Below are positions 1 to 64,000 of a stretch of DNA of 64,000 nucleotides, piece after piece (positions within the stretch are counted from its first letter, which is position 1; each line of letters starts with the position of its first letter). The position numbers were made by a program, and so were the translations under genes. Source of the DNA: Aradus depressus. Its lineage: Eukaryota > Arthropoda > Insecta > Hemiptera > Aradidae. Under the pieces are notes generated by a model. It searched no databases and was not told where the DNA came from. It worked only from the letters and a program-made list of their open reading frames with translations. Location of the stretch: positions 43,392,675-43,456,674 of the forward strand of contig OY759219.1 of assembly GCA_963662175.1 (NCBI GenBank), in the 5' to 3' direction.

Positions 1-303
1 AGTGGAGGTAAGACGATAAGGTATCCACCAGAGGAGGAAACAAGAAAAGAGATGTACAGACCACGAGGTACTCGTCTAGACTAGAGAGAGAGAGAGAGAG
101 AGAGAGCTCATATGAAGAAGTGGAGGTAAGACGATAAGGTATCCACCAGAGGAGGAAACAAGACAATAGATGTACAGACCACGAAGTACTCGTCTAGACT
201 AGAGAGAGAGCTCATATGAAGAAGTGGAGGTGAGACGATAAGGTATCCACCAGAGGAGGAAACAAGACAAGAGATGTACAGACCACGAGGTACTCGTCTA
301 GTC

Positions 304-350
<47 letters not shown>

Positions 351-788
351 CATATGAAGAAGTGGTGGTAAGAGGATAAGGTATCCACCAGAGGAGGAAA
401 CAAGACAATAGATGTACAGACCACGAAGTACTCGTCTAGACTAGAGAGAGAGAGAGAGAGAGAGAGCTCATATGAAGACGTGGAGGTTAGACGATAAGGT
501 ATCCACCAGAGGAGGAAACAAGAAAAGAGATGTACAGACCACGAGGTACTCGTCTAGACTAGAGAGAGAGAGAGCTCATATGAAGAAGTGGAGGTGAGAC
601 GATAAGGTATCCACCAGAGGAGGAAACAAGAAAAGAGATGTACAGACCACGAGGTACTCGTCTAAACTAGAGAGAGAGAGAGAGAGAGAGAGAGAGCTCA
701 TATGAAGAAGTGGAGGTGAGACGATAAGGTATCCACCAGAGGAGGAAACAAGACAAGAGATGTACAGCCACGAGGTACTCGTCTAGTC

Positions 789-819
<31 letters not shown>

Positions 820-1233
820 CATATGAAGACGTGGAGGTGAGACGATAAGGTATCCACGAGAGGAGAAAACAAGAAAAGAGATGTACAGACCACGAGGTAC
901 TCGTCTAGTCTAGAGAGAGAGAGAGCTCATAAAAAGAAGTGGAGGTGAGACGATAAGGTATCCACCAGAGGAGGAAACAAGAAAAGATATGTACGGACCA
1001 CGAGGTACTCGTCTAGACTAGAGAGAGAGAGAGAGCTCATATGAAGAAGTGGAGGTGAGACGATAAGGTATCCACCAGAGGAGGAAACAAGAAAAGAGAT
1101 GTACAGACCACGAGGTACTCGTCTAAACTAGAGAGAGAGAGCTCATATGAAGAAGTGGAGGTGAGACGATAAGGTATTCACCAGAGGAGGAAACAAGACA
1201 AGAGATGTACAGCCACGAGGTACTCGTCTAGTC

Positions 1234-1280
<47 letters not shown>

Positions 1281-1705
1281 CATATGAAGAAGTGGTGGTA
1301 AGAGGATAAGGTATCCACCAGAGGAGGAAACAAGACAATAGATGTACAGACCACGAAGTACTCGTCTAGACTAGAGAGAGAGAGAGAGAGAGAGAGCTCA
1401 TATGAAGACGTGGAGGTTAGACGATAAGGTATCCACCAGAGGAGGAAACAAGAAAAGAGATGTACAGACCACGAGGTACTCGTCTAGACTAGAGAGAGAG
1501 AGAGCTCATATGAAGAAGTGGAGGTGAGACGATAAGGTATCCACCAGAGGAGGAAACAAGAAAAGAGATGTACAGACCACGAGGTACTCGTCTAAACTAG
1601 AGAGAGAGAGAGAGCTCATATGAAGAAGTGGAGGTGAGACGATAAGGTATCCACCAGAGGAGGAAACAAGACAAGAGATGTACAGCCACGAGGTACTCGT
1701 CTAGT

Positions 1706-1739
<34 letters not shown>

Positions 1740-3270
1740 CATATGAAGACGTGGAGGTGAGACGATAAGGTATCCACGAGAGGAGAAAACAAGAAAAGAG
1801 ATGTACAGACCACGAGGTACTCGTCTAGTCTAGAGAGAGAGAGAGCTCATAAAAAGAAGTGGAGGTGAGACGATAAGGTATCCACCAGAGGAGGAAACAA
1901 GAAAAGATATGTACGGACCACGAGGTACTCGTCTAGACTAGAGAGAGAGAGAGAGCTCATATGAAGAAGTGGAGGTGAGACGATAAGGTATCCACCAGAG
2001 GAGGAAACAAGAAAAGAGATGTACAGACCACGAGGTACTCGTCTAAACTAGAGAGAGAGAGCTCATATGAAGAAGTGGAGGTGAGACGATAAGGTATTCA
2101 CCAGAGGAGGAAACAAGACAAGAGATGTACAGCCACGAGGTACTCGTCTAGTCTAGAGAGAGTGAGAGCTCATAAAAAGAAGTGGAGGTGAGACGATAAG
2201 GTATCCACCAGAGGAGGAAACAAGAAAAGAGATGTACGGACCACGAGGTACTCGTCTAGACTAGAGAGAGAGAGAGAGAGCTCATATGAAGAAGTGGAGG
2301 TGAGACGATAAGGTATCCACCAGAGGAGGAAACAAGAAAAGATATGTACGGACCACGAGGTACTCGTCTAGACTAGAGAGAGAGAGAGAGAGCTCATATG
2401 AAGACGTGGAGGTGAGACGATAAAGTATCCACCAGAGGAGGAAACAAGAAAAGAGATGTACAGACCTCGAGGTACTCGTCTAGACTAGAGAGGAGAGAGA
2501 GAGAGAGCTCATATGAAGAAGTGGAGGTAAGACGATAAGGTATCCACCAGAGGAGGAAACAAGAAAAGAGATGTACAGACCACGAGGTACTCGTCTAGAC
2601 TAGAGAGAAAAAGAGAGAGAGAGAGCTTATATGAAGAAGTGGAGGTAAGACGATAAGGTATCCACCAGAGGAGGAAACAAGACAATAGATGTACAGACCA
2701 CGAAGTACTCGTCTAGACTAGAGAGAGAGAGAGAGTGAGAGAGCTCATATGAAGAAGTGGAGGTAAGATGATAAGGTATCCACCAGAGGAGGAAACAAGA
2801 CAATAGATGTACAGACCACGAAGTACTCGTCTAGACTAGAGAGAGAGCTCATATGAAGAAGTGGAGGTAAGACGATAAGGTATCCACCAGAGGAGGAAAC
2901 AAGAAAAGAGATGTACAGACCACGAGGTACTCGTCTAGACTAGAGAGAGAGAGAGAGTTCATATGAAGAAGTGGAGGTGAGACGATAAGGTATCCACCAG
3001 AGGAGGAAACAAGAAAAGAGATGTACGGACCACGAGATACTCGTCTAGACTAGAGAGAGAGAGAGAGCTCATATGAAGACGTGGAGGTGAGACGATGAGG
3101 TATCCACCAGAGGAGGAAACAAGAAAAGAGATGTACAGACCTCGAGGTACTCGTCTAGACTAGAGAGAGAGAGAATGCTCATATGAAGAAGTGGAGGTGA
3201 GACGATAAGGTATCCACCAGAAGAGGGAACAAGAAAAGAGATGTACGGACCACGAGGTACTCGTCTAGAC

Positions 3271-3307
<37 letters not shown>

Positions 3308-6300
3308 CATATGAAGACGTGGAGGTGAGACGATAAGGTATCCACCAGAGGAGGAAACAAGAAAAGAGATGTACAGACCTCGAGGTACTCGTCTAGACTA
3401 GAGAGAGAGAGCTCATAAAAAGAAGTGGAGGTAAGACGATAAGGTATCCACCAGAGGAGGAAACAAGAAAAGAGATGTACGAACCACGAGGTACTCGTCT
3501 AGACTAGAGAGAGAGAGGAAGCTCATATGAAGAAGTTGAGGTGAGACGATAAGGTATCCACCAGAGGAGGAAACAAGAAAAGAGATGTACGGACCACGAG
3601 GTACTCGTCTAGACTAGAGAGAGAGAGAGCTCATATGAAGAAGTGGAGGTGAGACGATAAGGTATCCACCAGAGGAGGAAACAAGAAAAGAGATGTACGG
3701 ACCACGAGGTACTCGTCTAGACTAGAGAGAGAGAGAGAGAGCTCATATGAAGACGTGGAGGTGAGACGTTAAGGTATCCACCAGAGGAGGAAACAAGAAA
3801 AGAGATGTACAGACCTCGAGGTACTCGTCTAGACTAGAGAGAGAGCTCATATGAAGAAGTGGAGGTGAGACGATAAGGTATCCACTAGAGGAGGAAACAA
3901 GACAAGAGATGTACGAACCACGAGGTACTCGTCTAGACTAGAGAGAGAGAGAAAGCTCATATAAAGAAGTGGAGGTGAGACGATAAGGTATCCACCAGAG
4001 GAGGAAACAAGAAAAGAGATGTACGGACCACGAGGTACTCGTCTAGACTAGAGAGAGAGATAGAGAGAGCTCATATGAAGAAGTGGAGGTGAGACGATAA
4101 GGTATCCACCAGAGGAGGAAACAAGAAAAGAGATGCACAGACCACGAGGTACTTGTCTAGACTAGAGAGAAAAAGAGAGAGAGAGAGCTTATATGAAGAA
4201 GTGGAGGTAAGACGATAAGGTATCCACCAGAGGAGGAAACAAGAAAAGAGATGTACAGACCACGAGGTACTCGTCTAGTCTAGAGAGAGAGAGAGCTCAT
4301 AAAAAGAAGTGGAGGTGAGACGATAAGGTATCCACCAGAGGAGGAAACAAGAAAAGAGATGTACGGACCACGAGGTACTCGTCTAGACTAGAGAGAGAGA
4401 GAGAGCTCATATGAAGAAGTGGAGGTGAGACGATAAGGTATCCACCAGAGGAGGAAACAAGAAAAGATATGTACGGACCACGAGGTACTCGTCTAGACTA
4501 GAGAGAGAGAGAGAGAGCTCATATGAAGACGTGGAGGTGAGACGATAAAGTATCCACCAGAGGAGGAAACAAGAAAAGAGATGTACAGACCTCGAGGTAC
4601 TCGTCTAGACTAGAGAGAGAGAGAGAAAGAGAGCTCATATGAAGAAGTGGAGGTAAGACGATAAGGTATCCACCAGAGGAGGAAACAAGAAAAGAGATGT
4701 ACAGACCACGAGGTACTCGTCTAGACTAGAGAGAGAGAGAGAGTTCATATGAAGAAGTGGAGGTGAGACGATAAGGTATCCACCAGAGGAGGAAACAAGA
4801 AAAGAGATGTACGGACCACGAGATACTCGTCTAGACTAGAGAGAGAGAGAGAGCTCATATGAAGACGTGGAGGTGAGACGATAAGGTATCCACCAGAGGA
4901 GGAAACAAGAAAAGAGATGTACAGACCTCGAGGTACTCGTCTAGACTAGAGAGAGAGAGCTCATAAAAAGAAGTGGAGGTAAGACGATAAGGTATCCACC
5001 AGAGGAGGAAACAAGAAAAGAGATGTACGAACCACGAGGTACTCGTCTAGACGAGAGAGAGAGAGGAAGCTCATATGAAGAAGTTGAGGTAAGACGATAA
5101 GGTATCCACCAGAGGAGGAAACAAGAAAAGAGATGTACAGACCACGAGGTACTCGTCTAGTCTAGAGAGAGAGAGAGCTCATAAAAAGAAGTGGAGGTGA
5201 GACGATAAGGTATCCACCAGAGGAGGAAACAAGAAAAGAGATGTACGGACCACGAGGTACTCGTCTAGACTAGAGAGAGAGAGAGAGCTCATATGAAGAA
5301 GTGGAGGTGAGACGATAAGGTATCCACCAGAGGAGGAAACAAGAAAAGATATGTACGGACCACGAGGTACTCGTCTAGACTAGAGAGAGAGAGAGAGAGC
5401 TCATATGAAGACGTGGAGGTGAGACGATAAAGTATCCACCAGAGGAGGAAACAAGAAAAGAGATGTACAGACCTCGAGGTACTCGTCTAGACTAGAGAGA
5501 GAGAGAGAGAGAGAGAGAGAGCTCATATGAAGAAGTGGAGGTAAGACGATAAGGTATCCACCAGAGGAGGAAACAAGAAAAGAGATGTACAGACCACGAG
5601 GTACTCGTCTAGACTAGAGAGAAAGAGAGAGAGAGAGAGCTTATATGAAGAAGTGGAGGTAAGACGATAAGGTATCCACCAGAGGAGGAAACAAGACAAT
5701 AGATGTACAGACCACGAAGTACTCGTCTAGACTAGAGAGAGAGAGAGAGTGAGAGAGCTCATATGAAGAAGTGGAGGTAAGACGATAAGGTATCCACCAG
5801 AGGAGGAAACAAGACAATAGATGTACAGACCACGAAGTACTCGTCTAGACTAGAGAGAGAGCTCATATGAAGAAGTGGAGGTAAGACGATAAGGTATCCA
5901 CCAGAGGAGGAAACAAGAAAAGAGATGTACAGACCACGAGGTACTCGTCTAGACTAGAGAGAGAGAGAGAGTTCATATGAAGAAGTGGAGGTGAGACGAT
6001 AAGGTATCCACCAGAGGAGGAAACAAGAAAAGAGATGTACGGACCACGAGGTACTCGTCTAGACTAGAGAGAGAGAGAGAGCTCATATGAAGACGTGGAG
6101 GTGAGACGATGAGGTATCCACCAGAGGAGGAAACAAGAAAAGAGATGTACAGACCTCGAGGTACTCGTCTAGACTAGAGAGAGAGAGAAAGCTCATATGA
6201 AGAAGTGGAGGTGAGACGATAAGGTATCCACCAGAAGAGGGAACAAGAAAAGAGATGTACGGACCACGAGGTACTCGTCTAGACTAGAGAGAGAGAGAGA

Positions 6301-9300
6301 GAGAGAGAGAGCTCATATGAAGACGTGGAGGTAAGACGATAAGGTATCCACCAGAGGAGGAAACAAGACAATAGATGTACAGACCACGAAGTACTCGTCT
6401 AGACTAGAGAGAGAGAGAGAGAGAGAGAGAGCTCATATGAAGACGTGGAGGTGAGACGATAAAGTATCCACCAGAGGAGGAAACAAGAAAAGAGATGTAC
6501 AGACCTCGAGGTACTCGTCTAGACTAGAGAGAGAGAGAGAAAGAGAGCTCATATGAAGAAGTGGAGGTAAGACGATAAGGTATCCACCAGAGGAGGAAAC
6601 AAGAAAAGAGATGTACAGACCACGAGGTACTCGTCTAGACTAGAGAGAGAGAGAGAGTTCATATGAAGAAGTGGAGGTGAGACGATAAGGTATCCACCAG
6701 AGGAGGAAACAAGAAAAGAGATGTACGGACCACGAGATACTCGTCTAGACTAGAGAGAGAGAGAGAGCTCATATGAAGACGTGGAGGTGAGACGATAAGG
6801 TATCCACCAGAGGAGGAAACAAGAAAAGAGATGTACAGACCTCGAGGTACTCGTCTAGACTAGAGAGAGAGAGCTCATAAAAAGAAGTGGAGGTAAGACG
6901 ATAAGGTATCCACCAGAGGAGGAAACAAGAAAAGAGATGTACGAACCACGAGGTACTCGTCTAGACGAGAGAGAGAGAGGAAGCTCATATGAAGAAGTTG
7001 AGGTGAGACGATAGGGTATCCACCAGAGGAGGAAACAAGAAAAGAGATGTACGGACCACGAGGTACTCGTCTAGACTAGAGAGAGAGAGAGCTCATATGA
7101 AGAAGTGGAGGTGAGACGATAAGGTATCCACCAGAGGAGGAAACAAGAAAAGAGATGTACGGACCACGAGGTACTCGTCTAGACTAGAGAGAGAGAGAGA
7201 GAGCTCATATGAAGACGTGGAGGTGAGACGTTAAGGTATCCACCAGAGGAGGAAACAAGAAAAGAGATGTACAGACCTCGAGGTACTCGTCTAGACTAGA
7301 GAGAGAGCTCATATGAAGAAGTGGAGGTGAGACGATAAGGTATCCACTAGAGGAGGAAACAAGACAAGAGATGTACGAACCACGAGGTACTCGTCTAGAC
7401 TAGAGAGAGAGAGAAAGCTCATATAAAGAAGTGGAGGTGAGACGATAAGGTATCCACCAGAGGAGGAAACAAGAAAAGAGATGTACGGACCACGAGGTAC
7501 TCGTCTAGACTAGAGAGAGAGATAGAGAGAGCTCATATGAAGAAGTGGAGGTGAGACGATAAGGTATCCACCAGAGGAGGAAACAAGAAAAGAGATGCAC
7601 AGACCACGAGGTACTTGTCTAGACTAGAGAGAAAAAGAGAGAGAGAGAGCTTATATGAAGAAGTGGAGGTAAGACGATAAGGTATCCACCAGAGGAGGAA
7701 ACAAGAAAAGAGATGTACAGACCACGAGGTACTCGTCTAGTCTAGAGAGAGAGAGAGCTCATAAAAAGAAGTGGAGGTGAGACGATAAGGTATCCACCAG
7801 AGGAGGAAACAAGAAAAGAGATGTACGGACCACGAGGTACTCGTCTAGACTAGAGAGAGAGAGAGAGCTCATATGAAGAAGTGGAGGTGAGACGATAAGG
7901 TATCCACCAGAGGAGGAAACAAGAAAAGATATGTACGGACCACGAGGTACTCGTCTAGACTAGAGAGAGAGAGAGAGAGAGCTCATATGAAGACGTGGAG
8001 GTGAGACGATAAAGTATCCACCAGAGGAGGAAACAAGAAAAGAGATGTACAGACCTCGAGGTACTCGTCTAGACTAGAGAGAGAGAGAGAGAGAGAGAGC
8101 TCATATGAAGAAGTGGAGGTAAGACGATAAGGTATCCACCAGAGGAGGAAACAAGAAAAGAGATGTACAGACCACGAGGTACTCGTCTAGACTAGAGAGA
8201 AAGAGAGAGAGAGAGAGCTTATATGAAGAAGTGGAGGTAAGACGATAAGGTATCCACCAGAGGAGGAAACAAGACAATAGATGTACAGACCACGAAGTAC
8301 TCGTCTAGACTAGAGAGAGAGAGAGAGTGAGAGAGCTCATATGAAGAAGTGGAGGTAAGACGATAAGGTATCCACCAGAGGAGGAAACAAGACAATAGAT
8401 GTACAGACCACGAAGTACTCGTCTAGACTAGAGAGAGAGCTCATATGAAGAAGTGGAGGTAAGACGATAAGGTATCCACCAGAGGAGGAAACAAGAAAAG
8501 AGATGTACAGACCACGAGGTACTCGTCTAGACTAGAGAGAGAGAGAGAGTTCATATGAAGAAGTGGAGGTGAGACGATAAGGTATCCACCAGAGGAGGAA
8601 ACAAGAAAAGAGATGTACGGACCACGAGGTACTCGTGTAGACTAGAGAGAGAGAGAGAGCTCATATGAAGACGTGGAGGTGAGACGATGAGGTATCCACC
8701 AGAGGAGGAAACAAGAAAAGAGATGTACAGACCTCGAGGTACTCGTCTAGACTAGAGAGAGAGAGAAAGCTCATATGAAGAAGTGGAGGTGAGACGATAA
8801 GGTATCCACCAGAAGAGGGAACAAGAAAAGAGATGTACGGACCACGAGGTACTCGTCTAGACTAGAGAGAGAGAGAGAGAGAGAGAGAGCTCATATGAAG
8901 ACGTGGAGGTGAGACGATAAGGTATCCACCAGAGGAGGAAACAAGAAAAGAGATGTACAGACCTCGAGGTACTCGTCTAGACTAGAGAGAGAGAGCTCAT
9001 AAAAAGTAGTGGAGGTAAGACGATAAGGTATCCACCAGAGGAGGAAACAAGAAAAGAGATGTACGAACCACGAGGTACTCGTCTAGACTAGAGAGAGAAA
9101 GGAAGCTCATATGAAGAAGTTGAGGTGAGACGATAAGGTATCCACCAGAGGAGGAAACAAGAAAAGAGATGTACGGACCACGAGGTACTCGTCTAGACTA
9201 GAGAGAGAGAGAGCTCATATGAAGAAGTGGAGGTGAGACGATAAGGTATCCACCAGAGGAGGAAACAAGAAAAGAGATGTACGGACCACGAGGTACTCGT

Positions 9301-10209
9301 CTTGACTAGAGAGAGAGAGAGAGAGCTCATATGAAGACGTGGAGGTGAGACGTTAAGGTATCCACCAGAGGAGGAAACAAGAAAAGAGATGTACAGACCT
9401 CGAGGTACTCGTCTAGACTAGAGAGAGAGCTCATATGAAGAAGTGGAGGTGAGACGATAAGGTATCCACTAGAGGAGGAAACAAGACAAGAGATGTACGA
9501 ACCACGAGGTACTCGTCTAGACTAGAGAGAGAGAGAAAGCTCATATAAAGAAGTGGAGGTGAGACGATAAGGTATCCACCAGAGGAGGAAACAAGAAAAG
9601 AGATGTACGGACCACGAGGTACTCGTCTAGACTAGAGAGAGAGATAGAGAGAGCTCATATGAAGAAGTGGAGGTGAGACGATAAGGTATCCACCAGAGGA
9701 GGAAACAAGAAAAGAGATGTACAGACCACGAGGTACTTGTCTAGACTAGAGAGAAAAAGAGAGAGAGAGAGCTTATATGAAGAAGTGGAGGTAAGACGAT
9801 AAGGTATCCACCAGAGGAGGAAACAAGAAAAGAGATGTACAGACCACGAGGTACTCGTCTAGACTAGAGAGAGAGAGAGAGAGAGAGAGAGCTCATATCA
9901 AGAAGTGGAGGTAAGACGATAAGGTATCCACCAGAGGAGGAAACAAGACAATAGATGTACAGACCACGAAGTACTCGTCTAGACTAGAGAGAGAGCTCAT
10001 ATGAAGAAGTGGAGGTGTGACGATAAGGTATCCACCAGAGGAGGAAACAAGACAAGAGATGTACAGACCACGAGGTACTCGTCTAGTCTAGAGAGAGAGA
10101 GAGAGAGAGAGAGAGCTCATATGAAGAAGTGGAGGTAAGACGATAAGGTATCCACCAGAGGAGGTAACAAGACAATAGATGTACAGACCACGAAGTACTC
10201 GTCTAGACT

Positions 10210-10241
<32 letters not shown>

Positions 10242-12330
10242 CTCATATGAAGACGTGGAGGTGAGACGATAAGGTATCCACCAGAGGAGGAAACAAGAAA
10301 AGAGATGTACAGACCACGAGGTACTCGTCTAGACTAGAGAGAGAGAGAGCTCATATGAAGAAGTGGAGGTGAGACGATAAGGTATCCACCAGAGGAGGAA
10401 ACAAGAAAAGAGATGTACAGACCACGAGGTACTCGTCTAAACTAGAGAGAGAGAGAGAGAGAGAGAGAGAGCTCATATGAAGAAGTGGAGGTGAGACGAT
10501 AAGGTATCCACCAGAGGAGGAAACAAGACAAGAGATGTACAGCCACGAGGTACTCGTCTAGTCTAGAGAGAGAGAGAGAGAGAGCTCATATGAAGACGTG
10601 GAGGTGAGACGATAAGGTATCCACGAGAGGAGAAAACAAGAAAAGAGATGTACAGACCACGAGGTACTCGTCTAGTCTAGAGAGAGAGAGAGCTCATAAA
10701 AAGAAGTGGAGGTAAGACGATAAGGTATCCACCAGAGGAGGAAACAAGAAAAGAGATGTACAGACCACGAGGTACTCGTCTAGACTAGAGAGAGAGAGAG
10801 AGTTCATATGAAGAAGTGGAGGTGAGACGATAAGGTATCCACCAGAGGAGGAAACAAGACAAGAGATGTACAGCCACGAGGTACTCGTCTAGTCTAGAGA
10901 GAGAGAGAGCTCATAAAAAGAAGTGGAGGTAAGACGATAAGGTATCCACCAGAGGAGAAAACAAGAAAAGAGATGTACAGACCACGAGGTACTCGTCTAG
11001 TCTAGAGAGAGAGAGAGCTCATAAAAAGAAGTGGAGGTAAGACGATAAGGTATCCACCAGAGGAGGATACAAGAAAAGAGATGTACAGACCACGAGTACT
11101 CGTCTAGTCTAGAGAGAGAGAGAGCTCATAAAAAGAAGTGGAGGTAAGACGATAAGGTATCCACCAGAGGAGGAAACAAGAAAAGAGATGAACAGATCAC
11201 GAGGTACTCGTCTAGTCTAGAGAGAGAGAGAGCTCATAAAAAGAAGTGGAGGTAAGACGATAAGGTATCCACCAGAGGAGGAAACAAGACAATAGATGTA
11301 CAGACCACGAAGTACTCGTCTAGACTAGAGAGAGAGAGAGAGAGAGAGAGCTCATATGAAGAAGTGGAGGTGAGACGATAAGGTATCCACCAGAGGAGGA
11401 AACAAGACAAGAGATGTACAGCCACGAGGTACTCGTCTAGTCTAGAGAGAGAGAGAGAGAGAGAGAGCTCATATGAAGACGTGGAGGTGAGACGATAAGG
11501 TATCCACGAGAGGAGAAAACAAGAAAAGAGATGTACAGACCACGAGGTACTCGTCTAGTCTAGAGAGAGAGAGAGCTCATAAAAAGAAGTGGAGGTAAGA
11601 CGATAAGGTATCCACCAGAGGAGGAAACAAGAAAAGAGATGTACAGACCACGAGGTACTCGTCTAGTCTAGAGAGAGAGAGAGCTCATAAAAAGAAGTGG
11701 AGGTAAGACGATAAGGTATCCACCAGAGGAGGAAACAAGAAAAGAGATGTACAGACCACGAGGTACTCGTCTAGACTAGAGAGAGAGAGAGAGTTCATAT
11801 GAAGAAGTGGAGGTGAGACGATAAGGTATCCACCAGAGGAGGAAACAAGACAAGAGATGTACAGCCACGAGGTACTCGTCTAGTCTAGAGAGAGAGAGAG
11901 CTCATAAAAAGAAGTGGAGGTAAGACGATAAGGTATCCACCAGAGGAGAAAACAAGAAAAGAGATGTACAGACCACGAGGTACTCGTCTAGTCTAGAGAG
12001 AGAGAGAGCTCATAAAAAGAAGTGGAGGTAAGACGATAAGGTATCCACCAGAGGAGAAAACAAGAAAAGAGATGTACAGACCACGAGGTACTCGTCTAGT
12101 CTAGAGAGAGAGAGAGCTCATAAAAAGAAGTGGAGGTAAGACGATAAGGTATCCACCAGAGGAGGAAACAAGAAAAGAGATGTACAGATCACGAGGTACT
12201 CGTCTAGTCTAGAGAGAGAGAGAGCTCATAAAAAGAAGAGGAGGTAAGACGATAAGGTATCCACCAGAGGAGGAAACAAGAAAAGAGATGTACAGACCAT
12301 TAGGTACTCGTCTAGACTAGAGAGAGAGAA
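1..12330. repeat. 12.3-kb satellite array with variable (GA)n tails
   Basis: About one hundred tandem units of roughly 105-135 bp fill the first fifth of the window. Each has a conserved core (GGAGGTRAGACGATAAGG, GTATCCACCAGAGGAGG, TGTACAGACCACGAGG, CTCGTCTAGACTAGAG), then a (GA)n run of about 4 to 22 dinucleotides, then GCTCATATGAAGA. Length differences come mostly from the (GA)n run. Diagnostic variants recur in order, showing duplicated blocks: GTGGTGGTAAGAGG near 360 and 1,290; TATCCACTAGAGG near 3,880, 7,345 and 9,465; GATGCACAG near 4,130 and 7,596. The array starts before the window and ends in a decayed unit at about 12,330. Short ORFs inside are repeat artefacts. Confidence 0.97.
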
Positions 12331-12862
12331 GAATGGAAACCACCAGATCTTTTTTTACTAAATGCAAGTTTGAGATTATTTTTATATTTTATATCAATAT
12401 TTATTACTAACCATAGATTTAAGAAAAGTAAATTTTAAATGAATAAAATAACTATTATCACGTGAAATATTTTTTATTATTTCCATTTATCATAAAAAAT
12501 CTTTCTATATACTATACAAAAAAATTAAATGAAATATTAATTAAAAGAAAGTAGTGTAAGGATCGTTACAATATAGGTCATATAATGAGTTTCAGCCAAA
12601 CGCTCAACTGGCTTTGGAGGAAGAGCGAAAACGGAATTGATTCATCCTTGCTGTGAAAATACACAGTCGGTGATTCACCATTTTTCTGGATTTTTTGGGT
12701 ATTCAGAAAAATTAATAATTCAGCATCGAATTTCTGACCGTTTACATAACATGCTCTATACTTTGCATAACTGGGGAAGAAAAAAGGAAACTTGTGGTCC
12801 AGTGGTCCAGCATCTCTCCTCTCAGTCAGTCAAGTAACTCTTTTTTAACCTTTTACTTTTAG
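12331..12862. other. Non-coding flank with a dispersed repeat
   Basis: AT-rich sequence between the satellite and the first exon. A block at about 12,590-12,780, with a 'scaaacg..caactggcttt' start and an 'ataacatgctctatact' part, recurs in degraded form near 16,670, 17,890, 23,900 and 49,680, so it is a dispersed repeat of unknown type. The 66-codon ORF across it is not credible as a gene. No start codon with a signal peptide was found upstream of the first OBP-like exon. Confidence 0.5.
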
Positions 12863-12941
12863 AACCCTGATTTTTCTAATGGAAAAGTGGAATATGGTGA
12901 ATTCGCCGTGTATTGTGCCAAGGAATCCAATATGAAGCTAG
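12863..12941 (+). CDS. OBP-like module 1, exon a (Cys1)
   Basis: The acceptor tttacttttag precedes an open 79-nt exon ending at CTAG|GTAATC. It reads NPDFSNGKVEYGEF then AVYCAKESNMKL, with the single cysteine taken as Cys1. It enters in phase 0 and leaves in phase 1; its last base completes an Ala codon with exon b. There is no start codon or hydrophobic leader, so the gene must begin further upstream, possibly beyond the satellite. Confidence 0.75.
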
Positions 12942-13089
12942 GTAATCATATCATAAATTATTTTAAATAGCACAAATATTGCGGCCATTCCATTCTTATG
13001 GAGGGGGCATTTTTTTACGTGTACAAAAAAATATGATTAAAAAACTATTTGTCTCACCTATAACATTGATATAGTGATATCAGAGTTAC

Positions 13090-13690
13090 CTACTTGCTCA
13101 ATGGTACTTCCGTCTCTCCCCTCAATGATACTTCCATCCCTCCCCTCAATGATACTTCGATCCCTCCCCTCAATAACACTTCCATCCCTCCCCTCAATAA
13201 TACTTCCATCCCTCCCCTCAATGATACTTCCATCCCTCCCCTCAATAACACTTCCATCCCTCCCCTCAATGATACTTCCATCCCTCCCCTCAATGATACT
13301 TTCATCCCTCCCCTCAATAACACTTTCATCCCTCCCCTCAATAACACTTCCATCCCTCCCCTCAATGATACTTCCATCTCTCCCCTCAATGATATTTCCA
13401 TCCCTCCCCTCAATAACACTTCCATCCCTCCCCTCAATAACACTTTCATCCCTCCCCTCAATAACACTTCCATCCCTCCCCTCAATAACACTTTCATCCC
13501 TCCCCTCAATAACACTTTCATCCCTCCCCTCAATAACACTTCCATCCCTCCCCTCAATGATACTTCCATCCCTCCCCTCAATGATACTTCCATCTCTCCC
13601 CTCAATGATACTTCCATCCCTCCCCTCAATAACACTTTCATCCCTCCCCTCAATAACACTTCCATCCCTCCCCTCATTGATACTTCCATC
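13090..13690. repeat. 24-bp minisatellite, about 25 copies
   Basis: The unit is roughly CTTCCATCCCTCCCCTCAAT plus RAYA, repeated about 25 times with GATA/AACA and TTC/TTT variants. The length is a multiple of three and the unit lacks stops, so both strands show ORFs of about 200 codons; these are artefacts. The strands are strongly pyrimidine/purine asymmetric. Confidence 0.97.
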
Positions 13691-13799
13691 CCTTTCTTTG
13701 AAAAGTAGAGCCAGGAAAATGTTTTATTACTACATGAAAATGATTTAAGTATTAGATTGTAGTATTATATACAATGCTACCACATATGTATTAGATGAT

Positions 13800-13842
13800 A
13801 GTGTTATAGTTAGTTATTATGCCTCATGCCCGGGCTTTAACT
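13800..13842 (-). mobile_element. SINE family 1, outer fragment (split by LTR element)
   Basis: The block 'catgcccgggctttaact' matches the end of the minus-strand SINE copies seen at 21.2, 50.9 and 59.9 kb. The rest of the same copy resumes at 16,359 with 'aactacgtggtcatatcg'. The AACT repeated on both sides is the target duplication of the LTR element inserted in between. Confidence 0.75.
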
Positions 13843-15627
13843 TGTAATAATGAAGGGTTGCGTCGCGTTTTTAATAAAAAAAAATGGTGATATTTATTTT
13901 GCAATGTAAACAACCCGTTGGCATGACGACTAACGTCTATGCAACGTTATCCAGGAGTTAGTTCGGATTCTTGCCGCTTGGGGTGTTCGGTTTCGGCGGG
14001 GCCTGTTCCAGAAAGGATCCGAAAGTGTATACCACAAGGTTTACATACTGTTTTTGAGAAATGTAGGAGTCAAAAATTAAAAAACAAAACTGCAGAAAAT
14101 TAAGGGAATATTTAATAAGAAAAAAGGAAAGGAAGAAAGGGGAGAAAACGTCAAAAATTTTAATATTTAAGAAATACAAAAGACGGAGAACAGAAGACAT
14201 CCAAATCTGCCGACCCATAAGGCAGTGCAAACAGCTAAAGAGGGAGTCGATGATCGCCCTTGACACAGTCTAAACCTGTTGTTTGACTTATCCCAGTTTT
14301 CTAGTTAATTGTCTCAATTAGACATATAAAGTGAGTAAACAGTGTAGTGAATGGTGAGGAGACAAAATGAGAGAAAGGGAGTTGCACTCCATATTTTTTT
14401 TGTAATTATTTTGCAGAATTAAGTTATAAGAATTTCCAATCGTGACGTCACAAGGTTGGATCTATTTTTTTGTAAAATATTATTCCAAGATGGCCATTTT
14501 TTTTATTTTTCAAGTTCGTAATTTTTTTATTAAAATCATTTTCTTTGTAAATATGTTTTAATTTTTTTTTGATTCCCCATATCTCTCTAAGCGAAATTCG
14601 GATCTCAAAACTTGCAGGTCCGACGAACTCACGACCATCTGGAAGATACCAATTCGGGACACATTATTAATTTTTCAGTACCTACTCGGGAGACATAGTT
14701 TATTACAAAAATTGGTATGACTAACGTAGAGACAACATTTGTTTTTAAGGGTTATTTATATAGGAGCTTCACTCAAAGTGTAATTTATAATTTTATTTTA
14801 ATGATTTATTTAATTTCAATTGCAACATTTATTTTTTCTTTATTATTATTCAAATAAAGTTCATTTTACAATAAACTTAGCATTATGGCACCCTTCTTGT
14901 GGGGATTTTAATTTACATAACATAACTTTAAAAAACCTTTCATTATGGCATATCCCTTGTGTGGAAGAAAAATTTCATTAATTTCTTGTTATTCAATAAA
15001 GTCAATCAAACCTATAAAAACCTTTCAATTTACTTACCTACTCTTTATCTAAACTGCGGAGATTTTCTCAAAACAGATTTGTCTTTACTAACTTAAAATA
15101 TTTGAAAGATGCCAGAGCGCCCATCTAATAGGACGATACTTAAATTTACTGATTTTAATATATAAATTGGATTTCTATAAACTAAAGGCGAAAGATTCGT
15201 TCAGCGAAAAGAGTTTTGAAAAACCAAATTGTTAAATCATAACTGACCTTGGATGGCATGAGAAACAAACTACTGAAAAATTAGCAACTCATATTTAGGA
15301 TGAATATATTAACAATAAAAAAAAATATATACTTAAAATTAAAATATAATATAAAATATAAACCTTATTGGCTATTGAAAGCGGTAGAGAGACAGGGTGC
15401 TGGATAGATAGACGATTGGATGCTCATGTGATGCTGGGTCCTGGATATCTCTGCGAAGGCCTGAGAGTAGAAGGATGTCTGCCGGTCTGGACTGGGGCTG
15501 GTCATCTGTACTCTGGAGACCGATTTCTGCCACTTCCAGAATACAACTGATCATGTAGGCTTCCACCTCTAGAATGGAACTCCAGACTTCAACTGCTCTC
15601 TTCGACTGGTGGACTCGACTGAACTCT

Positions 15628-15660
<33 letters not shown>

Positions 15661-16358
15661 CGGGTGCTCCTGACCCCTTAGGGGGGTCGGTCACATCACC
15701 CTATGTTCTCCCGGCTCCTTATGCCGAGTGATCTCGGGATCTTATCGGGGGTTCTGTTCTGCCTGTGTCCCGGACCCGGGGGCAGCCGCCGCACGCCTGT
15801 CGGTGGTCGGTGGGGCCCCCGGCACCGGGTTAGTAGGCTTTCTTGATTCTCCGCCAGGAGGAGACGAACCTCTGGACCTGAACTGAAGACTTCAACTCCT
15901 GACTTGAAACTGTAACTTGAGCTCTCCACCTCTCGAGGCTCTCGATGTTCTCTCCCTCCTTCTACCAGTTTCCCCTACTCTTCTCTGCTTCTCCCTTCTC
16001 CTCTGTCATCTCGGAATTTTGCGGTTCCTCCTATGAAGCCCCCAATTTGACCTCTGTCAACTTTAATTTGGACATTCCAGATAGTTTAATATGCCCCTAA
16101 CAGCGGGCTTGGAGCTATAATTCTTCATAGTTCCATTCTTCTTTGTTAAGCTGGGTTGTAAAAGGCTGTATAAATCCTCCTACAGGAACTTGATGGTGCC
16201 TTCTGTGCTATCCCTCGACACCTGAGCCTCTTGGTCACCCTTGCTACCAGTTCTCCAGCCTCCAAAATTATTGTTTATTTCTCAACTTCTATACATTATT
16301 TACTTTACAAACTTTAAATAAAAATTCATTTGGCCTTACACATCTTGATTACATTACA
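13843..16358. mobile_element. LTR (TG...CA) with nested insertions, copy 1
   Basis: Starts TGTAATAATG, ends GATTACATTACA, and is flanked by the 4-bp duplication AACT (13,839-13,842 and 16,359-16,362). The parts around 13,843-13,890 and 15,040-16,358 match the solo LTR at 48,266-49,473, including 'gcggagattttct' and 'gcgaaaagagttttgaaaaacc'. Compared with that copy there is about 1.1 kb extra (roughly 13,890-15,035) with no recognisable coding sequence, plus a short poly(T)-headed retroelement at 15.63 kb. A 4-bp duplication suits Gypsy- or Pao-type elements. No gag or pol is seen. Confidence 0.75.
15631..15869 (-). mobile_element. Short GC-rich retroelement with poly(A) tail
   Basis: A T run of about 30 bases is followed by GC-rich 'cgggtgctcctgacccc' and ends near 'ccggcaccggg', all unlike the AT-rich surroundings. 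The same start (poly-T then CGGGTGCTCC) and end (CCGGCGCCGGGG) recur in the element at 57,446. CTCTGGAC on both sides is a likely target duplication. It is probably the 3' end of an R1-like LINE, or a SINE derived from one. Confidence 0.6.
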
Positions 16359-16420
16359 AACTACGTGGTCATATCGTCTACTACCAGAGCCCTCTTTCGT
16401 CACTCTGGTGGACATGTGGT
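16359..16420 (-). mobile_element. SINE family 1, inner fragment next to exon b1
   Basis: Contains 'tggtcatatcgtctactaccagagc' in pieces and 'cactctggtggacatg', as in the complete SINE copies. It continues the copy begun at 13,800 and stops about 20 nt before exon b1, so the branch point of this intron may lie in SINE sequence. Confidence 0.7.
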
Positions 16421-16441
16421 TAATTTGTCTTATTTTTTCAG

Positions 16442-16497
16442 CGGATGCACAATATCTGATTGATAGCGGATTATTTCCTGAAAAAGAAAATGAGAAA
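16442..16497 (+). CDS. OBP-like module 1, exon b
   Basis: Acceptor tattttttcag, donor GAAA|GTACGT, 56 nt, phase 1>0. Read with exon a1 it begins ADAQYLIDSGLFPEKENEK, which looks like the helix region between Cys1 and Cys2 of OBPs. With it the Cys1-Cys2 spacing is 27 residues, the same as in module 3. Exon b is exactly 56 nt in modules 1, 2 and 3. Confidence 0.78.
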
Positions 16498-16799
16498 GTA
16501 CGTACCAAACTCTTCTAAGGTTATTTAATCCCCTTGGAATTATTTCGTGACGACCCTCCTTTCCCTATTGAAGTCATCCCTGTGTAGGAGATATTGTGTT
16601 AACAGGCTCATAGACAGACATTTTTTTGGAATCAGCTGGTTGGAAAACATTAAATTTTGTTGGTAACGCAACATCGAATTCCTGGCCGATTACATAACTT
16701 GCTCTATACTTCATATACCTGGAGAAGTATAACAATAATTCCTTATGCTTATAGTGTGATTATTACCATCACACATGTATAACATTATTGTTAATTTTA

Positions 16800-17440
16800 T
16801 TTTTAACATTTGCTTGGATATATTGGTAATGTCACATCTTCCGCATACGCCAAGATTCCGTTTTCTCCGGGTGTCTGAGTGTCCTCCTCTTCTCTCATCA
16901 ACTGCTTTATCACTCGTTCAAGGGGGAGGTTGAATAGAAAGGGGGAGAGGCAGTAACCTTGCTTCAGTCTAGGCCTGACATGGGAGGGCTCTGCATATCC
17001 CCCGATGTACTTTCGAGCCAAGTTAAACAATACCTTTAACCTTATTGAATGAATGCCCGGCAATTTGTGAGGGGTTTGGGCCTTTCCCTCGTCCTCCTCC
17101 TACCCCCACGTAATTCGTTATTCCATCGTTGAAGGTTAAGCCCATTCTCCTTGCTGCCGTCTCAAGAGCCAAGAAGGAACTTCTTAGGTCTCACTCTGAC
17201 CTCTCACTCTGACCGATCTATAGGATGTTGTTATCATCAGGATATGACAAGTTCTGCACGGATGTCAGTGTCTCTTATAACCTTCTCCAGGGCTTCATTA
17301 AACGATAGGCGGGCCAGCGCGACACGCCTGCCTCAGACCAGGGTGTTGACTGGACTCTGATGCGACTCCTGGATTAGCTTCCTGGGCACTTCCAGTTCCT
17401 CCGTGGCTGTATGCCAGTGCCTCCTCACCGTATTATCTCC
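16800..17440 (-). mobile_element. LINE reverse-transcriptase fragment, decayed
   Basis: The minus strand reads a 'LKQGYCLSPFLFNL' motif followed by 'ILAYAEDVTL', matching the RQG..LSP..FN and YADD motifs of non-LTR reverse transcriptases. The catalytic motif is YAED here. Frameshifts break the reading frame towards 17,440. It lies in the b1-c1 intron. Confidence 0.75.
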
Positions 17441-17599
17441 TAAAATTCACAGAGAGGTGGTGACTCTCTATCCTGAACTCGCGGGATTTATCCAGGGATA
17501 ATTAGGTTTTCCCCCTCCACCCTCCCCAGCCATGACGTCAAGCTTTCAACCTCAGCCTTTTTGTTTCTATTTACTTATTTGAAAGAGTAACCAGAGCAA

Positions 17600-18397
17600 A
17601 AATCGTAAATTCGAAGCCCTGCAAGGACACCTACTAATTTTCAGTAGAATCAGACGAAGGGGAGGGGGGATCAGGGGGGCTCAACTAAAAAATCCCCAAA
17701 ACTGCCGATGTGAAATTTTACATTTAAATTCAAAATCCCATAAGGATGACAACTATTAATTTTTTGGGAAATCGGTCGAAGGGAAGGGGGGCTCAAAGGC
17801 GGTGCTTGACATAAATAGCCTAATAACTGCCGATGTTGGGAATGTGTCGACTCTAAATTGAGCATGATGATTCAGAAACCACCATGTAAATCAAATATTG
17901 AATTTGGCCAAACGGTCGATTGGCTTTCAAGGGAGAGCGAAAACTTAACGGATTAATTCGTACTGAGGAAGTACATAGCAGGTGATTCAACGATGACATT
18001 TTTTTAATTTAGTTCAGTCCTTATTATTTACAAATTTTATTTAAGATTATGTATACATAATCATACATCGAACTCCTTGCAAGATAATTCTTTATGAACA
18101 ATAAGGTTATTAATTCATTCATATTTTTTACTAGCAGTCTTATAAGAAATCTACAACTAGTTTCTTGAAAATCATATCAGTAATGTGAAAAAGGTAGACC
18201 ATTAGATTCTCTAGAACAGCTAGAAATTAATAGGACTTCAAAAATGGGAATTGTTTAAAGGACCAGATACACTTCAAATTTTCTCCTTTGTTAATCCCTT
18301 TCCGATAACAAATATCCATGACAATATTAATCTAGGTTAAATAACTTCCTACATAGCTACATATTGTACATTTATTATATTGTTTTCTTGTAATGTT
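17600..18397. other. Dispersed repeat blocks, no gene seen
   Basis: Holds several copies of a motif around 'cctgcaaggacacctactaattttcag' (about 17,617, 17,740; similar at 23,640, 23,770 and 51,520), and the 'aaacggtcgattggcttt' repeat near 17,910. These are dispersed repeats of unknown class. From 18,000 on it is plain AT-rich sequence. Confidence 0.4.
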
Positions 18398-18408
18398 AGT
18401 TTTTAGAT

Positions 18409-19256
18409 TTTTTTTTTTTAGTTGGTTTTAAAGGAGGGTGCGCCTTGCGTTGCAGCAACATCACCCAGTCTAAGTTTAGGCAAAGCTCGGGATCATTACA
18501 TTGCCTGTTTCTGCTCCCGCCAGGAGCCGACGAATCGGCAGAACATCGGGTAGTCAGTTTCCGTCACCATCTGCCGTAGATCTAGTCCCAAATATGATCT
18601 TGTCCCATGAATCAACACCACCCTAGCTTGGTCGTACAGCGGGCATTCGAGGACCACTTGTTCTGCAGTCTCGATACCGCCGCACGAACAGTTCGGGGTG
18701 TTCTTCCTGTGAAAGAAGAACAGCTTGGAGTTGAAATTACCATGCCCTGATAATATTTGAGACGTCCAGTGATTAGGCTGTACCCATGTTGAGTCAAGGC
18801 GTACCCGGACGTCCGGGAAGTATGCGTACGTCGTTCGGCCATCCGGGCATCGTGACCAACGTTGTTGCCATTTTTCCACAATCCAATTCTGGACGATGTC
18901 CTTGCAGCGCACTGGTCTGGACTGTCCGCGCATCTCTTCCTCTAGGGCTAGACGTAAGGGCTCATCAATATCTGCTCCTAAGGGCATGTTGCGTCTACAG
19001 AAATACGAAGCGACAGCCCCATCCAAGATCAAGTCAATAGGGGCGGCTCCCGCTAGTACCTGTAGCGCAGCCGTAGAGACAGTACGATAAGCCCTTGTAA
19101 CTCTTAAAAGGGCTGCTCTTTGGGCTTGCGTCAGAATCGTACGTTGCCGATTCGTGGAGCGATGCCACCAATCTGCAGCGGCGTACCTTGCTACAGCCAC
19201 GAATACCCCTGGGTAGATGGTCCTACACGCGGAAAAGTCGAGGCCCCACGTCGCGC
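18409..19256 (-). mobile_element. R1-like LINE, 5'-truncated insertion
   Basis: The minus-strand ORF at 18,496-19,200 (234 codons) is a LINE ORF2 C-terminus: helical thumb region, then a CCHC-type knuckle 'CSCGGIETAEQVVLECPLYD'. The 3' tail is the poly(T) at 18,409. An 11-bp target duplication AGTTTTTAGAT flanks it (18,398-18,408; 19,257-19,267). The same family occurs at 19.9, 26.2 and 39.2 kb. Confidence 0.88.
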
Positions 19257-19889
19257 AGTTTTTAGATCTATTTTAATTTTATTTTCTTGGTTTTCAAATA
19301 AGTGCACAGTTAGCTATTACAGTTAGAATATAGACTTCCACCCCCCTGGTTTTACCAGAGGCGGGGACCCTTTCACCTCAGGTACTCTTAGGTTAATATA
19401 AATATGTATGCCTGGCAAATATCTGAATTATTGTTGAACATTGTGCTGACGATGGCGTAATCCGAAACCGGTACACATTTAAGTATATGTTTGTGGAATT
19501 AGACAATATAAGTGTTCAAAAAAGTGTTTTATCTATCATTTTATTTTATATATCAGTAATTAATGAGCTATTTCTAATTTTATGACCCCCACAACCCTAA
19601 TTCCCATCCAAAATGTTGAAGATGCCATATCGCCATTTTTTTAATCGTAATTTTTTATATAATATAATATATTATATTATATGAAATTAGACAATACCAC
19701 AAATAAACGAGTTTTATTTCATTGAAGTTCATTTGAATTATTTTACAATATCTCTGCAATAATGTCAGTTTTCATTGAATTCAACATGTAAAGTTTCATA
19801 AAAATCCAACCAGCGGTTTGGGCGTGTTGTTGAAACAAACAACTCTCGTTTCACCTTTATTTGTATAGATTATGTTAATCTATTAATTG

Positions 19890-20110
19890 AATTAAAAAGG
19901 GGGAGTTGATTCATGGGACAAGAACGTATTTGGGACTAGATCTACGGTTGATGGTGATGGAAACTGATGGGGACTACCCCATGTTCTGCCGATGGCCAAT
20001 CCCAGTCCAGCAGTAACCCCTTCATACCCGAGCTCTTCTCACGTTTGACTGGGTGATATTGCTACAATGTAAGGCGCACCCTCCTTTAAAACCTAATAAA
20101 AAAAAATAAA
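19890..20110 (+). mobile_element. R1-like LINE 3' end
   Basis: Contains 'gagttgattcatgggacaag', 'gggactagatctacgg' and a 3' end 'gcgcaccctcctttaaaacc' plus A-rich tail, matching the ends of the elements at 18.4 kb (minus) and 39.8 kb (plus). It is a short, 5'-truncated and degraded copy. Confidence 0.75.
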
Positions 20111-20283
20111 AAAAAATATTTGGAATATAAACTTTTGAAATATTTGAATTCATGTATCAACCATTTTAAATAAATATTATTATAAGAAAAACTACAGCTC
20201 CCACCACATTTTCTTGCTATACCAATCCTTTGTCTATCATTGTAAATAATTGTTTTTTTTTTCTTTTTCTTCCGCATTTTCAG

Positions 20284-20319
20284 TGTTTTCACCACTGTTA
20301 TATCCATAAACGTGAATTT
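20284..20319 (+). CDS. OBP-like module 1, exon c (Cys2-X3-Cys3)
   Basis: A 36-nt exon behind a strong pyrimidine tract (ttcttccgcattttcag) and before GTAAGT. It reads CFHHCYIHKREF, giving Cys2-X3-Cys3, the hallmark spacing of insect OBPs. Phase 0>0. It is too short for ORF finding and was located by the cysteine pattern. Confidence 0.78.
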
Positions 20320-21617
20320 GTAAGTCTTAAATAAACAATACTATGAATCTAGTAATTATTATTAAGCATAACATTTCTCTTCTTTTTTTATACAGGATCT
20401 GATTAATTATTTAATAAGGTTTCCAACGGTGTTCCCGAAAAAAACAACTTGGTACATTCCATTAACTAACTACTTGGCATTTTGAAGCAACTTTTAGTCC
20501 TCAAAACTGTTCCTTGAGTCACAACACAATTGGAAAGTTTCTTAAATGTATAGAATTATTCAGACGAGCCGCCATTTTGACAGGTTACGAGTAATCACAT
20601 AAACATTCAGATAAATGTTGTTTATTATATAAGTCCTCCAAAATGACGAACCACTCGACCCTGCTCTTCCCCCCCCCCCCCCCCTCCCTCCCCCATCCCT
20701 TTCCAATTACTCTATGAATTTTCAGAGGTAACCACCCATTGAGTATAAAGGATTGATTCTATGCTCTCCAATTTGATGAAATTGGCCATGTAGCCCATCA
20801 TATGGAAACTAATTTCAAGGACTTTTAAAATAAGATAATGTTTTATTTTTTTGTTCGTTAAAATGAGTGTGAGCTGGGATATTAAGCAAATAATTAATTT
20901 CAAAGTGTCGTCATTTTGAAACGGTGATAGATATCAGCCCCCCAAATCCAAAAGTAATATTATCAACCTACATTTGACTGAACTTTTTTTTTTTTTTTTT
21001 CATTTGATGAATTTTAATTGAGATGTTTTTTTTAAACGTGGGTTTTTGAGGTTATTCTTATTTTCTGACGCCCCATCTGGCCGAAACCTGAAACACCTGT
21101 ACTTATAATTTTTATTAGAGTATTATTATTTTAAAATAAAAAAAAGTCATCTCTTAAGAAAAAAAAGGGAGATAAGGATAACTGTACGTGTCCGTCTGTT
21201 AGGTTAGGTTTTATGACTCATGCCCGGGCTTTAACTACGAGGTTCGGCTACTACCAGAGCGCTATTTCGTCACTGGTGGACATGAGCCCGACTCTACTGT
21301 GGAAGTCCTAAATTTTGCCTACCCTAAATTTTTATTCATCTAGGGCAGGGGTATTTAACGAGTACCTGACATCGTACAGGCTCGGGACCATCGCTTAACG
21401 TCCCATCCGAAGGACGGCGTACTCAAGTTTATTTTACCTCCCAGATAAAATAAACTAAGGGCCTCGGTTGGGTTTCGAACCCACGATCCTGAGCTCAGAA
21501 GACAAGCACGCATACCACTGAGCTACCGGCGCCCTCTACGTGTCCATCTGTGAAACCCTTCAATGTGTCATCTGGTTCAATAAATAGCATTTTTATTTTT
21601 CATATTTTTATTTACAG
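20320..21617. other. Intron c1-d1 with a SINE
   Basis: AT-rich intron. Holds a C17-type homopolymer region near 20,670, a T run near 20,986 and a full SINE at 21,199. The ORFs seen here have no recognisable product. Confidence 0.55.
21199..21536 (-). mobile_element. SINE family 1 (tRNA-derived), full length
   Basis: The minus strand has a tRNA-like head with box A (TAGCTCAGTGG) and box B (GGTTCGAAACC), then a body of about 260 bp ending in 'cataaaacctaacctaa'. A 14-bp target duplication TACGTGTCCRTCTG (one mismatch) flanks it at 21,185-21,198 and 21,537-21,550. Copies or parts occur at 13.8/16.4, 32.5, 35.0, 50.9, 56.8, 59.5 and 59.9 kb. Confidence 0.9.
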
Positions 21618-21708
21618 TATAAAATGAACGATATCCAATGGGAAAATTTACCGTATACGTTACGTTATACTAATCCGAAGATGTTTATTTCAGAGCACTG
21701 TGCACACC
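21618..21708 (+). CDS. OBP-like module 1, exon d (Cys4)
   Basis: Acceptor tatttacag, donor CACC|GTAAGC, 91 nt, phase 0>1. It begins YKMNDIQWENLPY and ends PKMFISEHCAH, placing Cys4 three residues from the exon end, as in d2 and d3. Cys3-Cys4 spacing is 34 residues. Confidence 0.75.
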
Positions 21709-22499
21709 GTAAGCCTAGATTTTTTATTACTATTTTTTTTATATTTTATTATGTACTAGCTGGTTATCCGGTTAGTATCTTTACGGTTAGTAACTGTAAC
21801 AGGACTTTAAGGTTGCTACTTAAGCAGTTTTATAAAACTCCTGTGAACCGTTAGAAAGTCTTTGACAACTTTTGCAACTCACCGCATAACCCGACATTTT
21901 GACAAGTATTCTAAGTTTGATAATCCTTAAAAGACCTTGCAAATTTGATGAACCAGAACCAGTCGAATGTTTGCGCTAATATTGAACAGTTGACTTACAT
22001 ATGGGCTTCTAAATACTCATACTAAATTTTGTGTCGATAAATTCATTACACTGGCAGTTTTATTGTTCGTACTTTGAGGAATCATAGATTTAATCGTATT
22101 ATTGTTTTTAGTAAAGAACAATTTTTATATAGGACTGACCATTTTCGCTTAAATCAAGCAAACATTTTAAAAAAAGGGTTTGCGAGACATCATTTTAAGA
22201 TGGTTTTTGGCATGAACTCGTATCTCGCAAACCGGGCTTCCTCCAAAAACTGTTATTTCTGTGTTTTTAGTTTTCTCAACGTTTTACATTCTTTGGAGCG
22301 CTGTAACTTTGGTGTTTGTTCTGTCATGTAAAAAACTTACACCCATGTCCGTATAGGTTTAATTTTAAATTTATCGTAACTTTGAAATAATATTCACTTG
22401 AAAAAAAAAATTGCTTTTTAAAAATATTTATGTTTTTAATTTATACTGATTCTTTTCTAATTAAAAAATATATATATGCGTATATATATTCTATAATAA

Positions 22500-23160
22500 T
22501 AAAATATTTATTTCCCGCCGTTCTACAACAAGCCCCTCCCTCAGACTAACACCGTAAGATATTTGGGACTTACATTTTCAGACGACTGACATGGAACCCT
22601 CATACAAGCCTCAAACGTAGTACACTAAACAAACGATTTAAAATGCTTTATTCTCTTCTGCACAGACATTCAAAATTACCCTTAACACAAAAGCGTAACT
22701 GCTACACATTTCTAATAAAGCCATTCTGGATGTATGGCTCACAAATCTACGGTTCGGCTAAAATATCTAACCTGAAACGTATCCAGGTTTTCCAGTCAAA
22801 GACACTCAGACTCATTACACAATGTCCACCATATGTAAGTAACAGAACACTTCACAATGACCTCATGATAAACACAGTACACGACACAATTCAGGACCTT
22901 TACAGACGTTTCCACAGCAAATTGCATTCACACCCAAATCCATACATCCACTCACTTTCTTCACGACACTTGCCACACAATCCTCCCAGGAGATTGAAGA
23001 GGAGGTGGAACCTTGACTTACTGTAATCTCAAATTGCAACCGCCCACTTGAAACAAAATCATAATATCCCTATTCATTGATAATAACCATAATATTCATT
23101 TCTAAGTTGAGGAACGCGGACATATTGTGGAAACTTGTAATAAATAAATAAAACAAACTT
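22500..23160 (+). mobile_element. Jockey-like LINE 3' end, 5'-truncated
   Basis: The plus-strand ORF at 22,643-23,026 reads like a jockey ORF2 C-terminus: '...QKRNCYTFLIKPFWMYGSQI' and 'IQVFQSKTLRLITQCPPYV', ending RRWNLDLL. Upstream 'TVRYLGLTF' is in another frame, so it is frameshifted. It ends in a taataaataaataaa tail. An inverted fragment of its 3' end lies at about 45,990-46,040. Confidence 0.85.
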
Positions 23161-23287
23161 ATTTTTGAAATATTGTCTATTCCACTAAAGATATAAATAT
23201 ACATATATGGTGTAAGGCCGAAACCGGTAGTTATATATATTTATATATTTAGTGGAATAGACAATATTTCAAAAATAAGTTTGTTTT
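23151..23287. repeat. Small palindrome with 40-bp arms
   Basis: The arm 'aaacttatttttgaaatattg' (23,151-23,189) is inverted at 23,248-23,287; the loop contains CGAAACCGGTA. A similar palindrome without the loop is at about 45,945-45,995, also next to a jockey 3' end. Confidence 0.8.
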
Positions 23288-24109
23288 ATTCATTTATAAT
23301 ATTCATTGTTTTTAATTTCGCCCTGAGAAGCTACCGCTGGGTGGCCTTCCTCTCTCACGCCAATCAAGACATCCACATTCAATGAAATCCTCTTGGTAGC
23401 TCGTTGTTGCGTCATGGCTCGTTTCGAAACTGGCAAGACTTAACTCGTAATTAGTTTAATTTTCCTTCCCAGCTATACGAAGTATAGGAATCGGTCTAAC
23501 ATTCGGTACGCAGTTTTCAACGGAAATTCCTGTTTTCCGGCATCCTGATTTCAAAAATTAAAAAAAAAACTCTGTGTCTTTGAATACGATAACTTGAGAT
23601 AAAATTAATGTATCAACGCAAAATTTTAAATGTGTATCCAAAACCCTCCAAGGACAACACCTATCGATTTTCAGCCACATCGACCAAAGGGGAAAAAGGG
23701 ATTAAGTTGGAAGCTTAACACAAAAACTCTAATAATTTAACTGCCATTATAACGTAAATTCAGAGACCTCTTATGGGACGATAGCTGTTAATTTTCAGAG
23801 GAATGAGCCGAAGGGGAGGGGAATCAGATTGAGGGCTTCACTCAAATAGCCTAATAACTGTCGATTTGAATATGAGGATCCAGAATCCACGATGGAAGTC
23901 AAATATAGAGTTTTAGCCCAAACGGTCGATTGGCTTTGGGATCGAAAACGCTATAGAGTGATATAACAATAAAAATAGTGAAATTCATGATGTTATTGTG
24001 AGTATTGTTGAAAATATCTCCAATATTTGGCTGTAGGAGCGAAATTTTGGAAATAAGCTTTAACAAAAATAATGTCATGGTATTGCCAGATTCGCCTTTT
24101 TAATATGAA

Positions 24110-25495
24110 CACGGAGAATCCCTGGCCTCCTTCAGCGACCTCTCTCAGAGGCCGATGTCACCCCCTGGACCCTCCTTAGGAACCTGTGCAGGCAGGCTGT
24201 GACCTCGGTGGTCATGGTTCAGATATCACTCTGTTGTGGTGAGGCTGGTCTTCTGTTTGTTGGTCCCTGGTCTCCTTCAGCGACCTCTCTCAGAGGCCGA
24301 TGTCAACCAGTGGACCCTCCTTTGGAACCTGTGCAGGCAGGCTGTCATCTCGGTGATCATGGTTCAGATTTCTCTCTGTTGTGGTGAGGCTGGTCTTCTG
24401 TTTGTTGGTCCCTGGTCTCCTTCAGCGACCTCTCTCAGAGGCCGATGTCAACCAGTGGACCCTCCTTTGGAACCTGTGCAGGCAGGCTGTCATCTCGGTG
24501 ATCATGGTTCAGATATCTCTCTGTTGTGGTGAGGCTGGTCTTCTGTTTGTTGGTCCCTGGTCTCCTTCAGCGACCTCTCTCAGAGGCCGCTGTCCTGCCC
24601 GATGACACCCCCTGGACCCTCCTTTGGAACCTGTGCAGGCAGGCTGTGACCTCGGTGATCATGGTTCAGATAGCTCTCTGTTGTGGTGAGGTTGGTCTTC
24701 TGTTTGTTGGTCCCTGGCCTCCTTCAGCGACCTCTCTCAGAGGCCGCTGTCCTGCACGATGACACCCCCTGGACCCTCCTTTGGAACCTGTGCAGGCAGG
24801 CTGTCATCTCGGTGATCATGGTTCAGATAGCTCTCTGTTGTGGTGAGGTTGGTCTTCTGTTTGTTGGTCCCTGGCCTCCTTCAGCGACCTCTCTCAGAGG
24901 CCGCTGTCCTGCACGATGACACCCCCTGGACCCTCCTTAGGAACCTGTGCAGGCAGGCTGTCATCTCGGTGATCATGGTTCAGATAGCTCTCTGTTGTGG
25001 TGAGGTTGGTCTTCTGTTTGTTGGTCCCTGGCCTCCTTCAGCGACCTCTCTCAGAGGCCGCTGTCCTGCACGATAACACCCCCTGGACCCTCCTTTGGAA
25101 CCTGTGCAGGCAGGCTGTCATCTCGGTGATCATGGTTCAGATAGCTCTCTGTTGTGGTGAGGTTGGTCTTCTGTTTGTTGGTCCCTGGCCTCCTTCAGCG
25201 ACCTCTCTCAGAGGCCGCTGTCCTGCACGATGACACCCCCTGGACCCTCCTTTGGAACCTGTGCAGGCAGGCTGTCATCTCGGTGATCATGGTTCAGATA
25301 TCTCTCTGTTGTGGTGATGTTGGTCTTCTGTTTGTTGGTCCCTGGCCTCCTTCAGCGACCTCTCTCAGAGGCCGCTGTCCTGCACGATGACACCCCCTGG
25401 ACCCTCCTTTGGAACCTGTGCAGGCAGGCTGTCATCTCGGTGATCATGGTTCAGATGTCTCTCTGTTGTGGTGAGGTTGGTCTTCTGTTTGTTGG
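24110..25495. repeat. Tandem array, 145- and 157-bp units, about 9 copies
   Basis: Units start around 'gaccctcctttggaacctg' and contain 'tctgtttgttggtccctgg'. Start-to-start distances are 145 bp for the first units and 157 bp from 24,526 on; the longer form carries 12 extra bases (GCTGTCCTGCAC-type). The many 62-98-codon ORFs are this repeat read in shifting frames. Confidence 0.96.
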
Positions 25496-25640
25496 TGCCG
25501 AGGCATATCTTCCTCGTCTCTATTTCCAGTTTCCTGAAACACTCCTCCTGTCTTCATATCGTCTTCATATGCCCGACCTATGCCATTCTGTTAAACTTGC
25601 TATTCATTACAATGTTTTGTTGTTTTCTATGCTGTTTCAG

Positions 25641-25732
25641 TTGATACTAATGGGCTGTTCAAGGACGATTGCGAGAAAGGAGCCCACATCTTCCACTGTT
25701 TCGATCTTGCTTTACGATGGGCAAGTTTCCTC
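25641..25732 (+). CDS. OBP-like module 1, exon e (Cys5-X8-Cys6)
   Basis: Acceptor atgctgtttcag. Joined to d1 it reads LDTNGLFKDDCEKGAHIFHC then FDLALRWASFL; Cys4-X12-Cys5 and Cys5-X8-Cys6 are canonical. The end at CTC|GTAGAA is a weak phase-0 donor chosen because e2-e4 end at the same place. If it is not used, the frame stays open for 19 codons to a TAA at 25,790-25,792, making this a terminal exon. Confidence 0.78.
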
Positions 25733-26179
25733 GTAGAATTTAAAAAAGTGTTTTCCCAAGAAATAGACGAAAGTTTAAAAACTCTGAAATAAGAAAAGAG
25801 TTAAAATTAGAAAGTTCGGGGATCATTTAAAATACGGGGAAAATGCGGTTTCTCTGACGTCACTGAAGTCGTCAAGAAGCGTCTGTTCTAATTGGTATAT
25901 CGAAATTTCGAGGTGACTGTCAACATCGAGTCACAACTAGCACCCATGAAAGGCAGTACCCGCCGGCTTCTAGATTAATGTGCGGTGACGTTTTCAAATT
26001 TCTGTAATTTTAGAAAAATCCAATATTCCAGACGTTTCGATGTTTTAGCCAACAGAGGGCGTGGCTGTCAGTCACAATTTTGTCTTATTTTCTCATAATG
26101 ATGTAATAACATTTGTCAAAGTTCGAACTATTTCTATGCATTCCTTTTCAGTTTCAGCGTCTGAAAGAATTAAAGGGGC

Positions 26180-26400
26180 CGCGTGCCCTCGTCATCAGTT
26201 AGCCAGCCCCACGCCCTGAATTGAACGCGTCTTATGTATTTTGTATCAAAATATAGAGACTGTAGAACATGTAGTCGTGGAATGTCCTCTGTACGACCGA
26301 GCTGGACAGAATCATATATGGGACTGGACATCCGACAGCGACGGAGACCGGCTGTATACTAGCAGTAACCATACTTCATCTCATCTCCTACTTTGTAACG
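26180..26400 (+). mobile_element. R1-like LINE scrap
   Basis: Reads IETVEHVVVECPLYDRA around 26,256, matching the zinc-knuckle end of the 18.4-kb and 39.2-kb elements, then a degraded 3' part. Only a small piece remains. Confidence 0.7.
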
Positions 26401-26498
26401 GTTTGGATCGTCGCCCTTGATACAGAATATAATAGGATCAAAGAAAACACGGCTTAGAGGTTAATGGCAATCCGAATAGTCAGGGGCTACAGAAGCAT

Positions 26499-26683
26499 TT
26501 GACATGAGGTGGTATGGTATGCTTCTTGGCAGGGGTCGGCATTTTGGCATGAGGTGGTTTGGTATGTCTGTTGGCAGGGGTCGGCATTTTGACATGAGGT
26601 GGTATGGTATGCCTCTTGGCAGGGGTCGGCATTTTGACATGAGGTGGTATGGTATGCCTCTTGGCAGAGGTCGGCGTTTTTAT
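26499..26683. repeat. 46-bp minisatellite, 4 copies
   Basis: Unit GACATGAGGTGGTATGGTAT plus GCCTCTTGGCAGGGGTCGGC plus ATTTT, starting near 26,499, 26,545, 26,591 and 26,637. Few mismatches between copies. Confidence 0.95.
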
Positions 26684-27079
26684 TAACATTTATAAACAAT
26701 TTTTGGACTTTGTACAGAAAATCAATTTTTAAGAACTGTAAATGCATCATGTAGCTAAAGTTTGTTCAGTATATGTATGGGGGGTGCAGTTAAGTATATT
26801 CCCTTTCAGTAGAGATACTACAAAATGGAAAATGAAAAAAAAAAATCACATCAGACATTTGTATTCAATTATAATTTGGCTTTAGTGTACCTAATAATAT
26901 ATACAATTTTTAATATTGATAAACTAAAAAAAAGTAATTTGTTCAAACTATAAAGGACATTCTTGAAAGTCGGGCTTGTGAATAAGTGGCCACTTCCCCA
27001 TTAATCATGTCATTGTAGTAATTGTATGTTGAGAAAGCTTAGTAATTGACATAATGCGTTTTTTTCTTTTTTCTTTTAG

Positions 27080-27182
27080 GGGAATACGGTTGAATTTATA
27101 AGAAACGTTCGGCACTTGGCAAGAGGGCTGGAGAAGCGAGCTATATCCAAATCTTCTAAAGACCACAAAATGATTGACGAAC
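27080..27182 (+). CDS. OBP-like module 2, exon a (Cys1 absent)
   Basis: Pyrimidine tract and acceptor tttttcttttag, then 103 nt ending GAAC|GTAGGC, phase 0>1. Begins GNTVEFIRNVRHLARGLEK and ends KDHKMIDE. It has no cysteine, so Cys1 is missing; the partner position Cys3 is also missing in exon c2. Size and phase match the other a exons. Confidence 0.62.
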
Positions 27183-27266
27183 GTAGGCCAGCCACTTTTT
27201 TCTACCAAAGATTCATTCAGATGTACAAAATATTATTTGAAATTTAACTTGGTTGGTATTTTTCAG

Positions 27267-27322
27267 AAGTGCTCATGTCGCTGGTCCACCATGACTTGCT
27301 ACCTATCTCAAGAATTGAAAAA
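27267..27322 (+). CDS. OBP-like module 2, exon b
   Basis: Acceptor ggtatttttcag, donor AAA|GTAAGT, 56 nt, phase 1>0. Joined to a2 it reads QVLMSLVHHDLLPISRIEK. Length and phases are identical to b1 and b3. The intron before it is only 84 nt. Confidence 0.7.
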
Positions 27323-27404
27323 GTAAGTCAATCCCCCTGACAACAAACCATCTACTGGCCAGGCAGGGCCATGCAAGACAAACCGCCGAACGCCCCGAAA
27401 ACAT

Positions 27405-27868
27405 GATGAGTAGAATGAAGGACTGACAAGTGGAATGAAGGACTGACAAGTGGAATGAAGAAGTGAAAAGTAGAATGAAGGACTGAAATGTAGAATGAAG
27501 GACTGACAAGTGGAATGAAGAAGTGAGAAGTAGAATGAAGGACTGACATGTAGAATGAAGGACTGACAAGTGGAATGAAGAAGTGAGAAGTAGAATGAAG
27601 GACTGACAAGTAGAATGAAAGACTGACAAGTGGAATGAAGGACTGACAAGTGGAATGAAGAAGTGAGAAGTAGAATGAAGGACTGACATGTAGAATGAAA
27701 GACTGACAAGTGGAATGAAGAAGTGAGAAGTAGAATGAAGGACTGACATATAGAATGAAGGACTGACATGTAGAATGAAAGACTGACAAGTGGAATGAAG
27801 AAGTGAGAAGTAGAATGAAGGACTGACATGTAGAATGAAGGACTGACAAGTGGAATGAAGGACTGACG
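27405..27868. repeat. 20-bp minisatellite, about 23 copies
   Basis: Unit AGTGGAATGAAGGACTGACA with variants (TAGAATG, AAGTGAGA, GACATG) in a higher-order pattern of 3-4 units. Lies in the b2-c2 intron. The 148-181-codon minus-strand ORFs are artefacts, since all three frames are open. Confidence 0.96.
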
Positions 27869-28189
27869 GTCGTCCTCGTGGGCCTGCTCAGTGTCATGTT
27901 GGTTATTTCGGTGTTCCTCAGCTCTGCTAACTATATACCACTTCCTCTACCCTGTGTACATCTTGCCAGAGAACCAGCCAGCCCGAGGGTTCAGCCATCT
28001 TGGCAACAATCGAGTCCTGTCTCTCCACTTGTATATATTCAATACATTTTATTTTTTAATCTAGAAAAAGTATACGTATTCATGAAAAAAATTGGGGCCC
28101 TATAACCGGGCTAGTAGATGTATTGAGTATGAAGGCTCTGCCTCGACCTGCTCGTTATGTTTTCACCCTAACGTGAGTTCTGTTTTCAG

Positions 28190-28225
28190 TGCGCTCTCTC
28201 TTCCTTCCTGATACAGAGCGGCTTC
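28190..28225 (+). CDS. OBP-like module 2, exon c (Cys2 kept, Cys3 replaced by Ser)
   Basis: Acceptor gttctgttttcag, donor TTC|GTAAGT, 36 nt, phase 0>0, the same length as c1. Reads CALSSFLIQSGF; aligned with c1 CFHHCYIHKREF, Cys2 is present and the Cys3 position is Ser. This fits the missing Cys1 in a2, since Cys1 and Cys3 pair in OBPs. Confidence 0.68.
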
Positions 28226-28906
28226 GTAAGTAACTCTAGCATATTATTCAGCCCTAACGTTTACCAACAAAAAATAATAAATTATAATTAAAAGAAATGG
28301 TCGGAGAAGTATGCGCCTGTAAAAAGGTCCTTCACCAAGAGTCCTGGGTACGATTCCCAACTAATCATATCAACCTACTTTACGGATTGCTTATGTTACC
28401 AACCCAAGGGTCACTGGTTCGAGTCCTAAATATATTGTGCTACCCTTGATTACTGTATCGTTTGATGGAGTGGGTTTTAAGCCTAACACTATAATATGTC
28501 GCTATCAATCCCTTCTATTGCCCCCAGGACTCCTTGGCAGTGCGCCCATCATTAATGTATCGTTTGATTTCGATTATATTACATCGAATGCTTCAGGGAA
28601 GCAGTAGGTAAATTGAATTTTCGAGAAAAAATAGGTAAATGGTTACTAAGGTTGCCATCCAAGGAAGTTGGGCAAGTTTCGAAAAGTACTATACAATACG
28701 GTTTAACACAAAAACTATTAATATGATTTTGGAGAAATTTGAAAACATTTTAAACGTTGAAGTTGCTCTCCTGTAAAACTGGGTCTCGAGATATTCACTT
28801 AATACTTGTGTATATCGATATATAATCTGCATCAAGGCAGTTAATAATGAAATCAATCGTTAACTTAATTTCATCATATTAATTATTGTGTTTTGAAATG
28901 ACCTAG
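28226..28906. other. Intron c2-d2
   Basis: Short AT-rich intron. Two tRNA box-B-like stretches (around 28,350 and 28,420) hint at a decayed SINE, but no full tRNA-like head can be drawn. Nothing else seen. Confidence 0.4.
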
Positions 28907-29045
28907 ATGTCGTTTGGTGAAAATAAGATTGGGTTCAGATCTTACGCATACAGCCTGATGGCAAGGTACGGACTTACCGGGAGCGAGGAAAGCAAGAAAA
29001 ATACCTTCAACGACTTCGAAGAACATATATCGTCCTGTCATGAAA
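28907..29045 (+). CDS. OBP-like module 2, exon d (Cys4)
   Basis: Starts after gaaatgacctag and ends CATGAAA|GTGAGT, 139 nt, phase 0>1. Begins MSFGENKIGFRSYAYSLMAR and ends FEEHISSCHE, with Cys4 near the exon end as in d1 and d3. The last 34 or so bases and the donor are the founding copy of the 39-bp minisatellite that follows. Read-through of the donor meets TAG after three codons, so only this first donor keeps the frame. Confidence 0.72.
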
Positions 29046-29885
29046 GTGAGTAGTTTGAACAACATATATCGTCCTGTCATGAAAGTGAGTAGTTTGAACA
29101 ACATATATCGTCCTGTCATGAAAGTGAGTAGTTTGAACAACATATATCGTCCTGTCATGAAAGTGAGTAGTTTGAACAACATATATCGTCCTGTCATGAA
29201 AGTGAGTAGTTTGAACAACATATATCGTCCTGTCATGAAAGTGAGTAGTTTGAACAACATATATCGTCCTGTCATGAAAGTGAGTAGTTTGAACAACATA
29301 TATCGTCCTGTCATGAAAGTGAGTAGTTTGAACAACATATATCGTCCTGTCATGAAAGTGAGTAGTTTGAACAACATATATCGTCCTGTCATGAAAGTGA
29401 GTAGTTTGAACAACATATATCGTCCTGTCATGAAAGTGAGTAGTTTGAACAACATATATCGTCCTGTCATGAAAGTGAGTAGTTTGAACAACATATATCG
29501 TCCTGTCATGAAAGTGAGTAGTTTGAACAACATATATCGTCCTGTCATGAAAGTGAGTAGTTTGAACAACATATATCGTCCTGTCATGAAAGTGAGTAGT
29601 TTGAACAACATATATCGTCCTGTCATGAAAGTGAGTAGTTTGAACAACATATATCGTCCTGTCATGAAAGTGAGTAGTTTGAACAACATATATCGTCCTG
29701 TCATGAAAGTGAGTAGTTTGAACAAGATATATCGTCCTGTCATGAAAGTGAGTAGTTTGAACAACATATATCGTCCTGTCATGAAAGTGAGTAGTTTGAA
29801 CAACATATATCGTCCTGTCATGAAAGTGAGTAGTTTGAACAACATATATCGTCCTGTCATGAAAATGAGTAGTTTGAACAACTTT
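29024..29885. repeat. 39-bp minisatellite built from an exon end and its splice donor, about 22 copies
   Basis: Unit AACATATATCGTCCTGTCAT plus GAAAGTGAGTAGTTTGAAC. Each copy repeats the 3' end of exon d2 (codons for H-I-S-S-C-H-E) and its GTGAGT donor. Copies are nearly identical: one has AAGATATA, and the last has ATGAGT in place of GTGAGT before running into TTTTCTTTACAG. The long ORFs on both strands are artefacts of a stop-free 39-nt period. Confidence 0.97.
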
Positions 29886-29992
29886 TCTTTACAGCAGAGT
29901 ATATTCGCGTGAGAATTTGAAAGTGTGCCCTTCAACTCGGCACCGCGCATGGCCGCTCTTGTAATTCATTTTACATTCTGTCTCAAGTCGTC

Positions 29993-30122
29993 AGTTAAGC
30001 CCTGGAGTTATGCCAGCCTCAGCAGAACTTCACACTACCGTCTAGTTGTGAACCTATGTAACTTGTAATCATTTCAAATAAAGTATTTTTTTAAAGTGAC
30101 TACTGCATATATGGATTTAACT
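29993..30122 (+). mobile_element. Candidate errantivirus LTR
   Basis: About 130 bp starting AGTTAAGCC and ending GATTTAACT, the AGTTA...TAACT type ends used by errantiviruses. It contains AATAAA near 30,077. It is followed directly by GGCACCCAGGCACAAGG, a plausible primer-binding site. No second LTR was found downstream. Confidence 0.5.
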
Positions 30123-30194
30123 GGCACCCAGGCACAAGGACTAGAAGAAATTTTTGTGCCATCGCTTCATTAAAATTCACGACAAAATATCCCA

Positions 30195-30744
30195 ACAGTG
30201 AAAAAGGAAAATGTTCAGAAGTACTGAAGAAATATCCCAACAGGTACTGGAACAGATCACTGACGTATCATCGAGCCCCGGAATTATACCTGTACCTACA
30301 TATTGGCTCTTATATTTTTTAACCAACTATTATACCTCGGAACATTGTATTAAATTTGACAACCTCTCAAACGAACTCCAAAAAACCGGAAAACTAATCG
30401 AAAGATATAAAAATGATAGTACGTTAACAGCCTACTATTAAATAATACGAACTCACAAAAAAAAGAAGCTTTCTTATTTGTTACAAAGAGACTCAACTCA
30501 ACAAGGAAATTTACCAAAAAGGACGAAACGAGGACTGATCAATGGATTAGGGACAGCCATTCGTTGGATCACAGACAACATGGATGCCACGGATAAAGAA
30601 AGATATGACAAAATCATTAATCGTATGGAAAGCAATTCCTATCATTTACAACATAACATCGATAATCAAATCCAAATTAATAAAGCCCTCATTTCTGACC
30701 TAAACGATGTCGGAATTAATAAGTATAATAACGAACATAAATAG
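30195..30744 (+). pseudogene. Errantivirus env relic
   Basis: A reading frame broken by a TAA at 30,439-30,441 but otherwise open to 30,744. The second half has a dibasic furin-type cleavage site followed by the glycine-rich hydrophobic start and helical region typical of the gypsy-type Env fusion subunit (F-like). It begins only about 70 bp after the LTR and primer site, with no gag or pol between. Decayed sequence of the same element continues to about 32,980, interrupted by a LINE and a SINE. Not functional. Confidence 0.8.
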
Positions 30745-30937
30745 TACATAAATTAAAGAATTCTTTAAATAATGAAGCGAACAATATAAATCTAATGCAA
30801 TTGTATAACACCTTATTATATCTGCATAACAGATATTGAATTGTCATTAGAATTTTGTAAACTAGGTATACTGCACTCTATATATGTCTGTAAATAACAT
30901 TAACGAAATTATTAAAAATAATATTAGTTTAGTATCT

Positions 30938-32329
30938 TTTTTTTTTTTTTTGAACTTGAGGGGGAAATGCCAGTCACGCACATCCAGGGAAGATAGCCCT
31001 GGATAGTGTGGGGCTCGAGCCGTTTCTCCATACCCACTTAAACCCCCTCCTTCGCCGATCCTGATTCCCTTCCGCGGAACTGACGGCCTGTCATTACTTC
31101 GCTGAAGGGAGGAAGGGTGGCTGGTAACGCCCCTTCTTCTGTTCTTATTGCCGCTACTGTTGTTCCTTGTCAGCCCTCTCCTGGAGGGCCAACCCACCCA
31201 TGATGAGCGCTGCAAAATCGCAGCCTTAATCCTAAGACTCCTGGGAGCGCAGCACAGCGTCCACGTAACTGGTAGCAGTCAGCGGGACGCCCATGCTGCA
31301 CTCCAGATTTTTCCTTCCCTCCTCAAATCTGGGGCATTTGAGGAGGACATGCTCCGCCGTCTCCGTCTCACCAAGGCACGGGGGCAGTCTGGTGTTGTTG
31401 CTGCCCCGATTTTGTGGAGGTACCTCGAAACCCACCGTGTCCCGTGAGTATCTGGGTGAGGTGGTAATTCACCTCCCCATGCGTCCTGATGAGCCAAGGC
31501 TCGACTCGAGGGATGAGCCGATGGGTCCACCGTCCCTTTGTGGACTTGTCCCATCCTTCCTGCCACTCCCTAATTGTCCTCTCTGGCTCTGCTGGACCAG
31601 GGCTGGCCCCCGCGTCCTGATAGAAGACCCGGTTTCCCCTGCTGTCGAAGCGCTGCACCACCTCTTCCACCTGAACCGGGTCTTGTTTCCTTTTGAAGTG
31701 TCGCATACGCTCCCGTGCCAATAGGTCTATGGGGGGCAGCCCAGCAATTACATAGGCAGCGTCGCCAGAAACTGTTCGGTAGGCGCATGCGACTCTCAGT
31801 GCGCTTCGCCTGTGAGCGGAGGCGATCAGCCTCAGGTATGAGGGAATCCTCGTTGCATCTGCCCATGTCGGGGCCCCGTGCAGAAGGATGGATATGCTGA
31901 CTTCTGCCAGCAGACTTCTCCTGCTCTGTCTAGGGCCACCGATGTTGGGCAGAATCCTCGAAATCTCCGCCGATGTCCTGGCGGCCTTCGCTCCCACGTA
32001 TCTGAGGTGCTCCCTAAAATTGAGCCTCTGATCCAGCATTACTCCCAGATACCTGATTGCCGGTTGGGTCTCGATGGTATGACCCTGGAAGGTCAGTGAG
32101 ATGTTGGTTCTGACCTTTGATGATGATTCGTGAGATGTTAGTACTGCATCCGTCTTGTGGATGGCCAGGGAAAGGCCCACAGAGCTCATCCAATGGCTTA
32201 TCCGCTCCATGGCAGCCTGGAATTTGCGTTCCAGGTTTTCCAGATCGTCAGCCACTATGAAGATCCCTACATCGTCAGCATACATGTCATTGTACAGGAT
32301 GTTTCACAGTGTGGGGCCAAGGACTGGCC
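30938..32329 (-). mobile_element. R1-clade LINE, 5'-truncated insertion
   Basis: The minus strand has a frame at 31,368-32,285 starting at MYADDVGIF (reverse-transcriptase active site), then the thumb. After a frameshift it continues to a knuckle region, 'CLGETETAEHVLLKCPRFEE'. The tail is the T run at 30,938. A perfect 15-bp target duplication ATTAGTTTAGTATCT flanks it (30,923-30,937; 32,330-32,344). It split the env relic. Confidence 0.92.
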
Positions 32330-32543
32330 ATTAGTTTAGTATCTAGAGATTTAGAAACACTCTGGCAAACCAGCAGAGTACATTGTTCCGTTTGTACTAA
32401 AACTATTTATTATTTTGTAGCTCACCATTAGAAGATACTGTATATGACGCCTACTTCCTAGTAAATGTCTCTGTAATGCATAATGGAACTCTTGTAACCA
32501 CTGTAAATAATCATAATTTAGTTCATAAGCTAAACTCTACGCT

Positions 32544-32869
32544 AGAGGGCGCCGGTAGCTCAGTGGTATGCGCTTGTCTTCTGAGCTCAAGATCGTGGGT
32601 TCGAAACCCGGCCGAGGCCCTTAATTTATTTTATCCGGGAGGTAAGCCGTCCTTTGGATGGGATGTTAAGCGATGGTCCCGAGCCTGTACTATGTCAGGT
32701 ACTCGTTAAAGACCCCTACCCTAGGTGAATAAAAATTTAGGGTAGGCAAAATTTAAGACTCCCACAGTAGAGTCGGGCTCATGTCCACCAGAGTGACTAA
32801 AGAGCGCTCTGGTAGTAGGCGATATGACCTCGTAGTTAAAGCCCGGGCATGAGTCATAAAACCTAACCT
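32544..32869 (+). mobile_element. SINE family 1, full length
   Basis: Starts GAGGGCGCCGGTAGCTCAGTGG, with box A (TAGCTCAGTGG) and box B (GGTTCGAAACC), and ends 'cataaaacctaacct'. The 11-bp target duplication AACTCTACGCT is at 32,533-32,543 and 32,870-32,880. It is inserted in the env relic. Confidence 0.93.
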
Positions 32870-32989
32870 AACTCTACGCTATATATAGGAAATCGCACAA
32901 ATATCCAAAACAAATTATATTGCAAAAATCAAACCAGTATAGACGATACTTGCAGTAATGAAATAATCAATAATTCTCCTATATCCCAT

Positions 32990-34175
32990 TGTAAAACTAG
33001 AGCACTAGAAAAGATAGGTATTCTCGTCCGCCATTTTGGACCCTTCTGTCCTAACCTGCTAATATAAACAGTATAGTGTTCATATAGCGTTGACGGAAAA
33101 TCTACTTCAATTGTTAAATTTCCTGTTGTAAAAAGTTGAACAACAGGACAACAAATCTTAAGTGCATTTCAATCGATGTAGAGCATCTGGAGTTCCAAAA
33201 AGAAGTGTTTTATTCAAAGCAGTCCATGAAGTAGATTCATTTTCAATTGTAATTGTCAAAGTATAAGGGTTTTTCTTGATGTACCTATGCCAAAATTATA
33301 TGTGATAAATATAATTCATTAATAATTATATATTAGTAATAATTTAATTATTCTTCATTAATAAATAATATTTTTTTTATTTTCCATTCAATATTCTCTG
33401 ACATAGCAATTAGTATTAAGTATACTTTTTAAAATTCTTTCATTATAGTATTTTTTCGTTGTTACTATGGTATTTTTTTTATTATACTTTATTGTTATAT
33501 TTATCAATTATTTTACTTATTATTTTCAAAATGAATAAATTTCTTTTATTTCATTAGGAGACAAATCATGCATACATTTCTATTAATATTTACATGTTTT
33601 ACAAATTTTTGTACATACGAATACAGCTTACATCTATTATTTGCAAACAATTAAATATAAAAAAAGGACAATTACTTATAGTAAGTTATCAATGAATAAA
33701 AGAAGTCTGCATTCAATTCTTGGCCTGCTCTTTTCACCGTCGCAGAACCGTAACAATTTTTTCGCTACTGAAGTTCTCGGAGTCATTTTTAACGCTAAAT
33801 GACCGCACTGTGAAGTAATGTTTTACAATTTTATGAATCAGTTCGCAGTAGCAAGCAGTGAAAGCAATGTTTGCCTTTTTTATGATCAATTATATTAAAG
33901 GTAGCATTCCATTCCTCAAAATAAAGTCTTTGTAGATTTTGTAATGATGTTCGCAAAACAAACTCAAACGTTATTGTGAAGCACTTCAAACTGTTTACAA
34001 CGTGAAAACGAATCACTTTTGTAGATTCCTTAATTTTTTCATTGAATTTTCAATGAAGTTAAAAAAAAAAGTACCGGGATTGCATTCGTATGCCATTGTT
34101 GACAATTCACGACTGGGTCCAAAATGACGGACGAGAATACTCCTATATTCTAGTTCCTTAGTAAAACTATAACCA
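32990..34175. mobile_element. Element with 60-bp imperfect inverted ends (non-autonomous DNA transposon?)
   Basis: 'attctcgtccgccattttgg' at about 33,020 is inverted as 'ccaaaatgacggacgagaat' at about 34,120, with weaker similarity extending outwards for some 60 bp. The 1.1 kb between is AT-rich without a transposase. No clear target duplication was found. Confidence 0.5.
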
Positions 34176-34921
34176 CGCGTACTGCACCCTTTGTAAAATA
34201 TATCGCAGAAATTAATCAATACCTGGTATTCAACTATTCAAATATTGTTATCCATTCTCTTCATGATAGTGTAGAATTTTCAAGATTATCCACTCTTGTA
34301 AAACTCTAAGATAATGAAACCATTTTTAATTCAACACACAACTTTGTAAATGTAATAGATAGTACCCTTACTCGCCTTAGGGTCACCCTTTGAATATTCC
34401 TTTTCATTCCCTAAAATCCTTCTCTAATCGTGACGTATCCATGGGAGAATTAGGATATACAGAAACACCTATAAATAATCATGATTTGTTACTATATATT
34501 ACTATCATCTTATGTTTGGGAATTAAAGGAAGGGGGTGAGATTTTCAGAATTTGAACATCCATCAAACTTCCTAGAAAATTAAAGACGCGGCTTTTCTTG
34601 GTGTTCTGCGTGTCTCACTCAGCATAAATTCTTTTTCGGCTCTAAACTTTTTTTTTTTTTCAAAGAATGAAAAAAATTGGCGCAACATAATATGCAGTTA
34701 AAATATGCAAAACCACTGAAATATGCATTTATGGTTAAATATGCAGACATATGCAAAATATAAGCTGCTGTCATCGAACCGTTTTGGTCCAAAACATGTT
34801 TTAAAAGTCATATTAGTGATGTACGAGGCAGAGATAAAATATGCAAATGCATTATCATGCGAGCCCTAGTGATTAGTAATCATTCTTATTACATTTCTTT
34901 TGTATAACCTCTTTGAATGGT
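34176..34921. other. AT-rich intron with 'atatgca' repeats
   Basis: The stretch 34,690-34,870 has many ATATGCA copies and ends 'atgcgagccctag', resembling the end of some hAT-type MITEs. The other end could not be fixed. Nothing else seen. Confidence 0.3.
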
Positions 34922-35011
34922 CAGTTAGTTATTGTGACTCAAGCCAGGACTTCAACTATGAGAAAATATAAACAGAATTTACGACTTTTACCAACAGTGC
35001 TTGGTTAATAG

Positions 35012-35320
35012 TTATTGTGGTTCATGCTTTAACTACAAAGTCATATCGTCTACTATACTATCAGAGCGCTATTTCCTCACTCTGGTGCACCTGAGCCCGA
35101 CTCTTCTATGGGAGTCCTAAATTTTGCATATCATATATTTTTTATTCACTTAGGGTAGGCTTCTTTAACGAGTATCATACAGGCTGGGGACTATCACTTA
35201 ACGTCCCATCCGAAGGATGGCGTGCTCAAGGTTTTTTCACCCCCAGGATAAAAAAAAAACGAAGGGCCTTGGCTGGGTTTTGAACCCCCGCTTCTCAGCT
35301 CAGTAGGCTAGTAGGTACGC
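35012..35320 (-). mobile_element. SINE family 1, degraded
   Basis: Matches the body ('cagagcgctatttcctcactctgg', read in parts; 'taacgtcccatccgaaggatgg') and a worn tRNA-like head near 35,270-35,310. A fragment of a further copy is at 34,922-34,965. Confidence 0.75.
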
Positions 35321-35354
35321 TGTATATTCTGTTGATTAATTAATAGGTTAAAGT

Positions 35355-35562
35355 GGGGCCATGGTGACCGTGCGGGCTAGAGCGTAGGGCTTTGGTCGCA
35401 TGGTCTCACCATGGTTTGCGGGTTCGAATCCCGTCCGGGAGTGAGTTTTATTTCGTAGATAGAACTCCCTCCCGGGGCCATGGATGTCTTAAATAATTAT
35501 ATATAACACATTGACATGGCTAATATGCACCGTACACATAAAGCAAAAAAAAAAAAAAAAAA
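35355..35562 (+). mobile_element. SINE family 2 (tRNA-derived)
   Basis: A different tRNA-like head: GGGGCCATGGTGACCGTGCG, then 'gcgggttcgaatcccgtcc' as box B, then a short body with 'ggggccatggatgt' and an A19 tail at 35,544. A fragment of the same family, including box B and 'ggggccatggatgttgt', is at 50,655-50,715. Confidence 0.75.
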
Positions 35563-36472
35563 AGCGTTTTTGAAAGTAAGAATTCTTTTTATTGAAAGTG
35601 TGAATGAAAGAAATATTAAAATTAAATCTCGAAAATATTACAACATAGCATATTTTTTCTAAAGATTGCTCGATTTATATTGTAGACTAAAAAATAATTT
35701 TGCTAAAGTCGTTTTGTTTTAAGGACATTTATCACAAACTCTCATCTACAATTCATGTTTGTTTAATACAAAATAATTAAGTACCATATTTTTTATGTAA
35801 AAAAAAAATGAAGGAAGTTTCTAAATGCAAAACAAGGAGAATCTTGAAATGTTTGGTTTCATCGAAAATAAATTTTTGAAATCATAGCCTGGTAACCCTG
35901 ATTAACTTGTATTGATTATGGGTTACCTTTTTTGGAGGTTATATTTTGGAAATTTTGAGCTTTATTTCCTCTTTTTACATTATGTTTTGTATTATTCTTG
36001 TTTTGTGTCCATTTCTCACTGTTATAATTTGCAATCAGTCTTTAAATTTTAAGGCCATGTAAATATAAAAGCATTTCAAACAAATTGACTAAAGAAACAA
36101 ACAAACTTTTTTTGGATTCCAAACCATAGTTCGCCACTTCTTCTTTACCCTAAATCGGTGAGTGTGTTGTGTCTTTAACTACAATATCAATATATTTAAC
36201 AGATAATCAATCTCTTAAGTGAAGATTAAGTATTCATTGACGACAAATTTCATGTAAATTACGTTTTTTAAAACACAAACCTAAGTAGGTATTTAGTAGT
36301 ATTTCCAATACGGTATAACTAATTACCATTGGTTTAACGATAATCTAGCTTAAATCTTTCGAAATTTCTTCAAACCTTTGTTAATTCAACCTGAAGTTAC
36401 CTTGGCGTCTCGTGACTGAATTCAAACAAATACACACGTCAACTTATTAATGTGCGTTTCTTTCTTTTATAG
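35563..36472. other. AT-rich intron, nothing recognised
   Basis: About 900 bp of AT-rich sequence at the end of the 7.4-kb intron d2-e2. No coding or repeat family recognised. Confidence 0.5.
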
Positions 36473-36570
36473 AGACTAAAGAATGGATTAAAGAAAAAAC
36501 TCCAGATCATTGTGAATATGCATACCAACAAATGCACTGTGTCTATTTGAAAGTCGAAAAGTCCAATCAT
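36473..36570 (+). CDS. OBP-like module 2, exon e (Cys5-X8-Cys6)
   Basis: Acceptor ttctttcttttatag, donor CAT|GTGAGT, 98 nt, phase 1>0. With d2 it reads KTKEWIKEKTPDHCEYAYQQ then MHCVYLKVEKSNH; Cys5-X8-Cys6 is exact and Cys4-Cys5 is 15. The strong donor right after Cys6 plus 10 residues argues that the protein continues into the next module. Confidence 0.82.
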
Positions 36571-37276
36571 GTGAGTATGTTTTATCTGTCCTCTGAAACT
36601 AAACATGAAATAAGTACCTACTTTCTTTATTTCTTTCCTGACTAGTAAAGTTCATATTCTGTGCCGCCTTACTATAAAAACTGATGGATTATTAATTTAT
36701 TTTAAACTGGTTTATTTATTTAGAGCGCTCAAAAATTCCAATCACGTACACACAGACAGATTTCATTGCGAAAATGGTCAAAACATGTTCAGGGGTTCTT
36801 GAAACGTGAATTCTATCTCGGATTTTCGCACGATTACAATACTTTCTTATACCTACTGAATGTATATAAGAAAGTAGTAATATAGTATTTTATTATGGGA
36901 TGTAGCTATAATGGTGCTTTAAGAATTCCGAATTGAGAAGAGTTTAGTTAAAGACAAGCTTCAAATAATATTTATATTCAATTGTTTTGTACATATAACT
37001 AATAAAAAAACTTGAAAAACTAAAAAAGAAACTAATTCGAGATATATAGAACCACACATTGTATTTAGTGGTTTTGTAAAGGTTATTATAAAATATGGGA
37101 GAAATTACAAAATTTGATTTTGATTTCACAACTGAAAACTCGTATAGTACTCTAGTGGCGGAGTTTAAAACTAAATACAGTCACAACATTTTTTAATTTT
37201 TGTCTATACTTTAGTGTGTGATCTGTCGGTACTTTGAAGTAATGATTTTTCCAATTTCTTTCAACTTGTGCCTCAG
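36571..37276. other. Intron e2-a3 with a dispersed repeat
   Basis: 706 bp with no leader exon. The part at about 36,725-36,860 ('acatgttcaggggttcttgaaacgtg', '..tttcgcacgattacaatac') recurs at 55,385-55,530 and is a dispersed repeat of unknown class. Confidence 0.5.
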
Positions 37277-37364
37277 GTGACGAAGAGAACAAAGGAGGAC
37301 ATGGTGTGGTCAAGATGGCGTGCTCTGGCCCAAGTGTGTGCTCTACAGGAGGGGTCCCGCACAG
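37277..37364 (+). CDS. OBP-like module 3, exon a (Cys1)
   Basis: Acceptor caacttgtgcctcag, donor ACAG|GTTGGT, 88 nt, phase 0>1. Reads VTKRTKEDMVWSRWRALAQV then CALQEGSRT, with Cys1 eight residues before the exon end. 'ALAQVCA' closely resembles 'IAAQVCA' of exon a5. Confidence 0.82.
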
Positions 37365-37604
37365 GTTGGTACTGCCTCTTTCCAATTTATTCGTCATTTT
37401 TTCAATCCCTAAAATTCGGGATCCCGAAAGTTTCAGTGCTGGGACTGGAAATTCTTGAATTTAATTTATAATGCATAATTTATATTACAAACGATTGTAT
37501 TTGTTTCTATAGTATAGATTTTGTTTATACTTCAGTGTTTTTACATGATATTGGATTATAGCCAATGGTGGATTAAGCGGAAGTTTGCAGGGACTGCAGT
37601 CTAG

Positions 37605-37850
37605 GCCCCTACTGGTTCATGGACCACACTAGTTTCGGGGCCTCACTGGTACTGGGACCCCACTGGTTCTGGGACCCCACTGATTCATTGGGCTCACTGG
37701 TTCTGGGACCCCACTGATTCATTGGCCTCACTGGTTCTGGGACCCCACTGATTCATTGGGCTCACTGGTTCTGGGACCCCACTGATTCATTGGCCTCACT
37801 GGTTCTGAGACCCCACTGATTCATTGGGCTCACTGGTTCTGTCTATATTA
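37605..37850. repeat. 34-bp minisatellite, about 7 copies
   Basis: Unit CCACTGATTCATTGGGCTCA plus CTGGTTCTGGGACC, with a GGC/GGG variant alternating between units. In the a3-b3 intron. Confidence 0.94.
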
Positions 37851-38083
37851 TGCTACTTATATTTATAAATGAATATGTACATTAAATGGAAATAAATAAC
37901 ACAAATGAGTGTTACACACACCCAGTATCTGATCTCTTCACTGGTGGAATATTACACATTTATTACTGTATGTATTACTTGACTAGTTTTTGCGATACGC
38001 TTAAATTGCTGAAACTGCTAGAACAAGAGCAAGCAAACTCCGGAGCAAAAAGCCGGAATTAAGATTTTTTTATTTTTTCTTAG

Positions 38084-38139
38084 ACATTGCAGAAGGACTT
38101 CTTTTGTACAAGTTTCTGCCAACAAACAGAAAAGAGCAA
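38084..38139 (+). CDS. OBP-like module 3, exon b
   Basis: Acceptor tattttttcttag, donor GCAA|GTATGT, 56 nt, phase 1>0. With a3 it reads DIAEGLLLYKFLPTNRKEQ. This gives Cys1-X27-Cys2. Confidence 0.78.
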
Positions 38140-38349
38140 GTATGTCTAGTTGTATTATTTGTGCACATCTACTGATTTTAGCCAAGTTGGTGAAAGGGGC
38201 GTGCTAGCCTCCAAATTATTACCTTTACCAGAAAGGCGCTCTCATTTTAAATTTTTTTCCCTTCATATTATAGGGAAGAATTATGACCAAAAACATATTT
38301 TCGGGTAATTTGTAGGACTTGAAATACATACCTCTCACCTTACGAATCA

Positions 38350-38790
38350 TTGCCGGGACGTCCTTCAACTTGGGGGTGTGTATATAAAGGTCCTTACAGT
38401 TATGTGGTACCGTACCTCACCGGACAGACCGGAATAGTGCATTGGTTCAAATGGACCAGCCTGCACTTTTCGGATCATACCACACGCTGCCAGACCTGGT
38501 CCGGCGATATGATAGGATACTACTCAAGTGGATGCGATCCGATGCGATGCGATGTGGCCGTTCGAGAGCTTCTTGTTCTTGCTCCCGGCCACAATGGTTT
38601 CCTTGACTTCTCTCAAGTTAACGTTATGACAGTAACGTATGGCTCTGTTTGTAAAGAAGCAGACACAAGGAGCTGTACGATCCCTACAGCAGTAGGTCGG
38701 AGATTCGATCTGATAATATATGACATGTCTGCGCAGATCTTAAGCGGTGTAAGAACGCTAACGGACTCCATATACCTCCATTCAGTTTAG
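38350..38790 (+). other. Unrecognised 146-codon ORF in intron b3-c3
   Basis: Open for 441 nt and more GC-rich than its surroundings, with 'gtatataaagg' just inside its start. The product has eight or so cysteines but no motif I recognise and no signal peptide. It may be a piece of an unknown repeat. Listed for completeness only. Confidence 0.15.
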
Positions 38791-39197
38791 TTTATTCCAT
38801 TAATTCATTGAATTGGTCGAGAATGTTTGGAGTGTGTCACTTATCCAGATAGGTCCTAAGACCTCTACCCGATCTCTCACTCTCCATCTCAACAGATTTC
38901 TACATTGTCTTAGAATTTAGGCTTTGAAGTAAATTATTCTAGAGACGTCTCGAAAATTGTAATAGTTTCGGGAATTCGAAGGGATAGTCATTAACCTAGT
39001 TGCCTCGGCAGAAATGTCATTTGGCCTATACTTGAAATTAGTTTGACACAATTTCAGCTTTTGAGCCTGTTTGGAAATATCTAAGAACTTTCCGGACATA
39101 CACTCATACAAATTTTATTATCTAATAGATTTTTGTTGTATGAATAAAATAATATTTTCAAATTAGTAATTTACATTTATTTAGTTGTATGCATTGT

Positions 39198-39795
39198 ATT
39201 GATGATATGATGAAGAGCAGATATTGATGAGCCCTTACGTCTAGCCCTAGAGGAAGAGATGCGCGGACAGTCCAGACCAGTGCGCTGCAAGGACATCGTC
39301 CAGAATTGAATTGTGGAAAAATGGCAACAACGTTGGTCACGATGCCCGGATGGCCGAACGACGTACGCATACTTCCCGGACGTCCGGGTACTCCTTAACT
39401 CAACATGGGTACAGCCTAATCACTGGACGTCTCAAATATTATCAGGTCATGGTGATTTCAACTCCAAGCTGTTCTTCTTTCACAGGAAGAACACCCCGAA
39501 CTGTTCGTGCGGCGGTATCAAGACTGCAGAGCATGTGGTCCTCGAATGCCCGTTGTACGACCAAGCTAGGGTGGAGTTGATTCATGGGACAAGATCATAT
39601 TTGGGACTGGATCTACGGCAGATGGTGACGGAAACAGACTACCCGATGTTCTGCCGATTCGTCGGCTCCTGGCGGGAGCAGAAACAGGCTATGTAAGATA
39701 GTAACCCCTTGATTCCCGAGCTTTGCCCGAACGTAGACTAGGTGATGTTGCTGCAACGCAAGGCACCTCTTTTAAAACCAACTAAAAAAAAAAAA
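39198..39795 (+). mobile_element. R1-like LINE, 5'-truncated insertion
   Basis: The plus-strand frame at 39,313-39,696 (127 codons) matches the C-terminus at 18.5 kb, including 'CSCGGIKTAEHVVLECPLYD' and the final WREQKQAM. It ends in an A12 tail. A 14-bp target duplication GTTGTATGCATTGT is perfect (39,184-39,197; 39,796-39,809). Insertion is in the b3-c3 intron, about 130 bp before exon c3. Confidence 0.93.
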
Positions 39796-39937
39796 GTTGT
39801 ATGCATTGTTGATTTTTTCCTGAGTTAACCTTTTTTTATTAAGTGTTTCACAATTTCTCTGCAGAAACTGTCAAGTATCAATAATTCATTTAATTGTGTG
39901 TTTATTTTAATCAATTAATTTTTCTTTGCATTTCCAG

Positions 39938-39988
39938 TGTATCTATAAGTGCTTCATGGAAAGAGGAGGGTTTATGAATACTAAATTA
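39938..39988 (+). CDS. OBP-like module 3, exon c (Cys2-X3-Cys3)
   Basis: Acceptor tttctttgcatttccag, donor TTA|GTAAGG, 51 nt, phase 0>0. Reads CIYKCFMERGGFMNTKL, a classic OBP Cys2-X3-Cys3 helix. It is five codons longer than c1 and c2. Confidence 0.87.
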
Positions 39989-40941
39989 GTAAGGATTATA
40001 TATTCAATAAATTGGTTTGATAAATTTTTTCTCGTAGAAGGTTAACATTTCCCAAACTACGCCGGGTACTACAGCTATAAATCTGGAGCCTGGGCCAAAA
40101 AAGCGTGAAAATTTCAATATGTGAAATAAATGATCTTTTCCTGAAGGTCTAAAAAAACGTGCGTCTGTTATTCCAGAGCTGCGGGAATACAAATATGGAA
40201 GGAATAGTGAAAAATTTCATTTTTTTCTTCAGTTTTTCGTTAATATCTCATAATCTATTGCTCGTATGAAAAAGTATTCCCATCACATTTAAAGAGCTAT
40301 ATTTCTCTACAAAAATATAGGAACCTTTCTCCGTAATATTTTCATATTTTGGCACAATATCTTCGGAGATAGGTATACATCTATTCTGTAAAAACGTAAA
40401 TTTCGGGCGGAGTAGTGGGGGGATAGCTCCGGACCTATGTGCGCGTTTCGAGGCTCTTTTGAAACCTTATAATTATCTACTTTTTTTTTATTTAATTTTT
40501 TTCTGCAAAGAAATAACCTTTATTGGAATTTTTTTTTTTGTTGATAAATTATGGTTTAAGTGTTACCTCATTCAGATTTGTAGACTAGTGAGTTGGACGG
40601 GATATCGTTATTCATACATTCAATTGATATTAAATTACATTTGACATTTTCAGTTGACATTTTAATGTCAATAGAATGTTTGAATAACGATTGCATCTCG
40701 AGCTCATAAGTCTACCAATCTGAATGAGGTATCATTTTAATCAGACTTTATCTCTTTACATTACATAATTGTTCCATAATGGAGCCTTCACGGAGAGTAC
40801 TATAAAAAGAAAATCGGGTCTCCTGATTTGTCATACTATTCGTTTAAAAAACATAAACAAAATAAAAAATGTAATTTTTTTATTATTTTTTTTTCAAGTA
40901 TGCACTTTGAATTGACTTTGATTAACAACATTATTTTATAG
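39989..40941. other. Intron c3-d3 with a palindrome
   Basis: AT-rich. Arms of about 60-70 bp ('cctcattcagatttgtagac' at about 40,567 and its inverse near 40,720) form a foldback at 40,563-40,731. Nothing else recognised. Confidence 0.6.
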
Positions 40942-41074
40942 GGTGTTATTGATTTTGGCACGGCGGAGAATCCAAAGACCGGAACTACCCAAAGATTTGC
41001 GGAGGAGTTAGTTCTTATACACCCAGAGATTCAAGTGGGAGCCATAGAAGAGTTCAGCAATCAATGTGAACGTG
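40942..41074 (+). CDS. OBP-like module 3, exon d (Cys4)
   Basis: Acceptor attattttatag, donor CGTG|GTAAGA, 133 nt, phase 0>1. Begins GVIDFGTAENPKTGTTQRF and ends IEEFSNQCER; Cys4 is at the same place relative to the exon end as in d1 and d2. Cys3-Cys4 is 53 residues, longer than the usual spacing of about 40. Confidence 0.8.
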
Positions 41075-41459
41075 GTAAGAAATGTAATGAGGAGAGAGAA
41101 TTTTCTATTTAGTGTTGCCCATCTCAAAAAGCTTTCTAGGGATAAGGCAAGTTTTCAAGAGTAGAAAACACTCTCCAAATTTATGAAGGCATTCTGTTTG
41201 TTCGGTTATAAGTCCACGCGTACTCTCAACTCGGGCAGAACGGCCTTTTCTAACTTTAAAATATGGCATGAGTCAGAAAAACAAACAAAAAAAACAGTTT
41301 TGTAGTCTTCCCGGTTAGAAACTTTTAAATGATAACAAGTAACAAGTGTAAAATTGGAAATGAATTGCCATCACTTGCGGCCGCCATTTTTTGTAATTTT
41401 GGAATAGGTTTTCCTCATCATCAGGTCTGGTAAAGCAATTTAAAAACATAATTTACTTT

Positions 41460-42200
41460 TAAATGTCAATATCGTATCAAAATAAGGTAATAAAAAATTT
41501 TTTGGCTGTCGAAATAATCATGGGTACTGTAAAAATGCCAGCGTATACTGATTATTGGGCACTATCCACTCGCTACGACAAAATTGCGCGAATTATGCCT
41601 CAAAAAATACGAATGCCTTCTTCCGTAGCTACTTCCACAACACGAACAATCAAGAGGATAGCAATGACAGGTATATAAAAGTTCGCGGTTTGCTAGAAAT
41701 TATTTTAAAAAACTGCAATGATATACCAAACGAAAAACGTCAATCCATCGACGAAATGATGATCCCGTACAAGGGGAAAATGGTCGGGAGCAGAAAACAA
41801 TATGTCAATTTTCTCCCAATTTGTGGACATATCAATCAACAATGCCTGGCTACTGTACAGGAGATATATTGAGAAAGACAAGGATATGCCTTTGAAAAAA
41901 TTAAGACTAGAAATAGCCGACGGTCTTCTATACTCTTCAAGATCTCGTTTGGCTGGAAGATCACGCTCTTCAGGATGGAGCCCGTCCATTTCTCCTCTGT
42001 CCTCAAGAGATCTTCGCCAACTCCACCACCAAGCTCAGCTGCGAAATTAGATGAAGTTGGTCACTTCCCAACTTTTGATAAAAAAGGACCGTGCAGGCAT
42101 TGTCACACTGGACAAGCGAGTGTAGTTTGCTTAAAATGTGGCATGAGACTATGTCTTTTGGCAACGAGAAATTGCTTTGTAGAATTTCACACAAAATAAC
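41460..42200 (+). pseudogene. piggyBac-type transposase remnant
   Basis: Frames broken by shifts read 'IIMGTVKMPAYTDYW', then 'SIDEMMIPYKGKMVGSRKQY', and end with a C-terminal cysteine-rich domain (HCHTGQASVVCLKCGMRLCL) and a stop at 42,199. Order and motifs match piggyBac transposases. The N-terminal third and clear TTAA-flanked ends are not seen. In the d3-e3 intron. Confidence 0.85.
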
Positions 42201-43165
42201 TACTTACAATCTAATTTTGTTTTTACTTTAATTTATGAAGCATTTTGGAAACAAACAATTTTTTAGGTTACCTACGCAATGAGCATAAAAGTGTTATCAC
42301 AAGGAATATGAGTTTTCCCGGATGTATGTAATATAAACAAGTCGAGCAGAAACGTAGTGATAATGTGCACAATTTGCTTCAACTATCGCAATAAATATTT
42401 TTTCGACTTCTGACAGAAGTAAACAAAAAATCAAAAACAACCTGTAACCACGAATACGTTCGAAGGAATGACCTAATTGAATTATCTATTATCAGATATA
42501 GATAACGTGAATGATCGGATAAACCACAGTTATCTGCAGAGCAAACGAAAAATAACGAATTTTTATAGACATGAAAACCTAAAAAAAGAACGAAACAGAT
42601 TAATAATACATCTTAAATACATAAATTTGTGATAGAATAATGTAATAAATATTGGGATAAAAACTCAAATAGATAATTGAAATAGTGTTATTCTATGTTA
42701 ATTATATGTGAAAATGAGTTTTTTCAAAAATTCATAGAGCTGGTTAGAAGGTCGTCGTCTCAAGGTTGAACATTTTACAGAATATTCTTCCAAGTTAGGA
42801 CTACATGTGGTAAAATTTTCACGCGATTTCGTCCACATAGAAAAAAGTTATCGTTAATAGAAAGAATCTCTTTTTTTTTAAATAGCAATATTCCTAGGTG
42901 AATTAATTCGATTATAACATAGAAATTTCGACTTTTGTGGAGTTTTTCATTAATTTACAACTTCCCCAACCTGTATAAATACGTGAAAAAAAATCCCGGC
43001 TTGAAACAATTGTTTCAGTAGCTTTTTAAAGCTGTTCGATTTCATAACATAATTGGGAATTGCGAAGTACATTGCGGGTGATTTCACTAGGACCTTTTTG
43101 CTTTGCCCCTACTCTGAGGATCATCTGTTCAGCTAACTTAAGAAGTGTGTTTCTTTGTGCTTCAG
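42201..43165. other. Rest of intron d3-e3, nothing recognised
   Basis: AT-rich sequence after the piggyBac remnant, without a recognised repeat or ORF. Confidence 0.5.
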
Positions 43166-43254
43166 ATATGGAGGGTATAGTGAAACGAGACCTCTGTGCC
43201 TCCTCCTTCCTCTTCACACATTGCATCCTCACTAAGGCATCTTCTCATTTCCAG
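43166..43254 (+). CDS. OBP-like module 3, exon e (Cys5-X8-Cys6)
   Basis: Acceptor tttctttgtgcttcag, donor CAG|GTATCT, 89 nt, phase 1>0. With d3 it reads DMEGIVKRDLCASSFLFTHC then ILTKASSHFQ; Cys4-X12-Cys5 and Cys5-X8-Cys6 equal module 1. The exon ends 10 residues after Cys6, as e2 does. Confidence 0.82.
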
Positions 43255-43994
43255 GTATCTCTTCAACATTATTGAAAAGTAAAAAAAAAAAAAGACTGCT
43301 TACAGTTTTGTGCCCCTTGCCTTCAGTTTTTACCGGATTTCTGTAGAAATCAGAAATTGACCTCAGTTTCTCAAAATTAGTGATTTGATGAAGACCCACC
43401 GAAAAAAAAACCTATTTAGGGCGTTTTTTTAGTTCCAACGTTCCGGAATTTACGCCCATTTTAAATTGAATATGAAATCAAACTATATGTAACTCGGTTT
43501 CTAAATAAGATAACGAGAGGCTTATAGGTCAGGGCATGCGCTGAATAATGAACTTAGTCAAAACTACATTCGGTTAATATTCGAATCTTGTGTAGCCGCT
43601 TGATTTTTTTGGTGAGAGGCGGGTTCAGTTTAGTGCCGTGAACGGCATACATCATTTTGATATGTTTCTACAATTTCTAGAATGGTATATGTTACGCTGG
43701 ACCCAGTTAGTTGCAAAAAAAAAGCAAAGACGGTAAATAAAAATAAAACCTTGCTAATGTAGAGCCGCTGAATCATCAGGTAGTGGAAGGGAAGGTTATG
43801 ATTCAAAGATTTATTATGAGGGAGGAGCCAATGGGAAGGGTGCTGTTTTGCCAGTTCTCTCGCTTGTCCCTGGTAGTCTCTCACACTGTCAACGCTGCCC
43901 TCCTACTTCAACCAGGCCGCCTGTCCAGCGGCCATGATTTATCAACTCCACACGATACTTGGTTAATCAGAATGTTATGTTATGCTTGGAACAG
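43255..43994. other. Intron e3-a4, no leader exon seen
   Basis: 740 bp between modules 3 and 4. ORFs here have no signal-peptide character that fits a start exon spliced to a4. Confidence 0.45.
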
Positions 43995-44139
43995 ATGGAT
44001 CCGAATGCGGCAGCTCCACCTGCTTATCTTCCGTCGGTTTCAACTGAAAATCAGGTAGTTGAAACAATGAACCTCCTTGTACTGGAAAAGCTATCGAAGT
44101 TGGTACGTGTGTGTGCACTCACGTTAAATCTTGAACAAG
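43995..44139 (+). CDS. OBP-like module 4, exon a (Cys1)
   Basis: Acceptor gcttggaacag, donor CAAG|GTAAAC, 145 nt, phase 0>1. Begins MDPNAAAPPAYLPSVSTENQ, a Pro/Ala-rich linker, then LEKLSKLVRVCALTLNLEQ with Cys1. It is the longest a exon; the extra length is linker-like. Confidence 0.78.
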
Positions 44140-44589
44140 GTAAACAAAAACAAAATCTACCTTATTTATACAATATGTATGTAATTCAGTCGTCTATACA
44201 AAGTAGGTATTTACAGAAAGTTAAGTATTCGTGCGAAAATAATAATCACAGTTTTGACGGATTTGCTGGTTTTGACCTTGATCCTGATCTCATCCCATGA
44301 GCCGGAAATTTGCAGTATATCAATGGCCTCTGTTTGACAGTCTCTCGACAACAACCTCGTGTACTCTCTGCAACAAAAACCACTGAATCAATTTTTATTA
44401 TTTGATATTTACCTTCAGTCTATTAGGGCGCAGCAGTATTTAGGTGGTCTGAGTAGAGCGGAAATAAAGATTAAGTTACTAAAGGGCCTAATTCTCTTAC
44501 TGGCTGGCCATTGCCTGGTCTCAGGGCGGAGATTGAAGTAGATCCATCTAAAGTATCTGATTTCTTAAGGATATAATTCTGTTTTTCAG

Positions 44590-44651
44590 ATGTTCTCGAG
44601 AAGGCAATCTTAGAGCTTTCTGCTGGAGAAGATGAAGTAGATGAAAAAATG
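44590..44651 (+). CDS. OBP-like module 4, exon b
   Basis: Acceptor attctgtttttcag, donor ATG|GTAAGA, 62 nt, phase 1>0. With a4 it reads DVLEKAILELSAGEDEVDEK then M. Two codons longer than b1-b3. Confidence 0.75.
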
Positions 44652-44689
44652 GTAAGAAGGACCACGGCGTAAAGAAGATCGCGACTCCT

Positions 44690-44870
44690 TTTGATATCTC
44701 ACTTTAGCGGCAGGCACGATCCCCCGCTTGGTATGCGTCTGTGACGGTGGGCACGAGCCCCTTCTTGTTATGCCACTGTGACGGTGGGCACGAGCCCCTT
44801 CTTGGTATGCCACTGTGACGGTGGGTACGAGCCCCTTCTTGTTATGCCACTGTGACGGTGGGCACGAAAT
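44690..44870. repeat. 37-bp minisatellite, about 4-5 copies
   Basis: Unit TGACGGTGGGCACGAGCCCC plus TTCTTGTTATGCCACTG. Starts 40 bp after exon b4. Confidence 0.94.
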
Positions 44871-45406
44871 TTGGGAGTGAGCTGTTCAGCTGATTATTGT
44901 TCAGCCTACGTTTGAACCGGGCTTGTAAGAATGCTACTGCTACATGTGTAATTTTATTTAAATCCGATGAACCGTTAATAAGCGAGCATCCATTTTTCCT
45001 GCTGGCCCCAAAAACAACTTCTGCCGTTCCGCATATGAGTTGCTAAAGGGAGTTTTTCAACTCTTTCTGCTTGAACGACATAACTCATTATTATATATCA
45101 CAATTGTAATTGTAATAACAATATGGCTAAATTGAGTCAAGTTTTAATTTTGTTTTTCCTTTTTTTGTGATAATCATGTATTTTTGATTTGTGTCAGTAA
45201 TCTACTAGAGATGCCAAAGGTACATAAATTCAAGTGAAATAGACACCTTAGTTATTTTTTTCACCACTTCATATCCGGGCTCTGCCTACATCTGGGTTTC
45301 TACTGGAGACGTTTGACATTTGGAATATTGACCTTATTTCTCAAACTCTTTAATTGTTTTTTATTGATGAAAATTAACCTGTTAAATAATTTTATAAACA
45401 TTTCAG
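44871..45406. other. Rest of intron b4-c4, nothing recognised
   Basis: AT-rich sequence with no recognised feature. Confidence 0.5.
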
Positions 45407-45445
45407 GCTGAAGGTGTGGTTTGCTTTCTGCAGAGGGGAGGCTAT
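45407..45445 (+). CDS. OBP-like module 4, exon c (Cys3 kept, Cys2 lost)
   Basis: Acceptor aaacatttcag, donor TAT|GTATGT, 39 nt, phase 0>0. Reads AEGVVCFLQRGGY. 'CFLQRGGY' aligns with 'CFMERGGF' of c3, so this cysteine is Cys3; the Cys2 position is Glu. The Cys5 partner is also missing in e4. Confidence 0.66.
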
Positions 45446-47722
45446 GTATGTACATATATACTATACTATGCACATTTCCAGTTGCACCAAGGCGCTCCCT
45501 TGTTTGTTGTTTTTATAGCAACATGTCTTTCTTTGAAACGTACTAAAACAACTACAAACTATGATTTATAAAAATAAAGAAATGAAATGTCTGATGTGGC
45601 CATAACATGACTTTCTTATATGGTCCACACTTTTACAGTTCACTCCCCCCTCAGATTCTTTTCTCCATCATTTCAAACCTCACAATGAATTCTAATTTTT
45701 TTTTTTTTAATTTTTATTATTTGCAGTTTGGAAATTAAACTAAATTAAACCGCATTAAATTAAAAAAAAATCTCATATGACAATAACATGACTTTCTTAT
45801 ACCCACTACATTGTCAGGGACTGCTCAAAGACACTTTCATATGACTTTCTGAAAAAATGAATTTGAGAGGGGAGGAGGGTGGAGGGAGTGTTAAAGAAAT
45901 GTAATGGGTATAATAATGTCATGTTATAGTCATATTTAAAACAAACTTATTTTTTGAAATATTGTACACAATATTTCAAAAAAGTTGTTTGTTTTATTTA
46001 TTACAAATTCCACAATATGTCCGCGTTCCTCAACTTAGAAATAGTCATATTTGGCGGCTTCATTGTTTGAGGATGTCTCGAGGGCGTTAGTACATCCCTG
46101 TACCTGGGACACTCCTCCTGGATGTGGCTGACTGAAAGGCCAGGACTGGGGCTGCCACCCTGTTGATAAGTTGGCCATGGGTCGACTGAGTGTGGTCCAG
46201 ACGGAGGTGCACCAGGCACACCTCCAAGATGTGGATGACTGTGAGAGGCCAGGACTGGGGCTGCCACCCTGTTGATGAATTGGCCATGGGTCGACTGAGT
46301 GTGGTCCAGACGGAGGTGCACCAGGCACACTTCCCGGATGTGGCTGACTGTGAGAGGCCAGGACTGGGGCTGCCACCCTGTTGATGAGGTGGCCATGGGT
46401 CGACTGAGTGTGGTCCAGACGGAGGTGCACCAGGCACACTTCCCGGATGTGGCTGACTGTGAGAGGCCAGGACTGGGGCTGCCACCCTGTTGATGAGGTG
46501 GCCATGGGTCGACTGAGTGTGGTCCAGACGGAGGTGCACCAGGCACACTTCCCGGATGTGGCTGACTGTGAGAGGCCAGGACTGGGGCTGCCACCCTGTT
46601 GATGAGGTGGCCATGGGTCGACTGAGTGTGGTCCAGACGGAGGTGCACCAGGCACACTTCCCGGATGTGGCTGACTGTGAGAGGCCAGGACTGGGGCTGC
46701 CCCCCTGTTGATGAGGTGGCCATGGGTCGACTGAGTGTGGTCCAGACGGAGGTGCACCAGGCACACTTCCCGGATGTGGCTGACTGTGAGAGGCCAGGAC
46801 TGGGGCTGCCACCCTGTTGATGAGGTGGCCATGGGTCGACTGAGTGTGGTCCAGACGGAGGTACACCAGGCACACTTCCCGGATGTGGCTGACTGTGAGA
46901 GGCCAGGACTGGGGCTGCCCCCCTGTTGATGAGGTGGCCATGGGTCGACTGAGTGTGGTCCAGACGGAGGTGCACCAGGCACACTTCCCGGATGTGGCTG
47001 ACTGTGAGAGGCCAGGACTGGGGCTGCCACCCTGTTGATGAGGTGGCCATGGGTCGACTGAGTGTGGTCCAGACGGAGGTACACCAGGCACACTTCCCGG
47101 ATGTGGCTGACTGTGAGAGGCCAGGACTGGGGCTGCCCCCCTGTTGATGAGGTGGCCATGGGTCGACTGAGTGTGGTCCAGACGGAGGTGCACCAGGCAC
47201 ACTTCCCGGATGTGGCTGACTGTGAGAGGCCAGGACTGGGGCTGCCATCTTGTTGATGAGGTGGCCAAGGGTCGACTGAGTGTAGTTAGGACGGAGGTGC
47301 ATCAGGCACACCTGTCATCCAGCCTTTTCGAGCTACTCCATACGTTAATATTTTCTTTGATGGATATTGATTTATTTTCCACTGACATGTCGATCCCCAT
47401 CCTGGCCTAGGTTTGTTTTATTTTTTGATGGAGGCATTTCTTTAAATCGGATGTTAGCATCACTTCCATTGTCTCTCCGGGCAATGTTGCTCCTTCCTTC
47501 GCAACTAAATAGGCCTTAACCTTGACTTCAATTCCCATATGTTAGGGGATTCAACAAAAATTTAGGTTTTATGTGACCTGTGGCTGGAGAGCAAAGGCGG
47601 CGGGTATTGAATCACTGCATAACATGAATCTCCTACCAATATATATATTTAATGTTAAAATTAATTTTGTAATATACATTAGAGAAATGTTTTCTGCTAC
47701 TATTCTTACTTCTCATTCACAG
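45446..47722. other. Intron c4-d4 (2.3 kb)
   Basis: Holds a small palindrome at about 45,945-45,995 with an inverted jockey 3' end to about 46,040, then the 109-bp array. The remainder is AT-rich. Confidence 0.55.
46115..47312. repeat. 109-bp tandem array, about 11 copies
   Basis: Units contain GGTCGACTGAGTGTGGTCCA, GACGGAGGTGCACCAGGCAC and GGCCAGGACTGGGGCTGCC; the period is exactly 109 (46,190, 46,299, 46,408 and so on). In the right half two variants, GGTGCACC/GGTACACC and GCCACCC/GCCCCCC, alternate, giving a 218-bp dimer. Since 109 is one more than a multiple of three, minus-strand ORFs of 374-436 codons are open in all frames at once; they are artefacts. Confidence 0.97.
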
Positions 47723-47819
47723 ATAACTACAAAAGTGAAGGGTAATGGTCTATCAGCTACATTCAGATACGAATATTACCCATCGACTTTCACCGGGAAC
47801 AACCCCTACGCCAGACTCT
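47723..47819 (+). CDS. OBP-like module 4, exon d (Cys4 absent)
   Basis: Acceptor cttctcattcacag, donor CTCT|GTAAGT, 97 nt, phase 0>1. Begins ITTKVKGNGLSATFRYEYYP and ends GNNPYARL. It has no cysteine, so Cys4 is lost, along with Cys6 in e4. The donor region is duplicated downstream. Confidence 0.66.
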
Positions 47820-47932
47820 GTAAGTGTGTACAGTACATGTAAAAAGTAAGTCGGTGTATCACCTGCTACCTACTCTGTAAGTGTGTACAGTACATGTAAA
47901 AAGTAAGTCGGTGTATCACCTGCTACCTACTT
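47816..47932. repeat. 57-bp tandem duplication of the d4 splice donor
   Basis: CTCTGTAAGTGTGTACAGTA and the 37 bases after it occur twice in a row, so GTAAGT is present at 47,820 and again at 47,877. Reading through the first donor meets TAA within eight codons. Confidence 0.93.
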
Positions 47933-47943
47933 CTCTAACATGA

Positions 47944-49548
47944 ATTAACCAACCAGGTGTTGTATTCAGACTTGTGAGTCCTCATACTAAATTTACCAAC
48001 CAGGTATTGTATTCAGACTTGTGAGTCCTCATACTAAATTTACCAACCAGGTGTTGTATTCAGACTTGTGAGTCCTCATACTAAATTTACCAACCAGGTG
48101 TTGTATTCAGACTTGTGAGTCCTCATACTAAATTTACCAACCAGGTGTTGTATTCAGACTTGTGAGTCCTCATACTAAATTTACCAGCCAGGTATTGTAT
48201 TCAGACTTGTGAGTCCTCATACTAAATTTACTAACCAGGTGTTGTATTCAGACTTGTGAGTCCTCTGTAATATTTATATAGTGCGCGTCGCGGTTTTAAT
48301 AATAAAATGTGGTTTTGAATTTACTTTAATCGAAATTGCGGAGATTTTCTATAAAACTGCTGTGTCTTTACTAATTTAAAATGTCCATAGGATGCCAGAT
48401 CGCTTAGGTAATAGACGATCATTTAAATTTACTGATTTTAATATACGAATTGGATTTCTATAACCAAAGGCGAAAGGATTCGTCAGCGAAAAGAGTTTTG
48501 AAAAACCAAATTGTTAAATCATAACTGACCTGGGATAGAGCATAGGAACAAACGACTAAAATTTAGAAATTCATTTTTAAAAGACTATATTTACAAAATA
48601 AAAATTGACTTAAAATTAAAAACATACTATAAAATTGAACCTTATATGGAGAATAACGTCGTTTGGATGTTGGGGCTGGCTGGATATTACTGCATGGAGA
48701 CAGGTTGCTCCCTCAAGATGAAAAGGGAACTCAAATTGAAGTCGGGCTGAACTTCCTGTCGACTCTCGGGGCTTCTCTCAACGGAACATCAATGGAGGGC
48801 TCTTGAAGACTCCCCAAAGACTCCTGGACTCTTCCTCAAGCTCTCGACTTCCACTAGAACTGCCCTCTTCTACTGTTGGATCTCGACTCCTGAATCTCGA
48901 CTCACTCTTGGATCTAGCCTTCCACTGATCCAGGAAAGTGAAGTGTCCACTTCCACCTCTAGACCTCAACTGTAACTTCCACTGGTGGATCTCGACTGTA
49001 ACTGACTGAACTTGAGCCCTCACTTGGAACTCGGACTGCCATCTTCCCCCACTACTTCTCCTTCTTTCTTCTCCTCGGCCATTTCGGAAAGCAAATTGTT
49101 TGCCTGGGAGGCAATCAATTTGACCTCTGTCCACTTTAATTTGGACATTCCAGATTGCTTTATGGGCCACTAACAACGGGCTTGGAGCTCCAATCTGGTA
49201 CCTGACTGTAGCCAGATTGTAAAATCCGGGTTGTAAAAGGCTATATAAATATTCCTCCAGGTGACTGTTGGTGCCTTCTTTTATTGCATCCTGTCAGCTT
49301 CTTTCTTGACGGAGGCAAAATGGGATAAGCTCCTTCTACCTGATCCGGGTCTCCCTAGCCCGCCTATAGAATTAAGGGTTTATTTCACCATTACTGTCCA
49401 CAAATACTATTAACATTACAAACTTTATATTTTACAATATATTTAGATGCAGTCGCAAATTGATTACATTACACCTCATACTAAATTTACCAACCAGGTG
49501 TTGTATTCAGACTTGTGAGTCCTCATACTAAATTTACCAACCAGATGT
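47944..49548. repeat. 47-bp minisatellite split by a solo LTR
   Basis: Unit ACCAACCAGGTGTTGTATTC plus AGACTTGTGAGTCCTCATAC plus TAAATTT. About seven copies lie before 48,265 and one and a half after 49,474. The LTR at 48,266-49,473 separates the two parts in the middle of a unit. Confidence 0.96.
48266..49473. mobile_element. Solo LTR, 1,208 bp
   Basis: Starts TGTAATATTTATATAG and ends TTGATTACATTACA (TG...CA with TGTAAT/ATTACA inverted ends). It is flanked by the 4-bp duplication CCTC (48,262-48,265; 49,474-49,477) inside the 47-bp array. The sequence matches the outer parts of the element at 13.8-16.4 kb. There is no internal region, so it is a solo LTR left by recombination. The 132-codon minus-strand ORF inside is not recognised as a gene. 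Confidence 0.9.
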
Positions 49549-50374
49549 AATAAAATTTTGTGTCTGTAAATTAATTCTATTCAAAGTTATCATGTTCACA
49601 TACACTCAATCAGGACTTTTTTTTTTCATTTTTGGAATTAGGGGATGTGAAAACATAGAATTCCTATGAAAACTCAACATGAACTTCTCATCGATTGCAT
49701 AACTTTCCCTATACTTTTTTTAGCTGAGAAATAAAAATGAGCCGGCTTTCGGATTTGTTGGACTGAGATTTTGAGCTTTTCCATTGGGTTTATCAGTGGG
49801 CTTTGAAATGTTTAAGTAGTGCTTCTAATTTGATTAAACGTTAATGTTAAAGTGAATAGTCAAAATACATTTTTTTGTTTTTTCCATAAGTTTATTGGTC
49901 GGGGTTTTTATTTTTTATTTTATGTGCTGATTTTTAAGCCCGTTTGGTAATTATTTTAAAGATTTATTACCTTGCCTGAGGTCAAGGGTGAAATTAAATA
50001 CATCTTGTACATTTTCAAATTCACTAGGATGCACAAAAAAAAAAAAAAAAAAATTCAATGTGGCGGAAATTAGGAATATTGCTACAAGACCGTATTAATT
50101 TCGCAATAGTACTATTACATTTCATTTCGATGGAAAACTTCTAAAGAAATTCAATATGGTGATCGATTGTCCAAGTAAAATCTATCCTATAAACCACCTC
50201 CGGAGAATCTACTACCATATGAAAAAAAAATCCACCCATATCGGTTCAACCATTTAAGCGTTATGCAGGAACTTATATACCAACATATAGTCAAACAAAA
50301 CCCCCCCCTTTTTTTTTTGGTTGGCGTAAGTATTAATACTGTCGTATTCATTAAAGATGTTTCTTTTGTTTTAG
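49549..50374. other. Rest of intron d4-e4
   Basis: AT-rich, with an A17 run near 50,035 and a fragment of the dispersed repeat at about 49,680. No gene seen. Confidence 0.5.
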
Positions 50375-50451
50375 TACAAGACAAATACAGTCGAATCAAG
50401 GACCAAGATGGTGTAAGAGGGGCTACTGCATTCCTCAAAGTCATGTTTGAT
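50375..50451 (+). CDS. OBP-like module 4, exon e (Cys5 and Cys6 absent)
   Basis: Acceptor tcttttgttttag, donor GAT|GTGAGT, 77 nt, phase 1>0. With d4 it reads LQDKYSRIKDQDGVRGATAF then LKVMFD. Aligned with e1, Gln replaces Cys5 and Phe replaces Cys6. Module 4 therefore keeps only Cys1 and Cys3. Phases and the strong donor fit the module pattern. Confidence 0.68.
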
Positions 50452-50654
50452 GTGAGTAAATGAACATTTATATGTATATAAATGATAGGATTAACAGATA
50501 TTTGAAAAGAGGGGGGCCTAGCTAGGGTGGGGGACCTTCCCTCTCAGTGGACTTTCCAATATCCTTCATCGTTGGAAAATCAAAATCCATTATGATCCAC
50601 TTTTTCGGTTATCTGCAAACCCATTAAAAATGTAAAGAAATAACAAAATTATCC

Positions 50655-50715
50655 TATATATAGTTGCGGGTTCAAATCCCGTCAGGGAGAGTCCGGGGCC
50701 ATGGATGTTGTGTAA
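50655..50715 (-). mobile_element. SINE family 2 fragment
   Basis: 'gcgggttcaaatcccgtcaggg' (in parts) and 'ccggggccatggatgttgtg' match the 35.4-kb element around box B. Strand is uncertain; only a short piece remains. Confidence 0.5.
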
Positions 50716-50889
50716 ATAACAAATAATGTTAAGAAGAAGAGAAGGGAGGAAAGGTTGTTTGGGAGAGGACATTTTGGTCTGTTCTCTTGGACAAAAAATA
50801 TATTCAAATTACAGTTTTTCAGCTATAACTTTGAATGTTATATCATTGTTCGCTATTTGTATAAGAACTAATTAATCTGTCTTTAGCTA

Positions 50890-51172
50890 GTATGGTTAGG
50901 TTAGGTTTTATGACTCATGCCCGGGCTTTAACTACGAGGTCATATCGCCTACTACCAGAGCGTCACTCTGGTGGACATGAGCCCCACTCTACTATGGGAG
51001 TCCTAAATTTTGCCTACACTAAATTTTTATTCACCTAGGGCAGGGGTCTTTAACGAATACCTGAAATCGTACATGCTCGAGACAATCGCTTAACGTTCCA
51101 TCCGAAGGACGGCGTGCTTAAGTTTATTTTACCTCCCAGATAAAATAAAGTAAGAGCCTCGGTTTGGTCATT
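50890..51172 (-). mobile_element. SINE family 1, tRNA head truncated
   Basis: Runs from 'ggttaggttaggttttatga' to 'ctcggtttggt'; the tRNA-like head is missing. In the e4-a5 intron. Confidence 0.87.
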
Positions 51173-51890
51173 TTAGTATATATTTTTAATAAAAAAGTTA
51201 TAGGGTGTTTAACAAAATGGCTTTTTTCTCAAAAAAGTATTTTTGTCACATAGCCCTTTTATCACTCAACCCTTCAAATATATAATTGAATAAAAATACT
51301 ATTTGTTTTCTAACTGGAGGGCGGCCCTTGTCTCTCGCCCTTCATTGAACTTCGTCTAAGATCATATCTCACTATGCAGTAAGTAATGTTCCGTCTCGTT
51401 TTCTTCTTTCTCTGTCACTGTTGGGACTGTCCTGTGAGGACTCCTGTTATTAGGCTTTTTGTGATAAGTCCCCGCCCCAATCCCCCCCTCCCCTTTAGTC
51501 AATTTCATCCAAAATCAATAGTTACTAATGTAATCATAGGGATTTGAATTTAAATATGAAATTTTTTCTTGATTAATTCATTCTATCGGAAGTTATCGTC
51601 TTCACAGCTTTATTATTCTCCCATTTTGTTTCTAAGATTCAAAACGTACTTAGTACACAGACGTTTCAGGTAATTCTCCCATCAACAGTTTATCATTAAT
51701 ATATTTCTTTCTATTCCATTGGATTTTCTTTTTTAATATTTATAATGTTTTTTAATTTTTCACGGAGAATGTTTTTTTTTTTTTTTTTCATGAGAATGAA
51801 ATTAAGAATGAACACACGGCGTGGAATGGTCGAGTGTGTGCTCTATTTCAGTTGTTAGATAACCATAATGATTAATTGATTTAATTATCC
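51173..51890. other. AT-rich intron, dispersed repeat traces
   Basis: Contains a scrap of the 'ttcatccaaaatcaatagtta' type repeat near 51,510 and a T run at 51,773. No gene seen. Confidence 0.4.
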
Positions 51891-52863
51891 TTATTTTTAT
51901 GTAGGTATTTCAATAATTACCATCTTATAGCCCTTTTTGGTCTCATTTATTCTTTTTCTTTATTTTTTCTTCTTCATTTCCATACAACAACAATATTTCG
52001 TCCTACCAGGACATTTGCTAGTACATCACTGAAAAAATATTACATTCACAATATCGTTCACAATCTAAACTAATATATAAGTAATTGTAATTGTAGTAAA
52101 CTAATTATAAGTAATTGTAGTAAACTAATATATAAGTAATTATAATTGTAGTAAACTAATATATAAGTAATTGTAATTGTAGTAAACTAATATATAAGTA
52201 ATTGTAATTGTAGTAAACTAATATATAAGTAATTGTAATTGTAGTAAACTAATTATAAGTAATATGACACATAGTCAAAAAAACTATAAATTTAACATTG
52301 GATATATAAAACGTAAAATCAAAAAAATTAAAATAGAAATAGTTAGAAAATTGAATTAAAAGAATCGATAAACAATAACCCCTAGGGTTATCAAAAATAA
52401 AACTATAGAAAAAAATAATGCAACAAATTACCACCAATGAGTAGATAAAAATAGGTATGTTATACATATAATTAAAATAACTTCATAGAATTAAAGATTT
52501 TTAAAAAAGGAAAAAAATATAGTGAGATTAATTAAGTATTGCTTTTTCCAGATGCACAATATTAAAAATGACACGATATATTAGAATATATTATAAGGAA
52601 AAAAAATATGTTTAACATATATGTAAAGAGAAAAATAAAAATGTAAGTAAAAGATACAAAAGAATTTTACAATATGGCTAGCTGTTTAGATTGTGAACGT
52701 TATTGTGAATGTAATATTGTTTCAGTGATGTACTTGAAAATGTCCTGATAGGATGAAATATTGTTGTTGTATGGAAATGAAGAAGAAAAAATGAAGAAAA
52801 AGAATAAATGAGACCAAAAAGGGTTATAAGATGGTTATTATTGAAATACCTACATAAAAATAA
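51891..52863. mobile_element. Foldback element with 180-bp inverted arms
   Basis: 51,891-52,070 is inverted at 52,683-52,863: 'ttatgtaggtatttcaataa' at the start answers 'ttattgaaatacctacataa' at the end. The 610-bp loop holds a minisatellite. The right arm ends about 70 bp before exon a5. No transposase. Transcription of this intron would give a long hairpin. Confidence 0.85.
52070..52262. repeat. About 31-bp minisatellite, 6-7 copies
   Basis: Unit AAGTAATTGTAATTGTAGTA plus AACTAATATAT with short deletions. Sits at the left edge of the foldback loop. Confidence 0.92.
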
Positions 52864-52934
52864 AAACTTAAGAGGTCTCAAACAATCGTATATATGATAC
52901 GAAATTGAAGATTAATTATCCTTTTTATTTTCAG

Positions 52935-53010
52935 TTCTTGCCAAGTAATTACAATCCATCCGAGTTGATAGCAGCCCAAGTGTGCGCTCAGAAACAGAAC
53001 ATAGCTCATG
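52935..53010 (+). CDS. OBP-like module 5, exon a (Cys1)
   Basis: Acceptor tatccttttattttcag (read in parts), donor CATG|GTAATA, 76 nt, phase 0>1. Reads FLPSNYNPSELIAAQVCAQK then QNIAH. 'IAAQVCA' matches 'ALAQVCA' of a3. Confidence 0.74.
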
Positions 53011-54047
53011 GTAATAATAACAATATTATTAATACACACACATCCATCCATTCGGGCAGGTTTACCCGGCTTTGTACGGCAGTTACTGTACCTGTCACAG
53101 CACCTATAATAACATTCCTAATCAAGGTTTATAAAAGAGACCTATCGCTCCTCACTCGCATGGTTTGGTTTAAACTCTCAGAATAGACTCTAACCAAAAT
53201 ATTCAGATCATTCTTTAGACAATTTTAGGTGACACCTATCTCAGGTTTTGACTTGAAATTGATCTATTTGCTTTGTAGCTCTATTCTTTGTCAAATAGCG
53301 TTTTTTGAAAAAAAAAAAAAAAAAAATCAAAATTTTACTAAAAGTGACGTCATTTTGATGGAATTGGATTTAAAACAAAATTTAATACGGGGAATTTTAT
53401 CACATGTCACATTATCACACCCTGACTAAATACATTTCTAATCCCGTGAATTATTTCAAATAGAGTGAAAAAACGAAAAAAATAGTTTTTCTCAAAAAAT
53501 ATCTTTAATTTCCCCCAAATTTTAGAATATTTAAGAACATTTAAAATCCTATTTTTTTTTGTGAATTTCAACAATCAGAATATTTTTCAGGATTCTCTTC
53601 TGTTTTTAGCAACATGGGAAGGATCGGGAATGCATTTTGATGGATTTAAACGACATTTAATCACCTTTCAAACTCTGGCTAAATAAATTTGTTAACACTT
53701 GACTTATTTCTATTTGAAATGTATATACCTAATATGATCATTGACGATATTTTTTGAAATATTTGATTTATATATGCAGGTTATCACTAAATGTAAATTA
53801 ATAACAATATTAAATCAATTAAATTATACATTGTTTCATGAAAATCAGTTTAGTGTTATAGAACTTGCTTTATTCAGACTTTTCTGTAATTTCTATTATT
53901 ATGAAAATAATTTTTTTATTTTTCAAAACCAGCTGAAATCCAGGAATGTTTGTTTATCAGTCTGTCGTAACGTCTGTCTCGTGAACCTTATAAGTGGTCT
54001 GTCTGCTTAATATTTTTATTATCATTTAATTTTTTAGTTATATACTA

Positions 54048-55024
54048 GGGTGTATCGAAATTTTTTAAATTTGATGGCCCTACGAGAAATTGAAAGTATA
54101 TGACATGTAAACAATAACAGAATATCAAACAAACTATTGTCGATGCTTTAGGGGGTCCCACATTCGTCTCAAAAACACGATTTTCACGCTTTTTCGAGTA
54201 GTATATTAAGAACTGAAATTTTTTTAGATTTTATTGTTATTTTTCTGCCATATTCCAATTCCAAGTCGTGCCCCACTTAATTACAAGTAATATCATCATA
54301 AGAAAACATTATTTCAAGTATTTAGAAGTTAACCAAGGAATATTAATTATAGACAAAATGACATACGAGAAATAAAAATTATTCAAAATGCTACCATTGT
54401 GTCAGATTTTAATGCGGATAACTTTAGTATTTTAAAATTTGATGAAAATTAGTGTAAATTCTTTATATAAGTGAAATTTAATTTTAAAAAAGTGTGCAAT
54501 TTTGATCAATATAGGACAAAATTGAAAAAGGAGTAATGACTCCTAATAACTCTGTATAATTAGTAGCTTCAAAATTTAGTTTGGGTACTCGAAAAACTCT
54601 GTTGTCAGAGTCCGGTGAGTTTCTGCAGATCAAGATTATTTCCAAAGCATCAATCCGCATTAAAATCTGACACAATGGTAGCATTTTGAATAATTTTTAT
54701 TTCTCGTATGTCATTTTGTCTATAATTAATATTCCTTGGTTAACTTCTAAGTACTTGAAATGATGTTTTTTTATGATGATATTACTTGTAATTAAGTGGG
54801 GCACGACTTGGAATTGGAATTTGACAGAAAAATAACAATAAAATCTAAAAAAATTTCAGTTCTTAATATACTACTCGAAAAAGCGTGAAAATCGTGTTTT
54901 TGAGACGAATGTGGGACCCCCTAAAGCAGCGACAATAGTTTGTTTGATATTCTGTTATTGTTTAGATGTCAAATACTTTCAATTTTTCGTAGGGCCATCA
55001 AATTTAAAAAATGTCGATACACCC
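54048..55024. mobile_element. Foldback DNA element, 372-bp inverted arms, TA target site
   Basis: 54,048-54,419 is inverted at 54,653-55,024 with few mismatches; the ends are GGGTGTATCGA and its inverse. TA flanks both ends (54,046-54,047; 55,025-55,026), as for Tc1/mariner-type elements. The loop is 233 bp and codes for nothing. A non-autonomous element is the best reading. Confidence 0.88.
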
Positions 55025-55566
55025 TATTATATACATATGGGTATCTATCTATATTTTCGCGTAAATCAAGGAAACGTCTGAAAATATGTGTTTTAAATCT
55101 ATATTTCCAAGGCGGTTTTCGGCGTTTATCTCAATAACCGGACGAAGTGCAAAAAAGCATATTTCATATAAAATCTGTACATACTTCAATGTTGCCTACA
55201 ACTATAACTTGATTTTGATGAGGTCATATACACATGCGGCATCTTGTAAAATGTACTTAGTTCCCGGAGGAAAGTGGTCTCAATACTTGGCTCATTTCGG
55301 CCAAAATCTAATGAGAACTAATCTATAGGACGTGTGATTCCTTCATTCCAAATGTCATGTTCTCGGCTACAATGTTTTTCACGGCAGAGCACGCACAAGT
55401 TTCCAATCACACGCGCAGTCAGACATCATCGCGAAAATAGTGAAAACATATTCAGGGGATTTTGAAACGTGAAAATACATTGAAACGTCGATCTCGGAGT
55501 TTCGCACGATTACAATATTTCCTTATACTACAGGTATTAGAGAGTAAAAACTAAGGTGTTAGAACA

Positions 55567-55606
55567 CACACACACACATACACACACACACACACATACA
55601 CACACA

Positions 55607-55661
<55 letters not shown>
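55567..55661. repeat. (CA)n microsatellite with TA interruptions
   Basis: About 95 bp of CA repeats with four to five ATA interruptions, ending in an unbroken run of about 20 CA. Confidence 0.98.
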
Positions 55662-55666
<5 letters not shown>

Positions 55667-56811
55667 CATAGGATTTTACATTGATTTCGACGTATTAAAA
55701 TTTGGTGGTATAATAACATATAAGTATAATATTTTGAAGGAAATACGTTTATTTTTTATTTTTCACTCTTTTCGAAATGAATCATGTGATTTTAAAATCA
55801 TTAACCAGGGTTTTGACCATTTAAAAGTTTTTAAAATTTAAAATGGAATCGCTTTTAGTAAAATTATTATTTTTTTCGGTTACTGCTTTCTGACTAAAAA
55901 AATTTAAAACTGAGCTCCATGCAAATAAATCAATTTCAGGTCAAATGCTGAGACAGGTGTTCCCTAAAATTGCGTAATGAATGATATATTTCGGTTACAA
56001 GCTTGAAATTGAAATTTTTAACAGGCGTCGTCCTGTTATATCAGCTGTCAAAACATCTTCGGAACTGGAAACCGTGACTTGATAGCTCACTAACTTTCAT
56101 GCCATTTTGGGACTTATACAAAATTTATGATAACTTCAGCAAATTTATTAGTTTACAAAAAAGAAGATGCAATTCCATTCCGGATAAGTGAGGCTGTTTC
56201 CCCCGCCCAGATGATAGCCTACATTTCAGGTTCTTAGATGCTTTGATACTTCAGTATCATAAGTAATGTTATAAAGAAACAAGTAGGTCTCCATACTTAA
56301 TTGTATAAACCAGTGACAATAACGAGCATTACTTCGACAACCCACGAGAAGAGGAGTATTCATTAAAACATTGTTCCTGGATGCATCTTTCTGCCCGTGG
56401 ACGTCGGGCCGCCAGGATCAGGTCCTCGATCGGTTGAGCAATACCAGAGTTGTCTTGAAACACTTCTGATTCAATGATATAGATGGAACTAGTTTGCATA
56501 TAGGTCAGTTTTTCTCAGCCTAGCTGAAATGAATGTGTTCAAATGGAGTTCGCAATACAATATACTGTTCATAATATAGTCTTATAAGGAGAAGCGTGCA
56601 CTCTAGTCTAAGTGGGAGTTTTCTCTGGACCATCCAAAGATAGTTTCATATTCAATTATATTATGAAACACATGGACAGAACAAATAAAGGACACAAATA
56701 AAACGGAATTCATAAATCTTGAAGAAAACATGCTAATTATATCAATTTCCTCTCACCTCAAAATTGTGTTATTTTTTTACATTTCAAATAATAATAATTT
56801 AGTTATTTTTA

Positions 56812-57085
56812 CTCATGCCCGGGCCTTAACTACAAGGTCATATCGCCTACTACCAGAGCGCCCTTTGTTTGACATAGAGCCCAACTCTACTGTAGGAATA
56901 CTAAATGTTGCCTACGTAGATTTATTCTCCTATGATAGGGATCTTTAACAAGTACCTGAAATCGTACAGGCTCCATTGCTTAACGTCCCATCTGATGGAC
57001 GTCGTGGAGGGTTTTTCAACCTCCCAGATAAAAAACCTAAGGGTCTCGGCCGGTTTTCGAACCACTGAACTACGGGCGCCCTAAT
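56812..57085 (-). mobile_element. SINE family 1, degraded
   Basis: Runs from 'catgcccgggccttaactac' to 'tgaactacgggcgccc'; part of the tRNA-like head is lost. Confidence 0.83.
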
Positions 57086-57334
57086 TATAACTTATGTTAG
57101 TATTTCTTCTCTTATATATGAAAATGTTTTGTCTTTTTGTGAAAAGGCTAGTATTTATAGGATAGAGTAAAAAGCTGACCCTCCTGTCGAGACTTTTAGT
57201 GAAGCTGCACAACCTGTCCGCTTTTATGAAATCTCTCATTTAGAAATCACCGCTATCACTATACCAAAGCAACCAGAAAAAATTGAGAATTACCGAAATA
57301 TACTTTTTATAATGATTAATAGAGTCATTAGTAT

Positions 57335-57925
57335 CTTTTCAATGTAGAAGAAATTCGAGATTCTGTCGTGTAAATGAAAATTCAAAATTTGGCCAACGTT
57401 TCGGAAACTATTTATTTCCTTCTTCAAGGCCTTATAATAATGACTTTTTTTTTTTTCACGGGTGCTCCGGCAAATCACCCGGTCCGATATCGTCGGGGGA
57501 AGAGGTACATATATTATATTTGGTTTTATTTACAAATAACATTTTTTTTTTTTTTTTGCTATGGATGGATGTCTGGGGGCGACTGCCTCTGGTCCCAGAC
57601 CCCCTTGTATTGCGGCTGCCTGGTGGCGCCGAGAGAGCTCAAGATCAGTGACCAGCTTCTACATCGCGGTCGCCGGGGGTAGAACTCTGGCCTGGCCCGT
57701 CAATCGCCCCCGGCGCCGGGGCATTATTATAATAATGACTTGAGTGGATGTGTGTGGTGAAAGTGTTGAGAGTTTGCGTGAACACACTTTTTTCACCACA
57801 AACATCCACTCAAGTCATTATAACGCCCTGAAGAAGGAAATGAATAGTTTCCGAAACGTTGGTCAAATTTTGATTTTTCATTCACACGACAGCACCTCGA
57901 ATTCCTTCTGCATTCTTTTTATAAT
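57335..57925. mobile_element. Palindromic element interrupted by a retroelement
   Basis: The arm containing 'gccaacgtttcggaaactat' at about 57,392 is inverted at about 57,850 ('atagtttccgaaacgttgg'), and 'gagtggatgtgtgtggtgaa' is inverted around a centre near 57,780. The left arm is split by the insertion at 57,446-57,726. Confidence 0.8.
57446..57726 (-). mobile_element. Short GC-rich retroelement with 14-bp target duplication
   Basis: T run then CACGGGTGCTCCGGC; GC-rich end CCCCCGGCGCCGGGGC. Target duplication TTATAATAATGACT at 57,432-57,445 and 57,727-57,740. A second T run (57,542-57,558) lies inside. Related to the element at 15.63 kb. Confidence 0.85.
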
Positions 57926-57953
57926 TCGAAAACTATAATTTTATTAATATTAG

Positions 57954-58024
57954 CTGAAGATGTGTCTGTGGGGAAGACGTTAATGCCAGTCCTGCCAGGA
58001 ATAAAAATTGAACTTACTAGTCCG
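57954..58024 (+). CDS. OBP-like module 5, exon b
   Basis: Acceptor attttattaatattag, donor CCG|GTAAGT, 71 nt, phase 1>0. With a5 it reads AEDVSVGKTLMPVLPGIKIE then LTSP. Phases match the other b exons; five codons longer than b1-b3. Right edge only 30 bp from the palindrome. Confidence 0.62.
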
Positions 58025-58139
58025 GTAAGTTTCTACTTTATTTATCTATATTTAGCATAATAGTCGGAATTTTCTCACCAACCTAATATAATACATAAAC
58101 TCATTGTTAAAAAGTAATACAGATATATCAATCCAACTA

Positions 58140-58250
58140 ATAATTTATTGCATCTGTATTACTTAGTTAACAAGGAATTCCACTACATCTGCCTATCACC
58201 GTATTACTTAGTTAACAAGGAATTCCACTACATCTGCCTATCACCAACAA
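58140..58250. repeat. 54-bp direct duplication
   Basis: 'gtattacttagttaacaagg' and the bases after it, to 'ctgcctatcacc', occur twice in a row. Confidence 0.92.
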
Positions 58251-58714
58251 ATATTAACTCATTACTGTAGATTGTTCTACTTATAGGTTCATATCTCCGA
58301 AATAACACTCAAATCGAAAATACACTTCACCTATAGGTTATGCGGGTTGCCTATTGTTTGAGCTTTTATAACAGGATTTATAAAGGAAAAATAGTAGGAA
58401 ATCAATTTCTTTGCTACATTGAAAGGGTTAAGGTAGGATAAGGATTATGCCAATTTGATTTGAAATGGTCAATTATTATTTTTAAACAGTTGTTTTAAAA
58501 TTACCTCTGTCTATGTTCAATAATGTACATCTAGTGCTTGTGACTAGAAAAAATGTTTCTCTTTTTTGATTTTTAGCAATGAATATGACATGTGATTGTC
58601 GAAGCGTCTGGGGAAAAAATGCAGGGAAATTCGAGATCTATCCAGACTACTTTCCAACCCCTTCCTTTCAACTATTTAGGTCTTTTTATATAGCACTATG
58701 AACAGCTTCATACA

Positions 58715-59483
58715 GCTGTAACACCCTGGATTTTAGGAGGTTCTATATGGCTAGTATGAGGCACACTGAGAAGGGCAGGGGATCAGTGAGTCTTGATACA
58801 GCTATAACACCATGGATATTAGGAGGTTCTGTATGGCTAGTATGAGGCACCCTGAGACGGGTAGGGGATCAGTGAGTCTTGAAACAGCTATAACACCATG
58901 GATATTAGGAGGTTCTGTATGGCTAGTATGAGGCACCCTGAGACGGGTAGGGGATCAGTGAGTCTTGATACAGCTATAACACCATGGATATTAGGAGGTT
59001 CTGTATGGCTAGTATGAGGCACCCTGAGAAGGGCAGGGGATCAGTGAGTCTTGAAACAGCTATAACACCATGGATATTAGGAGGTTCTGTATGGCTAGTA
59101 TGAGGCACCCTGAGACGGGTAGGGGATCAGTGAGTCTTGATACAGCTATAACACCATGGATATTAGGAGGTTCTATATGGCTAGTTTGAGGCACCCTGAG
59201 AAGGGCAGGGGATCAGTGAGTCTTGATACAGCTATAACACCATGGATATTAGGAGGTTCTATATGGCTAGTATGAGGCACCCTGAGAAGGGTAGGGGATC
59301 AGTGAGTCTTGATACAGCTATAACACCATGGATATTAGGAGGTTCTATATGGCTAGTATGAGGCACACTGAGAAGGGCAGGGGATCAATGAGTCTTGAAA
59401 CAGCTATAACACCATGGATATTAGGAGGTTCTATATGGCTAGTATGAGGCACACTGAGAAGGGCAGGGGATCAGTGAGTCTTG
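58715..59483. repeat. 86-bp tandem array, about 9 copies
   Basis: Unit contains GCTATAACACCATGGATATT, AGGAGGTTCTGTATGGCTAG and GGGGATCAGTGAGTCTTG; variants ACGGGTAGG/AAGGGCAGG and TGTA/TATA mix between units. It runs straight into the SINE at 59,490. Confidence 0.96.
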
Positions 59484-59489
59484 AAAAAG

Positions 59490-59770
59490 AGATTCGTAAC
59501 CCGGCAGGGGCCCTCACTTTAATTTATCTAGGCGGTATAATCAACTTGCGCACACCGTCCTTCGGATGGGACGTTAAGCGATGGTCGCGAGCCTGTATGA
59601 TGTCAGGTACTTGTTAAAGACCCCTATTCTAGGTGAATAAAAATTTAGGGTAGGCGAAATTTAGAACTCCCATAGCAGAGTCGGGCTCATGTCCACCATA
59701 GTGACGAAAGAGAGCTCTGGTAGCAGGCGATACGACCTTGTAGTTAAAGCCCGGAGTCATAATAACTAAG
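59490..59770 (+). mobile_element. SINE family 1, partial
   Basis: Begins inside the tRNA head at 'gattcgtaacccggcagggg' and runs to 'aaagcccggagtcataat'. Faces the next copy in inverted orientation. Confidence 0.87.
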
Positions 59771-59844
59771 TTCCACTTGGCCCCGCTAGAATTCACTGTG
59801 GGCCGGGTTATCTCTCATCTCTGTTATGAAACTAATATGTTAGC

Positions 59845-60172
59845 TATTATGATTCATGCCCGGGCTTCAATTACAAGGTCATATCGTCTACTTCCAGAGC
59901 GCTCTTTCATCACTCAGGTAGACATGAGCCCGACTTGGGGTCCTAAATTTTGCCTACCCTAAATTTTTATTCACCTAGAATAGGGATCTTTATGAAGTAC
60001 CTAACATCATACGGGCTCGCGACCATCGCTTAACGTCCCATCCGAAAGACGGTGTGCTGAAGTTTATTTTACCGCCCAGATAAAATAAACTAAGGACCTC
60101 GGCCTGATTTTGAACCCGCGATCCTGAGCTCAGTAGACAAACACGAAATCTCTGAACTCCCAGGGCGCTAGA
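59845..60172 (-). mobile_element. SINE family 1, nearly complete
   Basis: From 'attcatgcccgggcttcaat' to 'ctgaactcccagggcgct'; box B is worn ('ttttgaacccgc'). With the copy at 59,490 it forms an inverted pair 75 bp apart. Confidence 0.87.
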
Positions 60173-60194
60173 TAAAATGTTTTTTTAAAAATTT

Positions 60195-60443
60195 GTTGCT
60201 GCCACAACACTTTTCCACCAGTTAACATTAACAACCAGCCCAATCCTGCATCCGACACTGTCCGATATCTAGGACTTTATTTAGTCAGACACTTAACTTG
60301 GACAACCCACATCAGACTGAAACGCACGTACCTCAAAAGACGATTTGGACGACTGAAATCAATCATCGGATGACGATCGGCATTATCTCTTGAGAACAAA
60401 CTTCACTTATACAACACCATACTAAAACCCATCTGGTTTCCAG
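60195..60443 (+). mobile_element. Jockey-like LINE scrap
   Basis: Reads TVRYLGLYLVRHLTWTTHIR and 'LSLENKLHLYNTILKPIW', a jockey reverse-transcriptase C-terminal region, with a TGA in the middle. The similarity ends near 60,440, where the doubtful exon begins. Confidence 0.8.
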
Positions 60444-60656
60444 CATCGGCAGAGTATCGATTCGAACAGCCTGACATTGGACCAGCTCAAGAGTCTCTAC
60501 ACGGTGGAGCCTGAAAGCTTCGAATCGAGGGAGTCTGGTAGTAAGTTAACGACCCAGTCTGATGAAACCCTGCACGTGCCTGATAACTATGACTCGGAGA
60601 AGTGCAACAACCTGCCTCCTTCGGTACAGTCTCAGAGTGGTACACACCTACCAAAG
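60444..60656 (+). CDS. Doubtful exon after module 5 exon b
   Basis: 213 open nt between 'atctggtttccag' and AAG|GTAAAA, phase 0>0. The product is hydrophilic and acidic: 'SLYTVEPESFESRESGSK', 'LHVPDNYDSEKCNNLPPS'. It has one cysteine. It could be an enlarged c exon or a linker of module 5, or not coding at all. The acceptor lies in LINE-derived sequence. No family recognised. Confidence 0.3.
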
Positions 60657-60832
60657 GTAAAACTTTATCACAAATAAAACTAAATAATATGTAGTATATA
60701 TATTGTCACGCACTTGAAAAGTCTGAGTACTTATGACTTAATAAATCATCCTCACTACGGGGAGTAACTCTATTCACTATTCTAAATACTTAACCTCATA
60801 CTTAACGACTTTCTCCTCACAATTATCGATTG

Positions 60833-61014
60833 TCTTCTCACTTTTGTCAACTTTTTAAGAATTTCGTTTGTGGTCAACTCTAGATCATATCTGAATTCTA
60901 ATTGAATGACTTCGATTAGTCTGCTTGACTAATCGAAGTTATTCAATTAGCATTCAGAAATGATCTAGAGTTGACCACAAACGAAATTCTTGAAAACGTT
61001 GACAAGAGTGCGAA
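60833..61014. repeat. Perfect-centre palindrome, about 88-bp arms
   Basis: 'gtttgtggtcaactctagat' (60,868) is inverted as 'atctagagttgaccacaaac' (60,962); the arms meet within about 4-6 bp at 60,922. Few mismatches, so it is young. Confidence 0.9.
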
Positions 61015-61879
61015 GAGGCCAGCTTCTTCGTTTTGACGCCGCTATTCGTCTTCTTGTAACCCTCGTCCTGCTTCCTATTTTCTTCCTATTTTTCTTGTTG
61101 ATGCCGCAATTCATCTTCTCTTCTGAATCGTATTCGATTCTTTTTAAAACTCGCCAATGTTTCCACCAGAGCATTCAGCATGTTTTCCTTTTTTTTTTTT
61201 TAGCATTTCGTGTTTCAATCGACATACACAATAAAAACAAAAACAAATAAATTAATGAAAAACATATTGTTTGTGTAAACGAAGAAAAATAAATCCCAAT
61301 TTTTTGACATTAGTTGTCAGAGACTTCCAATTTTCTACTTTTGACTGTATAAATATTAGCTATTTTCCAATAGTGGATGCTCAGTGAGCCGGCCAGTTCA
61401 AAAGAAAACTGGTAGAAATCTTATTGTGAGGAGAAAGCACATACAATAAAAGCTCTTTATTCGAGGGGTATATGTTCCGTAAATATGCCGCGAATACAGA
61501 AACCGTGGATATGGAATGGTAGTTAGTATGGAATCACCGGCGTAGGGAAGTAGCGAACTCATCGCCCGGCCCTTTGGACCGCAATCAGCCACTGGCCCTC
61601 CAGGTTGGGTGAACACGAGCACACTGACCCATCGCAGCACACATGGCATGCACCCCCACACAAACCACCAAGGCATATACAGTACACACCCTAGGGCCAC
61701 CGCCCCTAGGTAGTCGCCCCGAACGGGGGAGCAAGTCCGAAGGCTCCAAGGTGGCAGCCCCACCACAGGACTACTAGGGTACGTAGAGAGGGTTGATAGC
61801 CCCACTGCCCGAACGCAAATTATCACGAAACCTCACACAAGAGCCTCGGATATTGATAGATTTCACAGGAAATAACCCG
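61015..61879. other. No gene recognised
   Basis: AT-rich to 61,380, then a GC-richer stretch at 61,540-61,800 whose 142-codon minus-strand ORF has no recognisable product and is probably part of a repeat. Confidence 0.4.
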
Positions 61880-64000
61880 GCAAACGTTTTAGGTTTAATC
61901 TTGGATACTGGAATATTTTAACATTATATAGACCCGGAGCACTGAATATGCTCTTGAATCAAATTGAAAAATATAAGCTGGACATGACTGCCATCCAGGA
62001 GATCCGATGGACTGGTCAAGGTATACTAGAGAAGAAGCATCACACAGTCTACTACAGTTGCAGCGAACGGTTACACTCCTATGGTACCGGATTCATTGTC
62101 CGGAAAGCTTTCCGTCACTTGGTCATTAGCTACAAGGCAGTTAGCCCGAGAATATGCCTTATCCGAATTCGGGGAAAATTGTGTAATTATAGCGTAGTTA
62201 GTATATATGCTCCAACAGAAGATGCTGAAGACGACGAGAAAGATGAGTTTTATGAGATGCTGGAAACAACAATTGACTCGTGCCCAAGATATGACATGAA
62301 AATCATTGCAGGGGGCATGAATGCCAAGGTGGGAAGGGAGGAGATATACACTCCTACCATCGGCAAACATAGCCTGCATGAAACCAGCAACGGAAATGGA
62401 CAGCGGCTCATTAATTTTGCAGCATCCAGAAATCTCATCATTGCCAGCACTCTATTCCCTCACAAGCGTATACATAAGGGCACCTGGACCTCACCTGATG
62501 GTCGTTCAGTCAATCAGATTGACCATATTATCGCGAGTAGCAGGCATATTAGCAGCATAACCGATGTCCGGACATTCAGAGGGGCTAATGTAGACTCAGA
62601 CCACTTCCTCAGTATCGCTCACATTCAAGCAAGAATATCGTGTTCCACAGTTCGACGGGAACTCGCGAGCAAGAAGTTTAACTTAAAGAAATTTAATGAC
62701 CCTCAAGTTAAGGAGCAATATGCAGAAGCTCTGGACCTACGGTTGCAATCTCGGGAACCCCCAGTGGCGGGTATTGATTGAGAATGGGCCGACTGCTGTA
62801 CAGCAATCGAAGAAGCGGCTAAAGAGACTCTTGGGCCAGCTGAGAAAGAGGTCAGATCTCCACGGTTCAATGAGGAGTGTCAGGCCGCTACCGACACTAA
62901 AAATGTGGCATATCGGGTCATGCTGAATAGACGCACACGCAGGACTGTGGAGGAGTATAGAAGAAAAAGGAGAGATGAGAAACGCTTACACCGTCAGAAG
63001 AAGAGAGCGTCAAAAAATGTGGAGCTGATAGAATTGGAGAAGTTCAGGCTGGACAACGACGCAAGGAAATTCTTCCAATCGGCAAATAAGAGCAGGAAGC
63101 CCTTCAAGCAAATCCCCTCCATGTGCATGGATGAGTAGGGAGCCCTCCTCACTGATACACAAGCCTGCACAGCAGAATGGAGAAGATATTTTGAGAATCT
63201 CCTCAATGGACAGGAGCAAATAGTGCAGCACATGGAGACTGATGATGATATAGAACCACCGGATGAGGATGAGGTCATCGAGGCAATTAACAGAATAAAG
63301 AATCATAAAGCAGCAGGGATCGACGGGCTACCGGGGGAGCTGTTTAAGCATGGTGGTGGCGAACTTAGGAAACTCCTCCATAATCTAATAATATAATATG
63401 GACGGAGGAAACCATGCCAGCGGCCTGGAGAAAAACAGTTATATGCCCTATTCATAAGAAAGGTGATCTGTTAAAATGCTCGAATTACCGTGGTATATCT
63501 CTCCTTCCATGTGCCTATAAAATCCTTTCAAATGTTTTGTTCCATAGGCTCCTACCATTTTCTGAGCGGGAAATAGGCCACTATCAGTGTGGGTTCAGGC
63601 GTGGAAGATCCACCACTGATCAGATCTTTAGCCTCAGGACCATTCTAGAAAGAGGAAGAGAATACAGGATTACTACTCACCACCTCTTCATAGACTTTAA
63701 ATCAGCATATGATAGTATAGACCGAGAGCAACTGTACAAAGCACTGGTGGAGCTTAAGATCCCAGGTAAGCTCATGCGGCTGATCAGGTTGACAATGTCA
63801 GGAGTACAGTGTTTGGTGAAAGTCAAGGGTCAAAGTCAATACATCCGAAGAGTTCTTGGCTAGAAGAGGCGTGAGGCAAGGTGATGCCCTGGCATGCCTC
63901 CTGTTTAACCTGGCCCTTGAGAAAGCCATAAAAGACTCGGGAATACAGACGACGGGCACGATATTTAATAGGATGGTCCAGCTCCTCGCCTATGCTGATG
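61880..64000 (+). mobile_element. RTE-type LINE, decayed, runs off the window
   Basis: An apurinic endonuclease domain (61,948-62,781) shows 'LDMTAIQEIRWTGQG', 'YAPTEDAEDDEKDEFYE' and 'DSDHFLSIAHI'. The catalytic G-D-F-N-A motif reads GGMNAKVG, so the Asp is lost. A linker follows with stops at 62,779 and 63,136. The reverse transcriptase then reads 'AAGIDGLPGELFKHGG', 'NYRGISLLPCAYKILS', 'GFRRGRSTTDQIF', 'HLFIDFKSAYDSIDR', 'GVRQGDALACLLFNLAL' and LLAYAD at the window end, with frameshifts near 63,390 and 63,850. The copy is non-functional. Confidence 0.92.

Follow-up and report, generated by a model that had tools for sequence, protein, structure and literature searches.

Most insect odorant-binding proteins (OBPs) have a single domain, and the usual view of them is as individual soluble pockets. 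The D7 salivary proteins, whose long form has two domains, join OBP domains in one protein, but stop at two. Double-domain OBPs are already known from wasps and flies, and four-domain OBPs from beetles. The Drosophila dimer OBPs Obp83cd and Obp83ef and the atypical OBPs of mosquitoes have OBP domains joined in one protein (PMC3428353, excerpts). In Nasonia vitripennis, the same excerpts report a gene structure that is equal across the tandem domains of double-domain OBPs in almost all cases, and extensive cysteine loss in one of the domains. DponOBP4 of the beetle Dendroctonus ponderosae is a four-domain OBP of the Minus-C type, which is defined by loss of C2 and C5, and has transcripts in that species and in two other curculionids (PMC6720082, excerpts). 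The sequence-only reading of the locus described here took one or two OBP domains as usual, which is right, but this four-domain protein with transcripts had already been published.

The locus is in Aradus depressus (GCA_963662175.1, OY759219.1:43,392,675–43,456,674). The window analysed was this stretch of 64,000 nt, and all positions below are window coordinates. On the + strand, a series of five small exons, a-b-c-d-e, recurs in four full modules of ~6 to 13 kb each, followed by exons a5 and b5. Each cassette has the same phases (a 0>1, b 1>0, c 0>0, d 0>1, e 1>0) and is phase-symmetrical, with phase 0 at both ends, in the e donors and the a acceptors. The length of each of the four full modules is divisible by three, as is that of a5 plus b5. 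The exons are listed here with splice scores and, as a measure of similarity, the number of sequence windows scoring equally well.

12863..12941, + strand: a1, 0>1, with C1; acceptor 5.7, donor 2.1
16442..16497, + strand: b1, 56 nt, 1>0
20284..20319, + strand: c1, 36 nt, 0>0, starts C2-X3-C3
21618..21708, + strand: d1, 0>1, with C4
25641..25720, + strand: e1, 1>0, with C5-X8-C6; GC donor TGG/gcaagt, score 5.0
27080..27182, + strand: a2, 0>1, no cysteine, S at the place of C1; acceptor 10.2, donor −0.3
27267..27322, + strand: b2, 56 nt, 1>0; 5 of 33,724 windows equal or better
28190..28225, + strand: c2, 36 nt, 0>0, C2 present, S at the place of C3; modest donor, 0.7; 11 of 48,174 windows, c2 included
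28907..29045, + strand: d2, 0>1, with C4; weak acceptor, 0.8; for its end, 37 of 53,680 windows
36473..36570, + strand: e2, 1>0, with C5-X8-C6
37277..37364, + strand: a3, 0>1, with C1
38084..38139, + strand: b3, 56 nt, 1>0
39938..39988, + strand: c3, 51 nt, 0>0, starts C2-X3-C3
40942..41074, + strand: d3, 0>1, with C4
43166..43254, + strand: e3, 1>0, with C5-X8-C6
43995..44139, + strand: a4, 0>1, with C1; 9 of 48,174 windows, a4 included
44590..44651, + strand: b4, 62 nt, 1>0; splice sites score well, similarity is weak (601 of 32,116 windows)
45407..45445, + strand: c4, 39 nt, 0>0, C3 present, C2 lost; 2 of 48,174 windows, c4 included
47723..47819, + strand: candidate d4; no similarity support (50,844 of 56,671 windows)
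50375..50451, + strand: candidate e4, no cysteines; no similarity support (18,625 of 37,259 windows)
52935..53010, + strand: a5, 0>1, with C1; 3 of 48,174 windows, a5 included
57954..58024, + strand: putative b5, 71 nt, 1>0; donor 6.5

The observation of a repeated five-exon series largely holds, and was partly confirmed. AG precedes and GT follows all 22 exons as first placed, their sites and phases were verified, and the near-constant sizes given for the b exons (56, 56, 56, 62 and 71 nt) and the c exons (36, 36, 51 and 39 nt) were reproduced. Two points of the 22-exon order call for correction. The candidate exons d4 and e4 score like ordinary windows in the similarity test, and the end of e1 had to be moved from 25732, where the donor (CTC/gtagaa) has a splice score of −5.1. 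The next GT, at 25747, scores −1.2, and the end is most likely at 25720, where the phase-0 GC donor scores 5.0. The start of a4 is possibly at 44055 rather than 43995 (acceptors 0.4 and 1.0 respectively, both weak). A 39-bp tandem array starts inside d2, whose 3’ end and donor make up its first unit; using any later donor of this array brings in an in-frame stop. Several d-like exons at 24136–25470 were set aside as copies inside a tandem array, as was the one alternative e4 with two cysteines 7–9 residues apart, whose donor scores −3.9. No c5 with CxxxC was seen to the right of b5. The main satellite array of the window ends at 12,329, ~0.5 kb before a1, and a LINE lies at 61.9 kb. Named proteins among 120 of the 204 matches of this LINE are from spiders, flies, butterflies, beetles, a damselfly, hemipterans and others.

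Membership in the insect OBP family was judged with the Pfam profile PF01395 (PBP_GOBP), which has a curated cut-off of 22 bits. This profile check, which the sequence-only reading had proposed for the joined exons, came out positive for modules 1 and 3 (36.1 and 29.6 bits), below threshold for module 2 when taken alone (15.6 bits), and negative for modules 4 and 5, which had no match. Joined, modules 1–3 match the profile in three stretches with an E-value of 2.2e-16, and none of 10 shuffles with the cysteines held fixed matched it. A canonical OBP cysteine spacing had been claimed for modules 1 and 3, and both do have six cysteines with C2-X3-C3 and C5-X8-C6. Module 1 reads C-X27-C-X3-C-X34-C-X12-C-X8-C and module 3 C-X27-C-X3-C-X53-C-X12-C-X8-C, the latter with a long stretch between C3 and C4. 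Module 2 has four of the six OBP cysteines, and lacks C1 and C3. These two are disulphide partners in OBPs, so their joint loss fits a fold that dropped one bridge. Module 4 has two cysteines, taken as C1 and C3, and lacks C2; if candidate d4 and e4 are correct, it also lacks C4, C5 and C6.

A profile of modules 1–3 had five matches in the PDB at E-values up to 10. All five are named odorant-binding proteins, though none is significant singly (E 0.027 to 0.59), and the top matches, 4Z39 and 4Z45, are presumably aphid proteins. Only profiles matched – single-sequence searches of the PDB with module 3 and module 1 returned nothing, as did searches of NCBIfam and Rfam. A protein search with the joined 590 residues found no relative at E-values up to 10 among 6592 candidates of ~325–1032 residues, a size range that may have excluded an annotated relative of greater length. 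A search with an alignment of the four modules, against 626 candidates, also found none at E-values up to 10. The Pfam matches, the shuffles and the PDB profile matches support modules 1–3 as OBP domains from repeated five-exon cassettes.

Any long sequence yields short exons when splice scores are flexible, and d4, e4 and b4 are indeed of chance quality. However, it is extremely improbable that the series as a whole is a pattern drawn by chance from 45 kb of sequence. In 1000 resamplings of the region 12,501–60,000, exons of type c starting with CxxxC numbered 0.014 on average and at most 1 (2 observed), and exons of type e with C-X8-C numbered 0.104 on average and at most 2 (3 observed, e1 being entered with its GT donor at 25747). 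An ordered c-d-e chain with OBP cysteine spacing arose in none of the 1000 resamplings and was absent from the opposite strand, and none of 60 resamplings produced the complete series from a to e. The 12 c-d-e combinations observed are an inflated count because of eight d-like exons, from the tandem array near 24136–25496. The criteria were fixed after the exons had been seen, and follow the usual OBP spacings. For modules 1–3, the Pfam matches and the resamplings already argue against a chance origin.

Like DponOBP4, as described in excerpts of PMC6720082, the locus has cysteine losses, a proposed intragenic duplication and, as favoured below, more than two consecutive OBP domains in one gene. 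In DponOBP4 each domain is a single exon and all four are Minus-C, while here each module has five exons and six cysteines are present in modules 1 and 3; the locus thus falls outside that type of tetramer. Nor does it fit the Minus-C definition: module 2 is without C1 and C3 instead, and module 4 is without C2 and, if candidate d4 and e4 are correct, also without C4, C5 and C6. A repeated gene structure and cysteine loss are shared with the Nasonia vitripennis proteins in the excerpted account, but those have two domains, against three clear ones here in a series that goes further. The Drosophila dimers and mosquito atypical OBPs, from the same excerpts, likewise have two joined domains. If modules 1–3 are one protein, its three PF01395 stretches place it outside the double-domain and dimer class. 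Single-domain OBPs of aphids and whiteflies have several small exons and long introns, as here, but in each a lone domain has a start and an end to itself (PMC7380018 and PMC7380034, excerpts). What sets the locus apart from the known multi-domain OBPs is the use of five exons for each domain, the mixture of cysteine classes and, possibly, a larger number of domains.

The in-frame duplication of a cassette into one protein, as originally put forward, is supported in that modules 1–3 are repeated OBP cassettes; their joining in one protein is favoured, not proved, over a gene cluster. It is rather unlikely that the modules are single-domain OBP genes lying head to tail, in which every gene would have a separate signal-peptide exon and end, and only its five middle exons would have been recognised. 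OBP genes can be tandem – three are in Myzus (PMC7380018, excerpts) and three lie on one Bemisia scaffold (PMC7380034, excerpts) – and the former excerpts give a seven-exon structure for five of nine Myzus OBP genes; by our own reading this would suit exons a to e preceded by a signal-peptide exon and followed by a tail exon. Every e exon, if read through, meets a stop within 3–24 codons, and phase 0 at both cassette ends is also expected of separate genes from one ancestor. The joining of e1 to a2 requires a rare GC donor, which counts against one gene, and the chain could be broken at module 4, where d and e exons are not recognisable. Against a cluster, the gaps e1–a2, e2–a3 and e3–a4 (706–1359 bp) contain no phase-0 signal-peptide-like exon, and two of them, e2–a3 (706 bp) and e3–a4 (740 bp), are so short that a gene end, a promoter and a first exon would hardly fit; it is on these grounds that one protein is favoured. 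The scan covered exons from an ATG to a phase-0 GT donor with a hydrophobic core, at relaxed thresholds too, and had no positive control inside the window. Over all four gaps it found two candidates, with 5.1 predicted from the intron rate and therefore no excess; both are weak, share one ATG and lie in e4–a5. One phase-1 signal-like candidate lies in e1–a2 and, like the two in e4–a5, speaks for a cluster. Inspected by eye, the in-frame sequence upstream of the a exons has no start with a long hydrophobic run: for a1 and a2 a stop follows immediately, for a3 and a5 a stop comes without any Met before it, and the only Met before a4, six codons away, has no such run. Upstream of a1, 12,560–12,862 has no signal-like exon, and the 5’ end was not found in the window.

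Decay is a further explanation, unlikely and overlapping with the preferred one: modules 4 and 5 would be relics of a multi-domain gene in partial or complete decay, which makes a shorter protein or none. Module 4 has no Pfam match and its d and e exons no similarity support, the introns have many tandem arrays, the 39-bp array multiplies the d2 donor, and e1 lacks a GT donor of quality. In contrast, all 15 exons of modules 1–3 are open and have splice sites (e1 through its GC donor), and the cysteine loss in module 2 hits a disulphide pair. The claim of at least five OBP domains is overstated, since modules 4 and 5 are unmatched by the profile and d4 and e4 unsupported; the count is three good OBP domains, part of a fourth and perhaps the start of a fifth.

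The locus is probably part of one long insect gene, whose single transcript would encode a secreted protein of consecutive, ligand-binding OBP domains. Each domain would derive from the same symmetrical, phase 0-to-0 five-exon cassette; as it begins and ends in phase 0, any number of duplicated copies stays in frame. All six cysteines are retained in modules 1 and 3; C1 and C3 are gone from module 2, and module 4 is degenerate. The predicted product is a chain of small alpha-helical pockets, which may hold several hydrophobic ligands on one molecule and act as a carrier or scavenger in body fluid, more likely than as a sensillum protein. A bolder reading, which we offer tentatively, is that at least five domains form one secreted chain, that the in-frame cassette duplication was independent of the beetle tetramer, and that the protein is a multi-pocket carrier outside olfaction. 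A chain of five or more domains would then exceed any OBP among the openly licensed literature matches listed. The D7 proteins of mosquito saliva act as ligand sponges in body fluid (PMC2994686, excerpts). If the proposal is true, many joined pockets with mixed cysteine classes would mean that OBP folds can be strung together like beads, and cooperative binding by joined domains could be tested against a role as ligand sponges in body fluid.

A scan of the window for AG...GT exons with the phases stated in the sequence-only reading recovered, in order on the + strand, exons a-b-c-d-e four times followed by a further a and b, and reproduced the sizes reported for exon b (56, 56, 56, 62 and 71 nt) and exon c (36, 36, 51 and 39 nt). 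Every cassette starts and ends in phase 0. In modules 1 and 3 of the successive OBP-like units, the six conserved OBP cysteines (C1–C6) are distributed alike: C1 is in exon a, C2-X3-C3 opens exon c, C4 is just before the end of exon d, and C5-X8-C6 is in exon e. To the right of b5, none of the three exons of c-like phase and size has CxxxC.

The claim of at least five OBP domains held in part when checked against the Pfam profile PBP_GOBP (PF01395). Modules 1 and 3 matched it (E 7.5e-9 and 7.7e-7), module 2 fell under the Pfam cut-off (E 0.018), and modules 4 and 5 had no match to it, nor did module 4 with a later start. Modules 1–3 joined matched in three stretches (E 2.2e-16). Membership of this family points to an insect as the source. 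When the residues of modules 1 and 3 were shuffled 10 times around fixed cysteines, no shuffle matched PBP_GOBP; one of the 10 had weak matches to three unrelated families. A profile of modules 1–3 searched against PDB (E ≤10) gave five sequences, each of them named as an odorant-binding protein (E 0.027–0.59), and a profile of modules 1–4 found two, both OBPs (E 0.078 and 0.45), none of these matches being significant singly. The modules are 18–25% identical to the first alignment row in two alignments, so the duplications look old.

Region 12,501–60,000 was compared with 1000 resamplings drawn from a first-order Markov model in blocks of 2 kb, using OBP spacings as criteria that were fixed only after the exons had been seen. 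Two c exons were observed, versus a resampled mean of 0.014 (maximum 1), and three e exons (e1 with the GT donor at 25,747), versus 0.104 (maximum 2). No ordered c-d-e chain was found in the 1000 resamplings or on the opposite strand of the region, and no full a-to-e chain in 60 resamplings. The observed c-d-e combinations number 12, a figure inflated by eight d-like exons from a tandem array.

Support for the weaker exons was measured as the number of windows of the region scoring as well against the counterpart exons, a low count being better. Among 48,174 windows, with the exon itself counted, the numbers were 2 for c4, 3 for a5, 9 for a4 and 11 for c2. The counts were 5 of 33,724 for b2, 37 of 53,680 for the end of d2, and 601 of 32,116 for b4. 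As cassette exons d4 and e4 are without similarity support, since 50,844 of 56,671 windows score as well as the end of d4 and 18,625 of 37,259 as well as e4.

Two d exons have tandemly repeated donors. At 29018–29882, a 39-bp array (22 copies, 99% matches) starts within d2, whose last 28 nt and splice donor it repeats. A 13-nt donor motif recurs there in 21 exact copies; a later donor of the array, if used, would lead to an in-frame stop. At 47815–47931, a 57-bp tandem duplication spans the donor of candidate d4.

The end previously placed on e1, at 25,732, is a weak donor (score −5.1); the GT that follows it, at 25,747, scores −1.2. Most likely e1 ends at a phase-0 GC donor at 25,720 (TGG/gcaagt), which scores 5.0; six GC sites in 47.5 kb, this one included, score as well or better. 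It would leave seven residues after C6, versus ten in e2 and e3.

The exons could belong to one multi-domain gene or to a head-to-tail cluster of single-domain genes. Phase 0 at the cassette ends alone cannot separate the two. Speaking against one gene, the frame of every e exon can be extended past its donor to a stop 3–24 codons further on. Separate genes would each need a signal peptide, so a signal-peptide exon was sought ahead of each exon a. A strict test found no phase-0 signal-peptide-like exon in any of the four gaps between modules, and one phase-1 candidate, in gap e1-a2. A relaxed test, with GT donors only, found no phase-0 one in e1-a2, e2-a3 or e3-a4, and two candidate donors with a common ATG in e4-a5. 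Introns gave a background of 37 candidates in 38,116 bp; the two in the gaps are no excess over the 5.1 expected by chance, for GT donors and without a positive control. When the frames are extended upstream, a1 and a2 run straight into a stop, a3 and a5 have no Met ahead of the stop, and for a4 a single Met occurs, six codons off, without a long hydrophobic run.

Repeats lie around and between the exons. A satellite of period ca. 110 bp (1–12329; main stretch 1263–12329, 99 copies) fills the left end to ca. 0.5 kb before a1. Pieces of a LINE-like retrotransposon lie at 61876–63860, with endonuclease and reverse transcriptase ORFs in different frames, and a reverse transcriptase remnant is in the b1-c1 intron (16806–17099, − strand; E 0.00025, under the Pfam cut-off). 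Four uniform minisatellites (93–98% matches) are within or adjoin the gene:

Minisatellites within or adjoining the gene
13097–13693, period 24 bp, open in several frames
24456–25496, period 157 bp
46116–47311, period 109 bp, open in several frames
58706–59484, period 86 bp

Two papers describe multi-domain OBPs: double-domain forms in Nasonia, mosquitoes and Drosophila (PMC3428353), and a transcript-supported four-domain Minus-C protein of 500 residues in one bark beetle and two other curculionids (PMC6720082). None of the literature matches listed was an OBP with more than four domains. New here are the five exons per domain and the mixture of six-cysteine and reduced domains; the number of domains is possibly new too.

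The symmetrical repeated cassette, the OBP family match and the cysteine pattern are consistent with an in-frame duplication of the cassette, the product of which would be a single secreted protein with several ligand pockets. Module 2 has serine at the places of both C1 and C3. In the OBP disulphide pattern these two cysteines pair with each other, so losing both together fits a fold minus one bridge. For such a protein we would favour, by analogy, a role as carrier or scavenger outside the antenna.
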